64,000 nucleotides of DNA from Chloranthus sessilifolius (GCA_021018995.1 CM037588.1:149067725-149131724), one strand, 5' to 3'. Counted from the stretch's first letter, positions 1 through 64,000 are shown. The notes: generated by a model not told the origin, from the letters alone. Numbers and translations: made by a program.

Positions 1-97
1 AGTAAAGAGGTTATTAGAGAGATCAAGTGTATGAAGCTTTGTGAGCTTCCCAAGCTCTGGTGGAATTGGTCCTGATATATTTTTATTCTGTAAGAGC
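1..97 (-). CDS. LRR receptor-like kinase exon, NIK/SERK-type (partial)
   Basis: Read on the minus strand, this is an open leucine-rich-repeat exon containing LLQNKNISGPIPPELGKL followed by a TLDLSNN segment. This is the diagnostic LRR of NSP-interacting kinases (NIK1-3) and the related SERK group, plasma-membrane receptor kinases whose ectodomain has about five LRRs. The exon begins after a pyrimidine-rich acceptor (TTTTTACAG, minus strand) at 98-106 and runs off the window, so the other LRRs, membrane segment and kinase lie to the left. Its first base completes a phase-2 codon with the exon at 2380-2451 and restores an AVLLQN reading, so the two exons belong together. NIK-like is the best family call; another member of LRR-RLK subfamily II is possible. 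Confidence 0.85.
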
Positions 98-654
98 CTG
101 TAAAAATGACTTCGGAACATATAAAAAATTCTGATTAAAAGAATATTTGTCACAACCTCAGATTTTTGAGATGAGTGCACGTCACGCATTACACATAGGT
201 ATATGTGTTTCACAAGGAGACCAAAACAAACCAAAGACACTAAGTGTGTATGTGGGAAACACGCTAGTATTTTCCCTAACTTATAAGTATAAAAGTGAAA
301 GAGAGAGAGAGGAACCCTTACGTAACTCTATTCTAACCTAAATAGAGAGAAGGAGAATATAGAGAGAAAGAAGAGAAGAGCCTAGTAGAGAACTAGGGTT
401 TCGTTGGGACTTAAGTCGGCAAAGGAGATTAGAGGAAAAGACTGGAGGAAGAACCTTGGAGGCCTGTTAGCCTAGTAGAATTTCAAATCGTAAATCAAAC
501 TTGTGCGTGACTCATCGTCAGAGGTATGTTAAAGATATGATAGATGCCTAAGAATGTTTAAATAGTAGGAAGAATGATGGCTGAATGTTTCTTTTATGAG
601 GTTAAGGTTTAAATGAAGGGAGGAAGCATGTTCTCGATCTGATCGAGGAGAAAA

Positions 655-930
655 ATCATCGTTCCACCCTCGAGCGGTCTAAAGGGCTCGCTCGAGCGAG
701 GATGAATAGGAAGAAATATAACTCTGGGCTCGCTCGAGCGGTCCCCAAAACTAAAGGGAAGTTCGCTCGAGCGAGGGTTCCCAGTAATACTTCGATGGCT
801 CAATTTAACCGCTCGAGCGACCTCGATTTAACCGCTCGAGCAAGGTCTGGTGACCGCTCTAGCGAGGTCAAGTGACCGCTCGAGCAAAGTAAAGTGACCG
901 CTCGAGCGAGGTCTGGTGACCACTCAGTTC
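655..930. repeat. Array of CGCTCGAGCG palindromes
   Basis: About seven copies of the self-complementary core GCTCGAGC plus two near copies are spaced irregularly over 275 bp, roughly 510-780 bp into solo LTR G. The flanks extend many copies to CGCTCGAGCG or GCTCGCTCGAGCG. Spacers such as GGTCTGGTGACC recur in part of the array. Each copy has two or more CpG sites, and the surrounding LTR is much less CpG-rich. Confidence 0.9.
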
Positions 931-1399
931 TTGGTTTTTCGAATACAAGAAACTTGGGGTTGTACACCTCAATGGTTCTAGTGATCTTTCTAAACCTATT
1001 TTTGAAATGTAGGTTTGATGCATGATCATGAATTATAACCCTCTATGAGCAGGCGTGCTTTGAGATTCGTCGAGGTAGGGAATATTCTTGAAACATGTGC
1101 ATTATCCCGTGAAATTCATATGCGTAGTGTAATCTATTTAAATAGTCAAATATTGCATGATCCTCATGATAAGGGTGTGTGAGTGAGTTACAACGTCAAA
1201 GTCTTGAGGTCCCCAGGGGACGAAAAATCATATAGTTCAAACAAAGAAGGGTGCGACAGAATTATGGGGCATCCCAGGGATGCAGATGAAAACTAACAGA
1301 GAAACGTAAGTAATGTGATAAGGCCTAATGTAATATAATTAGCACAATCACGATGAATAACTATATGTAAAGCACATTGATATTTTTATTATTTAAGGT

Positions 1400-1905
1400 T
1401 GATTAGAATACCCCACCGACGTGGCGGGATACCCACGACTGACTCGACAGGATATCTGTGACCGGTATGGCGGCCAATCCGTACATTCATAGCACATCCC
1501 AGGGATGTAGATTGAGAATAGACCCCGCCACCTATGGGAAAGGGGCTCGGGCAGTGTTCCCAGGGAATACATATAACAACTGTCTAGTTAGACGACGATG
1601 GCGGGTATTCCATCGGGGCTCGATGCTATATTGCTCGAGGACTACTTAAGTTAAGATTTAAGTGATTAGGCCAAATTCACAACCAAACAAATAAGGAGAT
1701 TAAATAAAACTATGCTAAGTAACGGTCAAAATCATTGGGTTATTTCAAGTTACTCAAATTGTTGTCCATAAGTGATTACTTGATAATTCTATGCTTGTTA
1801 AATTGCTGACATATGTGTGAAGGTTAATCTATATGTTCTTTTTGTTTCCCTACGGAGCTAGGATGTAGCTCACCCCCTTAGACTATACGTCGCAGGTCCA
1901 GGACT
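1400..1905 (+). promoter_or_regulatory. Conserved LTR blocks (GGCGGGATA repeats; GATGTAGCTCACCCC)
   Basis: Positions 1410-1490 hold two to three degenerate tandem copies of a unit of about 24 bp containing GGCGGGATAYCCACGACTG. Positions 1861-1898 hold GATGTAGCTCACCCC followed by GACTATACGTCGCAGGTCC. Both blocks recur at matching positions in D (55434-55530, 55913-55950), in C on the other strand (56480-56530, 56900-57000) and, more diverged, in H (42180-42290, 42661-42695). Their conservation across diverged LTRs suggests function, perhaps in promoter or RNA processing; that is inference. Confidence 0.6.
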
Positions 1906-2379
1906 GGCGGTAGCAAAGACTTTGGGAGAAGCTGGTCCAAGGGTTTCGAATTTCGTGCCCACAGAAGAGTCAGAACCTCCTCCTGAGGAATTCTTCTAGG
2001 AAACCCGCTGCATACTTTGAGAGTGAGTTGAGAGTATTAGGTATGGCTTGGTATATCAAGCCTCTTTATTTCGAATGTTTTAAATACCGTTTCTTGACAA
2101 AACGTCTAGGAGGAACTATTATCACTAAACTTTTGGGTAAGTTCTTATGTCCATGAATTGGCATGGGACAAGGACTGCCTTGTGATACCTTGATTGTTTT
2201 GAGAATTCATTTAGAGTAACTACGTGTGCCTCAATCATAGCTTTGGCTTGTATATATCTATGTTTTATTAGGGACCCGGGGCACGGCCTTGAAGGTCGTG
2301 CAGATGGCACGGATTTTGGGGTACCGAAATTCGGGCTGTCACAATATTAAAATCGCATTATCTTCTTGTGGGCACTTAC

Positions 2380-2451
2380 ACAGCCTGAAGATTTGTTAAG
2401 TTCCCTATACTTGGAGAGAGAGTACCAGATAAATTCTGACTTGGAGCTCCT
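2380..2451 (-). CDS. LRR receptor-like kinase exon, NIK/SERK-type
   Basis: This exon is exactly 72 bp, the standard length of single-LRR exons in NIK/SERK genes. On the minus strand it reads GAPSQNLSGTLSPSIGNL and then TNLQAV, the canonical first LRR of NIK proteins. The acceptor is a TTGCAG at 2452-2457 and the donor is GTAAGT just below 2380. It joins in phase to the exon at 1-97. The intron between them is 2,282 bp now but would be about 81 bp without the solo LTR and its target duplication. I could not find the upstream exon encoding the LRR N-terminal cap and signal peptide between 2452 and 9450, so the gene may be truncated or have a very long upstream intron. Confidence 0.85.
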
Positions 2452-2457
2452 CTGCAA

Positions 2458-4750
2458 CACCACCATTAAAACAACTTCACAAACAGAAAGATGGGTTTCT
2501 TCTTTGTTTTTATTTTTCATAGCATGTAGCCAATAAGATATATTTAAAATTCCCATAAAAAACTCAGTATCAGGTGATACCCAGAAAAAACCAACCAGTC
2601 ACTCAGGGGTTCTCGGAGTGACGAATTGTTATGTTACCTTGATTTTAAGTTGTCTTCCTCTCCCTTCTTAAATTCCATAGAACTTCTACAGTTTGGGTTG
2701 CTAATTTGTCTGCAAAACAATTGGAATCCAAGCCAGTTCAACTTGAGGACTGTCGGTGGCATTCTAAAATATTTATTGATGTAGGGCATAAATGGACTAG
2801 CTTTGGAGCTGTTTCAATGCAGAAATTTTGTGAAGAAGAAAGCTGGAAGTGTCATAGAATTCATGGGTTTGAGAAGGCCAGATATTAGTACAAAAAGGAG
2901 ACCATATCTGATGCTAAAAAGGGCCTAAAATAGGACCTTAATGGGGCCTAAAATTGAGCCAAAATAGAGGAATGGGATGTGATTTATGTTTGGAATGAGA
3001 ATCTTCTTTGAGTTCTCTTTTGAGAAAATAACGTGGGTTTCTTAACTCTGCTCCTGCAGAGGTTTTTGAGTCCCTGCTGGTTGCAGATCTTCGAGGGATT
3101 TGATCCTCAATGCTTCCTGGACATCAGTTTTTTTAGATTGATTTTCTTTTGAAACATATTATGCTGCTGAGCCATTTTTTTATTGCTGTGTCTGCTGAAA
3201 TCTTAGCCTATAGCTGTTCTTACGACGATAGTCTTACCTTTTTCTAATTTTCAGCAATTATTTTCATATTATGGCATGTGCAACTGGGTGCATGGGCACT
3301 AACAAAAGGATATGCATAGATAAGTACATTTCATAATTATTATTTAGGCAAAAAACCCAACTAGATTAAAAGAAATTAACTCTGTTAACAAAGGATTAAA
3401 AGAACAAAATAGAAACATAAACGATGTGAAAATTTGACTAATGCATTGACATAATTTAGAAAAACGATTTTTTTTTAAGGAATAATGGTGCGTGACCGGC
3501 ATTTAAACACCAATATTACAAAATTAAATTACAACTTTCTGTCTAATTGATCATCCACCATTACAGTACGCTTGACAGTTATGCCACATGGCACACATCT
3601 GTGACCAATCTAAATAGGCCAGTGCCGTACATTATTGATTATTCCTGCTTAGGTCTCTACCCTGTCCACCCCTCCCAGCACCACGAATATGACCAACACT
3701 ACGTAACGACCTTTTTTTAACATGACATGAGCAGTGTTACATAGACAGTTACACAGGTGCCAACTGCCAAGTCGCAAACTAAGCCATTAAATAATATGAA
3801 TAGTTCAATATGGCTTCTTTAACAGTAGAAAAACTGGTGTGCTAGGGCATTGGTGATACCTGAAGGATGTTAAGTATCTGTTTGAGTCAATCAGATTTGG
3901 TATTTATGTGATTTCCTATCTACTTGCTGACTTTCAAGATTGGCTCGAATGAGAGCAAAATTGAGTCAATCCGTACAAAGAAGCCTTGATAAAACTATAC
4001 AGAAACAATAAACCATGCTTTTGTTTTTTAGACTGAAAACTTACAGCATAATATTAGAATTACCTTCTGGTCTTCCTTTTTTTTCTGTTAAATTACTTCC
4101 AAGGGCCATTCGCAAACCAGCAACTAGATCTTAACAGAAATTTTGGACCTTGTCAGCTTGGGCAGACTCTGCTAACCACAAAGATTAGTGCATTATTCTC
4201 ATGCTCCAATAGTAATTTTATATTGTCAAATTAGTTCAAAAAAACGAGACCAACCTAGAAAAAAAAGCCATAAAATTACACTGAACTACTGTAGGCTAGG
4301 CACATTGAAATGCATGCTAGGTACCATGGTGTAAACTTTAAAATAAATAAAAAACTATATTAGTAATAAGTGACCTGTGCATCAACCCCTGAAGAGAGTA
4401 GTACATTCATGGACTGTGAAAATGCAAGACCTGTGATTCTCTTTTAGTGACCCTTGAGCTTGGTTTAAACCTGCAAACATGGAAATAAAAGAAGTTGAAT
4501 AAATCAAGATAACAACCAAGTGAATGACTTTAGTGTATATAGCCCAAAAAAATAAAAAATGGAAGCACAAGAGATAAATCCTGGTTCTCACAGTAGGATT
4601 GGTAAAATGGGCTCCACTTTTACAAAGTGGTATCTATTGTCTTTTCTATTAATTGCCAGTTAGTACTATTACTCAATCATATTTATTACACCCAACAACT
4701 CGTGTAGTCATGTTGATAACCTAAAATGTATGCCACATCTCTTTTCTCAC
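2458..4750. other. Intergenic or intronic AT-rich DNA, no supported gene
   Basis: I see no recognisable coding domain. A 60-codon plus-strand frame at 2706-2888 matches nothing I know. A minus-strand AG-bounded open stretch near 4382-4480 looks exon-like, but its peptide is not recognisable. A minus-strand exon-like stretch at about 4060-4130 is equally unassigned. The DNA is AT-rich with no clear terminal repeats. Confidence 0.4.
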
Positions 4751-4811
4751 CATCAGGAGCACCATCACAGACAACTAAGTCAGCTTTGCATCCATCAAAA
4801 TGTTTGATGAC
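4751..4811 (-). pseudogene. FtsJ/TRM7-type 2'-O-methyltransferase exon fragment
   Basis: A 61-bp minus-strand exon has clean splice sites: CTATCAG before it (4812-4818) and GTGAGAAAAG after it (4741-4750). It encodes VIKHFDGCKADLVVCDGAPD. This is the catalytic-core segment of the FtsJ/RrmJ family and is close to plant TRM7-like tRNA 2'-O-methyltransferases, with the DLVVCDGAPD motif that carries a catalytic aspartate. In intact genes the neighbouring exons encode the SAM-binding motif upstream and a GLHDMDEF segment downstream; I found neither between 2.4 and 5.8 kb. I therefore read it as an isolated exon from a captured or decayed gene, although distant exons cannot be excluded. Confidence 0.7.
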
Positions 4812-4917
4812 CTGATAGACATCCAACAAGGATTAAATATATGTGTTAAGCAATTGCTATTAAACAAATATTGCTCTTCAAGGAAAATATATAATCTACC
4901 ATCCAAAGATATACAAA

Positions 4918-4920
<3 letters not shown>

Positions 4921-4968
<48 letters not shown>
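4921..4968. repeat. Microsatellite (CA)n(TA)n
   Basis: Eighteen CA units at 4921-4956 run directly into about six TA units. This compound dinucleotide repeat produces spurious open frames on both strands. Confidence 0.98.
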
Positions 4969-6440
4969 CATCACTCACTTAGTTGAGCTTCCAGCCTTCT
5001 GCACGCTAGATCTGAAGAGTTTGAAGAATAATACCAATGTATATTAGCAAAAAGGAGTTTATTTTAGAGAATATCCATATGCTGAAAACTTCTTCATACT
5101 GATTGCTAAACAAATCTAAAGAGCCAAAGATCATGATGTGAGAATTATTTCTTGCCTAAAAAATAAAAAACAAACCATAATCAGCACATTTAAAAGGCAA
5201 GTAGTGCTAGGAGATTTTCTATAAAGCAGCAAACAATTAGTATCGTTTATGCAAATCATTGTAGCATAGTTAGTTTTCTAACAACTTTTATGAGAAATAA
5301 TCAGATTACCTAAACAATAGAAACTAAGGAAATCGCAGGTCCTGTAAGAGATGGAGGACTAGACAATTTCATCTTTGGGTTTGCCAAATAGGCTGAAGGA
5401 GAGGCAGAGAGAACTTTCAAAACCTACATAATAGTGTATAACACGTGAACAAGCAATTGAAAGTTCTATACAGCATTACAGCATAGGCAACCAGTGAAAT
5501 CAATTGAGATAATTATAGCATTGATCTAAACAAGCTTTAAAGCACTTTCAGGTCAAAGAAAAATAAATTATCAAAAAAACTTACCAGGCTATTTGCAGCA
5601 TTTAAGGAATGACCTATTCCTCGAAAAAGTACAGGGGGCTGTGAACATAAATAAGTGTATCTATCACTATTTCTAATTCACACAAAAAAATTATCTGAAG
5701 ACAGCAGCTCAAAAACTCATAAAGAGACTTGTAATGTACAATCCCACAAGGTTTCGATGAATACCAGTGTATCGTGGATACTGCACAATATCGTTAATAT
5801 CTATCAGTTATAAAGGGGAAATGCTATACTCTGGTATCAGTCAACATGTATCAGTAAAGAGGGACCTACAGGTTTTATCAAAGATTGGTCGATGGGCCAG
5901 AAAAGGCTTGATGCACGACATTTATCGGGCTAAAATAAAGCCAGATTTCATGGAGCTTAGCACCAGAAACAGAGTTTCATATGGGGGATTAATTTGACTA
6001 AATGTGGCTGAAAACTGAGTTTAAAAGAGAGGGGGGGGGGAGGCACGTGACCACATTATAGTCACGCGAACCACTTAATGACGAGATTTAATCTCATGAT
6101 TGGAGTTAAGTGACTTACAGTAATCATGTGAGTCGCTTGAGAGTACCTCTCGTAATCCCATTTTTCTTTTCTTATTCTATTCAGGTCTCCGGCCTTATAA
6201 AGTAGGAATAATTATTGAATTAGGTTCTATAATTTACTACTAATTAATAGTCCTAAATAAAGTGCGAGTCTAAAATAGAAGTTTAGGATTTTATCTATTT
6301 CATTAATATATGTAAACTGCAGAGATTTGCAAGATAGGGACTGAAAAGGACAAAAAAAAATAGCGAGACGTGCATCTTCTCTTTAGTCACGAAATACTAG
6401 TTCATGGTGCTTCCTTGTCTCATTTTATTATATCTTTTTT
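4969..6440. other. Unassigned AT-rich segment with exon-like islands
   Basis: Three minus-strand stretches have exon-like character: about 5050-5150 (contains a HIMIFGSLDLFSNQYEEVF peptide), 5333-5423, and 5585-5635 (AG- and GT-bounded, peptide beginning PPVLFRGIGHSLNAANSL). I cannot assign any of them. They lie on the same strand as the NIK and FtsJ exons. A 10-G run occurs near 6032. Confidence 0.3.
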
Positions 6441-6444
6441 CCAA

Positions 6445-6900
6445 AAAAAGGTGGCATGGTTCTAGAGTGGAGGAGAAACGCGGTGAAATAATGATGCTTG
6501 GTGAAGTTTTTAATTGGGTCTGCATACAAGGATGAAGTATGGTGCGATGTGTTTCCTATGAATGCGTATCACATCCTAAAAATTGATGAACCACACAAGG
6601 TTGCATGGTTCTAGAGTGAAGGAGAAATCGTAGTAGTTTTCAATTGGGTCGACGTACGAGGATGAAGCATAGTTCGATGTGATTCCCATTAAAGCATATC
6701 ACATCCTAGTGGGACAATCATGGCAATTTGATTGTGACATCACCTTTCAGGGAGCAAAGAATGTTGTCACCTTCAACAAAGATGGCAAAAGCAAGACACT
6801 CTTGTCCCGACATGAAGTCACTCCACATTCAAATGAACCACCATGGTTTTCCACACTCATTGGGTTAGAGAAGGTTATCACAACGGTCTGGTCAAGATAA
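6445..6900 (+). mobile_element. Ty3/gypsy chromovirus protease-region fossil
   Basis: The plus-strand frame at 6679-6900 includes HILVGQSWQFDCDITFQG. This matches the C-terminal part of the aspartic protease and its downstream segment in plant chromoviruses (CRM/Reina/Galadriel type, usual form 'HLLLGRPWQFDR'). The upstream stretch is present twice as a direct duplication of about 140 bp (6452-6590 and 6600-6715). No LTRs, RT or integrase are attached. It is a short, old, broken fragment. Confidence 0.65.
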
Positions 6901-7373
6901 TACTTTATAAAATCAAACTCGAGTTCAAGTTCTTCTCAACAGGGAGAGAATGGTGTGAATGTGAAATTAACGAAGAAGAGCCGGAGAATTGTGATGAGAA
7001 GATAGGATTGTTACCAAGGTTGAAGATGTTGTATGGGAGCTTCACGTGGGAAGTACGGGGTGTTATCAAAGACTGGTTGCTGGGCCCGAAAAGGATAAGT
7101 GTGTATATATTATTTTCTCAATTTGACCTCAATATTAGTAGTGGGAAATGGATAAGTGTGTATATATTAAAAATATCAAGTGGAAATTATCTGCATATGA
7201 TGTAATTCCAACAAATATAACCACCTCTAACATGTTGGCACATTGAGGTCATTGGTCAAGGCATCATATTCGTTGCATTCCCAACAGAGCATCTTTAGAT
7301 AACACCACCTTTTGAATGCTACTAGTTTTGTTTTTCCAGATTCAAGTAGATAACTCAACCAACTGGCTTCCAC

Positions 7374-7410
<37 letters not shown>

Positions 7411-8440
7411 TTAAACGGGCTAACTTTAGAATGAATCAACACAACATGGTTGCGTAGACCATGTTCAAAGTTCTGTACATACTAGCTGTTATGCCACTAT
7501 TGGATTCAGACCCAGAGGTAATTAGCCCCATGTAGTCAGAGAATCATCTTGATTCCACACATTGTCATAGTGTTATCACCAGCTTGAAAGACTCAAATAG
7601 AAGGAATGTCAGCCTAAACCTCTGCTAGTATTTTCAGAGTATGATGAGGACACTCTTAATCAATGACTCACAGGTTCATCTCTATGCTGAAATATGTTGA
7701 ATGTCCATGGAAATTGGATAATTGGATCAAGGGAAACTTGGGCCTCCCAAAATGTGTGCCTCTCCAAACCGCTATCAACTGCCTGCAAGAGTCCAGGAAC
7801 ACCAAGATAATATTAAACATCTTCAGGAGCACAACCTAAAGTTCTCTAGCCACCCAGCAAACATCTTCATGATTGCTTGTTTCTTTAATGCAAAGTCAAT
7901 GGTCATCCTTGATTTCACTTGTTGATGTCTACTTGGCCTGTGTTTTTGCATGATATTGTTGGTTACATATTTTATCCCATTGTTTAATTGGGCAATCAAC
8001 CTGGCCATGGACCTCTTATTTGATTAACGAGACAATTGCTGCTTCAAAGCAATGCCCAAAATTCAAATTTTTTGCTTGGTGGCAAGCCTGCTTGCATCAC
8101 GATTAGCATGTCTTTGTGAAATGGGTAAATGGTTGGCATCTCTTTTCAAGGACAGGAGCAGCCTTTTCCATAGGAATGACGATCACAAGTGAGTGGCAGA
8201 GATTCAATCCTATATGAAATATTTGAGCTTTCAGGATCTACTAATAGAACTAAATCTCTACTATTGAAAACAAATAGTAGAGAACTGAATCTGCATACCA
8301 AACTACAAACTGAATCTCTACTATTGAAAAAAAATACTAAAACTAGTAAATTCAGGACACAAACATGATTGAGTAATTAGCTAAAACCCTAAAAATCACA
8401 GAAACTATTAAAAACATAAAGGGAAACTGTATAGATCCAT
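6901..8440. other. Unassigned region
   Basis: I see no supported gene. Apart from an (ATT)n tract the sequence is unremarkable. It could be the interior of the CACTA element whose end lies at 9453, but no transposase motif is legible. Confidence 0.3.
7377..7412. repeat. Microsatellite (ATT)n
   Basis: About twelve ATT units form a simple trinucleotide repeat. Confidence 0.97.
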
Positions 8441-8443
8441 AAA

Positions 8444-8936
8444 CTAAAGGCTTAACCATCCAATAGTAATATCATCGAACAGGTAGTGGGCTATATCTTT
8501 AGGAATGGAATTGAAAAACGAAGTATGATATGAATATAAGAGATAATAATCAAATATAAGAGGTAAATACCTTTCACTCTCCACCGAATTCTCCGATGCT
8601 TGTCTTCGTTCAATCGCAGATTCTTGATTTGGATCTAGAACTGACAAAGCCTCAAGGATCAAACTCTCGTCACCTCTGTTTCTCTTGTGCGACTCCACAA
8701 TCTCCAACTCATCTCCCATCACCAATTTCAAAACTGCCAAACACGATCTCAGATCTCGACCTCTAGCACTCAAAAAATCCTCGTCTCCTCAATTTTCTTC
8801 CTTGGATTCTGTGAATTCTGTCTCCTCTCTTTGACTTTGAAACCAATGAACTCAACAATCCCGATCTAATCTTGCTACTATAGTACGAAGCTCTCAAAAC
8901 TTCCAACGAATCTGGAGGGTACAGAGAGAGAGGTTG

Positions 8937-8971
<35 letters not shown>

Positions 8972-9221
8972 CTGGTATTTAAAACTTCGTAGCTAAGAAA
9001 AAAACCTAATCAAGAGCACTGCAAGTGTAAAAATCAATAGAGAAGAGAGATTTGACCGTGGAGATCAAAGAGATCTGAGTCAGGAGATTTGAAGAAGGAG
9101 AAGAAAAAGATCGAGCAACCTCGATTTCGTGCAAGCTAGGGTTCATCGAGAGAGAGGAAGACGAGAGAGAGGCTAGGGTTTTCTCAGAGAAGAAGAAGGA
9201 AGGGAGGAGTCTCTGAGGCAT
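8444..9221 (-). other. Hypothetical minus-strand open frames (109 and 71 codons)
   Basis: There are two minus-strand frames. One spans 9006-9221 and has a serine-rich, transit-peptide-like start (MPQRLLPSFFFSEK). The other spans 8444-8773 and is charged (KLVMGDELEIVESHKRNRGD). The serine-rich bias and start context resemble a 5' exon of a plant gene, but I recognise no domain. A (TA)n tract lies between them. Their position just inside a CACTA terminus would fit a gene fragment carried by the transposon or a piece of its own coding region. Confidence 0.3.
8939..8969. repeat. Microsatellite (TA)n
   Basis: About fifteen AT units form a simple repeat between two minus-strand open frames. Confidence 0.97.
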
Positions 9222-9294
9222 TTTGTGTTAGAGATAAAGAGATAAAAAGGGGGGTTGGGAGTTCAGCCCGATAAATTTGCACGTGCTATCATCA

Positions 9295-9453
9295 TGTGAA
9301 GAGGAGATTATTTATTAAATCAATTTTTAATTTAAAAACCACTGCTTTAACTTAAAATACTATTATTTTAGGCAGTAGAATATTACACCACTATTTTAAG
9401 CAGTGGTTTATTTTATACTGCTATAGTGGTTTTTTCTTCATTTTGACATAGTG
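9295..9453 (-). mobile_element. CACTA (En/Spm) transposon terminus
   Basis: Read on the minus strand from 9453, the sequence begins CACTATGTCAAAATG and then carries dense subterminal repeats: AACCACTATAGCAG, AAACCACTGCTTAAA, AGTGGTG, TACTGCCTAAA and AGCAGTGG. This layout is typical of plant CACTA ends. The adjacent plus-strand triplet TAT (9454-9456) could be one copy of the 3-bp target duplication. Beyond it the minus-strand gag of element A starts abruptly in mid-domain, which fits insertion of the CACTA into A. I could not locate the other end or a transposase. Confidence 0.7.
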
Positions 9454-11290
9454 TATAACTAGTAGCACAATTTTCATGATCAACTCAATTTGTTCCTCAT
9501 TTGGTATGCGAGTCCTCACCTGGGCTGCTAGAGCCTAAAACGTTCTGAGATACTCGTTAAAAGTCTCATCAGATTTTTGCTTTAACAGGACCAAATCTGA
9601 ATTGTGTGGTTCAATGTCGATGTTATAGATATATTGCTCTTGAAATAGGTGGGTGATGTCTCTCTATGTTTTTATTATGAATGGTTCAACAGAAGTGAAC
9701 CATCTTAATGTTGGGCCTGTGAGACTTTCTGGAATACTTTGATGAGGAGGCGCTCATCTCTGCCATACTGGCACATGTCTCCATAGTATGACTTTAAGTG
9801 GGCAATTGGGTTGTCAGTGTCGTTATATTTGTCGAATGAGGGTACTTTAAATTTAGGAGGCAAAGGCACCTCCGCAAATAAGCATAGATCCGAGAAATCG
9901 GTAGCGTGAATCTCGGCTCTCCCATCTTCATTAACTGCTTCTGAATTTTATCCATCTGTTCTCTCAACAGCTCTGATTCTCTGAACGGTAATGTTAGGGC
10001 TGCTCCTCCAACGGGTTGTCCCCATGCATTCTTGAGTGCCTGTAGATTGGTGAATGTGGGTGGTGGGGGATTGAAGCTAGTGAATGCCCCCATGTAGGCT
10101 TCACTATTTCAGGCCTCATCTTCCTCATATTGATGTCCTGCATCAATAAATGGTGGAGGGGTGAGCGTATCTGGCAGATTGTGAATGGGTTGAGGGGGTG
10201 GTTGAGGAGGCCACTGCACTTGGTGGGAACTTTGAGGATTGGGTTGTGGAGTAAGGGGATCTGTGAATTGTGGATTTTGGGAGGGCTGAGTAGGTGCCTA
10301 ATGGGACCATTGCGGTTGATAAGAATTTTTCTTATTTGGTTGGGGGTGAGAGGATGTGTGAATTGGGGATGGTTGAAGGTTTGAGAGGGGTTCCCATGTT
10401 GGGTTAAGTATGATGGATGCGGGTGAATAGGATTCAGGTTGGATTGGTGGATTGGGCGAGATGGGACTATTTGGGGGAAGATGGGGTATGCTTGTTGACT
10501 ATGATTGCATGTGGAAAATTAGGGAAATGATGGATGGTTTGAGAAGGTGATCATTGGATTTGGGCCCGAATATGTTGGTGGTTAGGCATGTGACCTTTGT
10601 GGGTCACTCAGGTGGTTCCACGATTGATGGTGGGAGCCTCGTGTGGTTTGGATTATGGGATTGGTGGTTTGGGTGAAGGTGGTGTGGAGATTTTGGACGG
10701 TTTGTTTTGGATTTGATGGTACTTGTGGTGGATCAAGGTGGCTTTGGGAATCCTTCCAGGCCATGAACGTACTCATCATATCTTCCATGATGACCATAGG
10801 ATTGGACATGGGGGTTGATGTGGATGGCCCGCTTGTTGGGAGTGATGTATGGGGTGGTGGCAATGCTTGGTTGGATGTGGGGGGAAATTGGGCATGCTTT
10901 GGGTTGATATAAGGGGAAAATGGGGTGTATGTTGGGTTGATATGGGGGGAAAATGGGATGTATCTTAGGTTGACGTGGAGGGGAAAATGGGTGCACTAAA
11001 TGGTCTGGTGACGTTAAATGGGGATTGAGAGGGGTTGGAAATGGAAATCTCCTCCATGTAGGGATGTGGAGGGAATGAATCCGAGTCAACGGTGGATGGA
11101 TCCACCGGCCAAGACTGGCTTGATAGCGGGTGGGGTATGGATTCCTTGGGTAAGGACCGACGACTTTTCTTCTTCTTCCTCTTCCCCTAAGGGATTATGG
11201 CGGGTTCGGCGAAGTGGTGCTTACGGCACCACTTACTTTTTTTTTGGGTATTTGACGTTTGATGATTTTTTTGTTGATTTTGGGATATTT
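9454..11290 (-). pseudogene. Element A gag (Tat lineage), fossil
   Basis: The minus strand shows a long Pro/His/Ile-rich N-terminal region (for example HPIFPPYQPNIHPIFPLYQP within 10733-11089), then a coiled segment (REQMDKIQKQLMKMGEP near 9930). A retrotransposon-gag core follows, ending with RTRIPNEEQIELIMKI near 9480. The core parallels element B's gag. It is broken in several places and stops at the CACTA end. Confidence 0.75.
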
Positions 11291-11639
11291 TGATTTTTTT
11301 TTTTAATCTTTTTTTAATGAATGTTTTTATTTTCTCTCTTTTCTTTCCTCTTGGTTCTTTCTTCCTTCCCTAGTAATGCTTTTCGTGGCCTTAGAACTCC
11401 CTTCTCTGATGGTGTTAACACCCCCAATGCTTCCTATGGTGGGACCCGGATGCCCTCTTAAGAATCAAAGAGAAATCTCTTGATCCTTAATGGTACAAAG
11501 TTTCACGCAATATCATAATCTCTAGAAAGAGCGAATAAAAGGGTGACCTCTCTTGACCGGTGAGAGCGTTGGGTATTTTATAATGCAGGAAGTATTGAAA
11601 ATCTTGAAACCAATGTACGGAGGGGTTCGGGGAACTGTG

Positions 11640-12120
11640 AAAAAGCCTCTAAATCTTGTTGCGTGGTAACTCACAAATTACCAACAATCTCACGATGAAC
11701 GATCAAATAAAAACGCAAAATAGAAAAAATTCAAGCACAAACACACAAGAGATAATATTTACATAGTTCGATAATATGCCTACATCCACGAGCAACGATA
11801 TTCCACTATATTGATGATCACACAAGAATACAAGAACACTCAAGTTTCACGAAAGCTCTCCTTAAAACCCTATACTGATTTTCAAAAGCTCTGCATCTCA
11901 ACTCTCTAATTTGTCTAAGAGGTTTCTCTTTAAATAGAAGATACAAATCCTACTTCAAACCTAAGAGAACTAGCCTTACATAGAGCCTGAACAAAATTGG
12001 ACCATTGTTAGTTAGAGTCAAATTACAATTCAACCTCCAAGTTAGAGCAAACATACAAGTTAGAGGCCAACTACAATTCAAACTCTCTAAGTTAGAGCCA
12101 AACAAAAAATCTAATCACAC
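11640..12120 (-). mobile_element. Copia-like LTR fragment within element A leader
   Basis: The plus strand contains TTTACATAGTTCGATAATAT followed by a CCTACATCCACGAG stretch. That signature is common in plant Ty1/copia LTRs read in reverse. Three copies of a (C/A)AAGTTAGAG repeat lie near 12040-12105. The exact ends and target duplication could not be fixed, so extent and family are approximate. Confidence 0.45.
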
Positions 12121-12149
12121 AGCAGCTAAGCTATGTGTGCATACGATGC

Positions 12150-13731
12150 TGTAGACACCCAAATTTGGCCCAAGGCCCAATCGAAACACACTTCAAGAGA
12201 TATGCACTTCCTAGCTTCTGATGGCATGTCCTGTACCTTTAGCAACCTTTCTGAAACCTTAAGAGTCATCCCAAACCCTTAGGAGTTACCCCAAATCCCT
12301 TAGAACCTACCCTGAACCTTTAGGAACCAATCCCAACCTTTAGAACCCCTTCCAAAAAACCCATACCTGACCCTCCCGGGCAATGGATAGAGAGATCCAT
12401 ACTGGGACTAGCTGAGATCTTCTACTATAATTGAATCTTATACCATTGAAAAGTAGAAGTCTCCAGGTTTCCAACAAGCTAAGAATCATCTCATTTGGAG
12501 TAATACATCGAAAGATATCGCGTTCCGAATATTCTGACAAAATCGGGTTTTGAATTGGGGATCCATATGGATTTGACACATGTAATACATGCGCCAAGCC
12601 ATTTATGGGAAGAAATGGCTTGGCACAAGTAATACTTGCCCCAAGTTCAAGTTGGTCCCCCGGCGGGCTTGCAACCTTCCAAGCACTATTTTACTGTATA
12701 TAAGCTTGGCGCATGTAACACATGCGCAAAGCTTAGCTACAGTAGCTGTGGATTTTTTGCTCGAATTTTACTTTTGGGGTTTGACTTGTTGACCATCTTG
12801 GTGCCCTAGGTGTGTTTTATTAGTTATGTTTCACCCCTCCTTACTCTATTGCAACCCTTAAGTGATTTGAAACTCTACCCTATCATCCACCATTGAACCT
12901 AACCTTCACAATTTTCCAAGCTCTTGAAAACTTAGGAAACCTTAGATGCTAGATTACCTATTTGTTAATCCTATTTAGCCTCTAAACACCCTCCTAACCT
13001 CCCCTTTTCCTATAAATATAGAGGCACCCCTCCCTTTGAATGGGCTTGAAAATTTTCCTAAGAGTAGAGAAAAGCCTTTCCTCCCTTTGGTGCCCCATTT
13101 CTCATATAAATTCCAGAATTCAAAAAGTCCCCTTAGACCCCATCTTCCATCAAAACCCCCTGAGTTTAGGAGAGAACTATCCCCTAGCCTTCTTTCTCTA
13201 CCCCTTAGCCATCAAGCCTTAGAGGTTAGAACCCATTCTCCAACCATTCAAGCCATTGGAAGCTCATCAAGTGCACCTACGTGGAGGTCCACAGCGGTGC
13301 TACAAGGGCTCGAGAGCTCCGGCTCTCCCCTTTGTCCTCTACCTTCTTTATCTTTTCTCTTATCCGCTAATTTGTGTCATTACGCTGCCAAACTCTGGGC
13401 AAGAACAGAGGAGCACAAATAGGATCCAAGTGCCTTAGGGCAAGGAGAAGTGCTCTTTCCTTTTCATTTTTTTATTTTATTTTTGGCCATAAGTAGAGAC
13501 CGCATTAAGCAAGTTGATCGGGTGCCTAACACCTTCCCGATCGATAACTGAAGCCCCTACCCAAGAGCCTTTGACGTAGACTAGTGAATCAAAGTCATAT
13601 TTGGCACTTCGGTGCATTTAAATATTGATTTGAGGTTTCTCTAGACACCAAAAGCTCCGGGTGGCAACTCTTTATTTTTTTGCGAGTGCGCATCGATGCG
13701 ATGGGACCGCCACGGATCCCATGGTTGCATA
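12150..13731 (+). repeat. Element B 5' LTR
   Basis: A 1,582-bp LTR starts TGTAGACACCC and ends TTGCATA next to the primer-binding site. It matches 30081-31648 throughout. A TATAAATA box lies at 13011-13018. Three palindromic motifs of the GCATGTAATACATGC type lie at 12575-12737, about 275-435 bp upstream of the TATA box. Confidence 0.92.
12575..12737. promoter_or_regulatory. Element B LTR palindrome cluster
   Basis: Three copies of a palindrome with core CATGTAATACATG are flanked by complementary TTGGCG/CGCCAA arms: at 12575-12600, at 12617-12645 (variant CAAGTAATACTTG, compensated on both arms) and at 12702-12737. The cluster recurs in the 3' LTR at 30493-30657. Arms extend to 12-14 nt each, so hairpin formation is possible. 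Confidence 0.85.
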
Positions 13732-13733
13732 GA

Positions 13734-13751
13734 TGGCAACTCTACTAGGGA
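13734..13751 (+). promoter_or_regulatory. Element B primer-binding site
   Basis: TGGCAACTCTACTAGGGA lies 2 nt after the 5' LTR. It parallels the TGGCGACGCCACTGGGGA of element A at 32614-32631 (minus strand). Such sites pair with the 3' end of a host tRNA to prime minus-strand synthesis; an arginine tRNA is usual in this lineage. Confidence 0.8.
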
Positions 13752-15028
13752 GTAGCTCGTAAAGCTTCCCCTTAAATTTTAACCTTTTCTTAGATTTTAC
13801 TAACATTTTATTATTTTTTACTCACCCCTACAATTACGTTAACTTTTCTCACCCCTACTTTTACGTCATTTACGAGCCTTAGCCAATTGGCAGGCCTACT
13901 TGTGCATTATCTTTACATTTCTTTACTTTTTTCGTCATTTACACGCTTTAGCCGTTTGGCGGGCCTATGTGCGCATTTACTTTCTCGCGATCATATACTA
14001 TCTGTGGACACCGACCGGTAGAGGCAGCACGGGACCATCACCACCCATTTTTGAACTCTAAAGAAAACTCCTCTAAAATTGAAAATTAAAATTGAACCAA
14101 CAAGGGGGACTTAATTAAATTTTGCGAGGTAGATTTTCAAAGGGTTGGAATTTTCTAGGCAAAGATACAAACTCTCGGTTCTTAGTACAGTGGCAGCCCT
14201 TAGTGGTGATGATCCGGAAAAGTAACACCCCACCTAGTATCTGAGAAAGCGCTTGCGCTAGAGGTATATCAGGTGGGTAACCTATCTCGTTATAAAGCCC
14301 AAAACCCATGGGAGAGAGCGTTAGTAGACCCGCATCGGCCTTGTATCTCTTAGGTTCGGTGAGGAGAGACTCGGTGCAATTAAGCATTCTGTCCTCGGAA
14401 GCATAGCTTCTAGAAAAATAAAAAAAAAAAGAGACCAATTTTGGGTTGTTGTTCTGCTGTCAAACCTATTTGACCTCACTATTTTGCCTGGCGCAACTAA
14501 TACCTGCGCCAAGCAAAAATACCCAAGTTTGCTTTGGCATGACTAATACATGCGCCAAGCCAAAAATACCCAGTTTTGCTCTAGCGCAACTAATACATGC
14601 CCCAAACTTAGAACCTGAGTAATTTGGCTTGGCACTTCTAATACTTGCACCAAGTCTGGTGTAAGCAGTACAGCTCAAATCTATGGCCTATCTTGCCATC
14701 TTGGATTCCCTGATTAGTGGCTTAGCACCTCTATTTAGGTTTCGTATTATCCAACACCCAATATGCCCCCGCTAGTCAAAAGAAGGTGACTTCTTTTTTA
14801 CCCGCTCTGAGGGATCAAGTTATTTACATTGATTTCCGTACCTTTAATAGATCAAGGGGTTTTCCCTTTGACTCCTTCGAAGCGCATCGAGGTCTCGCCG
14901 CGGGACTTATTTAGGGTACAAAAGTCACCCAAAACGGGAATTCAAAGGCCCCAGAATCCTTTATCAAATTATTTACAAAAATTTCAATTTTTTTTTAAAA
15001 TAAACTAAAAAATAAAAAATAGAGACTT
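13752..15028 (+). other. Element B leader with palindrome array
   Basis: This is an untranslated leader of about 1.3 kb. Two related hairpin-like blocks (TTAGCC-AATT-GGCAGGCC type) lie at 13873-13905 and 13945-13975, and a similar block occurs in element A's leader. Four copies of the element's palindrome lie at 14487-14513, 14532-14560, 14584-14607 and 14631-14661, each with GGC(G/A)C and G(C/T)GCC arms around an AATAC centre. They sit about 370-540 bp before gag. Confidence 0.75.
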
Positions 15029-17413
15029 GTGGTGCCGGCACAAGGGCATCATCTTACCCTCCGTCATTCTATAAGGAAGAAGGAGGAAGCTTTATGGGCC
15101 CCATCCGAGGCACCCATACCCTACACATCACCGAGCCATGCCGTGGGCGGTGGATCCGGCATATGCCGATCTCGATTCATCCCCGCCACGTTCTCCAACT
15201 CACTCCCATGCAGAGGAGATGTTCACATCCATCCCCCTCACCCAATCTCCCTTTACCATCACCGGCCCATTCGGTGCTCCTATTTTCCCATCCACCACCT
15301 CTCAAAACACCTAAAATTCAACCCCCCATTCCCCATCATTTTCCCAAACCATGCCCATTCCCCCATCCATGGCCATTCCTACTCTATCCCATCCTCCATC
15401 CACACCCATTCAAAACCCGACCCAATTTCCTGCCTTTACTACCATGCCCCATTTCTCATCTTCTCAACACATACCCAATCCACTCACACTTACCCATGCC
15501 ACATCCGATCCCTCAAATCCCTCATACATCCTTCCATCTACCCAGGTCATTCCTATTTTTACCGAAGCTATGCCCGATTTTTCTCATACATCCCCCATTC
15601 TTCATCATCCAACATATACCCAATCCACCCGCATTCACCAATGCCCCACCTAATTTCTCTAACCAACCCTATATCCCACCATTTACTCAGGTCATGCCCA
15701 ATTTTACCGGGGCCATGCCTAATTTCCCCACCACATTCATCCCCTCCACACCCCATCATCCCTTTGATACACCATCGCCATCCAATCCCTCCCCAATGGC
15801 CATGATAGAGGAGATAGTCCAGGCCTACACTAGTTGGAAAGCCTCCCAAGACAACCCCTCTCATCCACACCACACATCCCTAAATCCATCCCATACACTA
15901 TCAAGCGTCCATGCCTCATTCCCCCATGACCGCCATCAACCCCCTATCATCCATACCATCCAAGGCCCCATGGCCCAAACCCACCAGGGCCCCATGACCT
16001 ATATGCCACAAGGCCTAATGGGTCAGACCCATCAAGGCCCAATAGGCCATACCCACCAAGGCCCATTGGGTCATACCCACTAAGGGGATAAACCCATTAA
16101 GGTCTAATGGTCCAGACCCATCAAAGCCCAATGGGTCAGACCCACCAAGACCTCATGGCCCAACTTTCCCAAACCCTCATGGCCCAAAATCCCCAAGGCT
16201 TTATGGCCCAAACCCATCAAAGCTCTTTACCCTATGCCCAAGCCCAGCAAGGCCCAAACCTTGGAGCCTCACACCCATACCCTTCACAATTCCTTCTGAA
16301 TTTCACTCACCCACAACCCTCATACCCTGCTCAAACCCATACCCTGCATCAACCCCAACTCACCCATGGCCCTACACCCCAAAGTCATCTCTAAGCTTTC
16401 CCCCATACACAATGGCCCCATCAGGTCCCACCCTAAAATCCAACTTCCATACACCCCATCACTCAGCAAAATTTTCCTCACATACAATGGTCACACACGA
16501 CCCTCATTCAGTCCATGCAATACCAACAAGAAAATCTCACCCTCACTACACCATATGTAGACTAACAATATGAAGAGGACGAGATCAAGAACAACAGGCT
16601 TCTGTTGGGGCATTGGCCAACATTAATCCTCCACCCATAATCACCAACCCCCTGGTAGCGCAGAGCAAATGAAGACCGACTACGGAAAAGATAACCCCAT
16701 TGTCTAAAGAGTCAGAGCAGTTGAAAGAACAACTGGATAAAATCTAGAAGAAGCTATTAATGATGGGTGGAGCCAAAATCCATGCCACAAATTTTTTAGA
16801 CTTGTGTTTATTTGTTGAAGTCCCATTGCCCCCAAAGTTTAAAATGCTGGTTTTTTATAAATACAACGACACGGGCAATCCCATTGCACACCTCAAGTCC
16901 TATTGTGGGGACATGTGTCAATATGGAGGGGATGAAAGGCTCCTTATAAAAATCTTTCATAAGAGTCTAACTAGCCCAGCCTTAAGATGGTTCACGTCCC
17001 TAGAACCATCCATGATAAAGGCATGGAAAGATCTGACGCATTTGTTTCAAAAGCAGTATGCCTACAATATATACATTGAAGCTCGCAAATCATATTTGAC
17101 CTGACTAAAGCAGAACCCTAATGAGACTTTCAGCGATTACTTGGGACGTTGGAGAGAACTGGCAGCTCAGGTAAGAAATAGAATACCTGAAGACGAATAG
17201 ATTGAGGTGATTTCAAAGAATACGTTGCCAGTTATCTCGGACTTCCTCATTTACCAACAACAATTCAGTTTTGCTTATTTGGTAAGGAATGCCAATTGTT
17301 GCAAGGATGCCATCAGAGAGGGGTGTCTAAGCAAGAATGTATCTGGTGGAGCCAGCGAGTTCAGGTGGTTCTCTGAGCAGAGGAATGAGAAAAGAGCAAG
17401 GGTAGATGTGTAG
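15029..17413 (+). pseudogene. Element B gag, fossil
   Basis: The N-terminal half (15029-16560) is extremely Pro/His/Ser-rich. A repeat of about eight residues (MxQTHQGP) lies within 15970-16230. The retrotransposon-gag core follows at 16760-17413 and contains HLKSYCGDMCQYGGDERLL and RWRELAAQVRNRIPEDE. The gene encodes the capsid-forming protein. It is broken in several places. Confidence 0.85.
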
Positions 17414-17530
17414 AATATTGCCAACACGTGGCCCAACGCCAATATAACCCCATTCCAATTCAAAGTCGCCTAGCCAACTGCAGTTAGAATCGAGCCAATA
17501 CAAAGAACCGAGAATGGGCAAGGGGCACAA

Positions 17531-18474
17531 ATGACTCCAGAGCAGAGAAGGGCCCACTATGACCGAGTTTTCATGCCTTTGAGACAATCATTGAATGTCT
17601 TGTTGCCTTTGTTAATAGAAAAGGGATTGGTCACAGCACTCCAACCACGACCCCACCGAATCTCATCCCTAGGAACTATGACCCCAACACTCATTGTAAC
17701 TTTCACCAAGGGCCAGGCCACCCAACTGACCGATACTTCCCATTGAAGCACGTGATACAAGATTTAATCGAGGCCGAGAAAATCATTCCCCCTGCACTCC
17801 CCCAAGCCACCCAACATACGAACATACATCAAGTACCGCTACCCCCACACCCTACCGGAGGAGCAGGTCCGAGACCCACCATTGGTATGATAGAAGAGGG
17901 CGATGAAGAATTTGAGTTTGACCCATAGTATTACATCAGTGACCGAGAAAATTTTGTGGCACCGAGGCAAAGAAATCGAGAAGATAGAAGCATTGGGGTG
18001 ATTGAACCCTTAAATTTGTTAGATTATTTTCCCAACCCTGCACCCCAAATAGAACCCATAGATCTTAGGGCGTACTCCCCATTACCCACCCCCGTCAACT
18101 ATGTACAAGTTAATGCTTATCGACCATACACCACCACTCCCAAATTACCGAATGGCCAATCATGTCTCCCATCCATCACCTAACAGTTATCAATGGTCCA
18201 TCCCTACCCCATTACCCCCAGCACAACCACCCACAAACCTCATCACCCCTACTTGGCCTACTTTTTCCACCTACCCTTCCATCACCAAGGTAAACCAGGC
18301 ATTGCCCACCCACCCAAGCCATTAGTACAAGCACATCAAGTACCGGTAGCCACTCCATTTCAGATTCTGGGGCTAACCTATAATCCTCATCAAGTCCCGC
18401 TCAATTATGAACAAATAGATGTTAATGTCGGCAACAACAAGGAAGGGGTAGTGGACTTTGTCAATGATCCGTAA
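17531..18474 (+). pseudogene. Element B gag-protease linker region, fossil
   Basis: Several open pieces encode a segment beginning MTPEQRRAHYDRVFMPL, a HVIQDLIEAEKI motif and Pro/Tyr/His-rich linkers. In Tat elements the corresponding part lies between the gag core and protease and often carries a zinc knuckle. No intact CCHC knuckle is evident here. Confidence 0.65.
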
Positions 18475-18699
18475 AATCTCCAAAATCTCCAAGCAACCCG
18501 GAAGCAGATAGTGTAGTAAACCCTTTCAAAAAAATGTATACTTGAAACTCAATTAAGAAGAATGTCGGCTCACATCACGGTTTGGGATCTATTGATGATG
18601 TCCCCGCTTCATTTTCAAGCTCTAATGGAGGCGTTAAAAAATGTGCATGTGTCTCTTCAAGTAAGCCCAGATGAAGTCAGGTAGATAATAGGGCAGGTA

Positions 18700-19344
18700 A
18701 TGGCTCCCAATGCCATCTCCTTTTCTGATGCTGATTTACCGGAAGAGGGAAATAGTCATTCCAAATCCCTCAATATCACTATAGAATCAGGAAACATGAT
18801 AATCTCCTTGGTGTTAATCGATAACGGGTCTGCCTTGAAAATATGCCCCTTGAGAACCGCCACTAAAATAGGTATAGATCCCTACATGTTGAGACCAACA
18901 AGAACCAGCACCAGAGGTTTTGATAATACAAGGAGAGAGATAATGGGAGAAGTTGACCTTGAGCTGGAGATTGGGCCAATGACCTTCTCCATACTATTTC
19001 AAGTCATGGATATCAAGTCCTTCTTTAATCTGTTATTAGGGTGCCCATGGTTACATAAGGTCAGAGCAATATCATCGACGTTGCATCAGAAGCTCAAGTT
19101 TGTGTCCGAGCAGAAGATTATTACCATCATAGGTGAGGGGCACGATGAGAAGGAAACGACCACCCACAGCATTGAGAATCCAAAAGTGTTGGATGTGCCA
19201 TACATAGCTGAAGATACCGACCTCCACAGTTTTGAGTACGAGGTGTCAACAGTAATCTCGGAACCCTCGGAAAGCATCACTTTAAAAATTAGAGGTAGAA
19301 TGGTAGCGACAATAGCCATGTTCCCGAGCCACAGTAGCTGCTAG
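18700..19344 (+). pseudogene. Element B aspartic protease, fossil
   Basis: A 214-codon frame contains VLIDNGSALKICPL, the plant Tat form of the retropepsin active-site motif. It is followed by RGFDNTRREIMGEVDLELE and a LLGCPWLH segment that matches the usual LLGRPWIH at the end of the protease. It matures the Gag-Pol polyprotein. Confidence 0.85.
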
Positions 19345-20041
19345 AGCTCGAGGAATCAATTTAGAAGAGAAGCCCCGTCCTAGATCGCACATCCGAGATA
19401 CTTTCGTTAGCGCCGAGATCGTGAAGATTGATCGGAATGGGCAACACAATTAATCCCACATAAGCTAGCCCCCCTGTCCACCCCACCAATCCCCGAATTT
19501 TCCCTCTCAACTTGGACATAGACTTAGCTACTCTGTCCCCATTTGAAGAGCAAAGTTCCATAGCTGCACAATCCCCCCTGTGGTAAACCACCACAGTACT
19601 CTGCTGTCGTTTGAGGATAGAGTCTCAGACAAACTTATGATTAATATGATGGAGGCTAACTCCGAAGAATTACATCAAACAGCCTCCTCCATCCAAAAAA
19701 GTAAAGGAGCAGCAAAGCAGGTACAAAATTGGGCATCCATGCCTCAAACTCTGGAATTGATAGGTGGCCTGAAATTCGGTACCAATTTCCTAAAAAAAAA
19801 ATAACCTGTAAAAAGTGAGATAAGCCCTTGGCAGGCAATACCATGTATATATAGGGACTCGCTTGGCCAAGGGCCTATTTTCGAAGAAAACAAAAATCCC
19901 AAAAACATAGAAAAATTTAAAATCCAAAAATAGTCTTTCAAAATTTCTAATAAAATCAAAGAAAATGATGCCTTAATTGAAATACCCGTCCCACGTGAAA
20001 TCGACTCCTTTCTTATAGAAATACAAGAAGAGGTAGGGGTC

Positions 20042-21120
20042 ATGAGTCTAGACGAGGAGATCCCTATTGAGGAGCTTCCCAATGAGTTCCTCGAATGGTT
20101 TGCCGATTTTGAGCACGGTCCTATCCCTATTATTGAAGAAACCGAGGACGTCAATCTAGGAACCGAGGAGGTTCCCAGAATAACCAAGATCGAAACGTCA
20201 TTGTCTCCTGAGGAGAGAAAAAGCATGATCGATTTCCTTCGGTCATATCAAGACGCCTTTGTATGGTCATACGAGGGCATGCCTGGTTTGGACACTGATT
20301 TGGTCGAGCATGAGTTGCCACTCTACCTTGATATCAAGTCGGTCAAGCAGAAGTTGAGAAGACTCTGACCCGAGTGGATGCTAAAAGTTAAGGATGAGGT
20401 CTTCAAGCAATATGACGCGGGATTTCTAATGGTCCCCAAGTACCCTCAGTGGCTAGCCAATATCGTCCCAGTGCCGAAAAAGGATGGAAAGGTTCGCATG
20501 TGCATAGATTTCATAAACTTGAACAGAGCAAGCCCAAAGGATGACTTCTCATTGCCACACATCGACATCTTGGTTGATAACACTGCTAAACACAAGATGC
20601 TCTCATTCATGGACAGATTCTTCGGACATAATCAAATCAAGATGGCAGAAGCTGACCGAGAGAAGACTGTGTTTATCACTCCATGGGGAACTTTCTGTTA
20701 CTGAAGCATGCTGCTCAGATTAAAGAATGTCAGGGCAACCTATCAGAGAACAATGACGGCACTATTCTATGACATGATGCACCGAGAAATTAAGGTATAT
20801 GTCGACGACATGATCGCCAAGTCACCAAAGCAATGTGACCATCTGATAAACCTCCAAAAGCTATTTGAGAGGTTGAGAAAATATTGGTTATGTATGAATC
20901 CTCATAAATGCGCATTTGGATCCATGTCAGGGAAGCTCTTGGGCTTCATCGTCAGTAGGAGAGGTATCGAAGTTGACCCGGTCAAGGTAAAGGCCATCAC
21001 AGAAATGCCACCACCGTCTATCGAGAAAGAGGTCAGAGGGTTCTTGGGTAGAATATAGTACATCAGTCGGTTCATTACGCAGTTAACTCCTATCTACATG
21101 CTGATCTTCAAGCTACTAAG
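20042..21120 (+). pseudogene. Element B reverse transcriptase, fossil
   Basis: The N-terminal region (FVWSYEGMPGLDTDLVEH) is followed by RT motifs: IVPVPKKDGKVRMCIDFINL, ASPKDDFSLPHIDILVD, the VYVDDMI catalytic loop and a connection with RRGIEVDPVKVKAI and RGFLGRI. The order and spacing are those of Ty3/gypsy RT. Several breaks are present. Confidence 0.9.
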
Positions 21121-21254
21121 GAAAGACTCGCCCGTTGAATGAAACAGCGACTGCCAAGCAACATTCAACAAAATCAAAGGATATCTCCTCAACCCACCAG
21201 TTTTAGTACCACTCGAGCCGGGGAGGCCACTCTTAATGTATCTCTCCACGACAG

Positions 21255-21615
21255 AAGTTTAGATGGGGTGTGTCCTAGGGCAGCATGATGAGACAGGGAG
21301 AAGAGAACGAGCCATCTACTATCTCAGCAAGAAGTTTACTGATTATGAGAAGCGCTATTCTCATCTGGAGAAGGCATGTTTGGCTCTCGTATGGGTTACA
21401 CAGAGGCTCCACCATTACCTACTATCACAAGCCATTCTAATACTAGCACGCATAGATCCGCTGAAATATTTGTTCAAAAAATTAGCCCTCACTGGGTGGA
21501 CTGCATGCTGGCAGCTCCTTCTATCCGAGTTCGACATCACATATGTAACTCAGAAGTCAATCAAGGGGCAGGCACTCGTCGATCATCTTGTCGGCAATCC
21601 TTTACCGGATTAGGA
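21255..21615 (+). pseudogene. Element B RNase H (canonical), fossil
   Basis: The segment includes ERAIYYLSKKFTDYEKRYSH, LEKACLALVWVTQRLHHYLL and DITYVTQKSIKGQALVDHL. These match the RNase H and linker of plant Tat elements, where the first domain is degenerate and a second RNase H follows. Confidence 0.85.
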
Positions 21616-21671
21616 ACCTTTGAGAACCAAATTTCTAGATGAGGACATCTTGTTTATGACAGGACGATACA

Positions 21672-21940
21672 GTGGAGACTGAAGAATTCTGGGTAATGCA
21701 CTTTGACGGGGCATCGAATGCTGAGGGCCAGGGTGTTGGCGCTATCCTAATCTCGCCAAAAGGATCACTCATACCAGCTTCTATCAAGCTCAACTTCCCC
21801 TGCACTAACAACATGGCTGAATATGAAGCTTGCACCACTAGACTACAAGCAGCTTTGGACTTAAATGTAACTCGTCTCTGAGTTTTTGGTGACTCTCAGT
21901 TAATCATTTGCCAGACAAACGGTGACTAGAAGACGAGGGA
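21672..21940 (+). pseudogene. Element B second, archaeal-type RNase H, fossil
   Basis: The frame contains WVMHFDGASNAEGQGVGAIL, NNMAEYEACTTRLQAAL and VFGDSQLIICQ. DGA, E and GDS are the acidic active-site positions of an archaeal-like RNase H. This second domain is the acquisition that defines the Tat lineage within Ty3/gypsy and is the strongest lineage evidence in the element. Confidence 0.88.
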
Positions 21941-22322
21941 TGAGAGATTGATCCCTTACCATGAACACCTCAAGGATCTGATAGCATGCTTCAATGACGT
22001 CACATTCTCATATGCCCTGTGAATAAGGAATCGCTTCACCGACAGGTTAGCAACTTTGGCATCAATGGTAGAAATCCCATACGGTGTTGTGATAAAGCCG
22101 ATCATGATTGAATAGAGGAATGAACCAGCCTTCTGCCTCCAGATTGAGGAACCTATAAAGTTAGATGATGAGCCACCATGGTTCTTAGATATCAAGAGCT
22201 TTCTCGAAACATGGACTTTCCCTAAGGAAACATCCAAAGCGAACAGGCGGACCATCCAGTGATTAGCATCAAACTACGTCATCTATGACGAGTGTCTCTA
22301 CAAATGGTCTTATAACAACAAC

Positions 22323-23151
22323 TTGCTCAGATGCCTACAAATGGTCTTCGTCGCTATTGAGTACTTCACTAAATGGGTAGAGGCAGCATCCTACGCCAAC
22401 ATCACGGCCCAGCACGTCGAGAAATTCATCAAGAATAATATTATGTGCCGGTTCGGTGTACCCAAGGATATCATCATGGATAATGGCACCAACTTTGCAA
22501 ACAAATGCATCAAGGCCTTCTGTGAGCAGTACAAGATCAAGCATCATCGCTCATCGCCTTATCGGCCGTAAACCAATGGAGCCGTGGAAGCTGCCAATAA
22601 AACAATCATCCACATCCTTGAGAAAATGGTCATCACCTACCGAGATTAGAGCGAAATGTTATCATTTGCTCTATGTGCCTACAGAACGTCAATCCATACC
22701 GCTATAGGGGCAACCCCATTCTTCCTTGTGTATGGAACCAAGGTCGTCCTATCGGTAGAAGTTGAAGTACCCTTTCTCCATATCCTCATCGAATCGGGCT
22801 TATCTGAAGCTGAGAGAGAGAGAGAGAGAGAGATCCCGCTTTGAATAGTTGAATCTGCTAGATGCGAAAAGGCTCCTAGCCTTGTGTCATACCCAAGTTT
22901 ACCAGGGGCGAATCACACGTGCTTACAACAAACGTGTCCGCGATCGAGATCTGAAGGTAGGAGACACTGTACTTAAGAAAATCTTCCCATCCCTCCAGGC
23001 CGATCTGAGAGGGAAATTCAAGCCTAACTGGGAAGGGCCTTACGTCATTGGAGAAGTGCTCCTGGGATACGCCATTCGCATCGCCACCATGGATGGAGAT
23101 CACTTTCCTGAGCCCATCAACGCTAGGTATGTTCGACGGTTCTACTCATAG
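22323..23151 (+). pseudogene. Element B integrase, fossil
   Basis: The core shows AIEYFTKWVEAASYANITAQ, PKDIIMDNGTNFANK and NGAVEAANKTI. These are the three acidic regions of the rve domain. A C-terminal GPYVIGEVLLGYAIRIATMD segment follows and the gene ends near 23151. No chromodomain follows, as expected for Tat and unlike element C. An AG-rich simple tract interrupts it near 22815. Confidence 0.88.
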
Positions 23152-24600
23152 TCTCCCTCGGCGAGGTAAGTATTGATAAAATGGATACATGACGGCTCAA
23201 AGACCCCACAAAAGAGGCCATCATTTCAAAGCCAAGTAGCCAAAGAAGCTTCCCTGAACACTCATACCATTTGCTACCCAATTCGAGCCATGAACCTTTC
23301 TTTCATAACCCCTCCAAAAAAAATATGTGTACATACACCAACAAAAAAGAAGAAAAAGAGTTACCATTAAAATCCAAAAAAAAATCAAAAAAGCAAAACA
23401 CCAAAAAGATATTGTCTGCAAAGCAAAAAGAACAAAAAATAGAAAAGAAAAGAAATAGAAAAAATACTAAAGGGGCATGTACAGTAAAAATCCCACAAGG
23501 AAGAAGTGTATTAAGGTAGCTGAAGCCCAGTCAAGGAAACCCTTTTTAAACCCAGAATATCTTCAAATCCTAACCTTACCTATGGCCATGATACATCCTG
23601 AGGAAAAGCCCTCTTTAAGGTCTACGAGTAGTTTTTAGTATCCGCTAAGTCAGCATGAGCCAAGTTGAGAGACGACGAGAACTCCATCCGGCCGGCTATG
23701 ACGAAATCAACGTCCATGTCATGGCTTTCGAAGAATAAAATAAAAAAGGAAAAAGAGAAAATAAAAATAAATAAAATACAAGCTCAAAGCAAAATAGACG
23801 TGGTGAAAATCCGAAAGGGCGCTATGGGTAAAAGGAGCGGGTTTGTGCGGAGCAGGTGAAAACCCGAAAGGGTGCTTGGGATAAGAGAGCAGAACCCATG
23901 GATGTGGTGAAAACCCGAAAGGGTGCCATAGGTAAAAAGAGGGAAATAACGGGCATGATGAACCCACCTTGGGTGTTGTGTGTAAAAAGGATTAAAAAGA
24001 AAATTTTGGAAGGGAATGATAAAGATTAAAAAAACCTTTTGACCAACCTCCCGGTGCTACCTGATTTCTTAGTGGGCCGCTCATGTTAGATCAAGTTGAG
24101 TCCTGACCATGTATGTCTTTAAGACTGCACGTCGAATGTATGACCCGAGGTAAGGAGAAAAGGTTAATTCAATCCAAAGGGATAAGTGTTCCGACCTTAG
24201 CAAAACTGCTAAGCTTTGTCCAGATCTAGTCACAAAAGGGGTTCGACCATGCTCAAAAGTGGGCCCATCACCCTACCACAATTAAGGCATCATACCAAAA
24301 CATGCTTAAAAGGAATCTATCAAGTCAAAAAAAAGAGAGAGAAAGAAAAATAAAATAATAATAACACTTTTTATAAGATAATAGATTTTCCTTCCCATTT
24401 ACAACCTGTATACAGCTTACACCACATCCCAAAAAATAATCGATGTGATGTCTGGATTTCTTTCTTTCTTTCTTTTTTACAAAAACATAAATAAGCAAAA
24501 ACATTAAAAAAATCTATATACACATAAAAGAATGTGTGTATCTAAATAGGGGTTTCTTACACCCCTTTCTATAAGTCTGATCTATGCAAAAAGGTATGTG
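23152..24600 (+). other. Element B post-pol spacer with AACCCGAAAGGGTGC repeats
   Basis: After integrase there is A-rich sequence (23320-23480). Three spaced copies of a GTGAAAACCCGAAAGGGTGC block follow at about 23800-23930, with degenerate relatives to 23985. The core CCCGAAAGGG can form a short hairpin. No coding domain is seen. An (AAGA)/(TTTC)-type tract lies near 24465. Confidence 0.6.
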
Positions 24601-24619
24601 CAGGATAAGATCAATGACC

Positions 24620-25931
24620 CAGCTTGCGCTTCAAGGCACGAATCTCTGCATGTAAAGTGTCCTCCCAAACATCCAGCTCGGTCATCCAACGACCATGGAA
24701 ACTCTGGTACCGCTTCTGAGAACCATCAGTAGCCCCAAGAGCCTCACCTAAGGTGCCTTCCAGATGAAGGACCTCGCACTCAGCTACATCAGCTCTAGCC
24801 TCTGCTATTTCTACTCTAACCTTTTGTTTCTCTTAATACTCGTGCAGAACTCGTTTCTCATCCACTAGCAGCTCAATGCGAGTCCGAAGCACCGACTCCT
24901 TCTTTGGCCAAGGCCCTGCCACATCACTGCTCTCTGCCTGATCCAGATGACCAGCAGAAGACTTCTCAGATAACAGCCAGGCCTCATACTCTGGGGAGGA
25001 CAGAATCGAGTCTCCCTGCTCTAAATTGCATATGAGTGTCAACTAACACGTCTCCCATAGAGCGGCTATCCGATCCATGTCCCCAGAGGACCCTGAAGAA
25101 AAGATCAAGTCACATAAAGGGGGTTTCACCTCACAAGGCACCTACTAGGAGAAGCCAAACTGACACAGCACCCGAAAGGGAAAGTGGAAGGTACTGCCAG
25201 TCAAACCAAGGAGAGTGATGCCCTCGTGATCTTTAGAGTGAACCACTGGGAAGGTTCGATCTAACCAAGGAAGTCTCCATATCAAGTCAGCATCGGTCAG
25301 CCAAAGCTTCAAGACCGACACATCTCCCTGTGGAAGCACGTGACACCTGCCCAAAAAGCATCGGGCCACCTCACCACGAATGGTGTATAAGCAAGGCATT
25401 GGTCCCAAAATGGCAAGATGATCCCCTAACCAGACTTGAAGCAAAAGTGAACATCCCCTAAGGCACCCCACCTTGCCCACAGCAAACGCATCAAGGCAAC
25501 GATAGAGTTCAGCCAAGACCATGTGCATCACTAATCAGCCCCTCTCTAATTCTATCAAGACATCGAGAGCATGTGAGAAACTGTTCTCTTTGGAACTTTA
25601 TCGAACACCTGGTTAGCCATCCAATGAGACTTATCTCATAATTGGATTTCTTCAAGCTCAGAGCGAGGTGGATGGCTTTAGCATAGCCCGACTTTGGCAT
25701 GACTCTTGCAAGGCCTCTTTAAAGCTTCAAACCTGACAGATTGGAGAGCTCTTCAAGTGTGGGAGATAGCTCCCGTTTCCCAAAATGAAACACATGGGCA
25801 TTTACTTCCCAAGAGGAGGTCGCCGCATGAAGTAGGTCCCACCGGGGAGGAAAGTCAAGAAAAGATGAAAGGTGGGACAATCCGAGCTTATCTAGATCCA
25901 GGAGCTCACTCTCATTCAAGCTCCCAAGTCA
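24620..25931 (-). pseudogene. Element B antisense accessory ORF 1 (DUF7745/plant-mobile-domain-like), fossil
   Basis: On the strand opposite gag-pol, a region starting near 25919 (MNESELLDLDKLG) includes LLHAATSSWEVNAHVFHFGK and RELSPTLEELSNLSGL. This is the signature of the DUF7745 / plant-mobile-domain superfamily (usual form 'FWDPxxHVFRFGxxELCPTLEEF'). It continues through LYRCLDAFAVGKVGCLRG and LLQVWLGDHLAILGPMP and ends in a charged, probably coiled-coil, tail near 24640. It is broken in a few places. Domesticated PMD proteins (MAIN, MAIL1 in Arabidopsis) act in nuclear gene and transposon silencing; this copy's role is unknown. Confidence 0.7.
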
Positions 25932-26187
25932 ATTTTTTAGAAAACTAGGCCCCATGCCCAAAGAGGGGAGTAAATTGGTTTCGGACTCCCCATGAAGGGG
26001 ATGGTTGGAAAGCAAGTCCATTGACATACAAAGATTTTTTAATGATATAAAATTCGATGTCGGATGATGGACCCACCCTTGGGAAAGCAAGGAGAAAAAC
26101 GGTAGCAAAAATGTCAAGCCTAAAAGAAAAGAGAAAGAAAAATGAGCATTCTCGAGTTTAAAAAGGCCCCACTGGCCCCAGAATGCA

Positions 26188-26262
26188 CTTGGCGCATGTA
26201 TTACATGCACCAGTACAATTTCTCCCAAAATTGGCCTAGTGCATGTAATACATGCGCCAGAC
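26188..26262. promoter_or_regulatory. Palindrome pair upstream of antisense ORF 1
   Basis: Two copies of the element's palindrome lie at 26188-26213 (GGCGCATGTATTACATGCAC) and 26231-26260 (GTGCATGTAATACATGCGCC). They are about 270-345 bp upstream of the antisense ORF that starts near 25919. The same motif lies in the LTR and leader. Confidence 0.85.
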
Positions 26263-27099
26263 CACTGGGGCCCCTTTGCAATCAAAAATGGGGTTTTGAG
26301 GGGGAAGTTCTTGTCTTTTCTGGACCCCCTAGCCAGCTCACCTGTATTTCATGCCATGATCTCATACAAAAACATAAAATTTAAAATTGCACCTTATTTA
26401 TGAAACATTTCTTTATGCAGGAAAAGCCCACACCAGTGATGGCCAAAGCATGGAACAAAGCATACGGCCCCAGGGGGCATTTTATCTATAACAAACAGTC
26501 ATCAAGCCCATCCTACGAACAATCTGATACACTACAGCAAGCAAAGAAGAGATAGAGCATGCAATTAAAAGAAAAAGGCACTAACATTCATCTGGAAATT
26601 AAAAAACAACCATCCAAACAAATAAACAGTGCCACATCATCTAGTACATGTTTTCCAAATCCAAAAATAAAATGTGTCCCAGAAAGTCTCAAAAGTTTCT
26701 AAGGCAGAGCCTAATCCCTAGCAGCCCCCTTGAACTTCTTACGGTGACACGAGGAACTCTGGTAAGTCCCCATGTCTCCCACCTGAGTCCACACCTGAGA
26801 GAGCTGGCTAAGCAAAGAGTGCAATTCCTTTTCACGAGCGCACTGCGAATCATACCCAAAGTCACTAATCAGGATTGACCGAAAGGTAGAGATGGCAAAG
26901 GCAATAATTTGAACCAGTTAGATACTCACCACTTTCACTTCCCGAAGGCCGACAATGTTGCAATAGTACTTCAAATTCTGCACCAAAGGGAAAGACATCA
27001 GTTACAGGGGACACAGGCATATCTCTAAAACAAAGCAATCAAACAAGTAGTAGAGAAAAACTTACCCCGAAAAGCAATTCAGGAGGGACTCGAATCGAT

Positions 27100-28780
27100 T
27101 CGGCAAAAATGCAGGCCTACTTATCCACATTGGCGCACAAATCTGAAAGGAAACCATCATCGAGGTGCCTAAAGGTCCCCTGGACCTCAGCAGGTGAACT
27201 GTTGGAGGCACCCATGCTAGAGGAGCCTGAGGGGTCAGCTTCCAAAGCTTCAGTCATGCTCGCTGCCACTCCACCATCATCATCAGAGTCACCTCCCTGG
27301 TCGAACTGTGAAAAGAAGTAAGGTTCAATAAGGATCAAAAATAAAAACAAGACCATAGGGAGACCAATCCAAAAAGGAGAACTACTTGGGACTGCGGACT
27401 GCCAACTAAAAAGTTGACACCAGGGATGAAACGCGGGAGGAGGAACCAGTAGGGCAAGGACTCGTACCACAACTGGTATGCCCCGAACACAAGGAGGTCA
27501 TTGATAGGGACCCCATGGTGAAGAAATCTAGCGGCAAGCTCCTCAATAGTACCCACAGGCGACATAACATCCACCGGAGGAGCCAGTGGCACGGCATGTT
27601 GGTTTCAATACTGATGTACCACTCGCTCTCCCAGATAATAGGCCCTGGACCAAGCCCCATAGAAGAAAATGATGCGACAATCAACATAAAAGCGAGACGG
27701 GCCCACAGCAGCCAGATCCCAAAAGGGAGAGCCGACATAAGGGTCGGGAATGACCTGTCCACATAAAAGAGCACCCCATCAGACAGGCAAATAGCATAAC
27801 GAAATAAAGCTCTAGGAAAGGAAGAGAAGATGGTCGTACCTATTCTGGGATCAACCTGTCAAACTGAGACCTCAAGCCCATCTCTAAATGTTTCATGCCG
27901 ACATCCCTGCGGCGAAGCTTGTTGCAATTACTTAGGAGCGGGTAGGTGTATTCCTCAGAGTGAAGGAGGGGACGACCTAGCTGGAAGTGCAGGTACCCCC
28001 AAGCCTAAAAGGAGTGATATGCATAAAAGACGTGTCAGAAGCAAGAAATGATTAGCTGATAAACCAAGGAAAGTAAAGGAATCAGGGGTTACCTCTAAAG
28101 CAGGCCAACAACGGACTTCGCTTCCCCAATGGAGGTTTGAGCTATCCTGGACATCAACATGGCGTATTCAGCTCCACCCTAGTCATATAGATGCACCTCC
28201 TCCCAATTACCCATGGCGCTCAGCAAGGACAGTGAAACCTGCCCGCCACTAGCATTTGTAAAAAGGGGCTTGCCCAGCAATAGGAGGAGCGAGATGCGAA
28301 CCAACATCACAGTACGCACGGGCTCAAGAAAAATGTCCGCATCTGGTTGCCCCAGATCTACCAACTCATTCTCACCAAACTGATCTGACAGCCATGACAT
28401 TTTAACTTCGGAGCCATGCAGATTTGTGGAGGTGGGATAATCGTCGATCAGTTGAATCACCTCATCCCGACTAGGCACTCGAAGGCTGGCCACTGGTATC
28501 CCTCCTATCTGAATCCTTGTAATCATAGACCAATCAATAGGGGTCAAAGTCATCTCCACCATGGCCATGTGAAATGTCATGGTCTCAGGACGGAAGTGCT
28601 CGATCAAGGCCTTCAGATAGGCCGCATCAGCCTGCATAGCAAGGCACGAAAGGAAGTCCCCAAAACCGGCCTGGGCAAGAAAGAACTTCACCACCGGAGG
28701 GAGGTAAAGATAAAACCACTAAAAGTTCAACCAGCCCCCTTGAAACACGATAGAGGGCAAATCCTGCATCAAAATTAAGT
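27100..28780 (-). pseudogene. Element B antisense accessory ORF 2 (plant mobile domain), fossil
   Basis: The longest open part (28179-28694, 171 codons) contains HFRPETMTFHMAMVEMTLTP followed by IQIGGIPV. This matches the conserved core of the plant mobile domain found in MAIN/MAIL1-like proteins and in retroelements. Further minus-strand pieces (EELAARFLHHGVPINDLLVF within 27335-27592, and an acidic serine-rich tail near 27117-27300) extend it. It is antisense to gag-pol and lies tail-to-head behind ORF 1. It is broken in several places. Whether ORFs 1 and 2 were once one gene or are two separate captures cannot be decided from this copy. Confidence 0.7.
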
Positions 28781-28913
28781 GGAGTCAGATCCTGAAGGTA
28801 TAGCAAAATCACACAGAAAAAAAAAAAAGAAGAAAAAAATAATAGCAAAGCTTATCTCTTTACCTTTCCCCCTTTGCTCAAACTCGAGCATGTTAAAAAC
28901 CTCCCCAGGTTTT

Positions 28914-28945
28914 GCTTGGCACATGTATTACATGCGCCAAGCAAG
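28914..28945. promoter_or_regulatory. Palindrome upstream of antisense ORF 2
   Basis: TTGGCACATGTATTACATGC followed by GCCAAGCAAG forms a near-perfect inverted repeat with arms of about 14 nt. It lies about 135-250 bp upstream of the likely start of the plant-mobile-domain ORF (28694-28780, minus strand). Confidence 0.85.
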
Positions 28946-29135
28946 TTTGGCCTCCCTTTTGGGACCGATTTGGCCCGGCCTATGTACGGCCCGAATTTTG
29001 GCTTGGCACGCCCGACCTAAGCCCTTTTTGCCCTTTTGATGCACACACCCCCAAACGACACGTCGATCTTCATTTGACCTGCTCAGGCATTTGTGCTAAA
29101 ATAAATGGTTTCGAATCAATGAGCTTGCTTAGATT

Positions 29136-29500
29136 CCCGAACAACAAAAAAATCCATCCAAAAATTCACATAAAATAATAGTAAAAATCCATCCCAAAAT
29201 TCACATAAAATAATAGTAAAAAATCCATCCAAAAATTCACATAAAATAATAGTAAAAATCTATCCAAAAATTCACATAAAATAGTAGTAAAAATCCATCC
29301 AAAAAGTCACATAAAATAATAGTAAAAAAATCCATCCAAAAATTCACATAAAATAATAACAAAAATACCAAAAATTTCACATAAAATAATAACAAGAAAA
29401 TACCAAAAAAATTCACATAAAATAAATAACAAAAATAACAAAAAATTCCGCATGAAATAAATAGAAAATTCCATATAAAATAAATCTACGTAAGATAACA
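29136..29500. repeat. Minisatellite, about 35-bp unit with CATCCAAAAATTCACATAAA
   Basis: About ten tandem copies of a unit of roughly 35 bp (CCATCCAAAAATTCACATAAA plus ATAATAGTAAAAAT) decay into shorter variants to the right. It lies between the second antisense ORF's upstream region and the 3' end of element B. Confidence 0.92.
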
Positions 29501-30080
29501 AAAATTCTACAAAGGCGGCACGTACTCCCAAAAAGTGTTGCGGCATCTATTCGCTCCGCTCCGGAAGTCGTGCTAAATTAACTTCGGGATCATTGGGTTC
29601 GCCCAAGGGCCTCAAACCCTGCTTCACACAAGGGCACCCGCGCCTAGTCAAATGGGGCAATCAATGCCTCATAAGATTGGACGCAAGCTGTGAATCTTTG
29701 CATACATGCTTTGCGCCTATCTTCAAGTATTGGTCGATCACCCTCTTACTTACGGAGCTATTCAATTCAGAGTGAAACTTGAACATCAAACATCTTTAAT
29801 CATCTCGAGAAGCGGATATTTTTCTAATATAATGGGCTTTTGTAACTCGCTCCATCTCGATTATGTCCAGTAATGTCGCTAAGAGCTTGGGGACCGATAG
29901 CCTTGAGAAACGGACATTTTTTCTGACATACAGGGCCTTCGTTTACTCACCATGTTACTCACCTAATGTTTGAGGTTCATTTTGAATAAAGTGGACCCAT
30001 CAGTAATGTCTTGGGCCTCTTTGAATGTCTCTTATCTTTGGTATTTGATCATTAGTGATCGAATACCAAAGAGGGGCATC
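29501..30080 (+). other. Element B 3' untranslated end and polypurine tract
   Basis: No coding domain is evident. The final bases before the 3' LTR (AAAGAGGGGCATC, 30068-30080) form the expected polypurine tract for plus-strand priming. Confidence 0.7.
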
Positions 30081-31648
30081 TATAGACACCCAAATTTGGC
30101 CCAAGGCCCGATCGAAACACACTTTGTGAGAGTCGCACTTCCGATGGCATGTACCGTACCCTTAGGAACCTTCCTGAAACCTTAAGAGTCATCCTAAACC
30201 CTTAGGAATCATCCCAGATCTCTTAAAACCTACCCCGAACCTTTAGGAACCAATCCCAACCTTTAAAACCCCTTCCGAACCCATACCTGACCCTCTCGGT
30301 TAATGGATAGAGAGAGGTGCATCAGGACTGCCTGAGATCTTCTACTACAATTGAATCTTATATCATTGAAAAGTAGATGTCTTAAGCTTTCTAACAAGCC
30401 AAGAATCATCTCATTCGGAGTTATACATCGAAAGATATCGCATTCCGAATTTCCCGACAAAATCGGGTTTTGAATTGGGGATCCATATGGATTTGGTGCA
30501 TGTAATACATGCGCCAAGCCATTTTTGAGAAGAAATGGCTTGGCATAAGTAATACTTGCACCAGGTTCAAGTGGGTCCCCTCGCGGGCTTGCAACCTCCC
30601 AAGCACTATTTTACTGTACATAAGCTTGACGCATGTAATACATGCGCCAGGCTTAGCTATAGTAACTGTGGGTTTTTTGCTTAAATTTTACTTTTGGGAT
30701 TTGACTTGTTGACCATCTTGGTGCACTAGGTATATTTTATTAGTTCTGTTGCACCCCTCCTTATTCTATTTTCAATCTTTAAGTGATTTAAAACTCTACC
30801 CTATCATCCACCATTAAACCTAACCTTCCCAATTTTCCAAGCTCTTGAAAACCTAGAAAACCTTAGATGCTAGATTACCTAATTGCTAATCCTATTTAGC
30901 CTCTAAACACCCTCCTAACCTCTCCTTTTCCTATAAATAGAGAGGCACCCCTCCCTTTGAAAGAGCTTGAAAATTTTCTTAAGAGAGAAGCCTTTCCTCC
31001 CTTTGGTGCCCCATTTCACATATAAATTCTAGAATTCAAAATGTCCCCTTAGACCCCATCTTCCATAAAAAATCCTTGAGTTTAGGAGAGAAATATCCCC
31101 TAGCCTTCTTCCTCTACACCTTAGCCGTCAAGCCTTAGAGGTTAGAACTCATTCTCCAACCATTCAAGCCATCGGAAGCTCATCAAGTTCACCTATGCGG
31201 AGGTCTACAGTGGTACTACAAGGGCCCAAGAGCTCCGACTCTCCCCTTTACTCCTCTACCTTCTTTAGATTTTCTCTTATCCGCTAATTTGTGTCGTTAT
31301 GTCACCGAAATCTCGACAAAAACGGAGGGGCACAAATAGGATCCAAGTGCCTTAGGGCAAGGAGAAGTGATCTTTCCTTTTTATTTTTCTATTTTATTTT
31401 TAGCCATAAGTAGAGACCGCATTGAGTGGGTTGATCGGCTGCCTAACACCTTCTCGATCGATAACCGAATCCCCTACCTAAGGGCCTCTGGCGTAGAAAG
31501 GTGAATCAGAGTCATATTTGGCACTTCGGTGTATTTAAATATTGATTTGAGGTTTCCCAGGACACCAAAAGCTCTGGGTGGTGACTCTTTATTTTTTTAC
31601 AAATGCGCATCGATGCGACTGGACTGCCACGGATCCCACGGTTGCACA
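30081..31648 (+). repeat. Element B 3' LTR
   Basis: A 1,568-bp LTR homologous to 12150-13731 ends TTGCACA. A TATAAATA box lies at 30932-30939. Palindromes lie at 30493-30525, 30537-30565 and 30624-30657. The GATGC duplication follows at 31649-31653. Confidence 0.92.
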
Positions 31649-31653
31649 GATGC

Positions 31654-32633
31654 ACGTATGTACAAAAAATTGAGATTTTAAGCTATGTGTGCATACTATG
31701 CACGTATGGCTATTGAACTCAATTTTTTTATGTGCGTGCATACTATGCACGCATAACCTATGTATTTCACTTCCGCTAGGCTGTTGTTTCAGAATTGATC
31801 TTTGACTTGGGGTTTTTAAGCACTGCTTCATAAGACTTTTTCTTTGCTTTATCGGGTCCTTCCTTTTTGTGCCTAGGGATATAAGGCCGATTCGATTCTA
31901 CTAGCGCTCTCCCCAAGGTTTTAGGCTTCGTACCAAGTTCGGTCACCCACCCGATATACCTCCAGTTCAAGCTCCTTCTCAGATACTAGATGGGGTGGTC
32001 CTTTTCAAGATCATCACCACAAGGGTTGCCGCTCTACTTGGGACCAGGTGAGTATATAGCTGCCTAATTTTCGATCCCTTTGAATAGAAGCTACCCGCAA
32101 TAAAAATTCAATTATGATGTTCCATGTTAATTCATTTTCAGGTTCATTTTGGGGAAGTTATGCTTAACTCCAAATGGGGCTTTTGCCACCATCCATAAAA
32201 TCGGGCTACGAGAGTCCCATGCCACCACTACGGATCGGCATTCCAGGGTGTTATATGCTCACAAGTAATAAAAAAATTGACAGTGTCAGTCAAGCGACTA
32301 GGCTGAAAACGTAAAATGCCGAATCGTAGGGGTAAGTGAAACAAAAGGTGTCAATCAAGCGACTAAGCGAAAATTTCATAAATGTAAATGGCGAGAATTT
32401 AAATCTAACTATCAAGTAGGCCTGCCAAATGGCTTAGGAGGATAAAAAATGTTGCCAGTCAAGTGACTAGGCAAAAATTGCTTGGAATTGTAGGGGTAAG
32501 TAGCAAGAAAATAAGCATGGTGTCAGTTAACTGACTAGGTAAAAAAAACAAAATAAGCAAAAAAATGAAAAACACATGCAATGGGGCCAACTTCAAGTAG
32601 TAGCTCAAAACTATCCCCAGTGGCGTCGCCATC
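31654..32633 (-). other. Element A leader with palindromes and AGTC..GACT repeats
   Basis: This part of A's leader holds two large palindromes with core GTGCATACTATGCACG (31682-31710 and 31730-31757), plus the half at 31649-31665 left by B's insertion. Nearer the PBS are four spaced copies of GTCARTCAAGYGACTARG (about 32283-32545), each an AGTC/GACT inverted repeat. The 18-nt PBS (minus strand TGGCGACGCCACTGGGGA) is at 32614-32631. Confidence 0.7.
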
Positions 32634-34035
32634 TGTGCAAACATGGACCTCGAGGACCCATCGCGACGATGCGCTCAAAAAATAGAGTCGCCACCCAGAG
32701 CTTTTGGTGTGTCGGGATACCCTCAAATCAATATCATATGCACCGAAGTCCTAGATTTGACTCTGGATTGCCGGTCTATGCCAAAGCCTCTAGGTAAGGA
32801 CTTCGGTTATCAATCGGAAAGGTGTTAGGCACCCGATTGACCTCGTAAGTGGTCTCTACTATGGCCAAGTATATATATATAAAATAAGTGGCACTTTCCC
32901 TTGCCCGAAGGCACTTGGATCCTATTCAGCTCTCTACAATCACTAAAAATTCTGCGGCGTAACGGCCCAAATCTTAGGATAAGGGAAAAGCAAAAGAAGG
33001 TAAACGAAAATATGGGAGAGCTGGAGCTCTCAAGTCCTTGTATCACCATCGCCGGATCTTCGCGGGAGGCTACCTTTGGTGAGCTTCCGATGGCAAATGG
33101 GTTAGAGGAGGGTTCTAACCTACTAAGGTTTGGGAGCTTGGAGCTTGGGAGTGATGATGTGAGAGGGAGCTTTAGCTATGGTCTCGAGGCTTGGGAATGA
33201 TGGTGTTGGAAGTATGATGATGTGTGGGAAGGATGGACTAAGGTTTCACTTTAGAAAATCTAAGTCTAAAATGGAGGATGGAGAATGAGAAGGAGATATG
33301 CTAGAGTTTCACCTTGGGTAAATTAAGAGTGGTAAAAGTGAATGGTGGGGGTCTCTATTTATAGATTTGGAGGGGATTAGGGAGGCTCTTAATGTTGTAA
33401 TGTGGATTAGCAATTAAGTAATAGGGAATATAAGGATTTTGAGGATTTTTAGGGCTTGGAGAAGAGGGAATTGAGTTTAATGGTAGATGATGGGGTGATG
33501 ACTTGAATGGCACAAGGGTGAATTCTAAGGTCTAAAGGGGCGTATGGGTCCTAAAGAAACTCACCCCAAACTTTGGGAAGGTCTACAAGTCAAACCAAAA
33601 AAGAGAAAATTTGTCATTTTTTGAATTCTGGAGGTTTTAAGGTTTTAAGGCATGCGTGCATAAATGCATGCATGCTTTAGAACAATGCTTTTACAAAATT
33701 GGGAAGTTTAGATCCCGCAGGGTCTCCGTTCTGGAGAAGAACCAAATTAGCTATGCATGCATGAGCCGTTCTGGAGAAGAACCAAAATAGCTATGTGTGC
33801 ATGTCATGCACGCATAGCCAATTTGTAGCAGCAAGCTAGAGGGTTGACTTCTGGGTATCGGTTAGGTCCAGTAAGGGTTCAAATGGGTCTGGTATGGTTT
33901 CGTGGGGTCCGGGATGGGTTCTAATGGTTATGGTATGGATTCTAAAGGTTTAGAAATTGCTTCCGGAAGCTCGGGAGTTCATCTTTCTCGAAGGATAGGT
34001 TGATCAAAGCCTTGGGCCAATTTTGGGTGTCTACA
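32634..34035 (-). repeat. Element A 5' LTR
   Basis: A 1,402-bp LTR on the minus strand starts TGTAGACACCC at 34035 and ends TTTGCACA at 32634 beside the PBS. A TATAAATAG box (minus strand) is at 33355-33363. Palindromes built on GCATGC/GTGCAT cores lie at 33650-33678, 33750-33765 and 33790-33819, 290-460 bp upstream of the TATA box, the same relative place as in B's LTR. Confidence 0.85.
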
Positions 34036-34040
34036 ATGTG

Positions 34041-34250
34041 GTTGTCTTTTTCCCCATTTTCTTTGGCCTTTTCTAATTAATGTGGTTGTTACTTCCCACA
34101 TTTTCTTTGATTTTTTTTGTAATTTATGTGATTGTCTTATCCTGCTTTTCTTTGGCCTTTTAATTATGAAGATTTCTTTTTCACATTTCTTTGCCCTTTT
34201 ATTATTCGAATGCATTCTCCTCAGGTCATCAATTTTTATTTTTAGTTTTT
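34041..34250. repeat. Imperfect tandem repeat (GTGGTTGT..TTTCTTTGGCCTTTT)
   Basis: Three to four diverged copies of a unit of about 55-60 bp, containing AATGTGGTTGT and CATTTTCTTTG(G/A), lie between element A and the Copia remnant. No coding is seen. Confidence 0.55.
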
Positions 34251-34254
34251 GACT

Positions 34255-34621
34255 AAAAAGGGAAACGTTTAGGGACTATTTGTAATCCATCATCAAAGCT
34301 TCTGCATGATTTCTATTGCTGTGATGCAAGGATATATATCACCATTACAAGTCCAAGTTGGATGTTCACATTCCAACTTGAGGGGAGTGTTAGAGTTCAT
34401 ATTATTTGATAACTACCACACGCCAATTATCTTGTATTTGTAATCTTCAGTTATCTAGTATTTGCAATCTTAGCGTAAACCTTATTTTGATAATTACATA
34501 TGTTAGTTATCTAAACTAATTGTAATCACTTATAGTTACATTTGTAATCTTATTTATACACTTTCTGGGTCAGAATATTGTAATCTTACATTTGTAATCT
34601 TATTTATTTTAGAATTTTAAC
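34255..34621 (+). mobile_element. Ty1/copia 3' end fossil (pol tail, PPT, LTR)
   Basis: The pol C-terminal tail (HHYKSKLDVHIPT) is followed by CCAACTTGAGGGGAG, the classic Copia polypurine tract. Directly after it TGTTAGAGTTCATATTA starts an LTR of about 230 bp at 34388. The LTR has repeated TTTGTAATCTTA stretches and ends near 34621. The rest of the element is absent; it is an old truncated fragment. Confidence 0.7.
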
Positions 34622-34958
34622 AAATCTCAAAATTGCTCCTCTTGCCAACATAAAACAAACCTGTTGGATATATGATAACCTATGTTTTGCAGGTCGTTAA
34701 CCGAGCCTTATCTATGATGGCTTTCCATTTGCCAAGAAAAGAATCTCACCCGGCAAGCACTTTCGCCTTCCACGATTACTCAAGGACATGCTTCTCACCA
34801 AGAGTTTTCCGTCGGTAGTTGGCATCCCTATGAGACAGATCGGCATAGACGGTCGAATTGGAACACCCAATTGTTCATTTGGCTTAAGTGTAGAAATTCT
34901 TGACATGAAAGTAATCAATTAGAAAGAGTTTTATGTGAGTATGGTAGAGATTCATTTC
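34622..34958. other. Unassigned segment with a weak open frame
   Basis: A TTTTGCAG at 34686-34693 could be a splice acceptor. Both strands are open for about 68 codons (minus 34712-34918; a plus frame contains GKHFRLPRLLKDMLLTKSF). I recognise neither peptide. It could be an exon relic or retroelement remnant. Confidence 0.25.
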
Positions 34959-34959
34959 T

Positions 34960-35231
34960 TTTCCATTTGTAATTTCATACGGGGCACAATTCTCATGACC
35001 ATCACTTACACGTAGAAATGGTGTTTAAATGATCTTACACCATCAATGGTTTAAAATGTGGGTGATCAGTACCATTAAAGTGATAGATCATAGATTGAAA
35101 TGCAACAGGTACAAAATGATGTTTTAAGGAGGCTTGAGCCATCCGATCTTTGATTTCAGTATCAACCCTTGTTTTCGGTTTTAATGGCTAGTATTAAAGT
35201 TTTAATGACTAGTATTAAAGTTCATCAATTG
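34960..35231. repeat. Old dispersed repeat, copy 1 (cut by LINE)
   Basis: The stretch around 35010-35231 (ACACCATCAATGGTTTAAA, then GATAGATCATAGATTGAA, then TATTAAAGTTCATCAATTG) matches 50680-50860. The last 15 bp (35217-35231) are the LINE target duplication. Confidence 0.7.
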
Positions 35232-35497
35232 ATCTTTCCCTTTCACTTTCCCTTTCCCTTTCCCTAAACCCTAAACCCCAGAGAGAGACTGATGGAACAT
35301 GCTTTGATGACTCAACAAGTAGGATACAAACCCTTTCCCTAAACCCTAAGCCCTAGAGAGAGTGATGGAACGTGTTGGCTTTCGAGCCTATCATAGAGTC
35401 TACAAATCGAACTCAGAGTTAGCTACGAGAAGATATAGAGATCAGATTTTCTACAAGAAGGAACAATCAAAAGGAAATCAAGATTTCGGGTGGAGAG
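35232..35497 (+). promoter_or_regulatory. LINE 5' UTR with duplicated CCCTAAA (telo-box) block
   Basis: A tract of CCCTTT units leads into CCCTAAACCCTAAACCCC (35263-35280), then an AGAGAGAGACTGATGGAAC segment. The whole unit of about 77 bp repeats from 35331 with CCCTAAACCCTAAGCCC. AAACCCTAA is the plant telo-box found in promoters of translation-related genes. A duplicated 5' monomer recalls L1 promoter monomers. Confidence 0.6.
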
Positions 35498-36712
35498 TTG
35501 TTGATTGGAGATGCATCATTTGTGGTTCTCACAACTTCAGATCTAAGAAGTTTTCCAACAGAAGTGGAAATGCTAAGGACTCTTCAGGCATTCATTTTCC
35601 CTGGAATATTAAGCAAAGGAAGGAAAATACAATACCAACTGACGACCAAAGTAAGAGATCTACAACAAAGTTTTTCTATTTGGGGCAATGGACGTGTGAG
35701 ATTCATACCAAGGCAGCTTGCGGTAGATAATCCCATCGACAGGGGCCAGGGTCCAGAGGCCCAACATTGGGAAGCCTCTTTAACAAACAGAGGGGTAATC
35801 ATTTCAGATCCCACTGGGAAGGTATCTTTGCCAAAAATCAAGGCTTGGTTTTCTTCCAGATGGGAGGATCACGGGGTCATTGGAGTATGGAGAATGAGTA
35901 GATTCAAAAATTTTGGGTATCTTAATACCTGTGCTTTGGCTTCTCATCTCATTCAATCCAAAATTAGTATTGTTGATGGCCATAAAGTAGCTTTTTCCAA
36001 TTGGAATCCCACATGTAATATGCTCTCTCCATCTTTGAATGGAGCTACTTGGATTCGGGTCAGAGGTCTCCCTTTACATTATTGGAACATGGATAAATTT
36101 AATGAAATAGCTTCTAAATGTGGAGGTCTAAGGGAGGTTGATCCCAACAGACTGAATTTCAACAGAGTAGAATATACAAGGCTGAAGATTTCTAGCCCCT
36201 TTTGGTGGGAAATTCCTCGCGCTCTTGAAGTGAAGGTGAAAGATGATTTGATTCTAATTGCCGTGGAAGTAGAATATGAGAATAAACCAGTGTCTTTTAA
36301 TCCCCTTAAAATGATGACCCCAATTCTTGATCCCACACCAATCCTAACTATCAGAAGAAATCTGACGGTGATAGGAATTTTTCAGCGCAAATCTTATACT
36401 CCTAAGGGCCCTACTCAAGCTTCTAATTCCCCGACCCGAACTACTCTAGTAGAAAAAGTACCAGCAACTCCGAGCTCAGGTCCGACCAGCAATACTCCAG
36501 ACATGGCAGTTGGTAGATCCAATCTACGAGTAGACCATTCCCTCCATTTAGGAGTACTAAATTTTGAAATTCAAAATGGATTCGTTTGCTCAAATACCAA
36601 TGTCAGTGGCAATCGATCCCAAAAAGATCCAACCATAGTTTCTTCCGCCAAGAAGGCACTAATGTTGATACTACCCCCGCAATTAGTGATGGCACACCCT
36701 CACCATACATAA
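35498..36712 (+). CDS. LINE ORF1 protein (DUF4283-like nucleic-acid-binding)
   Basis: A 404-codon frame contains the diagnostic ATWIRVRGLPLHYWNMDKF (around residues 190-210) and a downstream VEYTRLKI strand. Together they form the DUF4283/RRM-like module of plant LINE ORF1 proteins, which bind the element RNA. An overlapping frame at 35362-35730 likely carries the true N-terminus (MERVGFRAYHRVYKSNSEL), which implies a frameshift near 35500. The C-terminal region is Ser/Thr/Pro-rich and continues in another frame past 36712, then after the insert through 38298-38798 (acidic, Asn-rich) just before ORF2. Confidence 0.75.
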   Translation: MLIGDASFVVLTTSDLRSFPTEVEMLRTLQAFIFPGILSKGRKIQYQLTTKVRDLQQSFSIWGNGRVRFIPRQLAVDNPIDRGQGPEAQHWEASLTNRGVIISDPTGKVSLPKIKAWFSSRWEDHGVIGVWRMSRFKNFGYLNTCALASHLIQSKISIVDGHKVAFSNWNPTCNMLSPSLNGATWIRVRGLPLHYWNMDKFNEIASKCGGLREVDPNRLNFNRVEYTRLKISSPFWWEIPRALEVKVKDDLILIAVEVEYENKPVSFNPLKMMTPILDPTPILTIRRNLTVIGIFQRKSYTPKGPTQASNSPTRTTLVEKVPATPSSGPTSNTPDMAVGRSNLRVDHSLHLGVLNFEIQNGFVCSNTNVSGNRSQKDPTIVSSAKKALMLILPPQLVMAHPHHT

Positions 36713-36879
36713 AATCTGGTATCCCATCTACTTCGGCTTTGCCACCCAACTTCAAACTGGGCCCTCTCATAAGCCCTACTGATACATCATTGGACCCGAC
36801 AGGTTACAATAACAAAACAGCCCCTCTGATTGGTATTTCTCAAAGAGTACAACTACCCTCCTCGCCTACAAATTGCTTT

Positions 36880-38295
36880 GAGTTATGGTACGCAATTAAA
36901 ATATACTCAGTCTTAACCTATTACAAGTGCATAATGGAAATTATAGCACTAATAATAGGATCATTCCCACTACGAAGTGTGAATTTCTAAGAACTTTTAT
37001 TTGTCTTTAAAGATTAAGAAAAATGAATAAAGAATAATTATTAAACTAAAGTGCAGAAAAATAAATATAAATCCTCCTACTTCCAGATCCTAGTCGTCAA
37101 TCAATTTCCTTCAGTTTTCGGATGTTTATAAAATTAAAATACCGTTACACTATATCTTAACCTTCCAAAGTTTGGGCGTCAATAAAAAACTAGAATTCTT
37201 TAATATATATTTATACTAATCGACAACTAACTAAAGTTTGGGCGTCAATCAAACAATAAGAAAATTAAAGATGGAAAATAAAAAACATTATACTAATCTT
37301 TCAAACTCAAGACTTTAGGCGTCAATTAAAATCAAGAATTATCAAATGTTTACAAAGCAGTAAATGAAAGCAATAAATCTAAACTAGAAAGCAAAGAAAA
37401 AAAATCTTTCATCTCTCAGTCACAGGTGTCAATTGCTGTTGAGAAACTACGGATACTTTACTCTAATCTTCTAGCTCTCAATCACAGTTGTCAATTGCTC
37501 TCTAGAAACCTTGGATATCTAAATTACTCTAAACTAAGGTGATCTTCAAAAAACTCAACCTCAGTTGTCAATTGATGTTGAGAATTCCTTTGATAAGATG
37601 TCCTCTATGTCGAGCCCTCTTATTTATAGCTCATAAGAGGTCGGTTTACATTATTCGAATTCTAATAAAAGAAAATTACTAAGAATAAAAGACTCCTAAT
37701 ATAACTAAAATTTATATTCCTAATCTTTCTTGCTTTTAGATGGTAGATGCACGCAGGACTTTTCTCCTTTATTTCAGTAGTAGAGATCTTCAGGATTCTT
37801 TCGCCAATCTTCTCAAATTCGTGGCATAGCAGACTTCTAATTTAAGAGATCTTCTAAGTCTGTGCATGACTTTCAGGTGATCAGCAACAACATGTAAGCT
37901 TTTATATGCAATCGTAAAATACGACTGTATCTTTTCTTCATTCAGTACGATTTCTTATTACGCACGATTGTATCCTTATTTTGGTTTCTCCAGTCTTGAA
38001 TGCCTTTAGTAGAATCATAGCTTACGATTCCTTCTTTTCTTCTTCAACTTTGTTTGTTCGAGATTACAATTGATTTATAAGCTTCCTTTCTTGGCTTACT
38101 GATTGGTTCTCCATACGATTGGAATGTATCAGTGTAAATTCGTATTTCTTATTACTTTTTGAGTTCATTTTGGCAAGGATTAACACTTTGGTACTATTCT
38201 GCTATTTGTTCTAAATATCTGCACATAGCATCCCATTTGTAGCAAACCGGGGTCTAGCATCACTAAGTTAAGGGTGATAAAATGGTAAATTATGT
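36880..38295. mobile_element. Unclassified 1.4-kb AT-rich insertion in LINE ORF1
   Basis: LINE-like coding stops near 36880 and resumes near 38298. The insert is AT-rich and non-coding. It repeats GTCAAT-containing blocks: GGGCGTCAAT at about 37166 and 37231, GGCGTCAATT near 37319, and (G/A)GTGTCAATTG or AGTTGTCAATTG near 37429, 37485 and 37563, two of them followed by (A/C)TGTTGAGAA. This resembles an LTR or other non-autonomous element, but I could not define terminal repeats or a target duplication. Confidence 0.4.
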
Positions 38296-38825
38296 GATTG
38301 ATCAAGTTACCACGTTCCCCACCATCGATCTCCATATTCTCGGCCAAATCTTTGGAGACCCCTCCTAGATTTCGAAGAATCAGAGATTCAACTTCTACAA
38401 CCCCCGATACAAACAACATGGAACCTAATCAAGACGCCTTTAATCTGCCAAACCAAACAGAAAATGATTGTAATAGTGAGGGAGGAAGCAATTGGAAGGA
38501 CGACATCAATGGTGATATTGATATCGATTTCACCTCTGGCGAGGGCATTTTTACTTCTTCTGAAGAAATACCTACATATGGTCATCCATCAAGCAAAAGC
38601 ACTTCGGTCCATGAAACAGATGCAAACACCTCCAACCACAAAGACACAGAGTGTGACAGGTTTGAACAATTGCATCTAGAAACATCAAAGAATGACAAGA
38701 ATGAATTTAGAGCTATTTTTGTAGTGAAATCTGAAAATTGTAACAAGAAAAAAGTGCAATTGAAGAGACTCAAATGGTCTCTTAATTATGCTCGTTAAAT
38801 CTGCTTTGGTTTCAGATTTTCATTA

Positions 38826-39205
38826 ATGACTTTCCATTCGTGGAACATCCGAGGTCTAGGACAACCTATCAAATGTGTAATGGTAAAGAATATTATGGCC
38901 AAAATACCCAAGCTAATATTGTCATGCTACAAGAAACCAAATGGCAGTCAGTAGATAGAGCTAAAATTAGATTAGTCGCCCCAAACATAGATTGGAATTG
39001 GGTTCATAAAGATTCAAGAGGCTCCAAAGGTGGCATTCTTGTCATGTGGGATATCCTGGTCTATGAATGCACTGGTCAGTGGTTAGAAATTTTTAATATT
39101 TCTTTGCTTTTTACTGACAAAAGAAATAATGCTATGTTTTTGGTTACGACCGTGTATGGCCCTTATTCAAGGGGATCAGATATCGAGCTTTGGGAAGACT
39201 TATTC
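38826..39205 (+). CDS. LINE ORF2, endonuclease N-terminal part
   Basis: The start reads MTFHSWNIRGLGQPIKC, the typical 'WNxRGLG' opening of the plant LINE APE-type endonuclease. It continues after a frameshift with NIVMLQETK (catalytic ETK motif), GSKGGILVMWD and FLVTTVYGP. It is cut by the TRIM at 39206. The continuation (DFNAI, QYTWTNGR, SDHVP) is found inverted at 39808-40101 and then at 43194 onward. Confidence 0.85.
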
Positions 39206-39609
39206 TGTAATAGTCCCACATCGGATAGGGAAAAGTCCTGACCCTGGGCTATATGTGATTGCGGACGCTACATGTCATGACGCATTTTGGGTGGGAACTT
39301 AGGCCCATGCCAAAAACAAAATCGGGGCGGGGACCTAAGCCCAGAACTGGACAATATTGTAGCATGTGGATCTGGGTCTTCACAGAATGGTATCAGAGCC
39401 AAAGACGACTCTTCTATAAGGTGGGATGATTGTAATAGTCTTACATCAAATAGGGAAAAGTCCTGACCCTGGGCTATATGTGATTGCGGACGCTACATGT
39501 CATGACGCATTTTGGGTGGGGACTTAAGCCCATGCCAAAAATAAAATCGGGGCGGGGACCTAAGCCCAAAACCAGATAATATTGTGGCATGTGGGTCTGG
39601 GTCTTCACA
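39206..39609 (+). mobile_element. TRIM (miniature LTR retrotransposon)
   Basis: Two 179-bp LTRs (39206-39384, 39431-39609) both start TGTAATAGTC and end TCTTCACA. They flank only 46 bp of internal sequence containing TGGTATCAGAGC (39388-39399), the standard plant primer-binding site for initiator Met-tRNA. There is no coding capacity. The left flank is TATTC. The matching flank is not on the immediate right but appears as TATTT on the reverse strand at 40097-40101, because the neighbouring segment is inverted. The LTRs differ at a modest number of sites. Confidence 0.9.
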
Positions 39610-40101
39610 GAATTATCACATATATGCCTTATTCGAAACAAACCAGATTCGGAAAGCAAAACACACACCCGTCATTGTTCAAACTGGTCTCAAATAGAAC
39701 ATTCATAAACATGTCTCTATATCTGGATAGTCCACAGCTATCTCTCGGCAAATCCCCATTTGGTATCCTCATCACAATTCAACATCTTCTAAACTAGGGT
39801 TATCACAAAACTACTCTTGTATTAGCTTTGCAGGAAGTTGTAGGATAAAGATTGTCGAAGCCCTCGTTTATAAGAAATCAATCAAGGCGACATAGAGTAG
39901 GAGTATTTCTACCATTCGTCCAAGTATATTGAGCACCAAACATTGGAATGTCCATCAGTTCGGCCATCTTAATAAATTCGGTAAAGTTCCTCATTGATGA
40001 TGAAACTTTATGATTGTTTGATCTCTCGCAAGCGTGTGTAATAGCATTAAAATCCTTACAAACAACCCCTACGCCGTTGTGAAGGACCTTCCACCTAAAT
40101 A
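39610..40101 (-). other. Inverted segment of LINE endonuclease plus 198 bp of insertion edge
   Basis: On the minus strand 39808-40101 encodes the missing middle of the LINE endonuclease, with CKDFNAITHACERSNNHK, FGAQYTWTNGRNTPTLCRLD and SCKANTRVV. That is exactly what should lie between the block ending at 39205 and the SDHVP block beginning at 43199. The last five inverted bases (minus-strand AGTTT, 39808-39812) match AGTTT at 43194-43198, just right of LTR H. The remaining 198 bp (39610-39807) start TGTGATAACCC on the minus strand and are not LINE. Confidence 0.8.
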
Positions 40102-43100
40102 TGTAACACCCCTAAATTTTGAAACCGCATGTACTGACTAAGTGAGCTTGCCTGGGGTGACACTTTGAGTTCGTGTACAACCTAGAGGCAAAATCGATCA
40201 TTAATGAAGGTTTATTAATGATTTAAAATATATCGGATTCAATTGGGCTAATTAATTTGGGCTGATCTTATGGGTCAGCTGATTTGGGTCGACAGTGGAG
40301 CGACCTTGGGCCTTTAGTATGTGAGCTAACACCTAACTTGGGTGTATGGGGTTCGTAAGTGAACCGAACCAATTGACAAACACCTTTGGGGTGTGTGTGT
40401 ACTTTACACAGAAGCAAACCAAAGGAATAAGTGGGGAGGGGAGGCTTCTCATGCAAGCCATTTGCTCCTTTGCATTTGAGTGAGAAAGAGGAGTGAGAAA
40501 AGGAAGGTAGGAAAAACTTGCTCCTCACGTGAGCCTCCTAGCACATCGAAGCCTCGATTACGTTGCCGATCTTCTGCTCAAATCTCCTAATCTTCTTCTC
40601 CGATTCATTGTGAGTGAGCACCATTTTCTTGCTGCGGCTACAATCAAGAGAAACGAGAGAAGGAGCTCTATTCTCCCAAACCCTCTTTCATTTTGAAACC
40701 CAAACACCATCATTTCCTCTTTAGATCATCCCCTTTCGCTCAAGAGAGCTTTGATTTATTGTGTGCATCAGGAAGATTTAATTTACGTGCACAAGGTTTG
40801 AAGGAATCAAAGGAATTCAAATAATCGGGCGTTTGCGAAGTGTAGAAGCCGATTCCTAAATCCGATCTTCGGAAACATTTCATGCCCGATTTAAAGAGGT
40901 AAATAGTGTAATTAATTCATGTAAAAATGGGTTGTTTAAAGGTATGAAAAAGATTAGGACCAAAAAGATTAATTTTTAATTTAAAAAATGGGTTTTAAAA
41001 AGTCCAAAATATGTAAAATCGCGCACAGTCGCTCGCTCGAGCTCGCTCACGCGAGCATGGAAACTCACTCGCGAGAGTGTCAGAACCTATTTCGGTATTT
41101 TGGCCGTAACGTTGTTCTCCGAACTTTGATTGATGCTATTCATATAATGTTAGAAAGAGAATAACTAACTCTACAACTCTTATGAATTAACCAACTTATG
41201 AATCAAATGACTTGAGGATCAAAATTAAGCTGGAAGTTAGGCCAAGTTCTAAGTTAGAACGTTTTGACTGAAGTACCGATATAGCTTCGGTATTTTGGCA
41301 ATAACGTTTTACTCTGAACTCTGATTGATGCGATTCTTATAGAGTTGGAAAGAGAATAATGAAATATATAACTTTTGTGAATTAACTAACTCTTGAATCA
41401 AAAGATTTAAAGGTCAAACTTTAGTAGGAAGATAGGTCAAGTTTAAGTTAGCCATGAGCTTGCTCAAGCGAGCTGTTTCTCACTTACGCGAGAGGCTTTT
41501 AGAAGGCATATGTAGTATTTAATGCTCTGAGCCTCACTCACGCAAGGACTTAAGTGAACAAAAGGCTCGCTCGTGCAAGGCTTCACGTTACCCTCAGTAG
41601 TAGACCAAATTCCAGTCGATCGCGCGAGAAAATACTTGTTTTGTGCTCGCGCACCCGAGCTTCAGAGCTCGATCGCGTGAGGAACAGAGTATATCTATTT
41701 GTTCTTTTATTCCAAATTCCTTAGGTATGTGTGCCTTAGGTTCTTTTAATTATTCTTACGAGATGTTTGAACATTTTGAATGTAGGACTAGCGTGTTGAT
41801 CATATGTATGGACACGTAAGAGCTATGCATGGAATGAGTTGTGTGTGACTCCGTGTGAGGTAAGAAAAACTCTGTAACATGTATATTTGATTATTATTAG
41901 CATGAATTTTTATATATGATGAAAAAATATGTAATGTTGTAAAGCATGTCAATTATTTAGCATGAAAATCTTTTATGATTTCAAATGTGAAGTGTTGGTG
42001 AGTATGTGTACTCAAACTCATGTATATATGAAAAGAAAATTAATTATGTGCGTGTGTGATATAAGAAAGACGTGAACAAATATTATGGAAGCTTTGAAAA
42101 CTTCGAACTATTATAATTACCACAAACTTACGGTGATAAACTGTAAGTTATTTTGCACTTTGATTTAAGGTTATGTGTGATACGCAACCGACACCATGGT
42201 ATATCCGTGACTAACGTAATGAGATATCCATGGCTGATACGGCGGGATATCTATATAATTGTGCTCCGGTACGACGGGATATCCATTCTTTGATTTTCAA
42301 TTAGTGAAAATACTTTGTTTGACATAAGTCACCTAATTCGAAGGGACTTGGGCATTATACAAATGGTTCAATTGAACAACGATGGTGGATATTCCCATCG
42401 GGGCCTCAATGCTATATATGCTCGAGGGACTATTTAAGTGATCAATTTAAGTTCTTTTTTATTTATGAGAATAAGTTTTTGAAATAAGTTTTGGAAAGCA
42501 TGTGTTAAACTTTGAAAATTCGTATTTGATATTAGTTTTACCTCAAGTCAATTATGCTTCAAATTATGAATCTTTATGTGAAAAACATGTGCGATTTTGT
42601 CATAAGATATATGCGTGATGTGATAATATGCATTTTATTAATGTTTCTCTACTGAGCTTAGATGTAGCTCATCCCTCGACTATACGTCATAGATACATAT
42701 GAGGATCAGGAGAGGACTTTGGGAAAAGGCTTAGGATCTCCCGTTTGGGGAATTTCACCTTAGGTGAGGAGTGGGCTGATCATGTTTTAGTTTGTATGGT
42801 GAATGTTTGGAGATTTTTGGACTTGGACTTGGTATGTCCTATAAGTAAATTCAATTTTAAAGTAATTTTTTTAAGTATGTTTGTAGATGCCACTGTTTTT
42901 GTGATGGTCGATCATCACCGATGGCTTTCTTTTGGGCCTTCTTATTCATACTTGTTAGAAGTTGTGTATAAGTATAAAGTGTTAGATCTGTCATGTGATA
43001 TCTAAAGTTTCATTACGCATATGTATGATATCTGCTTTGCTTTTTATATTGATATGTGTATATACCACGTATTTTTGTATTCGGATTATGAAGTGTGATC

Positions 43101-43193
43101 AGACAGTCCGATTTTCCCTGAGTTCGAGATGTAAGGAAGAAAAAAAAAAAATTGTACAGGATTTTATGAGAACGAAAAAAACAGGTTGTCACA
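40102..43193 (+). mobile_element. Solo-LTR-like insertion 'H'
   Basis: A 3,092-bp segment starts TGTAACACCCC, ends GGTTGTCACA and is inserted in the LINE endonuclease domain. It shares GATGTAGCTCATCCC (42661) and the GGCGGGATATC repeat block (42180-42290) with LTRs G, C and D. It contains degenerate GCTCG/CGAGC palindromes at 41025-41100 and 41455-41695, and a tandem duplication of about 195 bp. No gag-pol is present. The right flank is AGTTT; the matching left copy sits within the inverted segment. Confidence 0.8.
41025..41695. repeat. H: degenerate GCTCG..CGAGC palindromes and 195-bp tandem duplication
   Basis: CG-rich inverted motifs (TCGCTCGCTCGAGCTCGCTC, TTGCTCAAGCGAGC, CTCGCGCACCCGAGC and similar) flank two tandem copies of a segment of about 195 bp that starts CGGTATTTTGGC (41092 and 41287). 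The motif class resembles that of solo LTR G but is much more degenerate. Confidence 0.7.
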
Positions 43194-43198
43194 AGTTT

Positions 43199-46150
43199 CT
43201 GACCATGTTCCTATATCATTAAATCTGAAACGTACTGGATGGGGTCCCTCCCCTTTCAGGCTACTTAATCATTGGCTAACTCAAGAGCATTTTGCTTAGA
43301 AAATGCCTCAATGGTGGTCAGATATAAATTCGTCATTTTCCTTAGGCCATAAATTGCACAAAATAAAAAGAGTGATTGCTAAATGGAATAAAGCCCAAGT
43401 TGACAAAAACAAAGCCGTTGAATCCAATTTTTTGGCCATGATCGATAACCTAGATTGCCTTGAAGAAAGTAGACCACTTAGTGCAGATGAAATCCTTGAA
43501 CAGGCCCAAGCTAAACTCAATTTCAAAAATTTGGCTCTAGCCAAATAAAGGGAATGGAGACAAAAATCGTATATTAGATGGCTCAAAGAGGGGGATAAAA
43601 ACACTAGCTTCTTTCATGCTTCCTCAAATAATCGTAGAAGACTGAACTCCATCACTACCATCCATAAGGATGGTATTCCCTATTCCAATCCCGAAGACAT
43701 TGCTCAGATCGGCATCGAACATTACTCTAATCTTTTCAAGGAAAATATCCACAACAGACCGAGATTCAATAATATTCATCCAAGTGTTCTCTCTCAATTG
43801 GGAGCCTCTCTTATTGAAGAAAAGTTTCAAGAGGACGAAATATGGGCAGCTATCAAAGGATGCAACACCAACCATGCCCTGGATCTGGATGGTTTCACTT
43901 TTGGCTTCTTTCAAAAATATTGGCCAATCATCAAGGAGGAAGTGATCAACATGCTCGAAATTTTTTGGAAAGATGGCTTCATTCACAAATCCACAAATGC
44001 CACTTTCTTAGTTCTGATTCCTAAAGAAAGAGGTGCGTCTAATATGAGGAAGTTTAGGCATATTTCCCTGGTCTCCAATTTATATAAGATCATCGCTAAG
44101 ATATTAGCGAACAAACTGAAAAAAGTGGTAGCCTCTATTATCTCCAAGTCCCAAGGAGCTTTCATTGAAGGCAGGCAAATCCTCGATCTTGTCGTCATTG
44201 CCCAAGATTGCATTCACTCGAAACACACTTCTAAATCTAGGGGAGTTCTCATTAAAGTGGACATATAAAGGCTTATGATAGAGTCAGTTGGGATTACTTT
44301 CTATGGATGGTGAAGAAGATGGGGTTTGGTGATCGATAGGGATCTTGGACTCACGGTTGCTTAGTTAGTGCTCATTTTTCTGTTATCATAAATGAAAAAC
44401 CATTTAGTTTCTTTAATGCTACCAGAGGCTTGCGACAAGGATGTCCTCTATCCCATTACTTGTTTGCCATTGCTAGCAAAGGGTTTGCACTCCTCTTTCA
44501 AAATGCCAAAATCGAAGGTATGATTACTAGATTCTCTAATCCTAGATGTGATTTTAAGATTAATCTTTTACAATATGCAGACGACTCGCTTATTATGTGT
44601 GATAGAAGTCCCCAACAAATAAAGCAAGTTTTCAATCTTCTCAAAATCTATGAAGACGTTTCTGGCCAATGTGTTAATTATGAAAAGTCCAATATCTATG
44701 GTATTAATATTTATAACCATGTTCTGAATACTTCGGCTAGAAATTCAAATCTATCCGTGGCAAAGTTCCCCTTTAAATATTTCGGCATCCCATTAGGGAT
44801 TGGCAAGTTGAAGGTTTCGGATTGGGATCCTATCATTCCTAAAGTTAACAATCGGCTATTAGGTTGGAAAAGTAAAATGCTTTCCAAAGGTTGTATATTG
44901 ATTCTCTTTCAATTGGTTTTAAGTGCTATCCCGGCCTACTTTCTTTCTATCTATAAGTGTCCAATCAAAGTTTTGTCAAGAAATTGAAAGGCTAGAACGA
45001 ATTTTTCTCTGGGACGATCTTGGCGATACTCGAAAGATTCACCTTATTAGTTGGGATAAAATTACAAAACTTAAGTGGGCAGGGGGGCTTGGTATTAGAT
45101 CTATTGATAAAATGAATCAAGCTCTGATGAAGAAATGGTGGTGGCGTCTTGGGGACTCTAAGGAAAGCTTGGGGAAAGATCTTGTTTTAAAGAAATACGA
45201 AATTAGCAATAAAAGGTGGGAAATTAAGAATATTAAGTTTGCCAATTCATCTTGGTGGTAGAAAGGTATCCTTTCTGTCAGAGAGGATTTCATTAATAAC
45301 ATCACGTTCTCCATTGATAGAGGCGATAACATCCATTTGTGGACAGATACCTGGAACATTTCTGTGGGTAGCCTTAAATTAAATTTCCTAATCTATTTTC
45401 CATTTATAAAAATTCAAAAGTAAAAATCTCCGATATGTTCAGTTTTGGCACTGAAAGTCAGTGGAGCATCAGATTTAAAAGAAGGCTCAACAATGTTGAG
45501 ATTGCAGAATACAGTGAATTGACAACTATTGTTGATAGTATTAGAATCATAACCTACTTAGACAATCAAAGAATTTGGAATCCTAGTAAGAATCAAAACT
45601 TCTCTGTTAAATACGCGTTTAATTCTGCAAATTCCAACTACGATAAGATTCCTTGGAGCTTCATCTGGGAATTCAAAATTCCCACCAAGATAGTTTTCTT
45701 TCTATGATCGTTGTTATGGAATAAAATCGTCACCATCTCGAATCTTAATAGGCGAAGCATGAACATAAATCATCAATGTTTCCTTTGCGGAAACGAAAAA
45801 GAAGAAACAAATCACCTATTCTTGCATTGCGTCAAAATTTGGCCCATTTGGGGGAAATGTTTCAAGGCTTTTGGTGTATCTACTTGCATAAAAAGAAACA
45901 TTGCAGATTTGATCCTTAGTGAGGATAAAGTTTTCTTCGAAGGCCTCAAACAATGGTTATGAAATCATATTCACACTTCTATCTTATGGAATGCGTGGGC
46001 AATGAGGAACAACATCATATGTAATGGAGGAATTTTTTATGAAGAGAGGTTGATTCGTGATAGCATTATCACTACTTATTCTTGGGCGATGGCCAATGGT
46101 ATAGAAAGCTTCTCTTTTTGTAGTCTTAGAAGCTTTGATGTTCAAAAATT
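43199..46150 (+). CDS. LINE ORF2, reverse transcriptase and zf-RVT part
   Basis: After SDHVPISLN (end of the endonuclease) come RWLKEGDKNTSFFHA, a region ending GFFQKYWPIIKEEV, LVLIPKERGASNMRKFRHIS and GAFIEGRQILD, then GLRQGCPLS, the catalytic LQYADDSLIMCDR and FPFKYFGIPLGIG. A C-terminal zf-RVT reads HQCFLCGNEKEETNHLFLHC. These are the ordered motifs of plant L1 ORF2p, which primes reverse transcription at nicked chromosomal DNA. At least five stops or frameshifts separate the open pieces (43303-43548, 43798-44268, 44430-44987, 45435-45707, 45711-45962). Confidence 0.88.
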
Positions 46151-46476
46151 TCTATATGTTTTGAATTCTTTGTAAGGGGTTGGGTGTTTTGTATGGGACG
46201 TAATCCTTTTTTTTTTTTTTTTAATTTCTGGGGGGAGGGAGGGAGGGGGGGCTGCTCTCTTTTTTGTACTCGGAGGTTTTTTTCGGACATTCCGATTTCC
46301 TCCTTGCAAAGGTTCTTTCCCTTTTCCTCGGGTTGCCCAAGTATCTAATCTGGTATTCTCTGGGAGGTTCGATTTTCCAGATAGCAATGCCCGTAGCACT
46401 ATCATGGGTTATTATCGGGCTCTCCAAGGCACATGAATAGCTTTCTATATTTATAAAATAAAACAATTTTCAAAAA
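46151..46476 (+). other. LINE 3' UTR and A-run
   Basis: T-rich and G-rich tracts (46207-46250) precede a non-coding tail that ends in an A-run (46472-46479) overlapping the target duplication. Confidence 0.75.
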
Positions 46477-48318
46477 AAAGTTCATCAATTGGTTGGTTGT
46501 TTGCATACTGTCACGACCCAAAATTCTACCCCATCCCGAGGGCCTAGAATTCCGAGTTATGACCCGCACATATCCCGGATATGCTAAGCGGACATACACT
46601 TAATCAGAGTTCTCGCGCAATAATGGTTCCACGAAATCCGTGAAAGCCAACATACCATAGTGGAATATAAAATAATCATAAATGCTGAATAAATCTGATA
46701 AAATACGATAAAATGCTATTAATCCACAGGTAACATGTAAGTCAAATGGGAGACAAATTCGATAAAAATGAAAGCATAGAGTCAATGATAATGATATAAG
46801 GCAAAATCCAATACCGAGTCTACTAAATCAATATCCGGTGCTCTGATCAAAATCAACACTGTAGTCCTCCTGATAACCGGTAATGTCACCCTCCAAAGGC
46901 TCTTGGTAATCAACGTCCACTGGGTCGACGTTCTCAGCACTAATCAGATCAGAGAAACCCACGTCCACACCGTCGGTATAGTCACCTGCAGCTGTTAAAT
47001 TATCGTGGGATGAGTTTACTCAGTCACGTAAACTCAGTGGGATACACCACCAATCCACCCCATACTACTCAGGTGCATTGTGGGTGCATCTTGTGAGTGA
47101 TAAACATAATATCTCAAAGCAGATAGCAAAAGAATGACAAAATCACATGCATATCGTAAAGCTCATATCATAAATGCAAGACCATGATCTAAACACTCAT
47201 ATCCTAACGTACCTTACCATATCTCATAACATATCCTACCATGTCTTATTATCATTCTCGCACATACGTCTGTACATCGCATGAGCGTAACTAACATACT
47301 CGTGAAATCCTAAACGACACATGCGAGCTACTATGGGAGGGTCAACATAGTATCATACCACCATATTATAACGCCCTCGTGTCATACTCATACTCCACCA
47401 TCCAGCCAATGGGGAGACATAATGGCCAAACTCACTCGTAACATACTCATACTCATAATCTCTCCCAAAGATCCGTCTTGACCGAAAGACGTTGTTGCCC
47501 TTACGGTGGCTACGCAAGGAACGACACGTACAGAGACTTAAGTTTTTTATCTTTTGTTGGCCTACACAACGATGTCTTATTATCGTACTCGTATCATAAC
47601 TTATCTTATTTCGTACTCATATCTTATCATACTCTTATACTTAATCCTAGGACAAACTATAGTGAGGCAACTTTCCTAATTCACGCTTCCTAAGAAAAAG
47701 GTTCCGTAGTAACCTAGATGTACTTCGTGTGATAGTTTATACTACCATAGAGTTGTTACATCCGTACATGGACGCCAATATTCCGAGTTTCACGTGACTA
47801 TAAAAGAAATCTCACCACAGCTAAAGGCCCAACGCCCGATTCTCGTATCATATCTCATATCTTATCCTCTCGTATTAAAACTCGGGATGATAAGATCACT
47901 GTATATGCCACCGTATACGAAGTTATACTGAATTCACACTCACCCGACTCGTCATGGGTCCCATTCCACCATGAGTTGTAAGACGTGTGAATACGGTGTA
48001 TTCCTCGCTTCGATACCATCTCAGTGAGTCACCACACCCAAGCGTAGGCATGATCTCATACTCATGATCTAACATATTCTTAACTCGTATAAATTGATTA
48101 AGTTGCAAATACAAAAATATCACACATATAGAACAGTTTACACTTAGATTTTGGTTATGTTTATATTTATATTTATTTACATAACATACCAATATAATTA
48201 TAGAATAGGGTTATAAGTATGATTTCGATAATCGTAAAGGTCAGAGTTCGATTTCATAAAGGCATCGAAGTTCTAACACTTTATGTTTTCGAAGTGATCG
48301 CGTTGAAGCGATGAAATG

Positions 48319-48346
48319 ATATATATATATATATATATATATATAT
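48319..48346. repeat. Microsatellite (AT)n in solo LTR F
   Basis: About fourteen AT units. E has a longer TA tract at 52654-52711. Confidence 0.95.
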
Positions 48347-48489
48347 CTAGTATACTATAATTAAATGCTCAAATAAAAAGGGGCAATGCAATTTAAAGTG
48401 GAGTACATCACGACCATCGATCGGAAATGCAAGTGATTAATGTGCACTAAATTTTTGGTCGTATAATAGTAAAATTTTGGTGTGAATCA

Positions 48490-48620
48490 GGTCGTCTATT
48501 CGGATGAAAATCGATCGATCGAAAAATAAAAATCGATAGATTAGATTTAATGAGGTGTAAGTTGTCATTTAGTTCAAGATCGATTGATTGGTTTTAATCA
48601 GTCGACCCATCTATGGAAAG
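48490..48620. repeat. ATCGATCGAT / ATCGATTGAT motifs in F
   Basis: Several short self-complementary motifs (AATCGATCGATCG, AATCGATAGATT, GATCGATTGATTGG) lie close together. They resemble, in looser form, the TCGATTAATCGA arrays of C and D. Confidence 0.5.
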
Positions 48621-48874
48621 GAAACTAATTGAACTCTGACAGGGGATACTATTACTCATGTACCTTATAAGATAATTTTATAATATTAAAATAAGGTAGT
48701 AACCAAGTACTTTTATTTTATATGAGAATAAAATAATACTAAACTATAAGTGTATAATATTTATTAATTTTATATTACTATCTAAAATTACTTTCTCTTT
48801 AAATATATCATCATATATTGTAAGAGATACTTTAATTAATTTAATATCATCCTATGAAATAAAATCAGATAGGT

Positions 48875-49005
48875 TGGTCCACATCAGATAGGTCAAAGTC
48901 TAACATCAGATGTGTCGAGATCCACATCAGGTGAGTCACGGTCCGATACATCAGATGGGTCACGGTCCAACATTAGATGGGTCACGGTCCAACATCAAAT
49001 GAGTT
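48875..49005 (-). repeat. 22-bp minisatellite with CATCTGATG core (F)
   Basis: About six degenerate copies, minus strand, of a unit near CCATCTGATGTTGGACCGTG. The homologous array in E (53300-53512) has about nine copies. The palindromic CATC-N-GATG core is the best-kept part of each unit. Confidence 0.85.
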
Positions 49006-50102
49006 AAGAAGGGTACGAATTCGAAATAAGGAATGACACCTTGCATGTGTCTTATAAGACAAAATTTTATTACTTTATTTTTATAATAATGTAGGTACTT
49101 AAGTAGAACAATTAGGTAAAAATATATTATTATATAACTGTAAGTTGTATAACACTTTATTATGTAATATTTTAATAGATATTTAGTTTAAGTTATAAGT
49201 GTTTATAATATAATATATTCTTATAAAAGCACAAGTTCTAATTAAATATTCACCCATAAAAATAGAACTCGACCAAATAAAGTAAAATAGAATCAGGCGA
49301 TAGGTTGGAAACGAAAGAAACCTACTTAAGTGTACGAGTTTTTATGGGCAATTGTCATTTATAGAAATAAACAATAAGAAGACAGTCACTTTTCTGGACA
49401 TGAATATATTACTATTCTTATAATGTAAAAGATGTCATATTATAGCGGTTAAAAGGCAACGCACAGATTACCTTCTAAATTTTAAAGCAATGTAACCAAT
49501 TGAGTGAAACTAGCAATACATATAATATAATAAAATCACATCAGTTGAATTGACAATAATGAAGAAGACTAATATATATAATATTTAATATAAAATAGCT
49601 ATGCACCATTCAACCAAGTTAACCGACCGAGCGGCAATATTAATTGGGTTTACTGTTTTTACTCCAATTAAAATAATTAAGTTCAAAATAAAACAAGTAA
49701 GGTTTCGAAATAAATTAAATATATAAATAAATAAATGATATCAGAACAAAGATAAATAACATCTTTCAATCCTAAATTAATATTATTTAGAAAAGAAAAT
49801 AGGTTCTTTTTATTTAACCCGTCGATACATGATCGAACCGTATCCTACGCGACGGGATCTGAGAGTACGAGATGGATGGATGGGTACCCACCTCTTGAAG
49901 CGTGCTCGGCGAATCGACGGCGGTTAGGGCGATAGAGATCGGCGTCCACACGATGGGCCGTCCACGATTACTCCGTCTTCACCTCGATTTGATGATAGAA
50001 AAATACCACGGTGGTTCTTGTGGAAGAACACACAAGAGATTAGGGTGTTTTTATAAAAGGGTGGCTATAGAAGAAGATGGAGTGACGGCTTAAACTCACG
50101 TA

Positions 50103-50164
50103 GTAAGATTTGATCCTTAGACCTCTTGTTTATAACAAAAGTCTTTCAACCACTAGGCCACCAC
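50103..50164 (-). promoter_or_regulatory. tRNA-like pol III box A/box B segment in LTR F
   Basis: On the minus strand, GTGGCCTAGTGGTTGAAAGA resembles a tRNA box A (TRGYNNARNNGG). About 30 nt further, AAGGATCAAATC resembles box B (GGTTCRANNCC). The spacing fits a tRNA or tRNA-derived SINE head. No complete cloverleaf with a 3' acceptor match is evident, so this is a tRNA-like relic, not a called tRNA gene. E keeps only the box-B half near 51865-51885. Confidence 0.5.
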
Positions 50165-50336
50165 ACAACTTGTGTCAAATAAGGATAATTTTAAATATAA
50201 AACCTTTTTGAAAAATCAAAATGTGTACTTTTTCAACTAGGATAGGTTCCGGTATGGAGCACTAACACCACGCTCTGTGCAAAACAAATCTAACACCACA
50301 AATTCAGTTTTAAATTTTTAGGGTCATTACACATAC

Positions 50337-51707
50337 ACTTATAGGCATGTTTCTTTGGGCTGAGACATGTTCTAATGGTAGATTGTCAATTAGAAAATTT
50401 AAATTGATCGACAATTATACTTTAATGGTGTCAGATTAAAACTTTAACTTAATGATATAAAATCATTTAAAAATGATTTTAGTGTTTAAATATTGGTCAG
50501 GAGCCATTATCCCTTTCATAATTATTTTCAACTTCATTTCTTCTTTTAAGTGCCTCTCATTGCCCTCATTGGATAGTTGTTATGCTTCATTTATTTCATA
50601 TTTGGTATTTGCATTACCTATTTTTTTAACGGCCCTGACTCCCTTGGCCATGACCATGATTTAAACACTTAAGTGGTGTTTAAATTATTTTACGTACACC
50701 ATCAATGGTTTAAAGTGTTGACAAGATAGATCATAGATTGAAGTGCAACAGGCACAAAAATGATATTGTAGGGAGATTTAGACCATCTAATCCGTGGACT
50801 ACACCATCAAATTGTTATTTTTTGTTTCAATGATTGATATTAAAGTTAATCAATTGGATAAGTCACATTCATTTATAGGCATAATTCTTTTAGTTGAGAC
50901 ATGTTCCAATGATTATTGCTATTAGGACAATTTAGAATGATCACAAATGTGTGTTACATGATATGATGATAAATTACACTTCAATAGTGTGAGATTAAAA
51001 GTGAATAATTTAATGGTGTAAAATTATTTAAATATCATTTTGTATTTAATGACGGTGATCAGGAACCATTATCCCTTGTTAAACTTGTTTCGACTTTCAA
51101 CCATTAATCGGCCATTTAGTGAATGTGTTTCGAATCTTTTTCTCTTTTTTCTTTTTTCTTTGTTAATGTAAACGAATACAAGATCAACGAGGGAATCATT
51201 ATGATATAGTCATTGAGTAGAAAAAGTATGGAAAAATAAAATAAAATAAGAGAAAGGACAATTTTTCAAATCCATTATCCAATCTTTATAATTTGTCCAT
51301 CCCGTGTATTATTTTAAAAATCTCTGCATCCAATAGGAAATTGTCAAAACCGCCTTAAATCTCTTTTTAAGCTATAAAATGACAGAATGGCCTTGATTTT
51401 CAGAAAGTAAACAAACAGCTATTGAATTCGGATTCCGCTATACTGGCACAACTTAAAGCCGACCTTGAGGGACCGTTTCAGTCTACTATTTAACTTCAAC
51501 GATATATAATAAACTAACGTGATACATAAAAGGCTAATGCGTCTATAGTAGATCGATTCGATTTATCATAGACTATTTCAATTAATATTTGGTCATTTGT
51601 ATAAGATTTCTACCCATCTTATGATTTTTGAATTTATGAAAATGTTAATAACTATTTTCAATAAAAAATCTTTCTTCATAATTTAAAATAGGTAACAAGT
51701 GTATAAC
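50337..51707. repeat. Old dispersed repeat, copies 2 and 3, between LTRs F and E
   Basis: Two diverged direct copies start near 50336 (ACACTTATAGGCAT..GAGACATGTTC) and 50868 (CATTCATTTATAGGCAT..GAGACATGTTC), a period of about 530 bp. Each contains TCAGGARCCATTATCCCTT. The stretch 50680-50860 also matches 35010-35231. The rest (51130-51707) is AT-rich with nothing recognisable. Confidence 0.65.
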
Positions 51708-52651
51708 TGTAATGACCCACAATTTTTTACTTTCTTTTATTGGTATTAGATGGTGCTTTGTACCTTGCATAGTGTTAGTGTTCTACACCAGAACCTACCG
51801 TAGTTGACAAAATACATATTTTGATTTTTCAAAAAGTTTTATATTTAAAATTGTCTTTATGAGGTCTAAGGATCAAATTTGTGAGTTTTAAACCTCTATT
51901 TTAAACCTTAAAATAAAAGTCTATACACGTTTATTTAGTGCGACTGCTTAACACCGAATTAATGCCCATATATTATAAATAAGAAAGTTACGGAGAACCC
52001 TAAATCATTATTATAAGAATTCTTCTTAAAAACCCTAGCCGTCACTCCATTTTCTTCTATAGCCACCCTTTTCTAAAAACACCAAAATCTCTTTTAAATC
52101 TCGTGTGTTCTTCCACAAGAACCACCGTGGTATTTTTCTACCGTCAAATCGTGGTTGAAGAAGGCGGCGTAATCGTGTACGGACCATCGTTTGGACGGAC
52201 CATCGTGTGGACGCCAATCTCTATCGCCCTAACCGTCGTCGATTCGCCGATCACGCTTCAAGAGGTGGGTACCCACTAATCCATCTCGTTCTTCTCAGAT
52301 CCCATCGCATAGGGTACGCTCGATCGAGTATCGACGGGTTAAATAAATCTTACCTGTGTATGTTTTTATCTATAAATATCGTAATTAAAAATAATGAAAT
52401 GGCTAACCCTTGGCCATAGATTCTATGCATTTATTTTCTTCGCACTTCTATATATTTCATTTATTATTGTCTTTTCGCTTAGATCTACTGTGCTCTTGTG
52501 TATATTTTATTATTTTTCGTCTAAATTTATTTCGCTTTTGAAAATGTTTATTTATTTTATTATTTTTCATTTAGATTTACTTAACTCTTTGGTATATTTT
52601 ATTTAATTATTTCCTTTTTCGTTTAGAACTATTTTAGGCTTGCAAGCATGC

Positions 52652-52653
<2 letters not shown>

Positions 52654-52711
<58 letters not shown>
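52654..52711. repeat. Microsatellite (AT)n
   Basis: About 29 AT units inside LTR E. Confidence 0.97.
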
Positions 52712-52714
<3 letters not shown>

Positions 52715-53299
52715 ACATAAATAATATAGAGTATTTTGTGCAAAAGAAAATCGAGGTTGGTGTGCGTAATTGAGATCAAGGGTTTTTCGTCATTTAAAGG
52801 GTGCGGTCAAGAATCTCCTATAATTAAGAGCTAGAAATCTAGTTGAACCTAAACCCCAGTTCGACCAATTGGAAGTGACCTCGCATAGTAGTAATTGGGT
52901 TGCCATTTTTTTTGACAATCTATTTCATAATTTTACTTATAATGTTGGTGTGTTAAGGGGATTGATATTATGCTGTTGTGGACCACCATTGATTGTACTA
53001 ATCTACTTCACTGTCAAAAATTGGTCCATATGTATATCACTGACAAAAAAATTGATTTAATCTAACTCCAAAACTTGGGTATTATACAACTATTTATTAG
53101 CACAAAAATTTGTAAAAGAAGGGATTTATTGGCACAAAATTTGAGTATTACACAACTATTTATTATACAACTTGGGTAATATACAACTATTTATTAGTGT
53201 CCCAAAAAAAAATGTAGCATCATTTGTACTCGTTAGACCCGTGAAAAATACACACGTTTCCACAATAAAAATCGTTGATTGCCTTGAATCTCTATTATC

Positions 53300-53512
53300 T
53301 TTCATCCTTGATTTGATCCATCTGATGTTGGACAGTGACTCATCTGATGTGGACCATGACCTATTTGATGTTGGACTATGACCCATCTAATGTTGGACCT
53401 CGACCCATCTAATGTTGGACCGTAACCCATCTGGTGTTGGACGGTGACATGTGTGATGTGGCCCATGACCCATTTGATATGGACTATGACCCATCTGATG
53501 TTGGACCGTGAC
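53300..53512 (+). repeat. 22-bp minisatellite with CATCTGATG core (E)
   Basis: Nine tandem, mutated copies of a unit of about 22 bp (CCATCTGATGTTGGACCGTG plus AC). Element C is inserted exactly after one unit's GTGAC. Confidence 0.9.
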
Positions 53513-53917
53513 TGTGACAGCCCGAATTTCGACACCTCGAAATCCGTTCCATCAGCACGATCCTCCAGACTGTGCCCCAAAGCTATGCACGGAACATTGG
53601 TATAACAAGTAATAATAAAGAGATAAAGTAAATAATTGCATAAAGCGAAAAAAGTTAATATGCCCAACTGGCACATTCAAAAGACAGTTTTACTTTCATG
53701 CCACTGCATGAACAGAGAACCGACCCGAACCATCTATGATAAAAAGATCACCCCAGATGGTTCGCCAATAGAATACTTCAATTTAATTATATTGTTTATC
53801 AAAATAAAGGCTTGACATACCAAGCCGTACAATTAGCTCTCAAAAACTACTCTCTGTCAAAGTACATAGCAGAGTCTCCTAGAAGAAGTCCTCAAAAGGA
53901 GGCTCCAACACGTCTCC

Positions 53918-56405
53918 TGTAATAGCCCGAAAAATCACGCTAAACTATGACCTCGGGATCTGTGCCCGATCGGTCATAGGTTTGACCAAATAGAAGTCCA
54001 ATAGTTAGTAAGGGGTGTGACGAACGGATGAGATGTGATGGGTTGAATGTCTATGTGGTGGGTGTTGTAAATCTGAAGTCACATACACCTATCGCGGTGC
54101 ATGTGCTCAACACACAAGCTAGAGGGGAGATAAAAGGGTTTAATAACCCTAAAATAGATGTTTGGTGGTTGAGAGAGAAGTAAAGAAGAGAGAGAGAGGA
54201 GTAAAGAGGGTGATTAAGCAAGGAGTTATTGGGGGTGATTGGAGGAGGGAATTCAAGCATTAAAGAGGCCGATTCTGCGCAAGGGATCCGTTCAAGCCAA
54301 AGCTGGAACCCTAGCCTTCCAACCACTTGATTTGAAATCAAGTTGAGATTGATTAAAGGTAAATTTTTGTGAATAAAATGCATAGATTGTAGAGGTTAAT
54401 TGTAGTTGAAAAAATGGTTTAGATTGTAGGATGATGGTTTAGAAAAATAGAGGAAAAAGAGTGGAAAAAGGTTGGGAAGAACAGCTCAAAGGGGGCTGAA
54501 TCTGGCAATTTCGATTAATCGAAATTGGGATTCGATTAATCGAAATCGCCAAGAAGTTGAAAAGTCAAGGAACCCGAGTTCGATTAATCGAACTGAGTTT
54601 CGATTAATCGACTATGGACCTCCAGTGGACCCCAGAGGCTGGAGGAAATGACTTGGGGTAAACCGACTAATCGAGATGGGATTTCAATTAATCGATTTCA
54701 AATTTCGATTAATCGATTTGGGATCGATTAATCGATTTGGGATCGATTAATCGATTTTGGAAATTCGATCACTCGAATTGAGAATCGACATGATAGGTAG
54801 GGAATTTCGATTAATCGAATTTGGTTTCGATTAATCGAATGGGAATCTCGATTAATCGATTTGAGAATCGATTAATCGATATTGACTTTCGATTAATCGA
54901 TTTTGGAGTTCGATTAATCGACTGGGCTAAATTTTGTTGACTTTTGAGTTGACTTTAAGCTTTATGGAGGGTCTTGGACCTCCTTTATTGCATCCTTAGT
55001 GATGTGTTTCACCTGTTATGTGGTACCATAGGTGGTACGTGTGAGCTAGTGCACAAGGAGCCACGTGGGGCCTTGATGCGTTGATCAAACAAAGACTTAA
55101 GGTAGGGAACACTTTGAACATGTACTTTATTTTACAAAAGCATGTATGTAGTGATATAGAATTCAAATTCAAAATATTTTATTGCTTAAGAATTGTAATA
55201 AGTGTGTGTGTGTGACATCAATAAGAGTAATTATAATGAGTCATCCCCAGGGGACGAAGAAGTAAAGAGATAAGAGTATCAAGTGTGATGCAAGTGAATG
55301 GATACATCCCAGGGATGCATCCAAGATTGAATCATTTTTTATAGGGCCTAACTAATATAAGATAGCACACTTACACGATGAATAATTATATGTAAGGCAC
55401 CGATATTTTTGTTATTTGAGGTTTGATAGGGTACCCCACCGACGTGGCGGGATATCCACGACTGACACGGCAGGATATCCGTGACCGATACGGGGGCGAA
55501 ACCGTAGGCCAGTGCGGAGGCTTATCCGTACACAGTAAGCGCACCCCAAGGGTGTTAATTTGAGACAAGTGAAACCCCGCTACCAATCCCCAGGGGAAAG
55601 GAGCTTGGGTACTATATTGTATTCCCAGGGAATACATTAAAAGTGTCTATATAGATGACGATGATGGGTATCTCATCGGGGCTCGATGCTATATTGCTCG
55701 GGGATTACTTAAGTTGAAAGTTTAAGTTTTGCTTTAGGCCTTTTCAGCATCATTCATGAATAAATGAAAACATAAGTAATTACCAGTAAAATGAAATGCC
55801 TTTTAACTATTTTCATCAATAACTGCATAGACACATCATGCATGGCATATCATGGAATATATGTGAGTAATAATTTATATGTTCAACTGTGTTTTGTTCC
55901 CTATTGAGCTAGGATGTAGCTCACCCTATAGACTATACGTCGCAGGTCCACTACTAGCAGCTGCCGAGGCTTCAGGAGACGCTGACCCCGGTGAGTCGGA
56001 CCTTGCGGCCGGAGATGAGTTGGAGCCACCTCCTGAGGACTTCTTCTAGAGGACTCCGTTGTGCCGCTTTGAGGGCTTTTTGAGAGAGATTTATACGGCT
56101 TGATATGTCAAGCCTTGTTTTGGTTAAACCATGCATATATTGAGATTGGGATTATTCTTTTGGGGCGAACCATCCGTGATGATTGCTATCATCGATGGTT
56201 CGGATCGGTTCTCCATTCATGCAGAGGCATGAGGGTAGAACTGTCTTTTGGAGAATTGCTTTAATATAGATTTAAATTCTGCAGTTTCATTTATTATTTC
56301 ATTTTATGCTTGATATGCCAATGTTCCGTGCTTAGCTAAGGGGCACGGTCAAGATGACTGTACTGATGGCACGGGTTTCGAGGTGTCAAAATCCGGGCTG
56401 TCACA
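53918..56405 (+). mobile_element. Solo LTR 'D', nested in the LTR of C
   Basis: A 2,488-bp LTR (TGTAATAGCCCG to GGGCTGTCACA) is flanked by a perfect TCTCC duplication (53913-53917, 56406-56410). It belongs to the same family as C's LTR but has the opposite orientation, so the two form an inverted repeat of about 2 kb per arm. There is no internal region. Confidence 0.92.
54490..54925. repeat. TCGATTAATCGA array in D
   Basis: Thirteen perfect CGATTAATCG cores plus about three variants lie in roughly 430 bp, 570-1,000 bp into the LTR. Most extend to 12- or 14-bp palindromes (TTCGATTAATCGAA, ATCGATTAATCGAT). Spacers vary in length and sequence, so this is not a simple tandem repeat. Confidence 0.93.
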
Positions 56406-57544
56406 TCTCCAGGCACATAATCCGAATCACCCGGATCTACGTCTCCCGAAGCCTCAGCTGCTGCTAACAAAGGACCTGCGACGTATAGTCTAAAGGGGTG
56501 AGCTACATCCTAGCTCAATAGGGAACAACACAATGAACATATAAATCAAAACTCACATATATTCAATGATATTTTAAGCATGATGTGTCTATGCATTAGC
56601 TAGAAAATAGTTCAAAAGATGGTAATTGCATTCAAGATTTACTGGTAATTTGTATGTCTTACTTTACTGTTGATTTATCATGAATGACACTGAACAGGCC
56701 TAAAGCAAAACTTAAATCTTCAACTTAAGTAATCCCCGAGCAATATAGCATCGAGCCCCGATGGAATACCCACCATCGTTGCCTAAATAGACAGTTGTAA
56801 AAAATATATTCTCTGGGAATACTACCCAAGCCCATTTCTCACTAGGCGACGGGGTTAAATCTCAACTCAACATCCCTAAGATGTGCTTACTGTGTATGGA
56901 TAGACCTCCGCACTGGTGTACGGATTGGCCGCCGTACCGGTCACAGATATCCTGCCGCGTCAGTCGTGGTTATCCCGCCACGTCGGTGGGATATTCTAAT
57001 CAAACCTCAAATAACAAAAATAACATGTGCTTTACATATAGTTGTTCACCGTGTAAATGTGCTATCTTATATCATTTAGGCCTTAACAGTAGTTATTCAA
57101 TCTTATTTACATCCCTGGGATGTCTAAATTACTCGCATCACACTGATGCCTTTATCACTTTCTCATCCCCTGGGAATGTCTTATTCTCATTAGATTACTT
57201 GATCTCAGTTACTCGCGTCACACAGATGCCTTTATCACATTCTTGGTGTCACATACACACACCCATTTTCACAAAGCTTTTCATATTTAAAATATTTTCA
57301 ATTCTGATAAACATATCACTACATACATGCTCTTACAATTAAAGTATATGTTCAAGGTGTTCCCTACCTCAATTCTCTGAAGGTCCAAGCATCAAGGTCC
57401 CACGCGGCTCCTTGTGCTCGCTTTCACACGTACCACCTATGATACATCACAACACATGCAATACATCACTAAAGATGTAATGAAGAAGGTCCTAGACCCT
57501 CCATGAATCTCAAAGTAAAACTAGAAAGTTAAGTAAAACTGCCA

Positions 57545-57960
57545 AAGTCGATTAATCGATTCCTAAAATCAATTAATCGAAACCCAAATCGATTAATCGA
57601 TTGATCAAAATTCAAATTTGATTAATCGATCCCAAATCGATTAATCGAAGTCTCTAACATAATAAGGTCGATTCTCAAATCGAGTGGTCGAAAATTCGAA
57701 ATCGATTAGTCGATCCCAAATCGATTAATCGATTTCCCAACTCGATTAGTCGATTTCCCCAGGTCTTGTTTCTCTAGCCACATGAGGTACCTAGTCGATT
57801 AGTCAATTTCTAAATCGATTAATCGAACTTCCAAATCGATTACTCGAAATCCAATTCGATTAGTCGAAATCGGGCATGCTTGACTTTTCAACTTCTGGGC
57901 CAAAATCGATTAATCGAACCTCTATTTCGATTAATCGATTTCGCCGGATTCAGCCCCCTT
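57545..57960. repeat. TCGATTAATCGA array in C LTR
   Basis: Seven perfect CGATTAATCG cores and about as many one-base variants (CGATTAGTCG, CAATTAATCG, CGATTACTCG) lie at the same relative LTR position as in D. Many variants break the CpG on one side only. Confidence 0.92.
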
Positions 57961-58517
57961 TCAGGCTGTTCTTCCAAAACCCATTCCTTTTCTTTTCCCT
58001 TCTTTTTCTAAGTCTTTAATCTATGATATTAACTATGCTAGACTGAACTTAACTCATCAACGATCCATGCATTAATTTAGATCAAAAACTCACCTTCAAT
58101 TTATCTCAAATTGATCAATGTCTAGGTTGGAATGGCTAGGGCTCCAGCTTTAGCTTCAATGGCCCCAAATGCATTGAATCCGGCAATCAATGCTCAATAT
58201 TCCCTCAATCCAACCACAATAACTCCTCTTTACTCTCTCTCTCTTCTTAACTCTCTCTTCAACAACCATCAAAAGGAATTTTAGGGTTATTAACCCTTAT
58301 ATTCTCCTTCCTATTTCGGTGTTAAGCGCATACACCAAAGATAGGTGTATGCGGCTCTAACTTAACACCATACTCTACACTTAGGTCACATTCGCACCAC
58401 TTCAATTTATCACTCAATGAGTTCACTGTTTGACCATCACTTGGTCAACCCTATGACTAATCGAGCACGGATCCCGAGGTCAAAGTTAAACGCTCAATTC
58501 TTTTTCGGGATATTACA

Positions 58518-58530
58518 TTCTCCCCACCTT
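58518..58530 (-). promoter_or_regulatory. Element C polypurine tract
   Basis: On the minus strand AAGGTGGGGAGAA directly precedes the 3' LTR start. It primes plus-strand synthesis in this family. Confidence 0.85.
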
Positions 58531-58739
58531 GAGAATTTTCGTCCTAAAAAATAATCCAAAGGTGTTCTGGTGTGGTACCCCACACACAGTGGTGTCACGT
58601 ACCCACTTACAAAATTAAATTACGCATTACACAGTACGAGGATTAAAACTAATGCAAGTACATCCAAAAACTGATCTGTATTCCATTATAAATTTTCAAA
58701 ATATACAAGTTTCTTCAACTATTTTCGATAATTACAATC

Positions 58740-60304
58740 TAGAATTTGAACATAACAGTACAAAATATGTAAAAATGGTCACAAAAGAGAACTATCGTCA
58801 GGCGCTCAGGCCGTCCCCTCTCATGGCTGATCTGACACAGGGGCGAGCTGCTCTGACGGAACTGGCTGCTCAGGTGGTGGCTGGGTCGTCTCCGTAGGCT
58901 GCTCGAGCTATTGGGGCACCGAAGCAGATGCATCGGCCGTAGAGGTACCCACGTGGAAGACGGTACCCGTGTGAAAAGCTGTCCGACCCGCAGTCCACGC
59001 CTCCTCCTGCGCGAGACGCTGCTGGTAGTTCAACAGATAGATGTACCGTAGAGTGTGGTACATCAAAAAGTTCATCCATCGATTCATACTCTCGTTGTTG
59101 GCCTCCATCAGGGCCAACACATCCTTTATCATGGGCGCCGGGCGAGCCGCTCGTCGGCGGTATGAAGAAGTCGATGTGGCTGCCGCAGACTGCTCTGGTG
59201 GCGTAGACGAGGCGGTGGTATGGGAGGGTGCCCCCTCCGCTGGTGGCTCAATGGGGTGTGCTCCCCCCACAGGTGGGTCCTGATGTGGTGGTGGGGGTGG
59301 TGGTGGCGCTACTAGTGCTGCTGCATCTGGACCCTAAGCTGGTAGGGTCCACTTGAGCAAATTGTAGCTACGGCTCCATGAAGCAATGGAGATATGCTTC
59401 ACGCGATCCGTAGCCCTCTCCTCGTGGGGTGAGATGGCGTACTCTGGAGCGTCTGAGTAACACTCCAGCATGCTCGAAATGAGGCGAGCATACGGCATCT
59501 TTTCTTTGGGCCTCAAATTATCCTTCATCAACTTCCCCTTTATGTAGACCATCCCCTCTAGGATGATCATCGTAGGGTCAAACCAACGGCCACAGAAGGC
59601 CGCGTAGAGTGCCTGCTGCACTTTTTCCACCCGCTCAGTGTCATGACGCATCGAGTAGAGGTTGCACTTGATTATGGAATCAAACATTCACATGTAATGT
59701 GGGAGATCGACCATCCTAATGGACAATCCCGACCCCTTTTTCCCTTTGGTCATACGGGTCATTATTTCTTCAAATTTCACCTCTTCCGCAAAGGGTGGGA
59801 AGAGGGTGGTCTCGGGTACGAAGTCTAAATAGCATTCGAGGACCTCGTGGATGTGGCGACGAGTGAAGGTGTAGTCACGACCCTTTATCTTGGTCGTGAC
59901 TATGTCGTCGGTAGGCCCCTCCGTCAGCCCTTGGTAAAATAGTCGGACCAATCTAGGGTAGTAGGACCCGCGGATTGGTTTCAAAAGGTTGCTGAGGCCC
60001 ACCTTTACGAGATAATTTTGAGCCCATTGGGTCTCGCCCACCACATCGGGATTTGTAAATAGTTCCACATCGATAATGTACTCGGTCTCGAAGGTGTTTG
60101 CCGCCCGCCACATTGGGATTTGGTGATGGCATTGGTGAAGATTTGCGCGAAGACGCGCTCGTCGAACCGGATGTGGTATCCAATGCCGATGGTGATGGAG
60201 GCCTCACCGGTGATGGGGGTAGGTGGTGGCAGTGCGATGTTCTTACGCCGGACTGGAAGCTTAGACGTTGCCTTCTTCGAAGACAAACACGTTGTAGGAG
60301 GCAT
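58740..60304 (-). pseudogene. Element C accessory ORF downstream of pol ('putative plant transposon protein'-like), fossil
   Basis: On the same strand as pol, between the chromodomain end and the 3' LTR, consecutive open stretches begin near 60304 (MPPTTCLSSKKATSKLPVRR). They contain YYPRLVRLFYQGLTEGPTDD, an RDYTFTRRHIHEVLE segment, FCGRWFDPTMIILEG and a C-terminal SMNRWMNFLMYHTLRYIYLL helix. The order and LVRxFYxxL / xIxxLL pattern recall the plant retroelement family annotated as 'putative plant transposon protein' (PF20167-like). No catalytic motif is seen. Ordinary Tekay elements end shortly after the chromodomain, so the ORF is an addition. It has a few breaks. The family call is tentative. 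Confidence 0.6.
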
Positions 60305-60524
60305 TTTGAGACAAATGTGATAGAAACTAGGATTTATATGGCTCAAATTGGAAAGAAGAACGAAAACTAGGTTTTTGATCCGAATGTAGTTGGTTTCGAT
60401 CCGAACACCCAAAACCCTAGCTCTCCAAGTCGCTCGAAGAAGAAATAGCAAGGCGCGCAAGAGCTAAAAATAAATTTAATTTCAAATGGGGAGGAATCCC
60501 CCTCGATTTATATATATATACCCC

Positions 60525-61135
60525 GGTTCGATTAATCAATTTCTAAAGTCGATTAATCGAGTTTCAAAATTAAGTTTAGCCGCGCGAAATCGATTAATCG
60601 ATCCCCAAAATCGATTAATCGAGACTCAAAATCGATTAAGCGAAATCATTTTGATTAATCGAAATCGTGGTTATTTAAATTTTTAACTTTTCAAGCTCAC
60701 TGGCGTGAGCCAGTCGATTAATCGAATCCCACTTCGATTAATCGAAATCCCTAAATCGATTAATCGACTTTCACTTCGATTAATCGAAATCGTGCAGTCC
60801 TTCAAATTTTTTTATTTTTTATTTTCCTAAAACTTTCAAGTGCCTCAATTAATCGAACCTCCAGATCGATTAATCGAATTTTACTTCGATTAATCGAAAT
60901 CGTAAAAACTCTTCAAGTTTTTCTAAAATTCTTAAGTTATTCGATTAATCGGATCTCCAGATCGATTAATCGAAATCCAAAATTGATTAATCAAAACCCA
61001 GATCGATTAATCGAAATTGCACTTCTTCAATTTCCTGAATCCTCATTAAATCTCCACTCACTGGTGCATGCCAGTCGACTAATCGACCAAAATCGATTAA
61101 TCGATTTGAAAATCGATTAATCAGTTTTGATCAGA
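60525..61135. repeat. TCGATTAATCGA array upstream of the C accessory ORF
   Basis: About thirteen perfect CGATTAATCG cores plus several variants lie in roughly 610 bp, between the end of pol (61406) and the accessory ORF (60304). On the element's strand they sit 220-830 bp upstream of that ORF. The motif is the same as in the LTR arrays of C and D. Confidence 0.93.
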
Positions 61136-61405
61136 TTCTTTAGATTTTTTTTTTTTTTTTAACAAATTTCTGTCTCTTTTGGTTCCTTGGTAAAGCATGA
61201 CCAGTTGGTCATTGGTTCTACAAAATACATCATCACGGCCATGTCATGGATACATTGAATTCTATGTACGCATTTGACTTTGTATTTAGGAACATTATGC
61301 GTATCAAAATTGTTTCTATTGCATACGTTGATCAAAAGATCGACATTGGATTACAACATATGGTTTAAATCTACAAACATGCTTGCGATGATACAATTTT
61401 GACTC

Positions 61406-62473
61406 TCAAGCTGTCGCAAACAAGTCCGGATATTGTTCTTTCACGTCGGCCTCTCGTTCCCATGTAGCTTCCTCGGCCGGATGATGCTTCCATCGAACAA
61501 GTACTAATGGAATCACTTTTGTTCGCAACACTTGTTCCTTTCGATCTAAAATCTCCACCGGCTCTTCGATCATAGTCATATCCTCATGCATCTCAAATGA
61601 TTGACCGCTCAACACGTGATCAGGGTCATTAAGATACTTCCTGAGCATAGATACGTGAAATACATTGTGTACCTGATCAAATAACGGTGGCAATCCAATG
61701 CGGTAAGCAACTTCCCCTACTCGACCCAAAACTTCAAACGGTTCAAGATAGCGGGGATTTAGCTTCCCTCTTTTTCCAAACCTCATCACGCCCTTCATAG
61801 GCGATACTTTTACGAATACGTGTTCGCCCACCTTAAAGTCTACACTAGTCGGCATGATATCAGCGTAGCTTTTCTGTCTGCTCTGAGCCGCTTTGAGTTT
61901 GGCCCTTATCATACAAACATAGGCGGCATTATCTTCAAGTATTTCAGGTCTCAAAACAAATTTCTCACCGGTTTCCTCCCAATTGATGGGCGATCTACAT
62001 CGCTGTCCATAAAGTGTTTCATATGGTGTCATCCCAATGCTCGTCTGAAAGCTGTTGTTATATGCGAACTCAATCAAGGGTAGGTGCTGATCCCATGATC
62101 CTTGCAATTCTAACATACATGCCCTAAGCATGCCCTCAATGATCTGATTGACCCTCTCAGTCTGTCCGTTGATTTGCGGATGGAATGCCGTACTGAAATC
62201 TAGTCGCGTTCCCATTCCTTCTTGAAATTTCTTCCAAAACTTTGATGTATATAATGGGTCACGGTCTGAAACAATGCTATTCGGAATCCCATGCAAACGG
62301 ACAATCTCCTTCATATACAGCTCTGCCAGTCTTCCCGCCGTGTACATCGTGTTGTAAGGCAAGAAGTGCACTGACTTGGTCAATCGATCAACTACTATCC
62401 AAATGGTATTGTACCTCTTTGCAGTACGCGCAGCCCAACGATGAAGTCCATAGAGATCGATTCCCACTTTCAT
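61406..62473 (-). CDS. Element C integrase core and chromodomain
   Basis: An open frame of 355 codons. The rve core shows WIVVDRLTKSVHFLPYN, IVSDRDPLYTSKFWKKF and HPQINGQTERVNQI, covering the D, D and E catalytic regions. It continues with FAYNNSFQTSIGMTPYE and a GPY/F-type FEVLGRVGEVAYRIGLP. It ends in a chromodomain containing VLVRWKHHPAEEATWERE, the mark of chromoviruses; its aromatic and acidic positions and the downstream position fit Tekay/Del. Integrase joins the cDNA to chromosomal DNA, and the chromodomain directs it to marked chromatin. Confidence 0.93.
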   Translation of the reverse strand: MKVGIDLYGLHRWAARTAKRYNTIWIVVDRLTKSVHFLPYNTMYTAGRLAELYMKEIVRLHGIPNSIVSDRDPLYTSKFWKKFQEGMGTRLDFSTAFHPQINGQTERVNQIIEGMLRACMLELQGSWDQHLPLIEFAYNNSFQTSIGMTPYETLYGQRCRSPINWEETGEKFVLRPEILEDNAAYVCMIRAKLKAAQSRQKSYADIMPTSVDFKVGEHVFVKVSPMKGVMRFGKRGKLNPRYLEPFEVLGRVGEVAYRIGLPPLFDQVHNVFHVSMLRKYLNDPDHVLSGQSFEMHEDMTMIEEPVEILDRKEQVLRTKVIPLVLVRWKHHPAEEATWEREADVKEQYPDLFATA

Positions 62474-62997
62474 TCCGGTATAGGTAGAGGCTGCAATAGA
62501 CCTGCGGGATGTCTATGATCGATCTTCACTTGTTGGCACATCAAACACCACGACACGTACTCTGCCACATCTTGTTTCAAGCCTCTCCACCAGTAATTCT
62601 TTTTCAAATCTTGATACATCTTTGTGCTTCCCAGGTGGATAGCATAGCTTGACTTGTGAGATTCATCAAGAATTGTTCGCCGTAAATCGGCATTGTCCGA
62701 AATACGGAGGCGGCCATTGAACAATAAGGAACCATCCTCCTTGATCAAAAACTCATATGTAATGCCTTCAGTTACACCTTGACGAATCTTTGTTAGCGTC
62801 GGGTCTTTCATCTGTAGTTCATGGATATGTTCAAATATTATCGGTCTCACTGAGATGTTTGCCAAAAAGGCTCCTGTAGCTTGCGACTCGATGTTCGCAT
62901 CATATAGTGCCAGATCTTCAAATAACTTCCATCGGTGCATACCCAAAATTAAACTAGCCAACTGAGCTGAACTCTTCTGACTCAAGGCATTGGCCAC
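62470..62997 (-). CDS. Element C integrase N-terminal zinc-finger region
   Basis: The frame reads MANALSQKSSAQLASLI and later HLGSTKMYQDLKKNYWWRGL followed by CLMCQQVK. H-x-C-x2-C positions of the HHCC zinc finger are visible. It directly precedes the integrase core. Confidence 0.88.
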   Translation of the reverse strand: MANALSQKSSAQLASLILGMHRWKLFEDLALYDANIESQATGAFLANISVRPIIFEHIHELQMKDPTLTKIRQGVTEGITYEFLIKEDGSLLFNGRLRISDNADLRRTILDESHKSSYAIHLGSTKMYQDLKKNYWWRGLKQDVAEYVSWCLMCQQVKIDHRHPAGLLQPLPIPE

Positions 62998-63021
62998 TAC
63001 ATTAGCCTTGCCTGGATGGTA

Positions 63022-63345
63022 CTATATAGAACAGTCATAGTCCTTGAGAAACTCTATCCATCTGTGCTGCCTCATATTTAGTTCCTTCTGTGTAAGAAGA
63101 TATCTGAAGCTCTTGTGGTTGGTGAAAATCTCAAAAGTCTCACCGTATAAATAATGTCTCCAAATCTTCAGTGCAAAAATGACTGCTGCTAATTTCAGGT
63201 CATGTGTCGGATAATTCTTCTCATGCTCTTTCAACTGTCTCGACCCATACGCTATCACCTTTCTGTGTTGATTAAGCACACGGCCCAAACCAGTATACGA
63301 AGCATCGCTATACACTACAAACCCTCCACTGCCTAAAGGAATCAC
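63022..63345 (-). CDS. Element C RNase H
   Basis: The frame contains [38 protein letters not shown] and [20 protein letters not shown]. These are the RNase H block of Ty3/gypsy chromoviruses, which degrades the RNA of the hybrid. It follows RT with the usual spacing. Confidence 0.9.
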
Positions 63346-63483
63346 TAATACTGGAGCTGAAGTGAGTCTCTTCTTGAGTTCTTGAAAATTCTTCTCGCAT
63401 GCCTCACTCCATTCGAATCTTGCGTCTTTCCGTGTGAGTCTCGCGAGTGGTCCTGATATCTTTAAAAAACCCTCAGCGAAACG

Positions 63484-64000
63484 CTAATAGTAGTCTGCTA
63501 ATCCAAGAAAACTACGGATGTCGGTCACGGTCTTCGATTGCTCCCAATTCACTACTGCTTCGATCGTTGCTGGATCTATAGTGACACCAAGCTTTGAGAC
63601 AACGTGTCCTAAAAAGCTAACCCCTTCTAACCAAAATTCACATTTGCTGAGCTTGGCATACAATTGGTGTTCACGTAGAGTTTGTAGGGCTACTCTCAAG
63701 TGCTTTTCATGCTCTTCCTCTGATTTTGAATAAATCAGGATGTCGTCGACAAACACTACGACACAAAAGTCTAGATGTGGTTTAAACACCCTATTCATCA
63801 AATCCAAGAATGACGCCGGAGCATTTGTCAACCCAAACGGCATCACAAGGAATTCATAGTGTCCGTATCGAGTCCTGAATGCAGTCTTCTGAATATCCTC
63901 TATCTTGACTCTCAACTGATGGTATCCAGATCTCAGATCGATCTTAGAAAAATACTTCGCTCCTTGCAGTTGATCAAATAAGTCATCTATCCTAGGCAAA
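63484..64000 (-). CDS. Element C reverse transcriptase (partial, runs off window)
   Basis: The frame contains [47 protein letters not shown] (catalytic YVDD-type loop) and [18 protein letters not shown]. These are RT motifs 3 to 7 of Ty3/gypsy; the N-terminal motifs lie beyond 64000. Confidence 0.93.

Follow-up and report, generated by a model that had tools for sequence, protein, structure and literature searches.

What do clusters of short palindromes do in the LTRs of retrotransposons when the same palindrome recurs in front of an accessory gene and its sequence changes from one family to the next? The question is raised by 64,000 nt of Chloranthus sessilifolius DNA (GCA_021018995.1 CM037588.1:149067725-149131724, one strand; the whole of this stretch is called the window). 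A preliminary description had reported seven LTRs or elements with family-specific palindromes there, at equivalent places in unrelated elements, and had suggested an LTR analogue of VANC-type anti-silencing. Our analysis suggests that the family-specific palindromes in LTRs and 5' of accessory genes resemble sites where a control protein, possibly the element's own, would dock.

Palindrome clusters in two LTR lineages

The palindrome clusters are real in G, C, D and B, weaker in A, degenerate in H and absent from E and F. The features of the first group of elements are as follows.

89..2343, plus strand: LTR G (TGTAAGAGCC...GGCTGTCACA), chromovirus-type LTR lineage by homology
667..908: G array, nine sites of CGCTCGAGCG with at most one mismatch, gaps 22, 42, 33, 46, 23, 22, 22 and 22
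40102..43193, plus strand: LTR H (TGTAACACCCC...GGTTGTCACA), 3092 bp, chromovirus-type lineage by homology (60-63%)
41025-41695: H array of a degenerate G-type motif
53300..53512, plus strand: E, a 22-bp minisatellite into which C is inserted
48861..49009, minus strand: F, an inverted copy of the E minisatellite
53513..58517, minus strand: C LTR, split by D into 58517-56406 and 53917-53513
57548..57938: C LTR array, 15 sites of TCGATTAATCGA (seven exact, six with one, one with two and one with three mismatches)
53918..56405, plus strand: D, a solo LTR inside the C LTR, with TG...CA ends and identical 5-bp flanks (TSD TCTCC)
54511..54921: D array, 16 sites of TCGATTAATCGA (13 exact, one with one and two with two mismatches)
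60528..61124: third C-type array, with 20 sites (12 exact, six with one and two with two mismatches) in the interval from the pol stop to the accessory ORF
60507..60520, minus strand: TATA tract TATATATATATAAA
58908..60463, minus strand: C accessory ORF, sense, in the pol-LTR interval, broken into pieces
61406..63480, minus strand: 3' part of C pol, with RNase H, integrase H2C2, SH3_Tf2-1 and chromodomain; rve falls below the cut-off

C is a chromovirus, with a Gypsy-type pol that ends in a C-terminal chromodomain (above cut-off: RT_RNaseH 4e-31, H2C2 6e-19, Chromo 5e-6), and the purine tract AAGGTGGGGAGAA adjoins the 5' end of its LTR at 58518. Only C and B retain internal parts in the window; of D, G and H only the LTRs are assigned, and their probable membership of the chromovirus-type lineage rests on LTR homology. 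Over 1073-2343 LTR G shows homology with the LTR of D (65%, E 1e-120), and it matches C at 72%; no target-site duplication was seen at LTR G or LTR H. The elements are therefore not unrelated, as had been thought, since the LTRs of G, H, C and D align with one another (60-73%) and that of A aligns with that of B (63-66%), and they form two LTR lineages, G/H/C/D and A/B. The palindrome motifs differ between these lineages and also inside each. E and F were rejected as LTR palindrome arrays: they show no palindrome excess and do not match the LTRs of D, G, H or B, although they may lie in an LTR of another family. The eight clusters named at first come down to those of G, C, D and B, with a weaker one in A and a degenerate one in H.

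Motif counts were compared with those in 20 dinucleotide-shuffled windows. With at most one mismatch TCGATTAATCGA occurs 45 times (0.2 in shuffles), and its 32 exact copies fall in D (13), C (7) and the third array (12, at 60549-61104). CGCTCGAGCG at the same threshold occurs 11 times (0.15 in shuffles), nine times in G, once in H and once elsewhere, and the B 21-mer with at most five mismatches is found 13 times (0.05 in shuffles), always in B. Counts exceed expectation for these three motifs but not, at one mismatch, for ATGCATGCAT (7; shuffle mean 2.7, maximum 7) or CATCTGATG (23; mean 17.1, maximum 29). For A, a raw count made without shuffles finds the core GTGCAT-N3-ATGCAC three times in the window with at most one mismatch. 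A window tally indicates that sites are specific to their family: the C/D block contains 50 of the 52 C/D-motif sites, B has 11 of the 12 B-motif sites and A all three A-motif sites. H carries the G motif: its 671-bp array region has five copies of GCTCGAGC with at most one mismatch, where the remainder of the window would predict 0.21 (P ~3e-6, for a region already picked in the preliminary description and hence post hoc).

Palindromes as such were evaluated in 13 regions under three arm/spacer settings, with 300 same-region shuffles each and p values uncorrected for multiple tests. At arm 5 six regions show an excess at p <=0.01 (G, C, D, the third C array and both B U3 clusters), followed by the A leader (p 0.013) and A U3 (p 0.02); H (0.35), the B leader (0.62), a palindrome pair of B near 26 kb (0.15) and F (0.39) are not enriched and E has none. 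At arm 6 the excess is seen at p <=0.007 in C, D, the third array, both B U3 clusters and the B 26-kb pair; G (0.13), A U3 (0.39), the A leader (0.086) and H (0.08) show none at this setting, and the B leader, E and F have no such palindromes.

The arrays begin 580 bp (C), 594 bp (D) and 579 bp (G) from the 5' ends of their LTRs, so that the like placement of diverged motifs stands for these three but not for H, where the array begins ~930 bp in. The LTRs of C, D and G align strongly 3' of the array (z 27-60), whereas inside it the alignment of G to C/D is weak at best (z 1.4 and 2.9). These alignments support turnover of the motif at a like position. The 560 bp before the array are also only weakly alignable between G and C/D (z 4.0 and 2.2), and the turnover is therefore not peculiar to the array.

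Conserved sites and scrambled spacers in the chromovirus family

The C-type arrays keep a 12-bp palindrome while their spacers scramble at an 18-22 bp step. Among 51 C/D-type sites mean pairwise identity is 0.92 over the 12 bp against 0.36 over the next 7 bp, a contrast biased by the choice of 12-mers for similarity, and 36 of 49 gaps measure 18-22 bp. Counting 8-mers is a less biased check: the top 8-mer has 14 copies in D, 11 in C, 18 in the third array and 8 in G, and the best 8-mer outside it has 2, 3, 2 and 2, respectively. Conservation of the site beyond its flanks is thus a property of the C/D family and more weakly of G.

These counts bear on the possibility, named as the alternative from the start, that short tandem repeats grew neutrally in fast-evolving LTR and untranslated DNA and that the palindromes are incidental. 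Simulated neutral growth, run for D, the third array and G but not for C, A, B or H, matched the observed 8-mer ratio in 0 of 2400 trials for D, 0 of 2400 for the third array and 13 of 2400 for G. Neutral growth is a poor fit to arrays that keep the 12-mer and lose the spacer, and it is at odds with an identical motif at separate places of one element, as in C, where the LTR array and the array preceding the accessory ORF share one palindrome; for C/D it is already disfavoured. It fits E/F and several further minisatellites of the window, the G-like simulations attain the observed ratio at times, and the sites of A, B and H are too few or too degenerate to weigh against it. Tandem repeats are also common in elements of this kind: of the Retand elements active recently, roughly half are described as carrying arrays in the pol-3' LTR interval (PMC11963269). 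For the window's palindromes as a whole we regard it as quite unlikely.

The third C-type array has the anatomy of a promoter. It halts 7 bp before the TATA tract that heads the accessory ORF, and from the tract it is ~200 bp to the first ATG of the open frame (60304); the tract is one of 112 TATA-like sites on the minus strand of the window, and the count of 20 leaves out a 21st site with three mismatches (60503) that lies inside it. One piece of this ORF matches Transposase_32 (E 1.2e-4, below the Pfam cut-off).

One motif in the LTRs and 5' of the accessory ORFs of a PMD element

The A/B lineage offers a second instance of a motif shared between LTR and accessory genes, with the following features.

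12150..31648, plus strand: B, a full-length element with LTRs at 12150-13731 and 30081-31648 (88% identical) and TSD GATGC
12575..12728: B U3 palindromes of the 5' LTR, three sites of GGCGCATGTAATACATGCGCC with two to four mismatches, gaps 47 and 86
30495..30648: B U3 palindromes of the 3' LTR, three sites with one to five mismatches, gaps 47 and 86
14490..14651: B leader copies, four weaker sites with 5-8 of 10 arm pairs, gaps 46, 47 and 48
26191..26258: B 26-kb palindrome pair, gap 47, upstream of the second antisense PMD-like frame
25145..25531, minus strand: second antisense accessory piece of B, PMD positions 152-287 (E 1.4e-5) and DUF7745 (0.002), both below cut-off
28918..28938: single B palindrome, ~200 bp 5' of the open frame of the first antisense PMD ORF
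28179..28715, minus strand: B's first antisense ORF, an accessory frame that matches the Plant Mobile Domain (PF10536) above cut-off (E 2.5e-12)
32634..34035, minus strand: A LTR, with the TGTAGACACCC start at 34035 and an approximate 3' end set by homology to B
33650..33819: A U3 palindromes, three sites with centres 95 and 46.5 bp apart
31682..31757: A leader palindromes with GTGCAT-ACT-ATGCAC cores, gap 47

B is a Gypsy element with a PMD ORF antisense to gag-pol in the pol-3' LTR interval. Its plus-strand domains are gag (16748), RVT_1 (20705) and rve (22263), and the PBS-like TGGCAACTCTACTAGGGA, whose PBS type we presume, directly follows the 5' LTR. One motif is found in the U3, in the leader and 5' of both antisense ORFs, the single palindrome lying 281 bp before the first ATG (28637) of the first. 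With the C array this bears out the reported copies 5' of accessory ORFs for three ORFs in two elements, the third case (the second antisense frame of B) being weak at ~0.66 kb, a distance measured to the Pfam-matched frame, which may begin nearer. The 26-kb pair and its surroundings align to the B U3 (121 bp, 68%, E 1e-12), so that they may have arisen by duplication of promoter DNA and need not be sites that were kept independently.

In A the U3 palindromes lie 287-456 bp upstream of the CTATAAATA box at 33363, and the placement noted before, ~275-460 bp upstream of that box in both A and B, is confirmed, but between homologous LTRs. A third A leader palindrome was cut by the insertion of B (halves at 12130-12149 and 31649-31658). 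The two elements have a site step of 46-48 bp in common (A leader 47, A U3 46.5 and 95; B 46, 47, 48, 47 and 47, also 86), and the motif of B has diverged from that of A.

Copies in the 5' leaders of A and B would be expected if the palindromes were RNA hairpins of the genomic RNA, serving as packaging, dimerisation or processing signals, and U3 is itself transcribed at the 3' end of the RNA of an LTR element. The B site 12622/30542 has changed symmetrically on both arms (CAAG...CTTG against CATG...CATG). The leader copies of B are nonetheless among the least symmetric, C/D sites conserve sequence and not pairing alone, and neither copies before antisense or internal frames nor dense 21-bp stepping has an obvious role in RNA, all of which makes this explanation very improbable.

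Candidate binding sites of a dimeric factor

We tentatively favor, at somewhat less than an even chance, the view that the arrays are candidate sites at which a dimeric factor would regulate LTR and accessory promoters together, likeliest through the element's own accessory protein. Sequence-specific DNA-binding proteins with two-fold symmetry, probably dimers, would occupy the palindromes, with a specificity that would differ from one retrotransposon family to another. Since sites are found in U3 and again 5' of accessory genes, one factor would control both transcripts. The factor may be the accessory protein itself or be recruited by it, the candidates being Plant Mobile Domain proteins for B and, for the chromovirus C, a Transposase_32-like protein, and the outcome of such a self-regulating loop would be activation or shielding from silencing. 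What the sequence shows is the sites, their spacing, placement and family specificity and, in C/D, sites better conserved than the spacers; protein binding, an element-encoded factor and any effect on transcription or methylation are inferred. Two precedents are consistent with this: antisense TRP28 proteins of Retand are predicted to bind DNA (PMC11963269), and a promoter motif has been linked to the PMD proteins MAIN/MAIL1 (PMC7156037). The proposal is weakest where the B leader sites are poor palindromes, H is degenerate with a different array start and A is marginal. Scans of the accessory pieces revealed no DNA-binding domain, the Transposase_32 match and the second PMD match being below the Pfam cut-off, and single-sequence structure predictions of these pieces (pLDDT 34) are too low to use.

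Host transcription factors are a close rival to an element-encoded factor. They would bind the arrays as U3 enhancers, as in tobacco Tnt1, a Copia element without an accessory gene; accessory genes would share the enhancer for expression in the same tissue, and motif change would be a switch of host factor. The arrays do lie upstream of TATA boxes in A, in B and in the C accessory promoter, and A U3 contains eight matches to CATGCA, the core of the RY element, which is bound by plant B3-domain factors. CATGCA is, however, missing from the A leader, B U3, the B leader and the 28.9-kb site, with two matches in the 26-kb pair, and so is not common to all sites of A or B. Promoters under host factors also usually have fewer copies of one long family-restricted palindrome than the 16, 15 and 20 found here. 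Like the arrays, the BII boxes of the Tnt1 U3 are short motifs in a retrotransposon promoter, and there they are bound by host factors, defence-induced DNA-binding proteins (PMC3316501). A host factor predicts placement, motif turnover and all else equally well, except the identity of the protein, and we consider it possible, if less probable than the element's own protein.

CpG content and anti-silencing

A further alternative is that, as VANC does, the accessory protein would strip DNA methylation from its own family by binding to the arrays. VANC targets are short, dense non-coding motifs that derive from tandem repeats and vary among related families (PMC5735166), and dense family-specific clusters in non-coding DNA are seen here most clearly in C/D and G. 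Most motifs had been described as containing CpG. The arrays of C, D, G and H are CpG-rich (o/e 2.36, 2.21, 1.26 and 1.22 against 0.67-0.82 across the remainder of those LTRs), and no enrichment was found in those of A or B; such richness is trivially expected from motifs that contain CpG. In the 51 C/D sites CpG transitions (10 at 204 CpG positions) are about as frequent as other changes (16 at 408), and between D and C inside the array 14.5% of CpG positions show a transition against 23.5% of other positions that differ. Outside the array there is no excess at CpG positions either (23.5% against 23.2% at other positions), which renders C/D uninformative on methylation. Between the 5' and 3' LTRs of B a CpG transition is seen at 26% of CpG positions, whereas 9.5% of other positions have changed, the pattern expected of an ordinarily methylated copy, and a hand count on the aligned B sites gives 13 of 26 CpGs lost, 11 by transition. 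The VANC protein is a DUF1985 protein, and no DUF1985 match was found in the scanned accessory pieces of C or B, which are broken and short. The motifs are palindromic whereas those of VANC21 are arrayed in a single orientation, and the PMD proteins MAIN/MAIL1 work in the opposite direction, in TE silencing (PMC7156037). Anti-silencing is thus unsupported, and we judge it unlikely.

Comparison with known systems

VANDAL transposons, the MULE-type DNA transposons of Arabidopsis that encode VANC, are alike in combining dense, short, family-specific non-coding motifs with an extra gene, in motifs that vary among related families and in arrays that expand by tandem repeats (PMC5735166). The present elements are instead LTR retrotransposons with palindromic sites of 10-29 bp, not directional 8-9-mers, and their accessory proteins are PMD or Transposase_32-like. 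A VANDAL (MULE) identity was rejected for C, which has RNase H, integrase and chromodomain, and for B, which has gag, RT and integrase and a 5-bp TSD. A bolder form of our proposal would be a self-recognition module in at least two plant LTR retrotransposon lineages, in which an accessory DNA-binding protein and cognate palindromes in the LTR and its own promoter co-evolve too fast for cross-talk between sister families and keep the family transcribed despite silencing. This is rather doubtful; if true, it would be a retrotransposon counterpart of VANC, independently reached.

The Retand Gypsy lineage is similar in its long pol-to-3' LTR region, antisense ORFs and family-specific tandem arrays, and a role in regulation and DNA binding has been put forward (PMC11963269). 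It differs in encoding TRP28 where B encodes PMD (no TRP28, PF04195, match was found in the B accessory pieces scanned), and a motif common to the LTR and the region 5' of accessory ORFs is not described in the part of PMC11963269 considered. Grande gene23 and other plant LTR accessory ORFs likewise occupy the pol-3' LTR interval, with their own promoter and a nuclear product (PMC7264820); a palindrome array linking LTR and accessory promoters is not described in the sections of that review drawn on. PMD is the commonest atypical domain in plant Gypsy consensuses (PMC9289625), and genes that require MAIN/MAIL1, which are host PMD proteins that aid TE silencing, have a common promoter motif (PMC7156037); for both, direct binding of DNA by PMD is a hypothesis in the portions of those papers used (PMC9289625, PMC7156037). 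Sunflower Tekay chromoviruses have conserved accessory ORFs, placed 5' of gag-pol, whereas the ORF of C, also a chromodomain element, is 3' of pol, and palindrome arrays are not mentioned for Tekay or Athila in the part of PMC11728184 consulted. Sunflower Athila elements carry a 3' sense ORF with partial similarity to Transposase_32 and a predicted nuclear signal (PMC11728184).

Nested retrotransposons of two LTR lineages

The DNA of the window is plant-like and made up of nested retrotransposons (40% GC, CpG observed/expected 0.65); all results on elements and arrays rest on this one 64-kb window, in which the accessory ORFs are broken. The preliminary description had placed the palindrome clusters in unrelated LTR elements, a view that we abandon, as self-comparison of the window assigns the named clusters to two lineages of homologous LTRs plus one further repeat. 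Lineage 1 is of the chromovirus type and comprises LTRs G and H, solo LTR D (nested in the LTR of C) and the LTR of C, a chromovirus with a sense accessory ORF 3' of a pol that matches RNase H, integrase and chromodomain. Lineage 2 comprises B, a full-length element with antisense Plant Mobile Domain (PMD) ORFs, and its homolog A (LTR, leader and part of gag).

Elements and LTRs carrying the clusters
89-2343, LTR G, lineage 1
40102-43193, LTR H, lineage 1
53918-56405, solo LTR D, lineage 1, TSD TCTCC
58517 to 53513, minus strand, LTR of C, lineage 1, interrupted by D
12150-31648, element B, lineage 2, TSD GATGC, LTRs 88% identical, with RT, integrase and gag matches
LTR from 34035, minus strand, element A, lineage 2, part of gag identified by DNA homology to B

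B is inserted into the leader of A. The insertion point is the center of a palindrome in that leader (12130-12150 / 31648-31658), with the TSD GATGC spanning the dyad; a weak palindrome preference is reported for plant LTR retrotransposons (PMC6911290).

Two further clusters, E and F, consist of one 22-bp minisatellite in opposite orientations, with C inserted within E. They lack a palindrome excess and showed no homology to the LTRs of D, G, H or B, so that they do not belong among the LTR palindrome arrays with which they had been listed. The region 48861-53512 holds an inverted segment pair (49764-50419 / 51620-52399, about 66%), with F and E, themselves inverted, on either side; it may be an element of the foldback-like or TIR kind.

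Each family has its own motif

Allowing at most one mismatch, TCGATTAATCGA occurs 45 times in the window against 0.2 per shuffled window, and the sites form three arrays, in the D LTR, in the C LTR and between C pol and the C accessory ORF (the third array). LTR G has nine CGCTCGAGCG sites. LTR H has five GCTCGAGC-like sites against an expectation of 0.21, in a region chosen post hoc, but its palindromes are not in excess. In element B, 13 sites of a 21-bp palindrome (up to five mismatches) occur in the two U3s, in the leader and in two regions upstream of accessory ORFs. Element A has longer palindromes in U3 and leader with marginal statistics (U3, p 0.02 at arm 5 and 0.39 at arm 6; leader, 0.013 and 0.086), the p values spanning several regions and arm settings without multiple-test correction. 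The plain motifs ATGCATGCAT (A) and CATCTGATG show no excess over shuffled windows.

Motifs are rarely mixed between families: 50 of 52 C/D sites, 11 of 12 B sites and all three A sites lie in their own element, and the 11 G-motif sites are divided between G (nine), H (one) and elsewhere (one). The A and B motifs differ yet both contain the half-site GYGCAT, the half-sites lying 3 bp apart in A and 7 bp apart in B. CpG-richness is not common to all arrays, as A and B lack it.

Arrays of the C/D type are more than tandem growth

The 12-mers of the C/D type, third array included, have a mean pairwise identity of 0.92 (51 sites), compared with 0.36 for the next 7 bp, and the array step is 18–22 bp in 36 of 49 gaps. 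Because these sites had been picked by similarity, we used 8-mer counts, which do not presuppose the motif; these gave 14 versus 2 in D, 11 versus 3 in C, 18 versus 2 in the third array and 8 versus 2 in G. A neutral simulation of tandem growth by duplication and mutation, restricted to D-, third-array- and G-like arrays, reached the observed 8-mer ratio in 0 of 2400 runs for D, 0 of 2400 for the third array and 13 of 2400 for G. The C/D-type arrays are thus more than tandem growth, and neutral growth as an explanation fits less well.

In A, B and H, the sites are too scarce or too degenerate to be tested in this way. For B, a symmetrical change on both arms of one U3 site and a 47-bp step that recurs in U3, in the leader (46–48) and in one accessory upstream region, besides one 86-bp gap, are no more than suggestive of something beyond tandem growth. 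The step in A is likewise 46.5–47 bp (and 95). Helical phasing was rejected as a separate claim, because the resultant length over the 11 gaps of at least 41 bp is weak, 0.43 at 10.5 bp, and does not exceed that at 10 bp (0.45).

Measured from the LTR 5' end, the array begins at 580 bp in C, 594 bp in D and 579 bp in G; the exception is H, at 930 bp in a longer LTR. Alignment of G with C or D across the array is weak at best (z 1.4 and 2.9, compared with 27–39 downstream), and since G also aligns only weakly over the 560 bp ahead of the array (z 2.2 and 4.0), sequence change is not limited to the array. The A and B clusters lie ~275-460 bp upstream of the CTATAAATA box, a likeness that is expected because their LTRs are homologous and that we therefore rejected as independent evidence.

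LTR motifs recur upstream of accessory genes

The accessory genes provide the strongest anatomical point. The third array ends 7 bp ahead of TATATATATATAAA, the TATA tract of C (60507-60520), which is followed after ~200 bp by the first ATG of the C accessory frame. The second piece of this frame matches Transposase_32 below the cut-off. In B, the first antisense PMD ORF has one palindrome ~200 bp upstream of its open frame, and a second, weaker PMD-like ORF has a pair ~0.66 kb upstream of its Pfam-matched frame. Together with its surroundings, this pair aligns over 121 bp (68%) to the U3 of B and may therefore be copied promoter DNA. The proposal that motif copies lie upstream of accessory ORFs is borne out in both elements with a visible internal part: the LTR motif recurs there in B and C, and differs between them.

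The second B antisense piece (25145-25907) is diverged, PMD/DUF7745-like and below the Pfam cut-off, and is additional to the PMD ORF at 28715. A 59-residue piece upstream of it is PMD-like by eye but has no match, and was not counted as shortening the palindrome distance. Comparison of the two B accessory genes gave a single 9-residue match at E 0.99, so that homology between them was rejected as a detectable feature. For one piece of the C accessory ORF and for the first PMD piece, structure prediction gave a mean pLDDT of 34, too low to be usable.

A candidate dimeric factor

Sites that are palindromic, close to a promoter and set at a regular step, with spacers free to vary, have the look of sites for a dimeric DNA-binding protein. 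The arrays are putative sites of such a protein, and a single factor would then govern both genomic RNA and accessory mRNA; RNA hairpins fit less well. That the element itself encodes the factor is an attractive idea for three reasons. Motif and type of accessory gene both change from B to C (n=2 only); accessory proteins of Retand (TRP28) are predicted DNA binders (PMC11963269); and the genes dependent on the host PMD proteins MAIN/MAIL1 have a promoter motif in common (PMC7156037).

It is nearly as likely that the arrays bind a host factor. The U3 of A has CATGCA cores, a sequence linked to RY/B3. In Tnt1, BII boxes are bound by host factors (PMC3316501).

The role of accessory genes in plant LTR retrotransposons is described as an open question (PMC7264820, PMC11963269). 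Palindromic arrays common to LTR and accessory promoter were not found described in the titles and abstract openings of the papers listed by searches of a library that excludes most subscription papers. If accessory proteins do bind the family palindromes of the LTR and of their own promoter, the job of these genes would be directly testable with a few short DNA probes, their persistence would be explained, and there would be a second, independent case of transposon families that keep their control circuits shielded from one another.

Anti-silencing as a minority reading

The arrays had been proposed as a possible analogue of VANC/VANDAL, the anti-silencing system of Arabidopsis DNA transposons. 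DUF1985, the domain linked to VANC, had no match in the accessory pieces scanned. Parallels at the level of site architecture are real (PMC5735166), but motif symmetry differs. B is the one copy whose two LTRs can be compared, and in this pair CpG transitions show the usual excess (26% versus 9.5%), and 13 of 26 CpGs in B palindromes are lost by hand count. CpG decay in the C/D sites about equals that at other site positions (10 changes in 204 versus 16 in 408). Between D and C, CpG positions differ by transition in 14.5% of cases within the array and in 23.5% beyond it, with change at other positions of 23.5% and 23.2%, respectively; because CpG has no excess even outside the array, the comparison does not discriminate. 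Anti-silencing is therefore kept as a possible, minority reading.

Other features of the window

Searches for relatives with the C motif pair, C integrase and B PMD (IMG/VR) and with C integrase (GTDB) gave 0, 1, 3 and 11 candidate stretches, none confirmed. Ahead of gag, B has long proline-rich open frames (15016-16573) with 24-bp and 48-bp minisatellites; the two pieces scanned had no Pfam match. Between the antisense PMD ORF and the B 3' LTR lies a 35-bp tandem array of ~9 copies (29148-29485), resembling the pol-to-3'LTR arrays of Retand elements. LINE-like remains at 35423-36712 and 43549-44987, with LTR H between them, include one ORF with DUF4283 and, 7 kb further, ORFs that on visual inspection resemble a LINE reverse transcriptase. 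At 39206-39618 lies a tandem pair of 225-bp units with 92% identity, starting TGTAATAGTCCCACATC.
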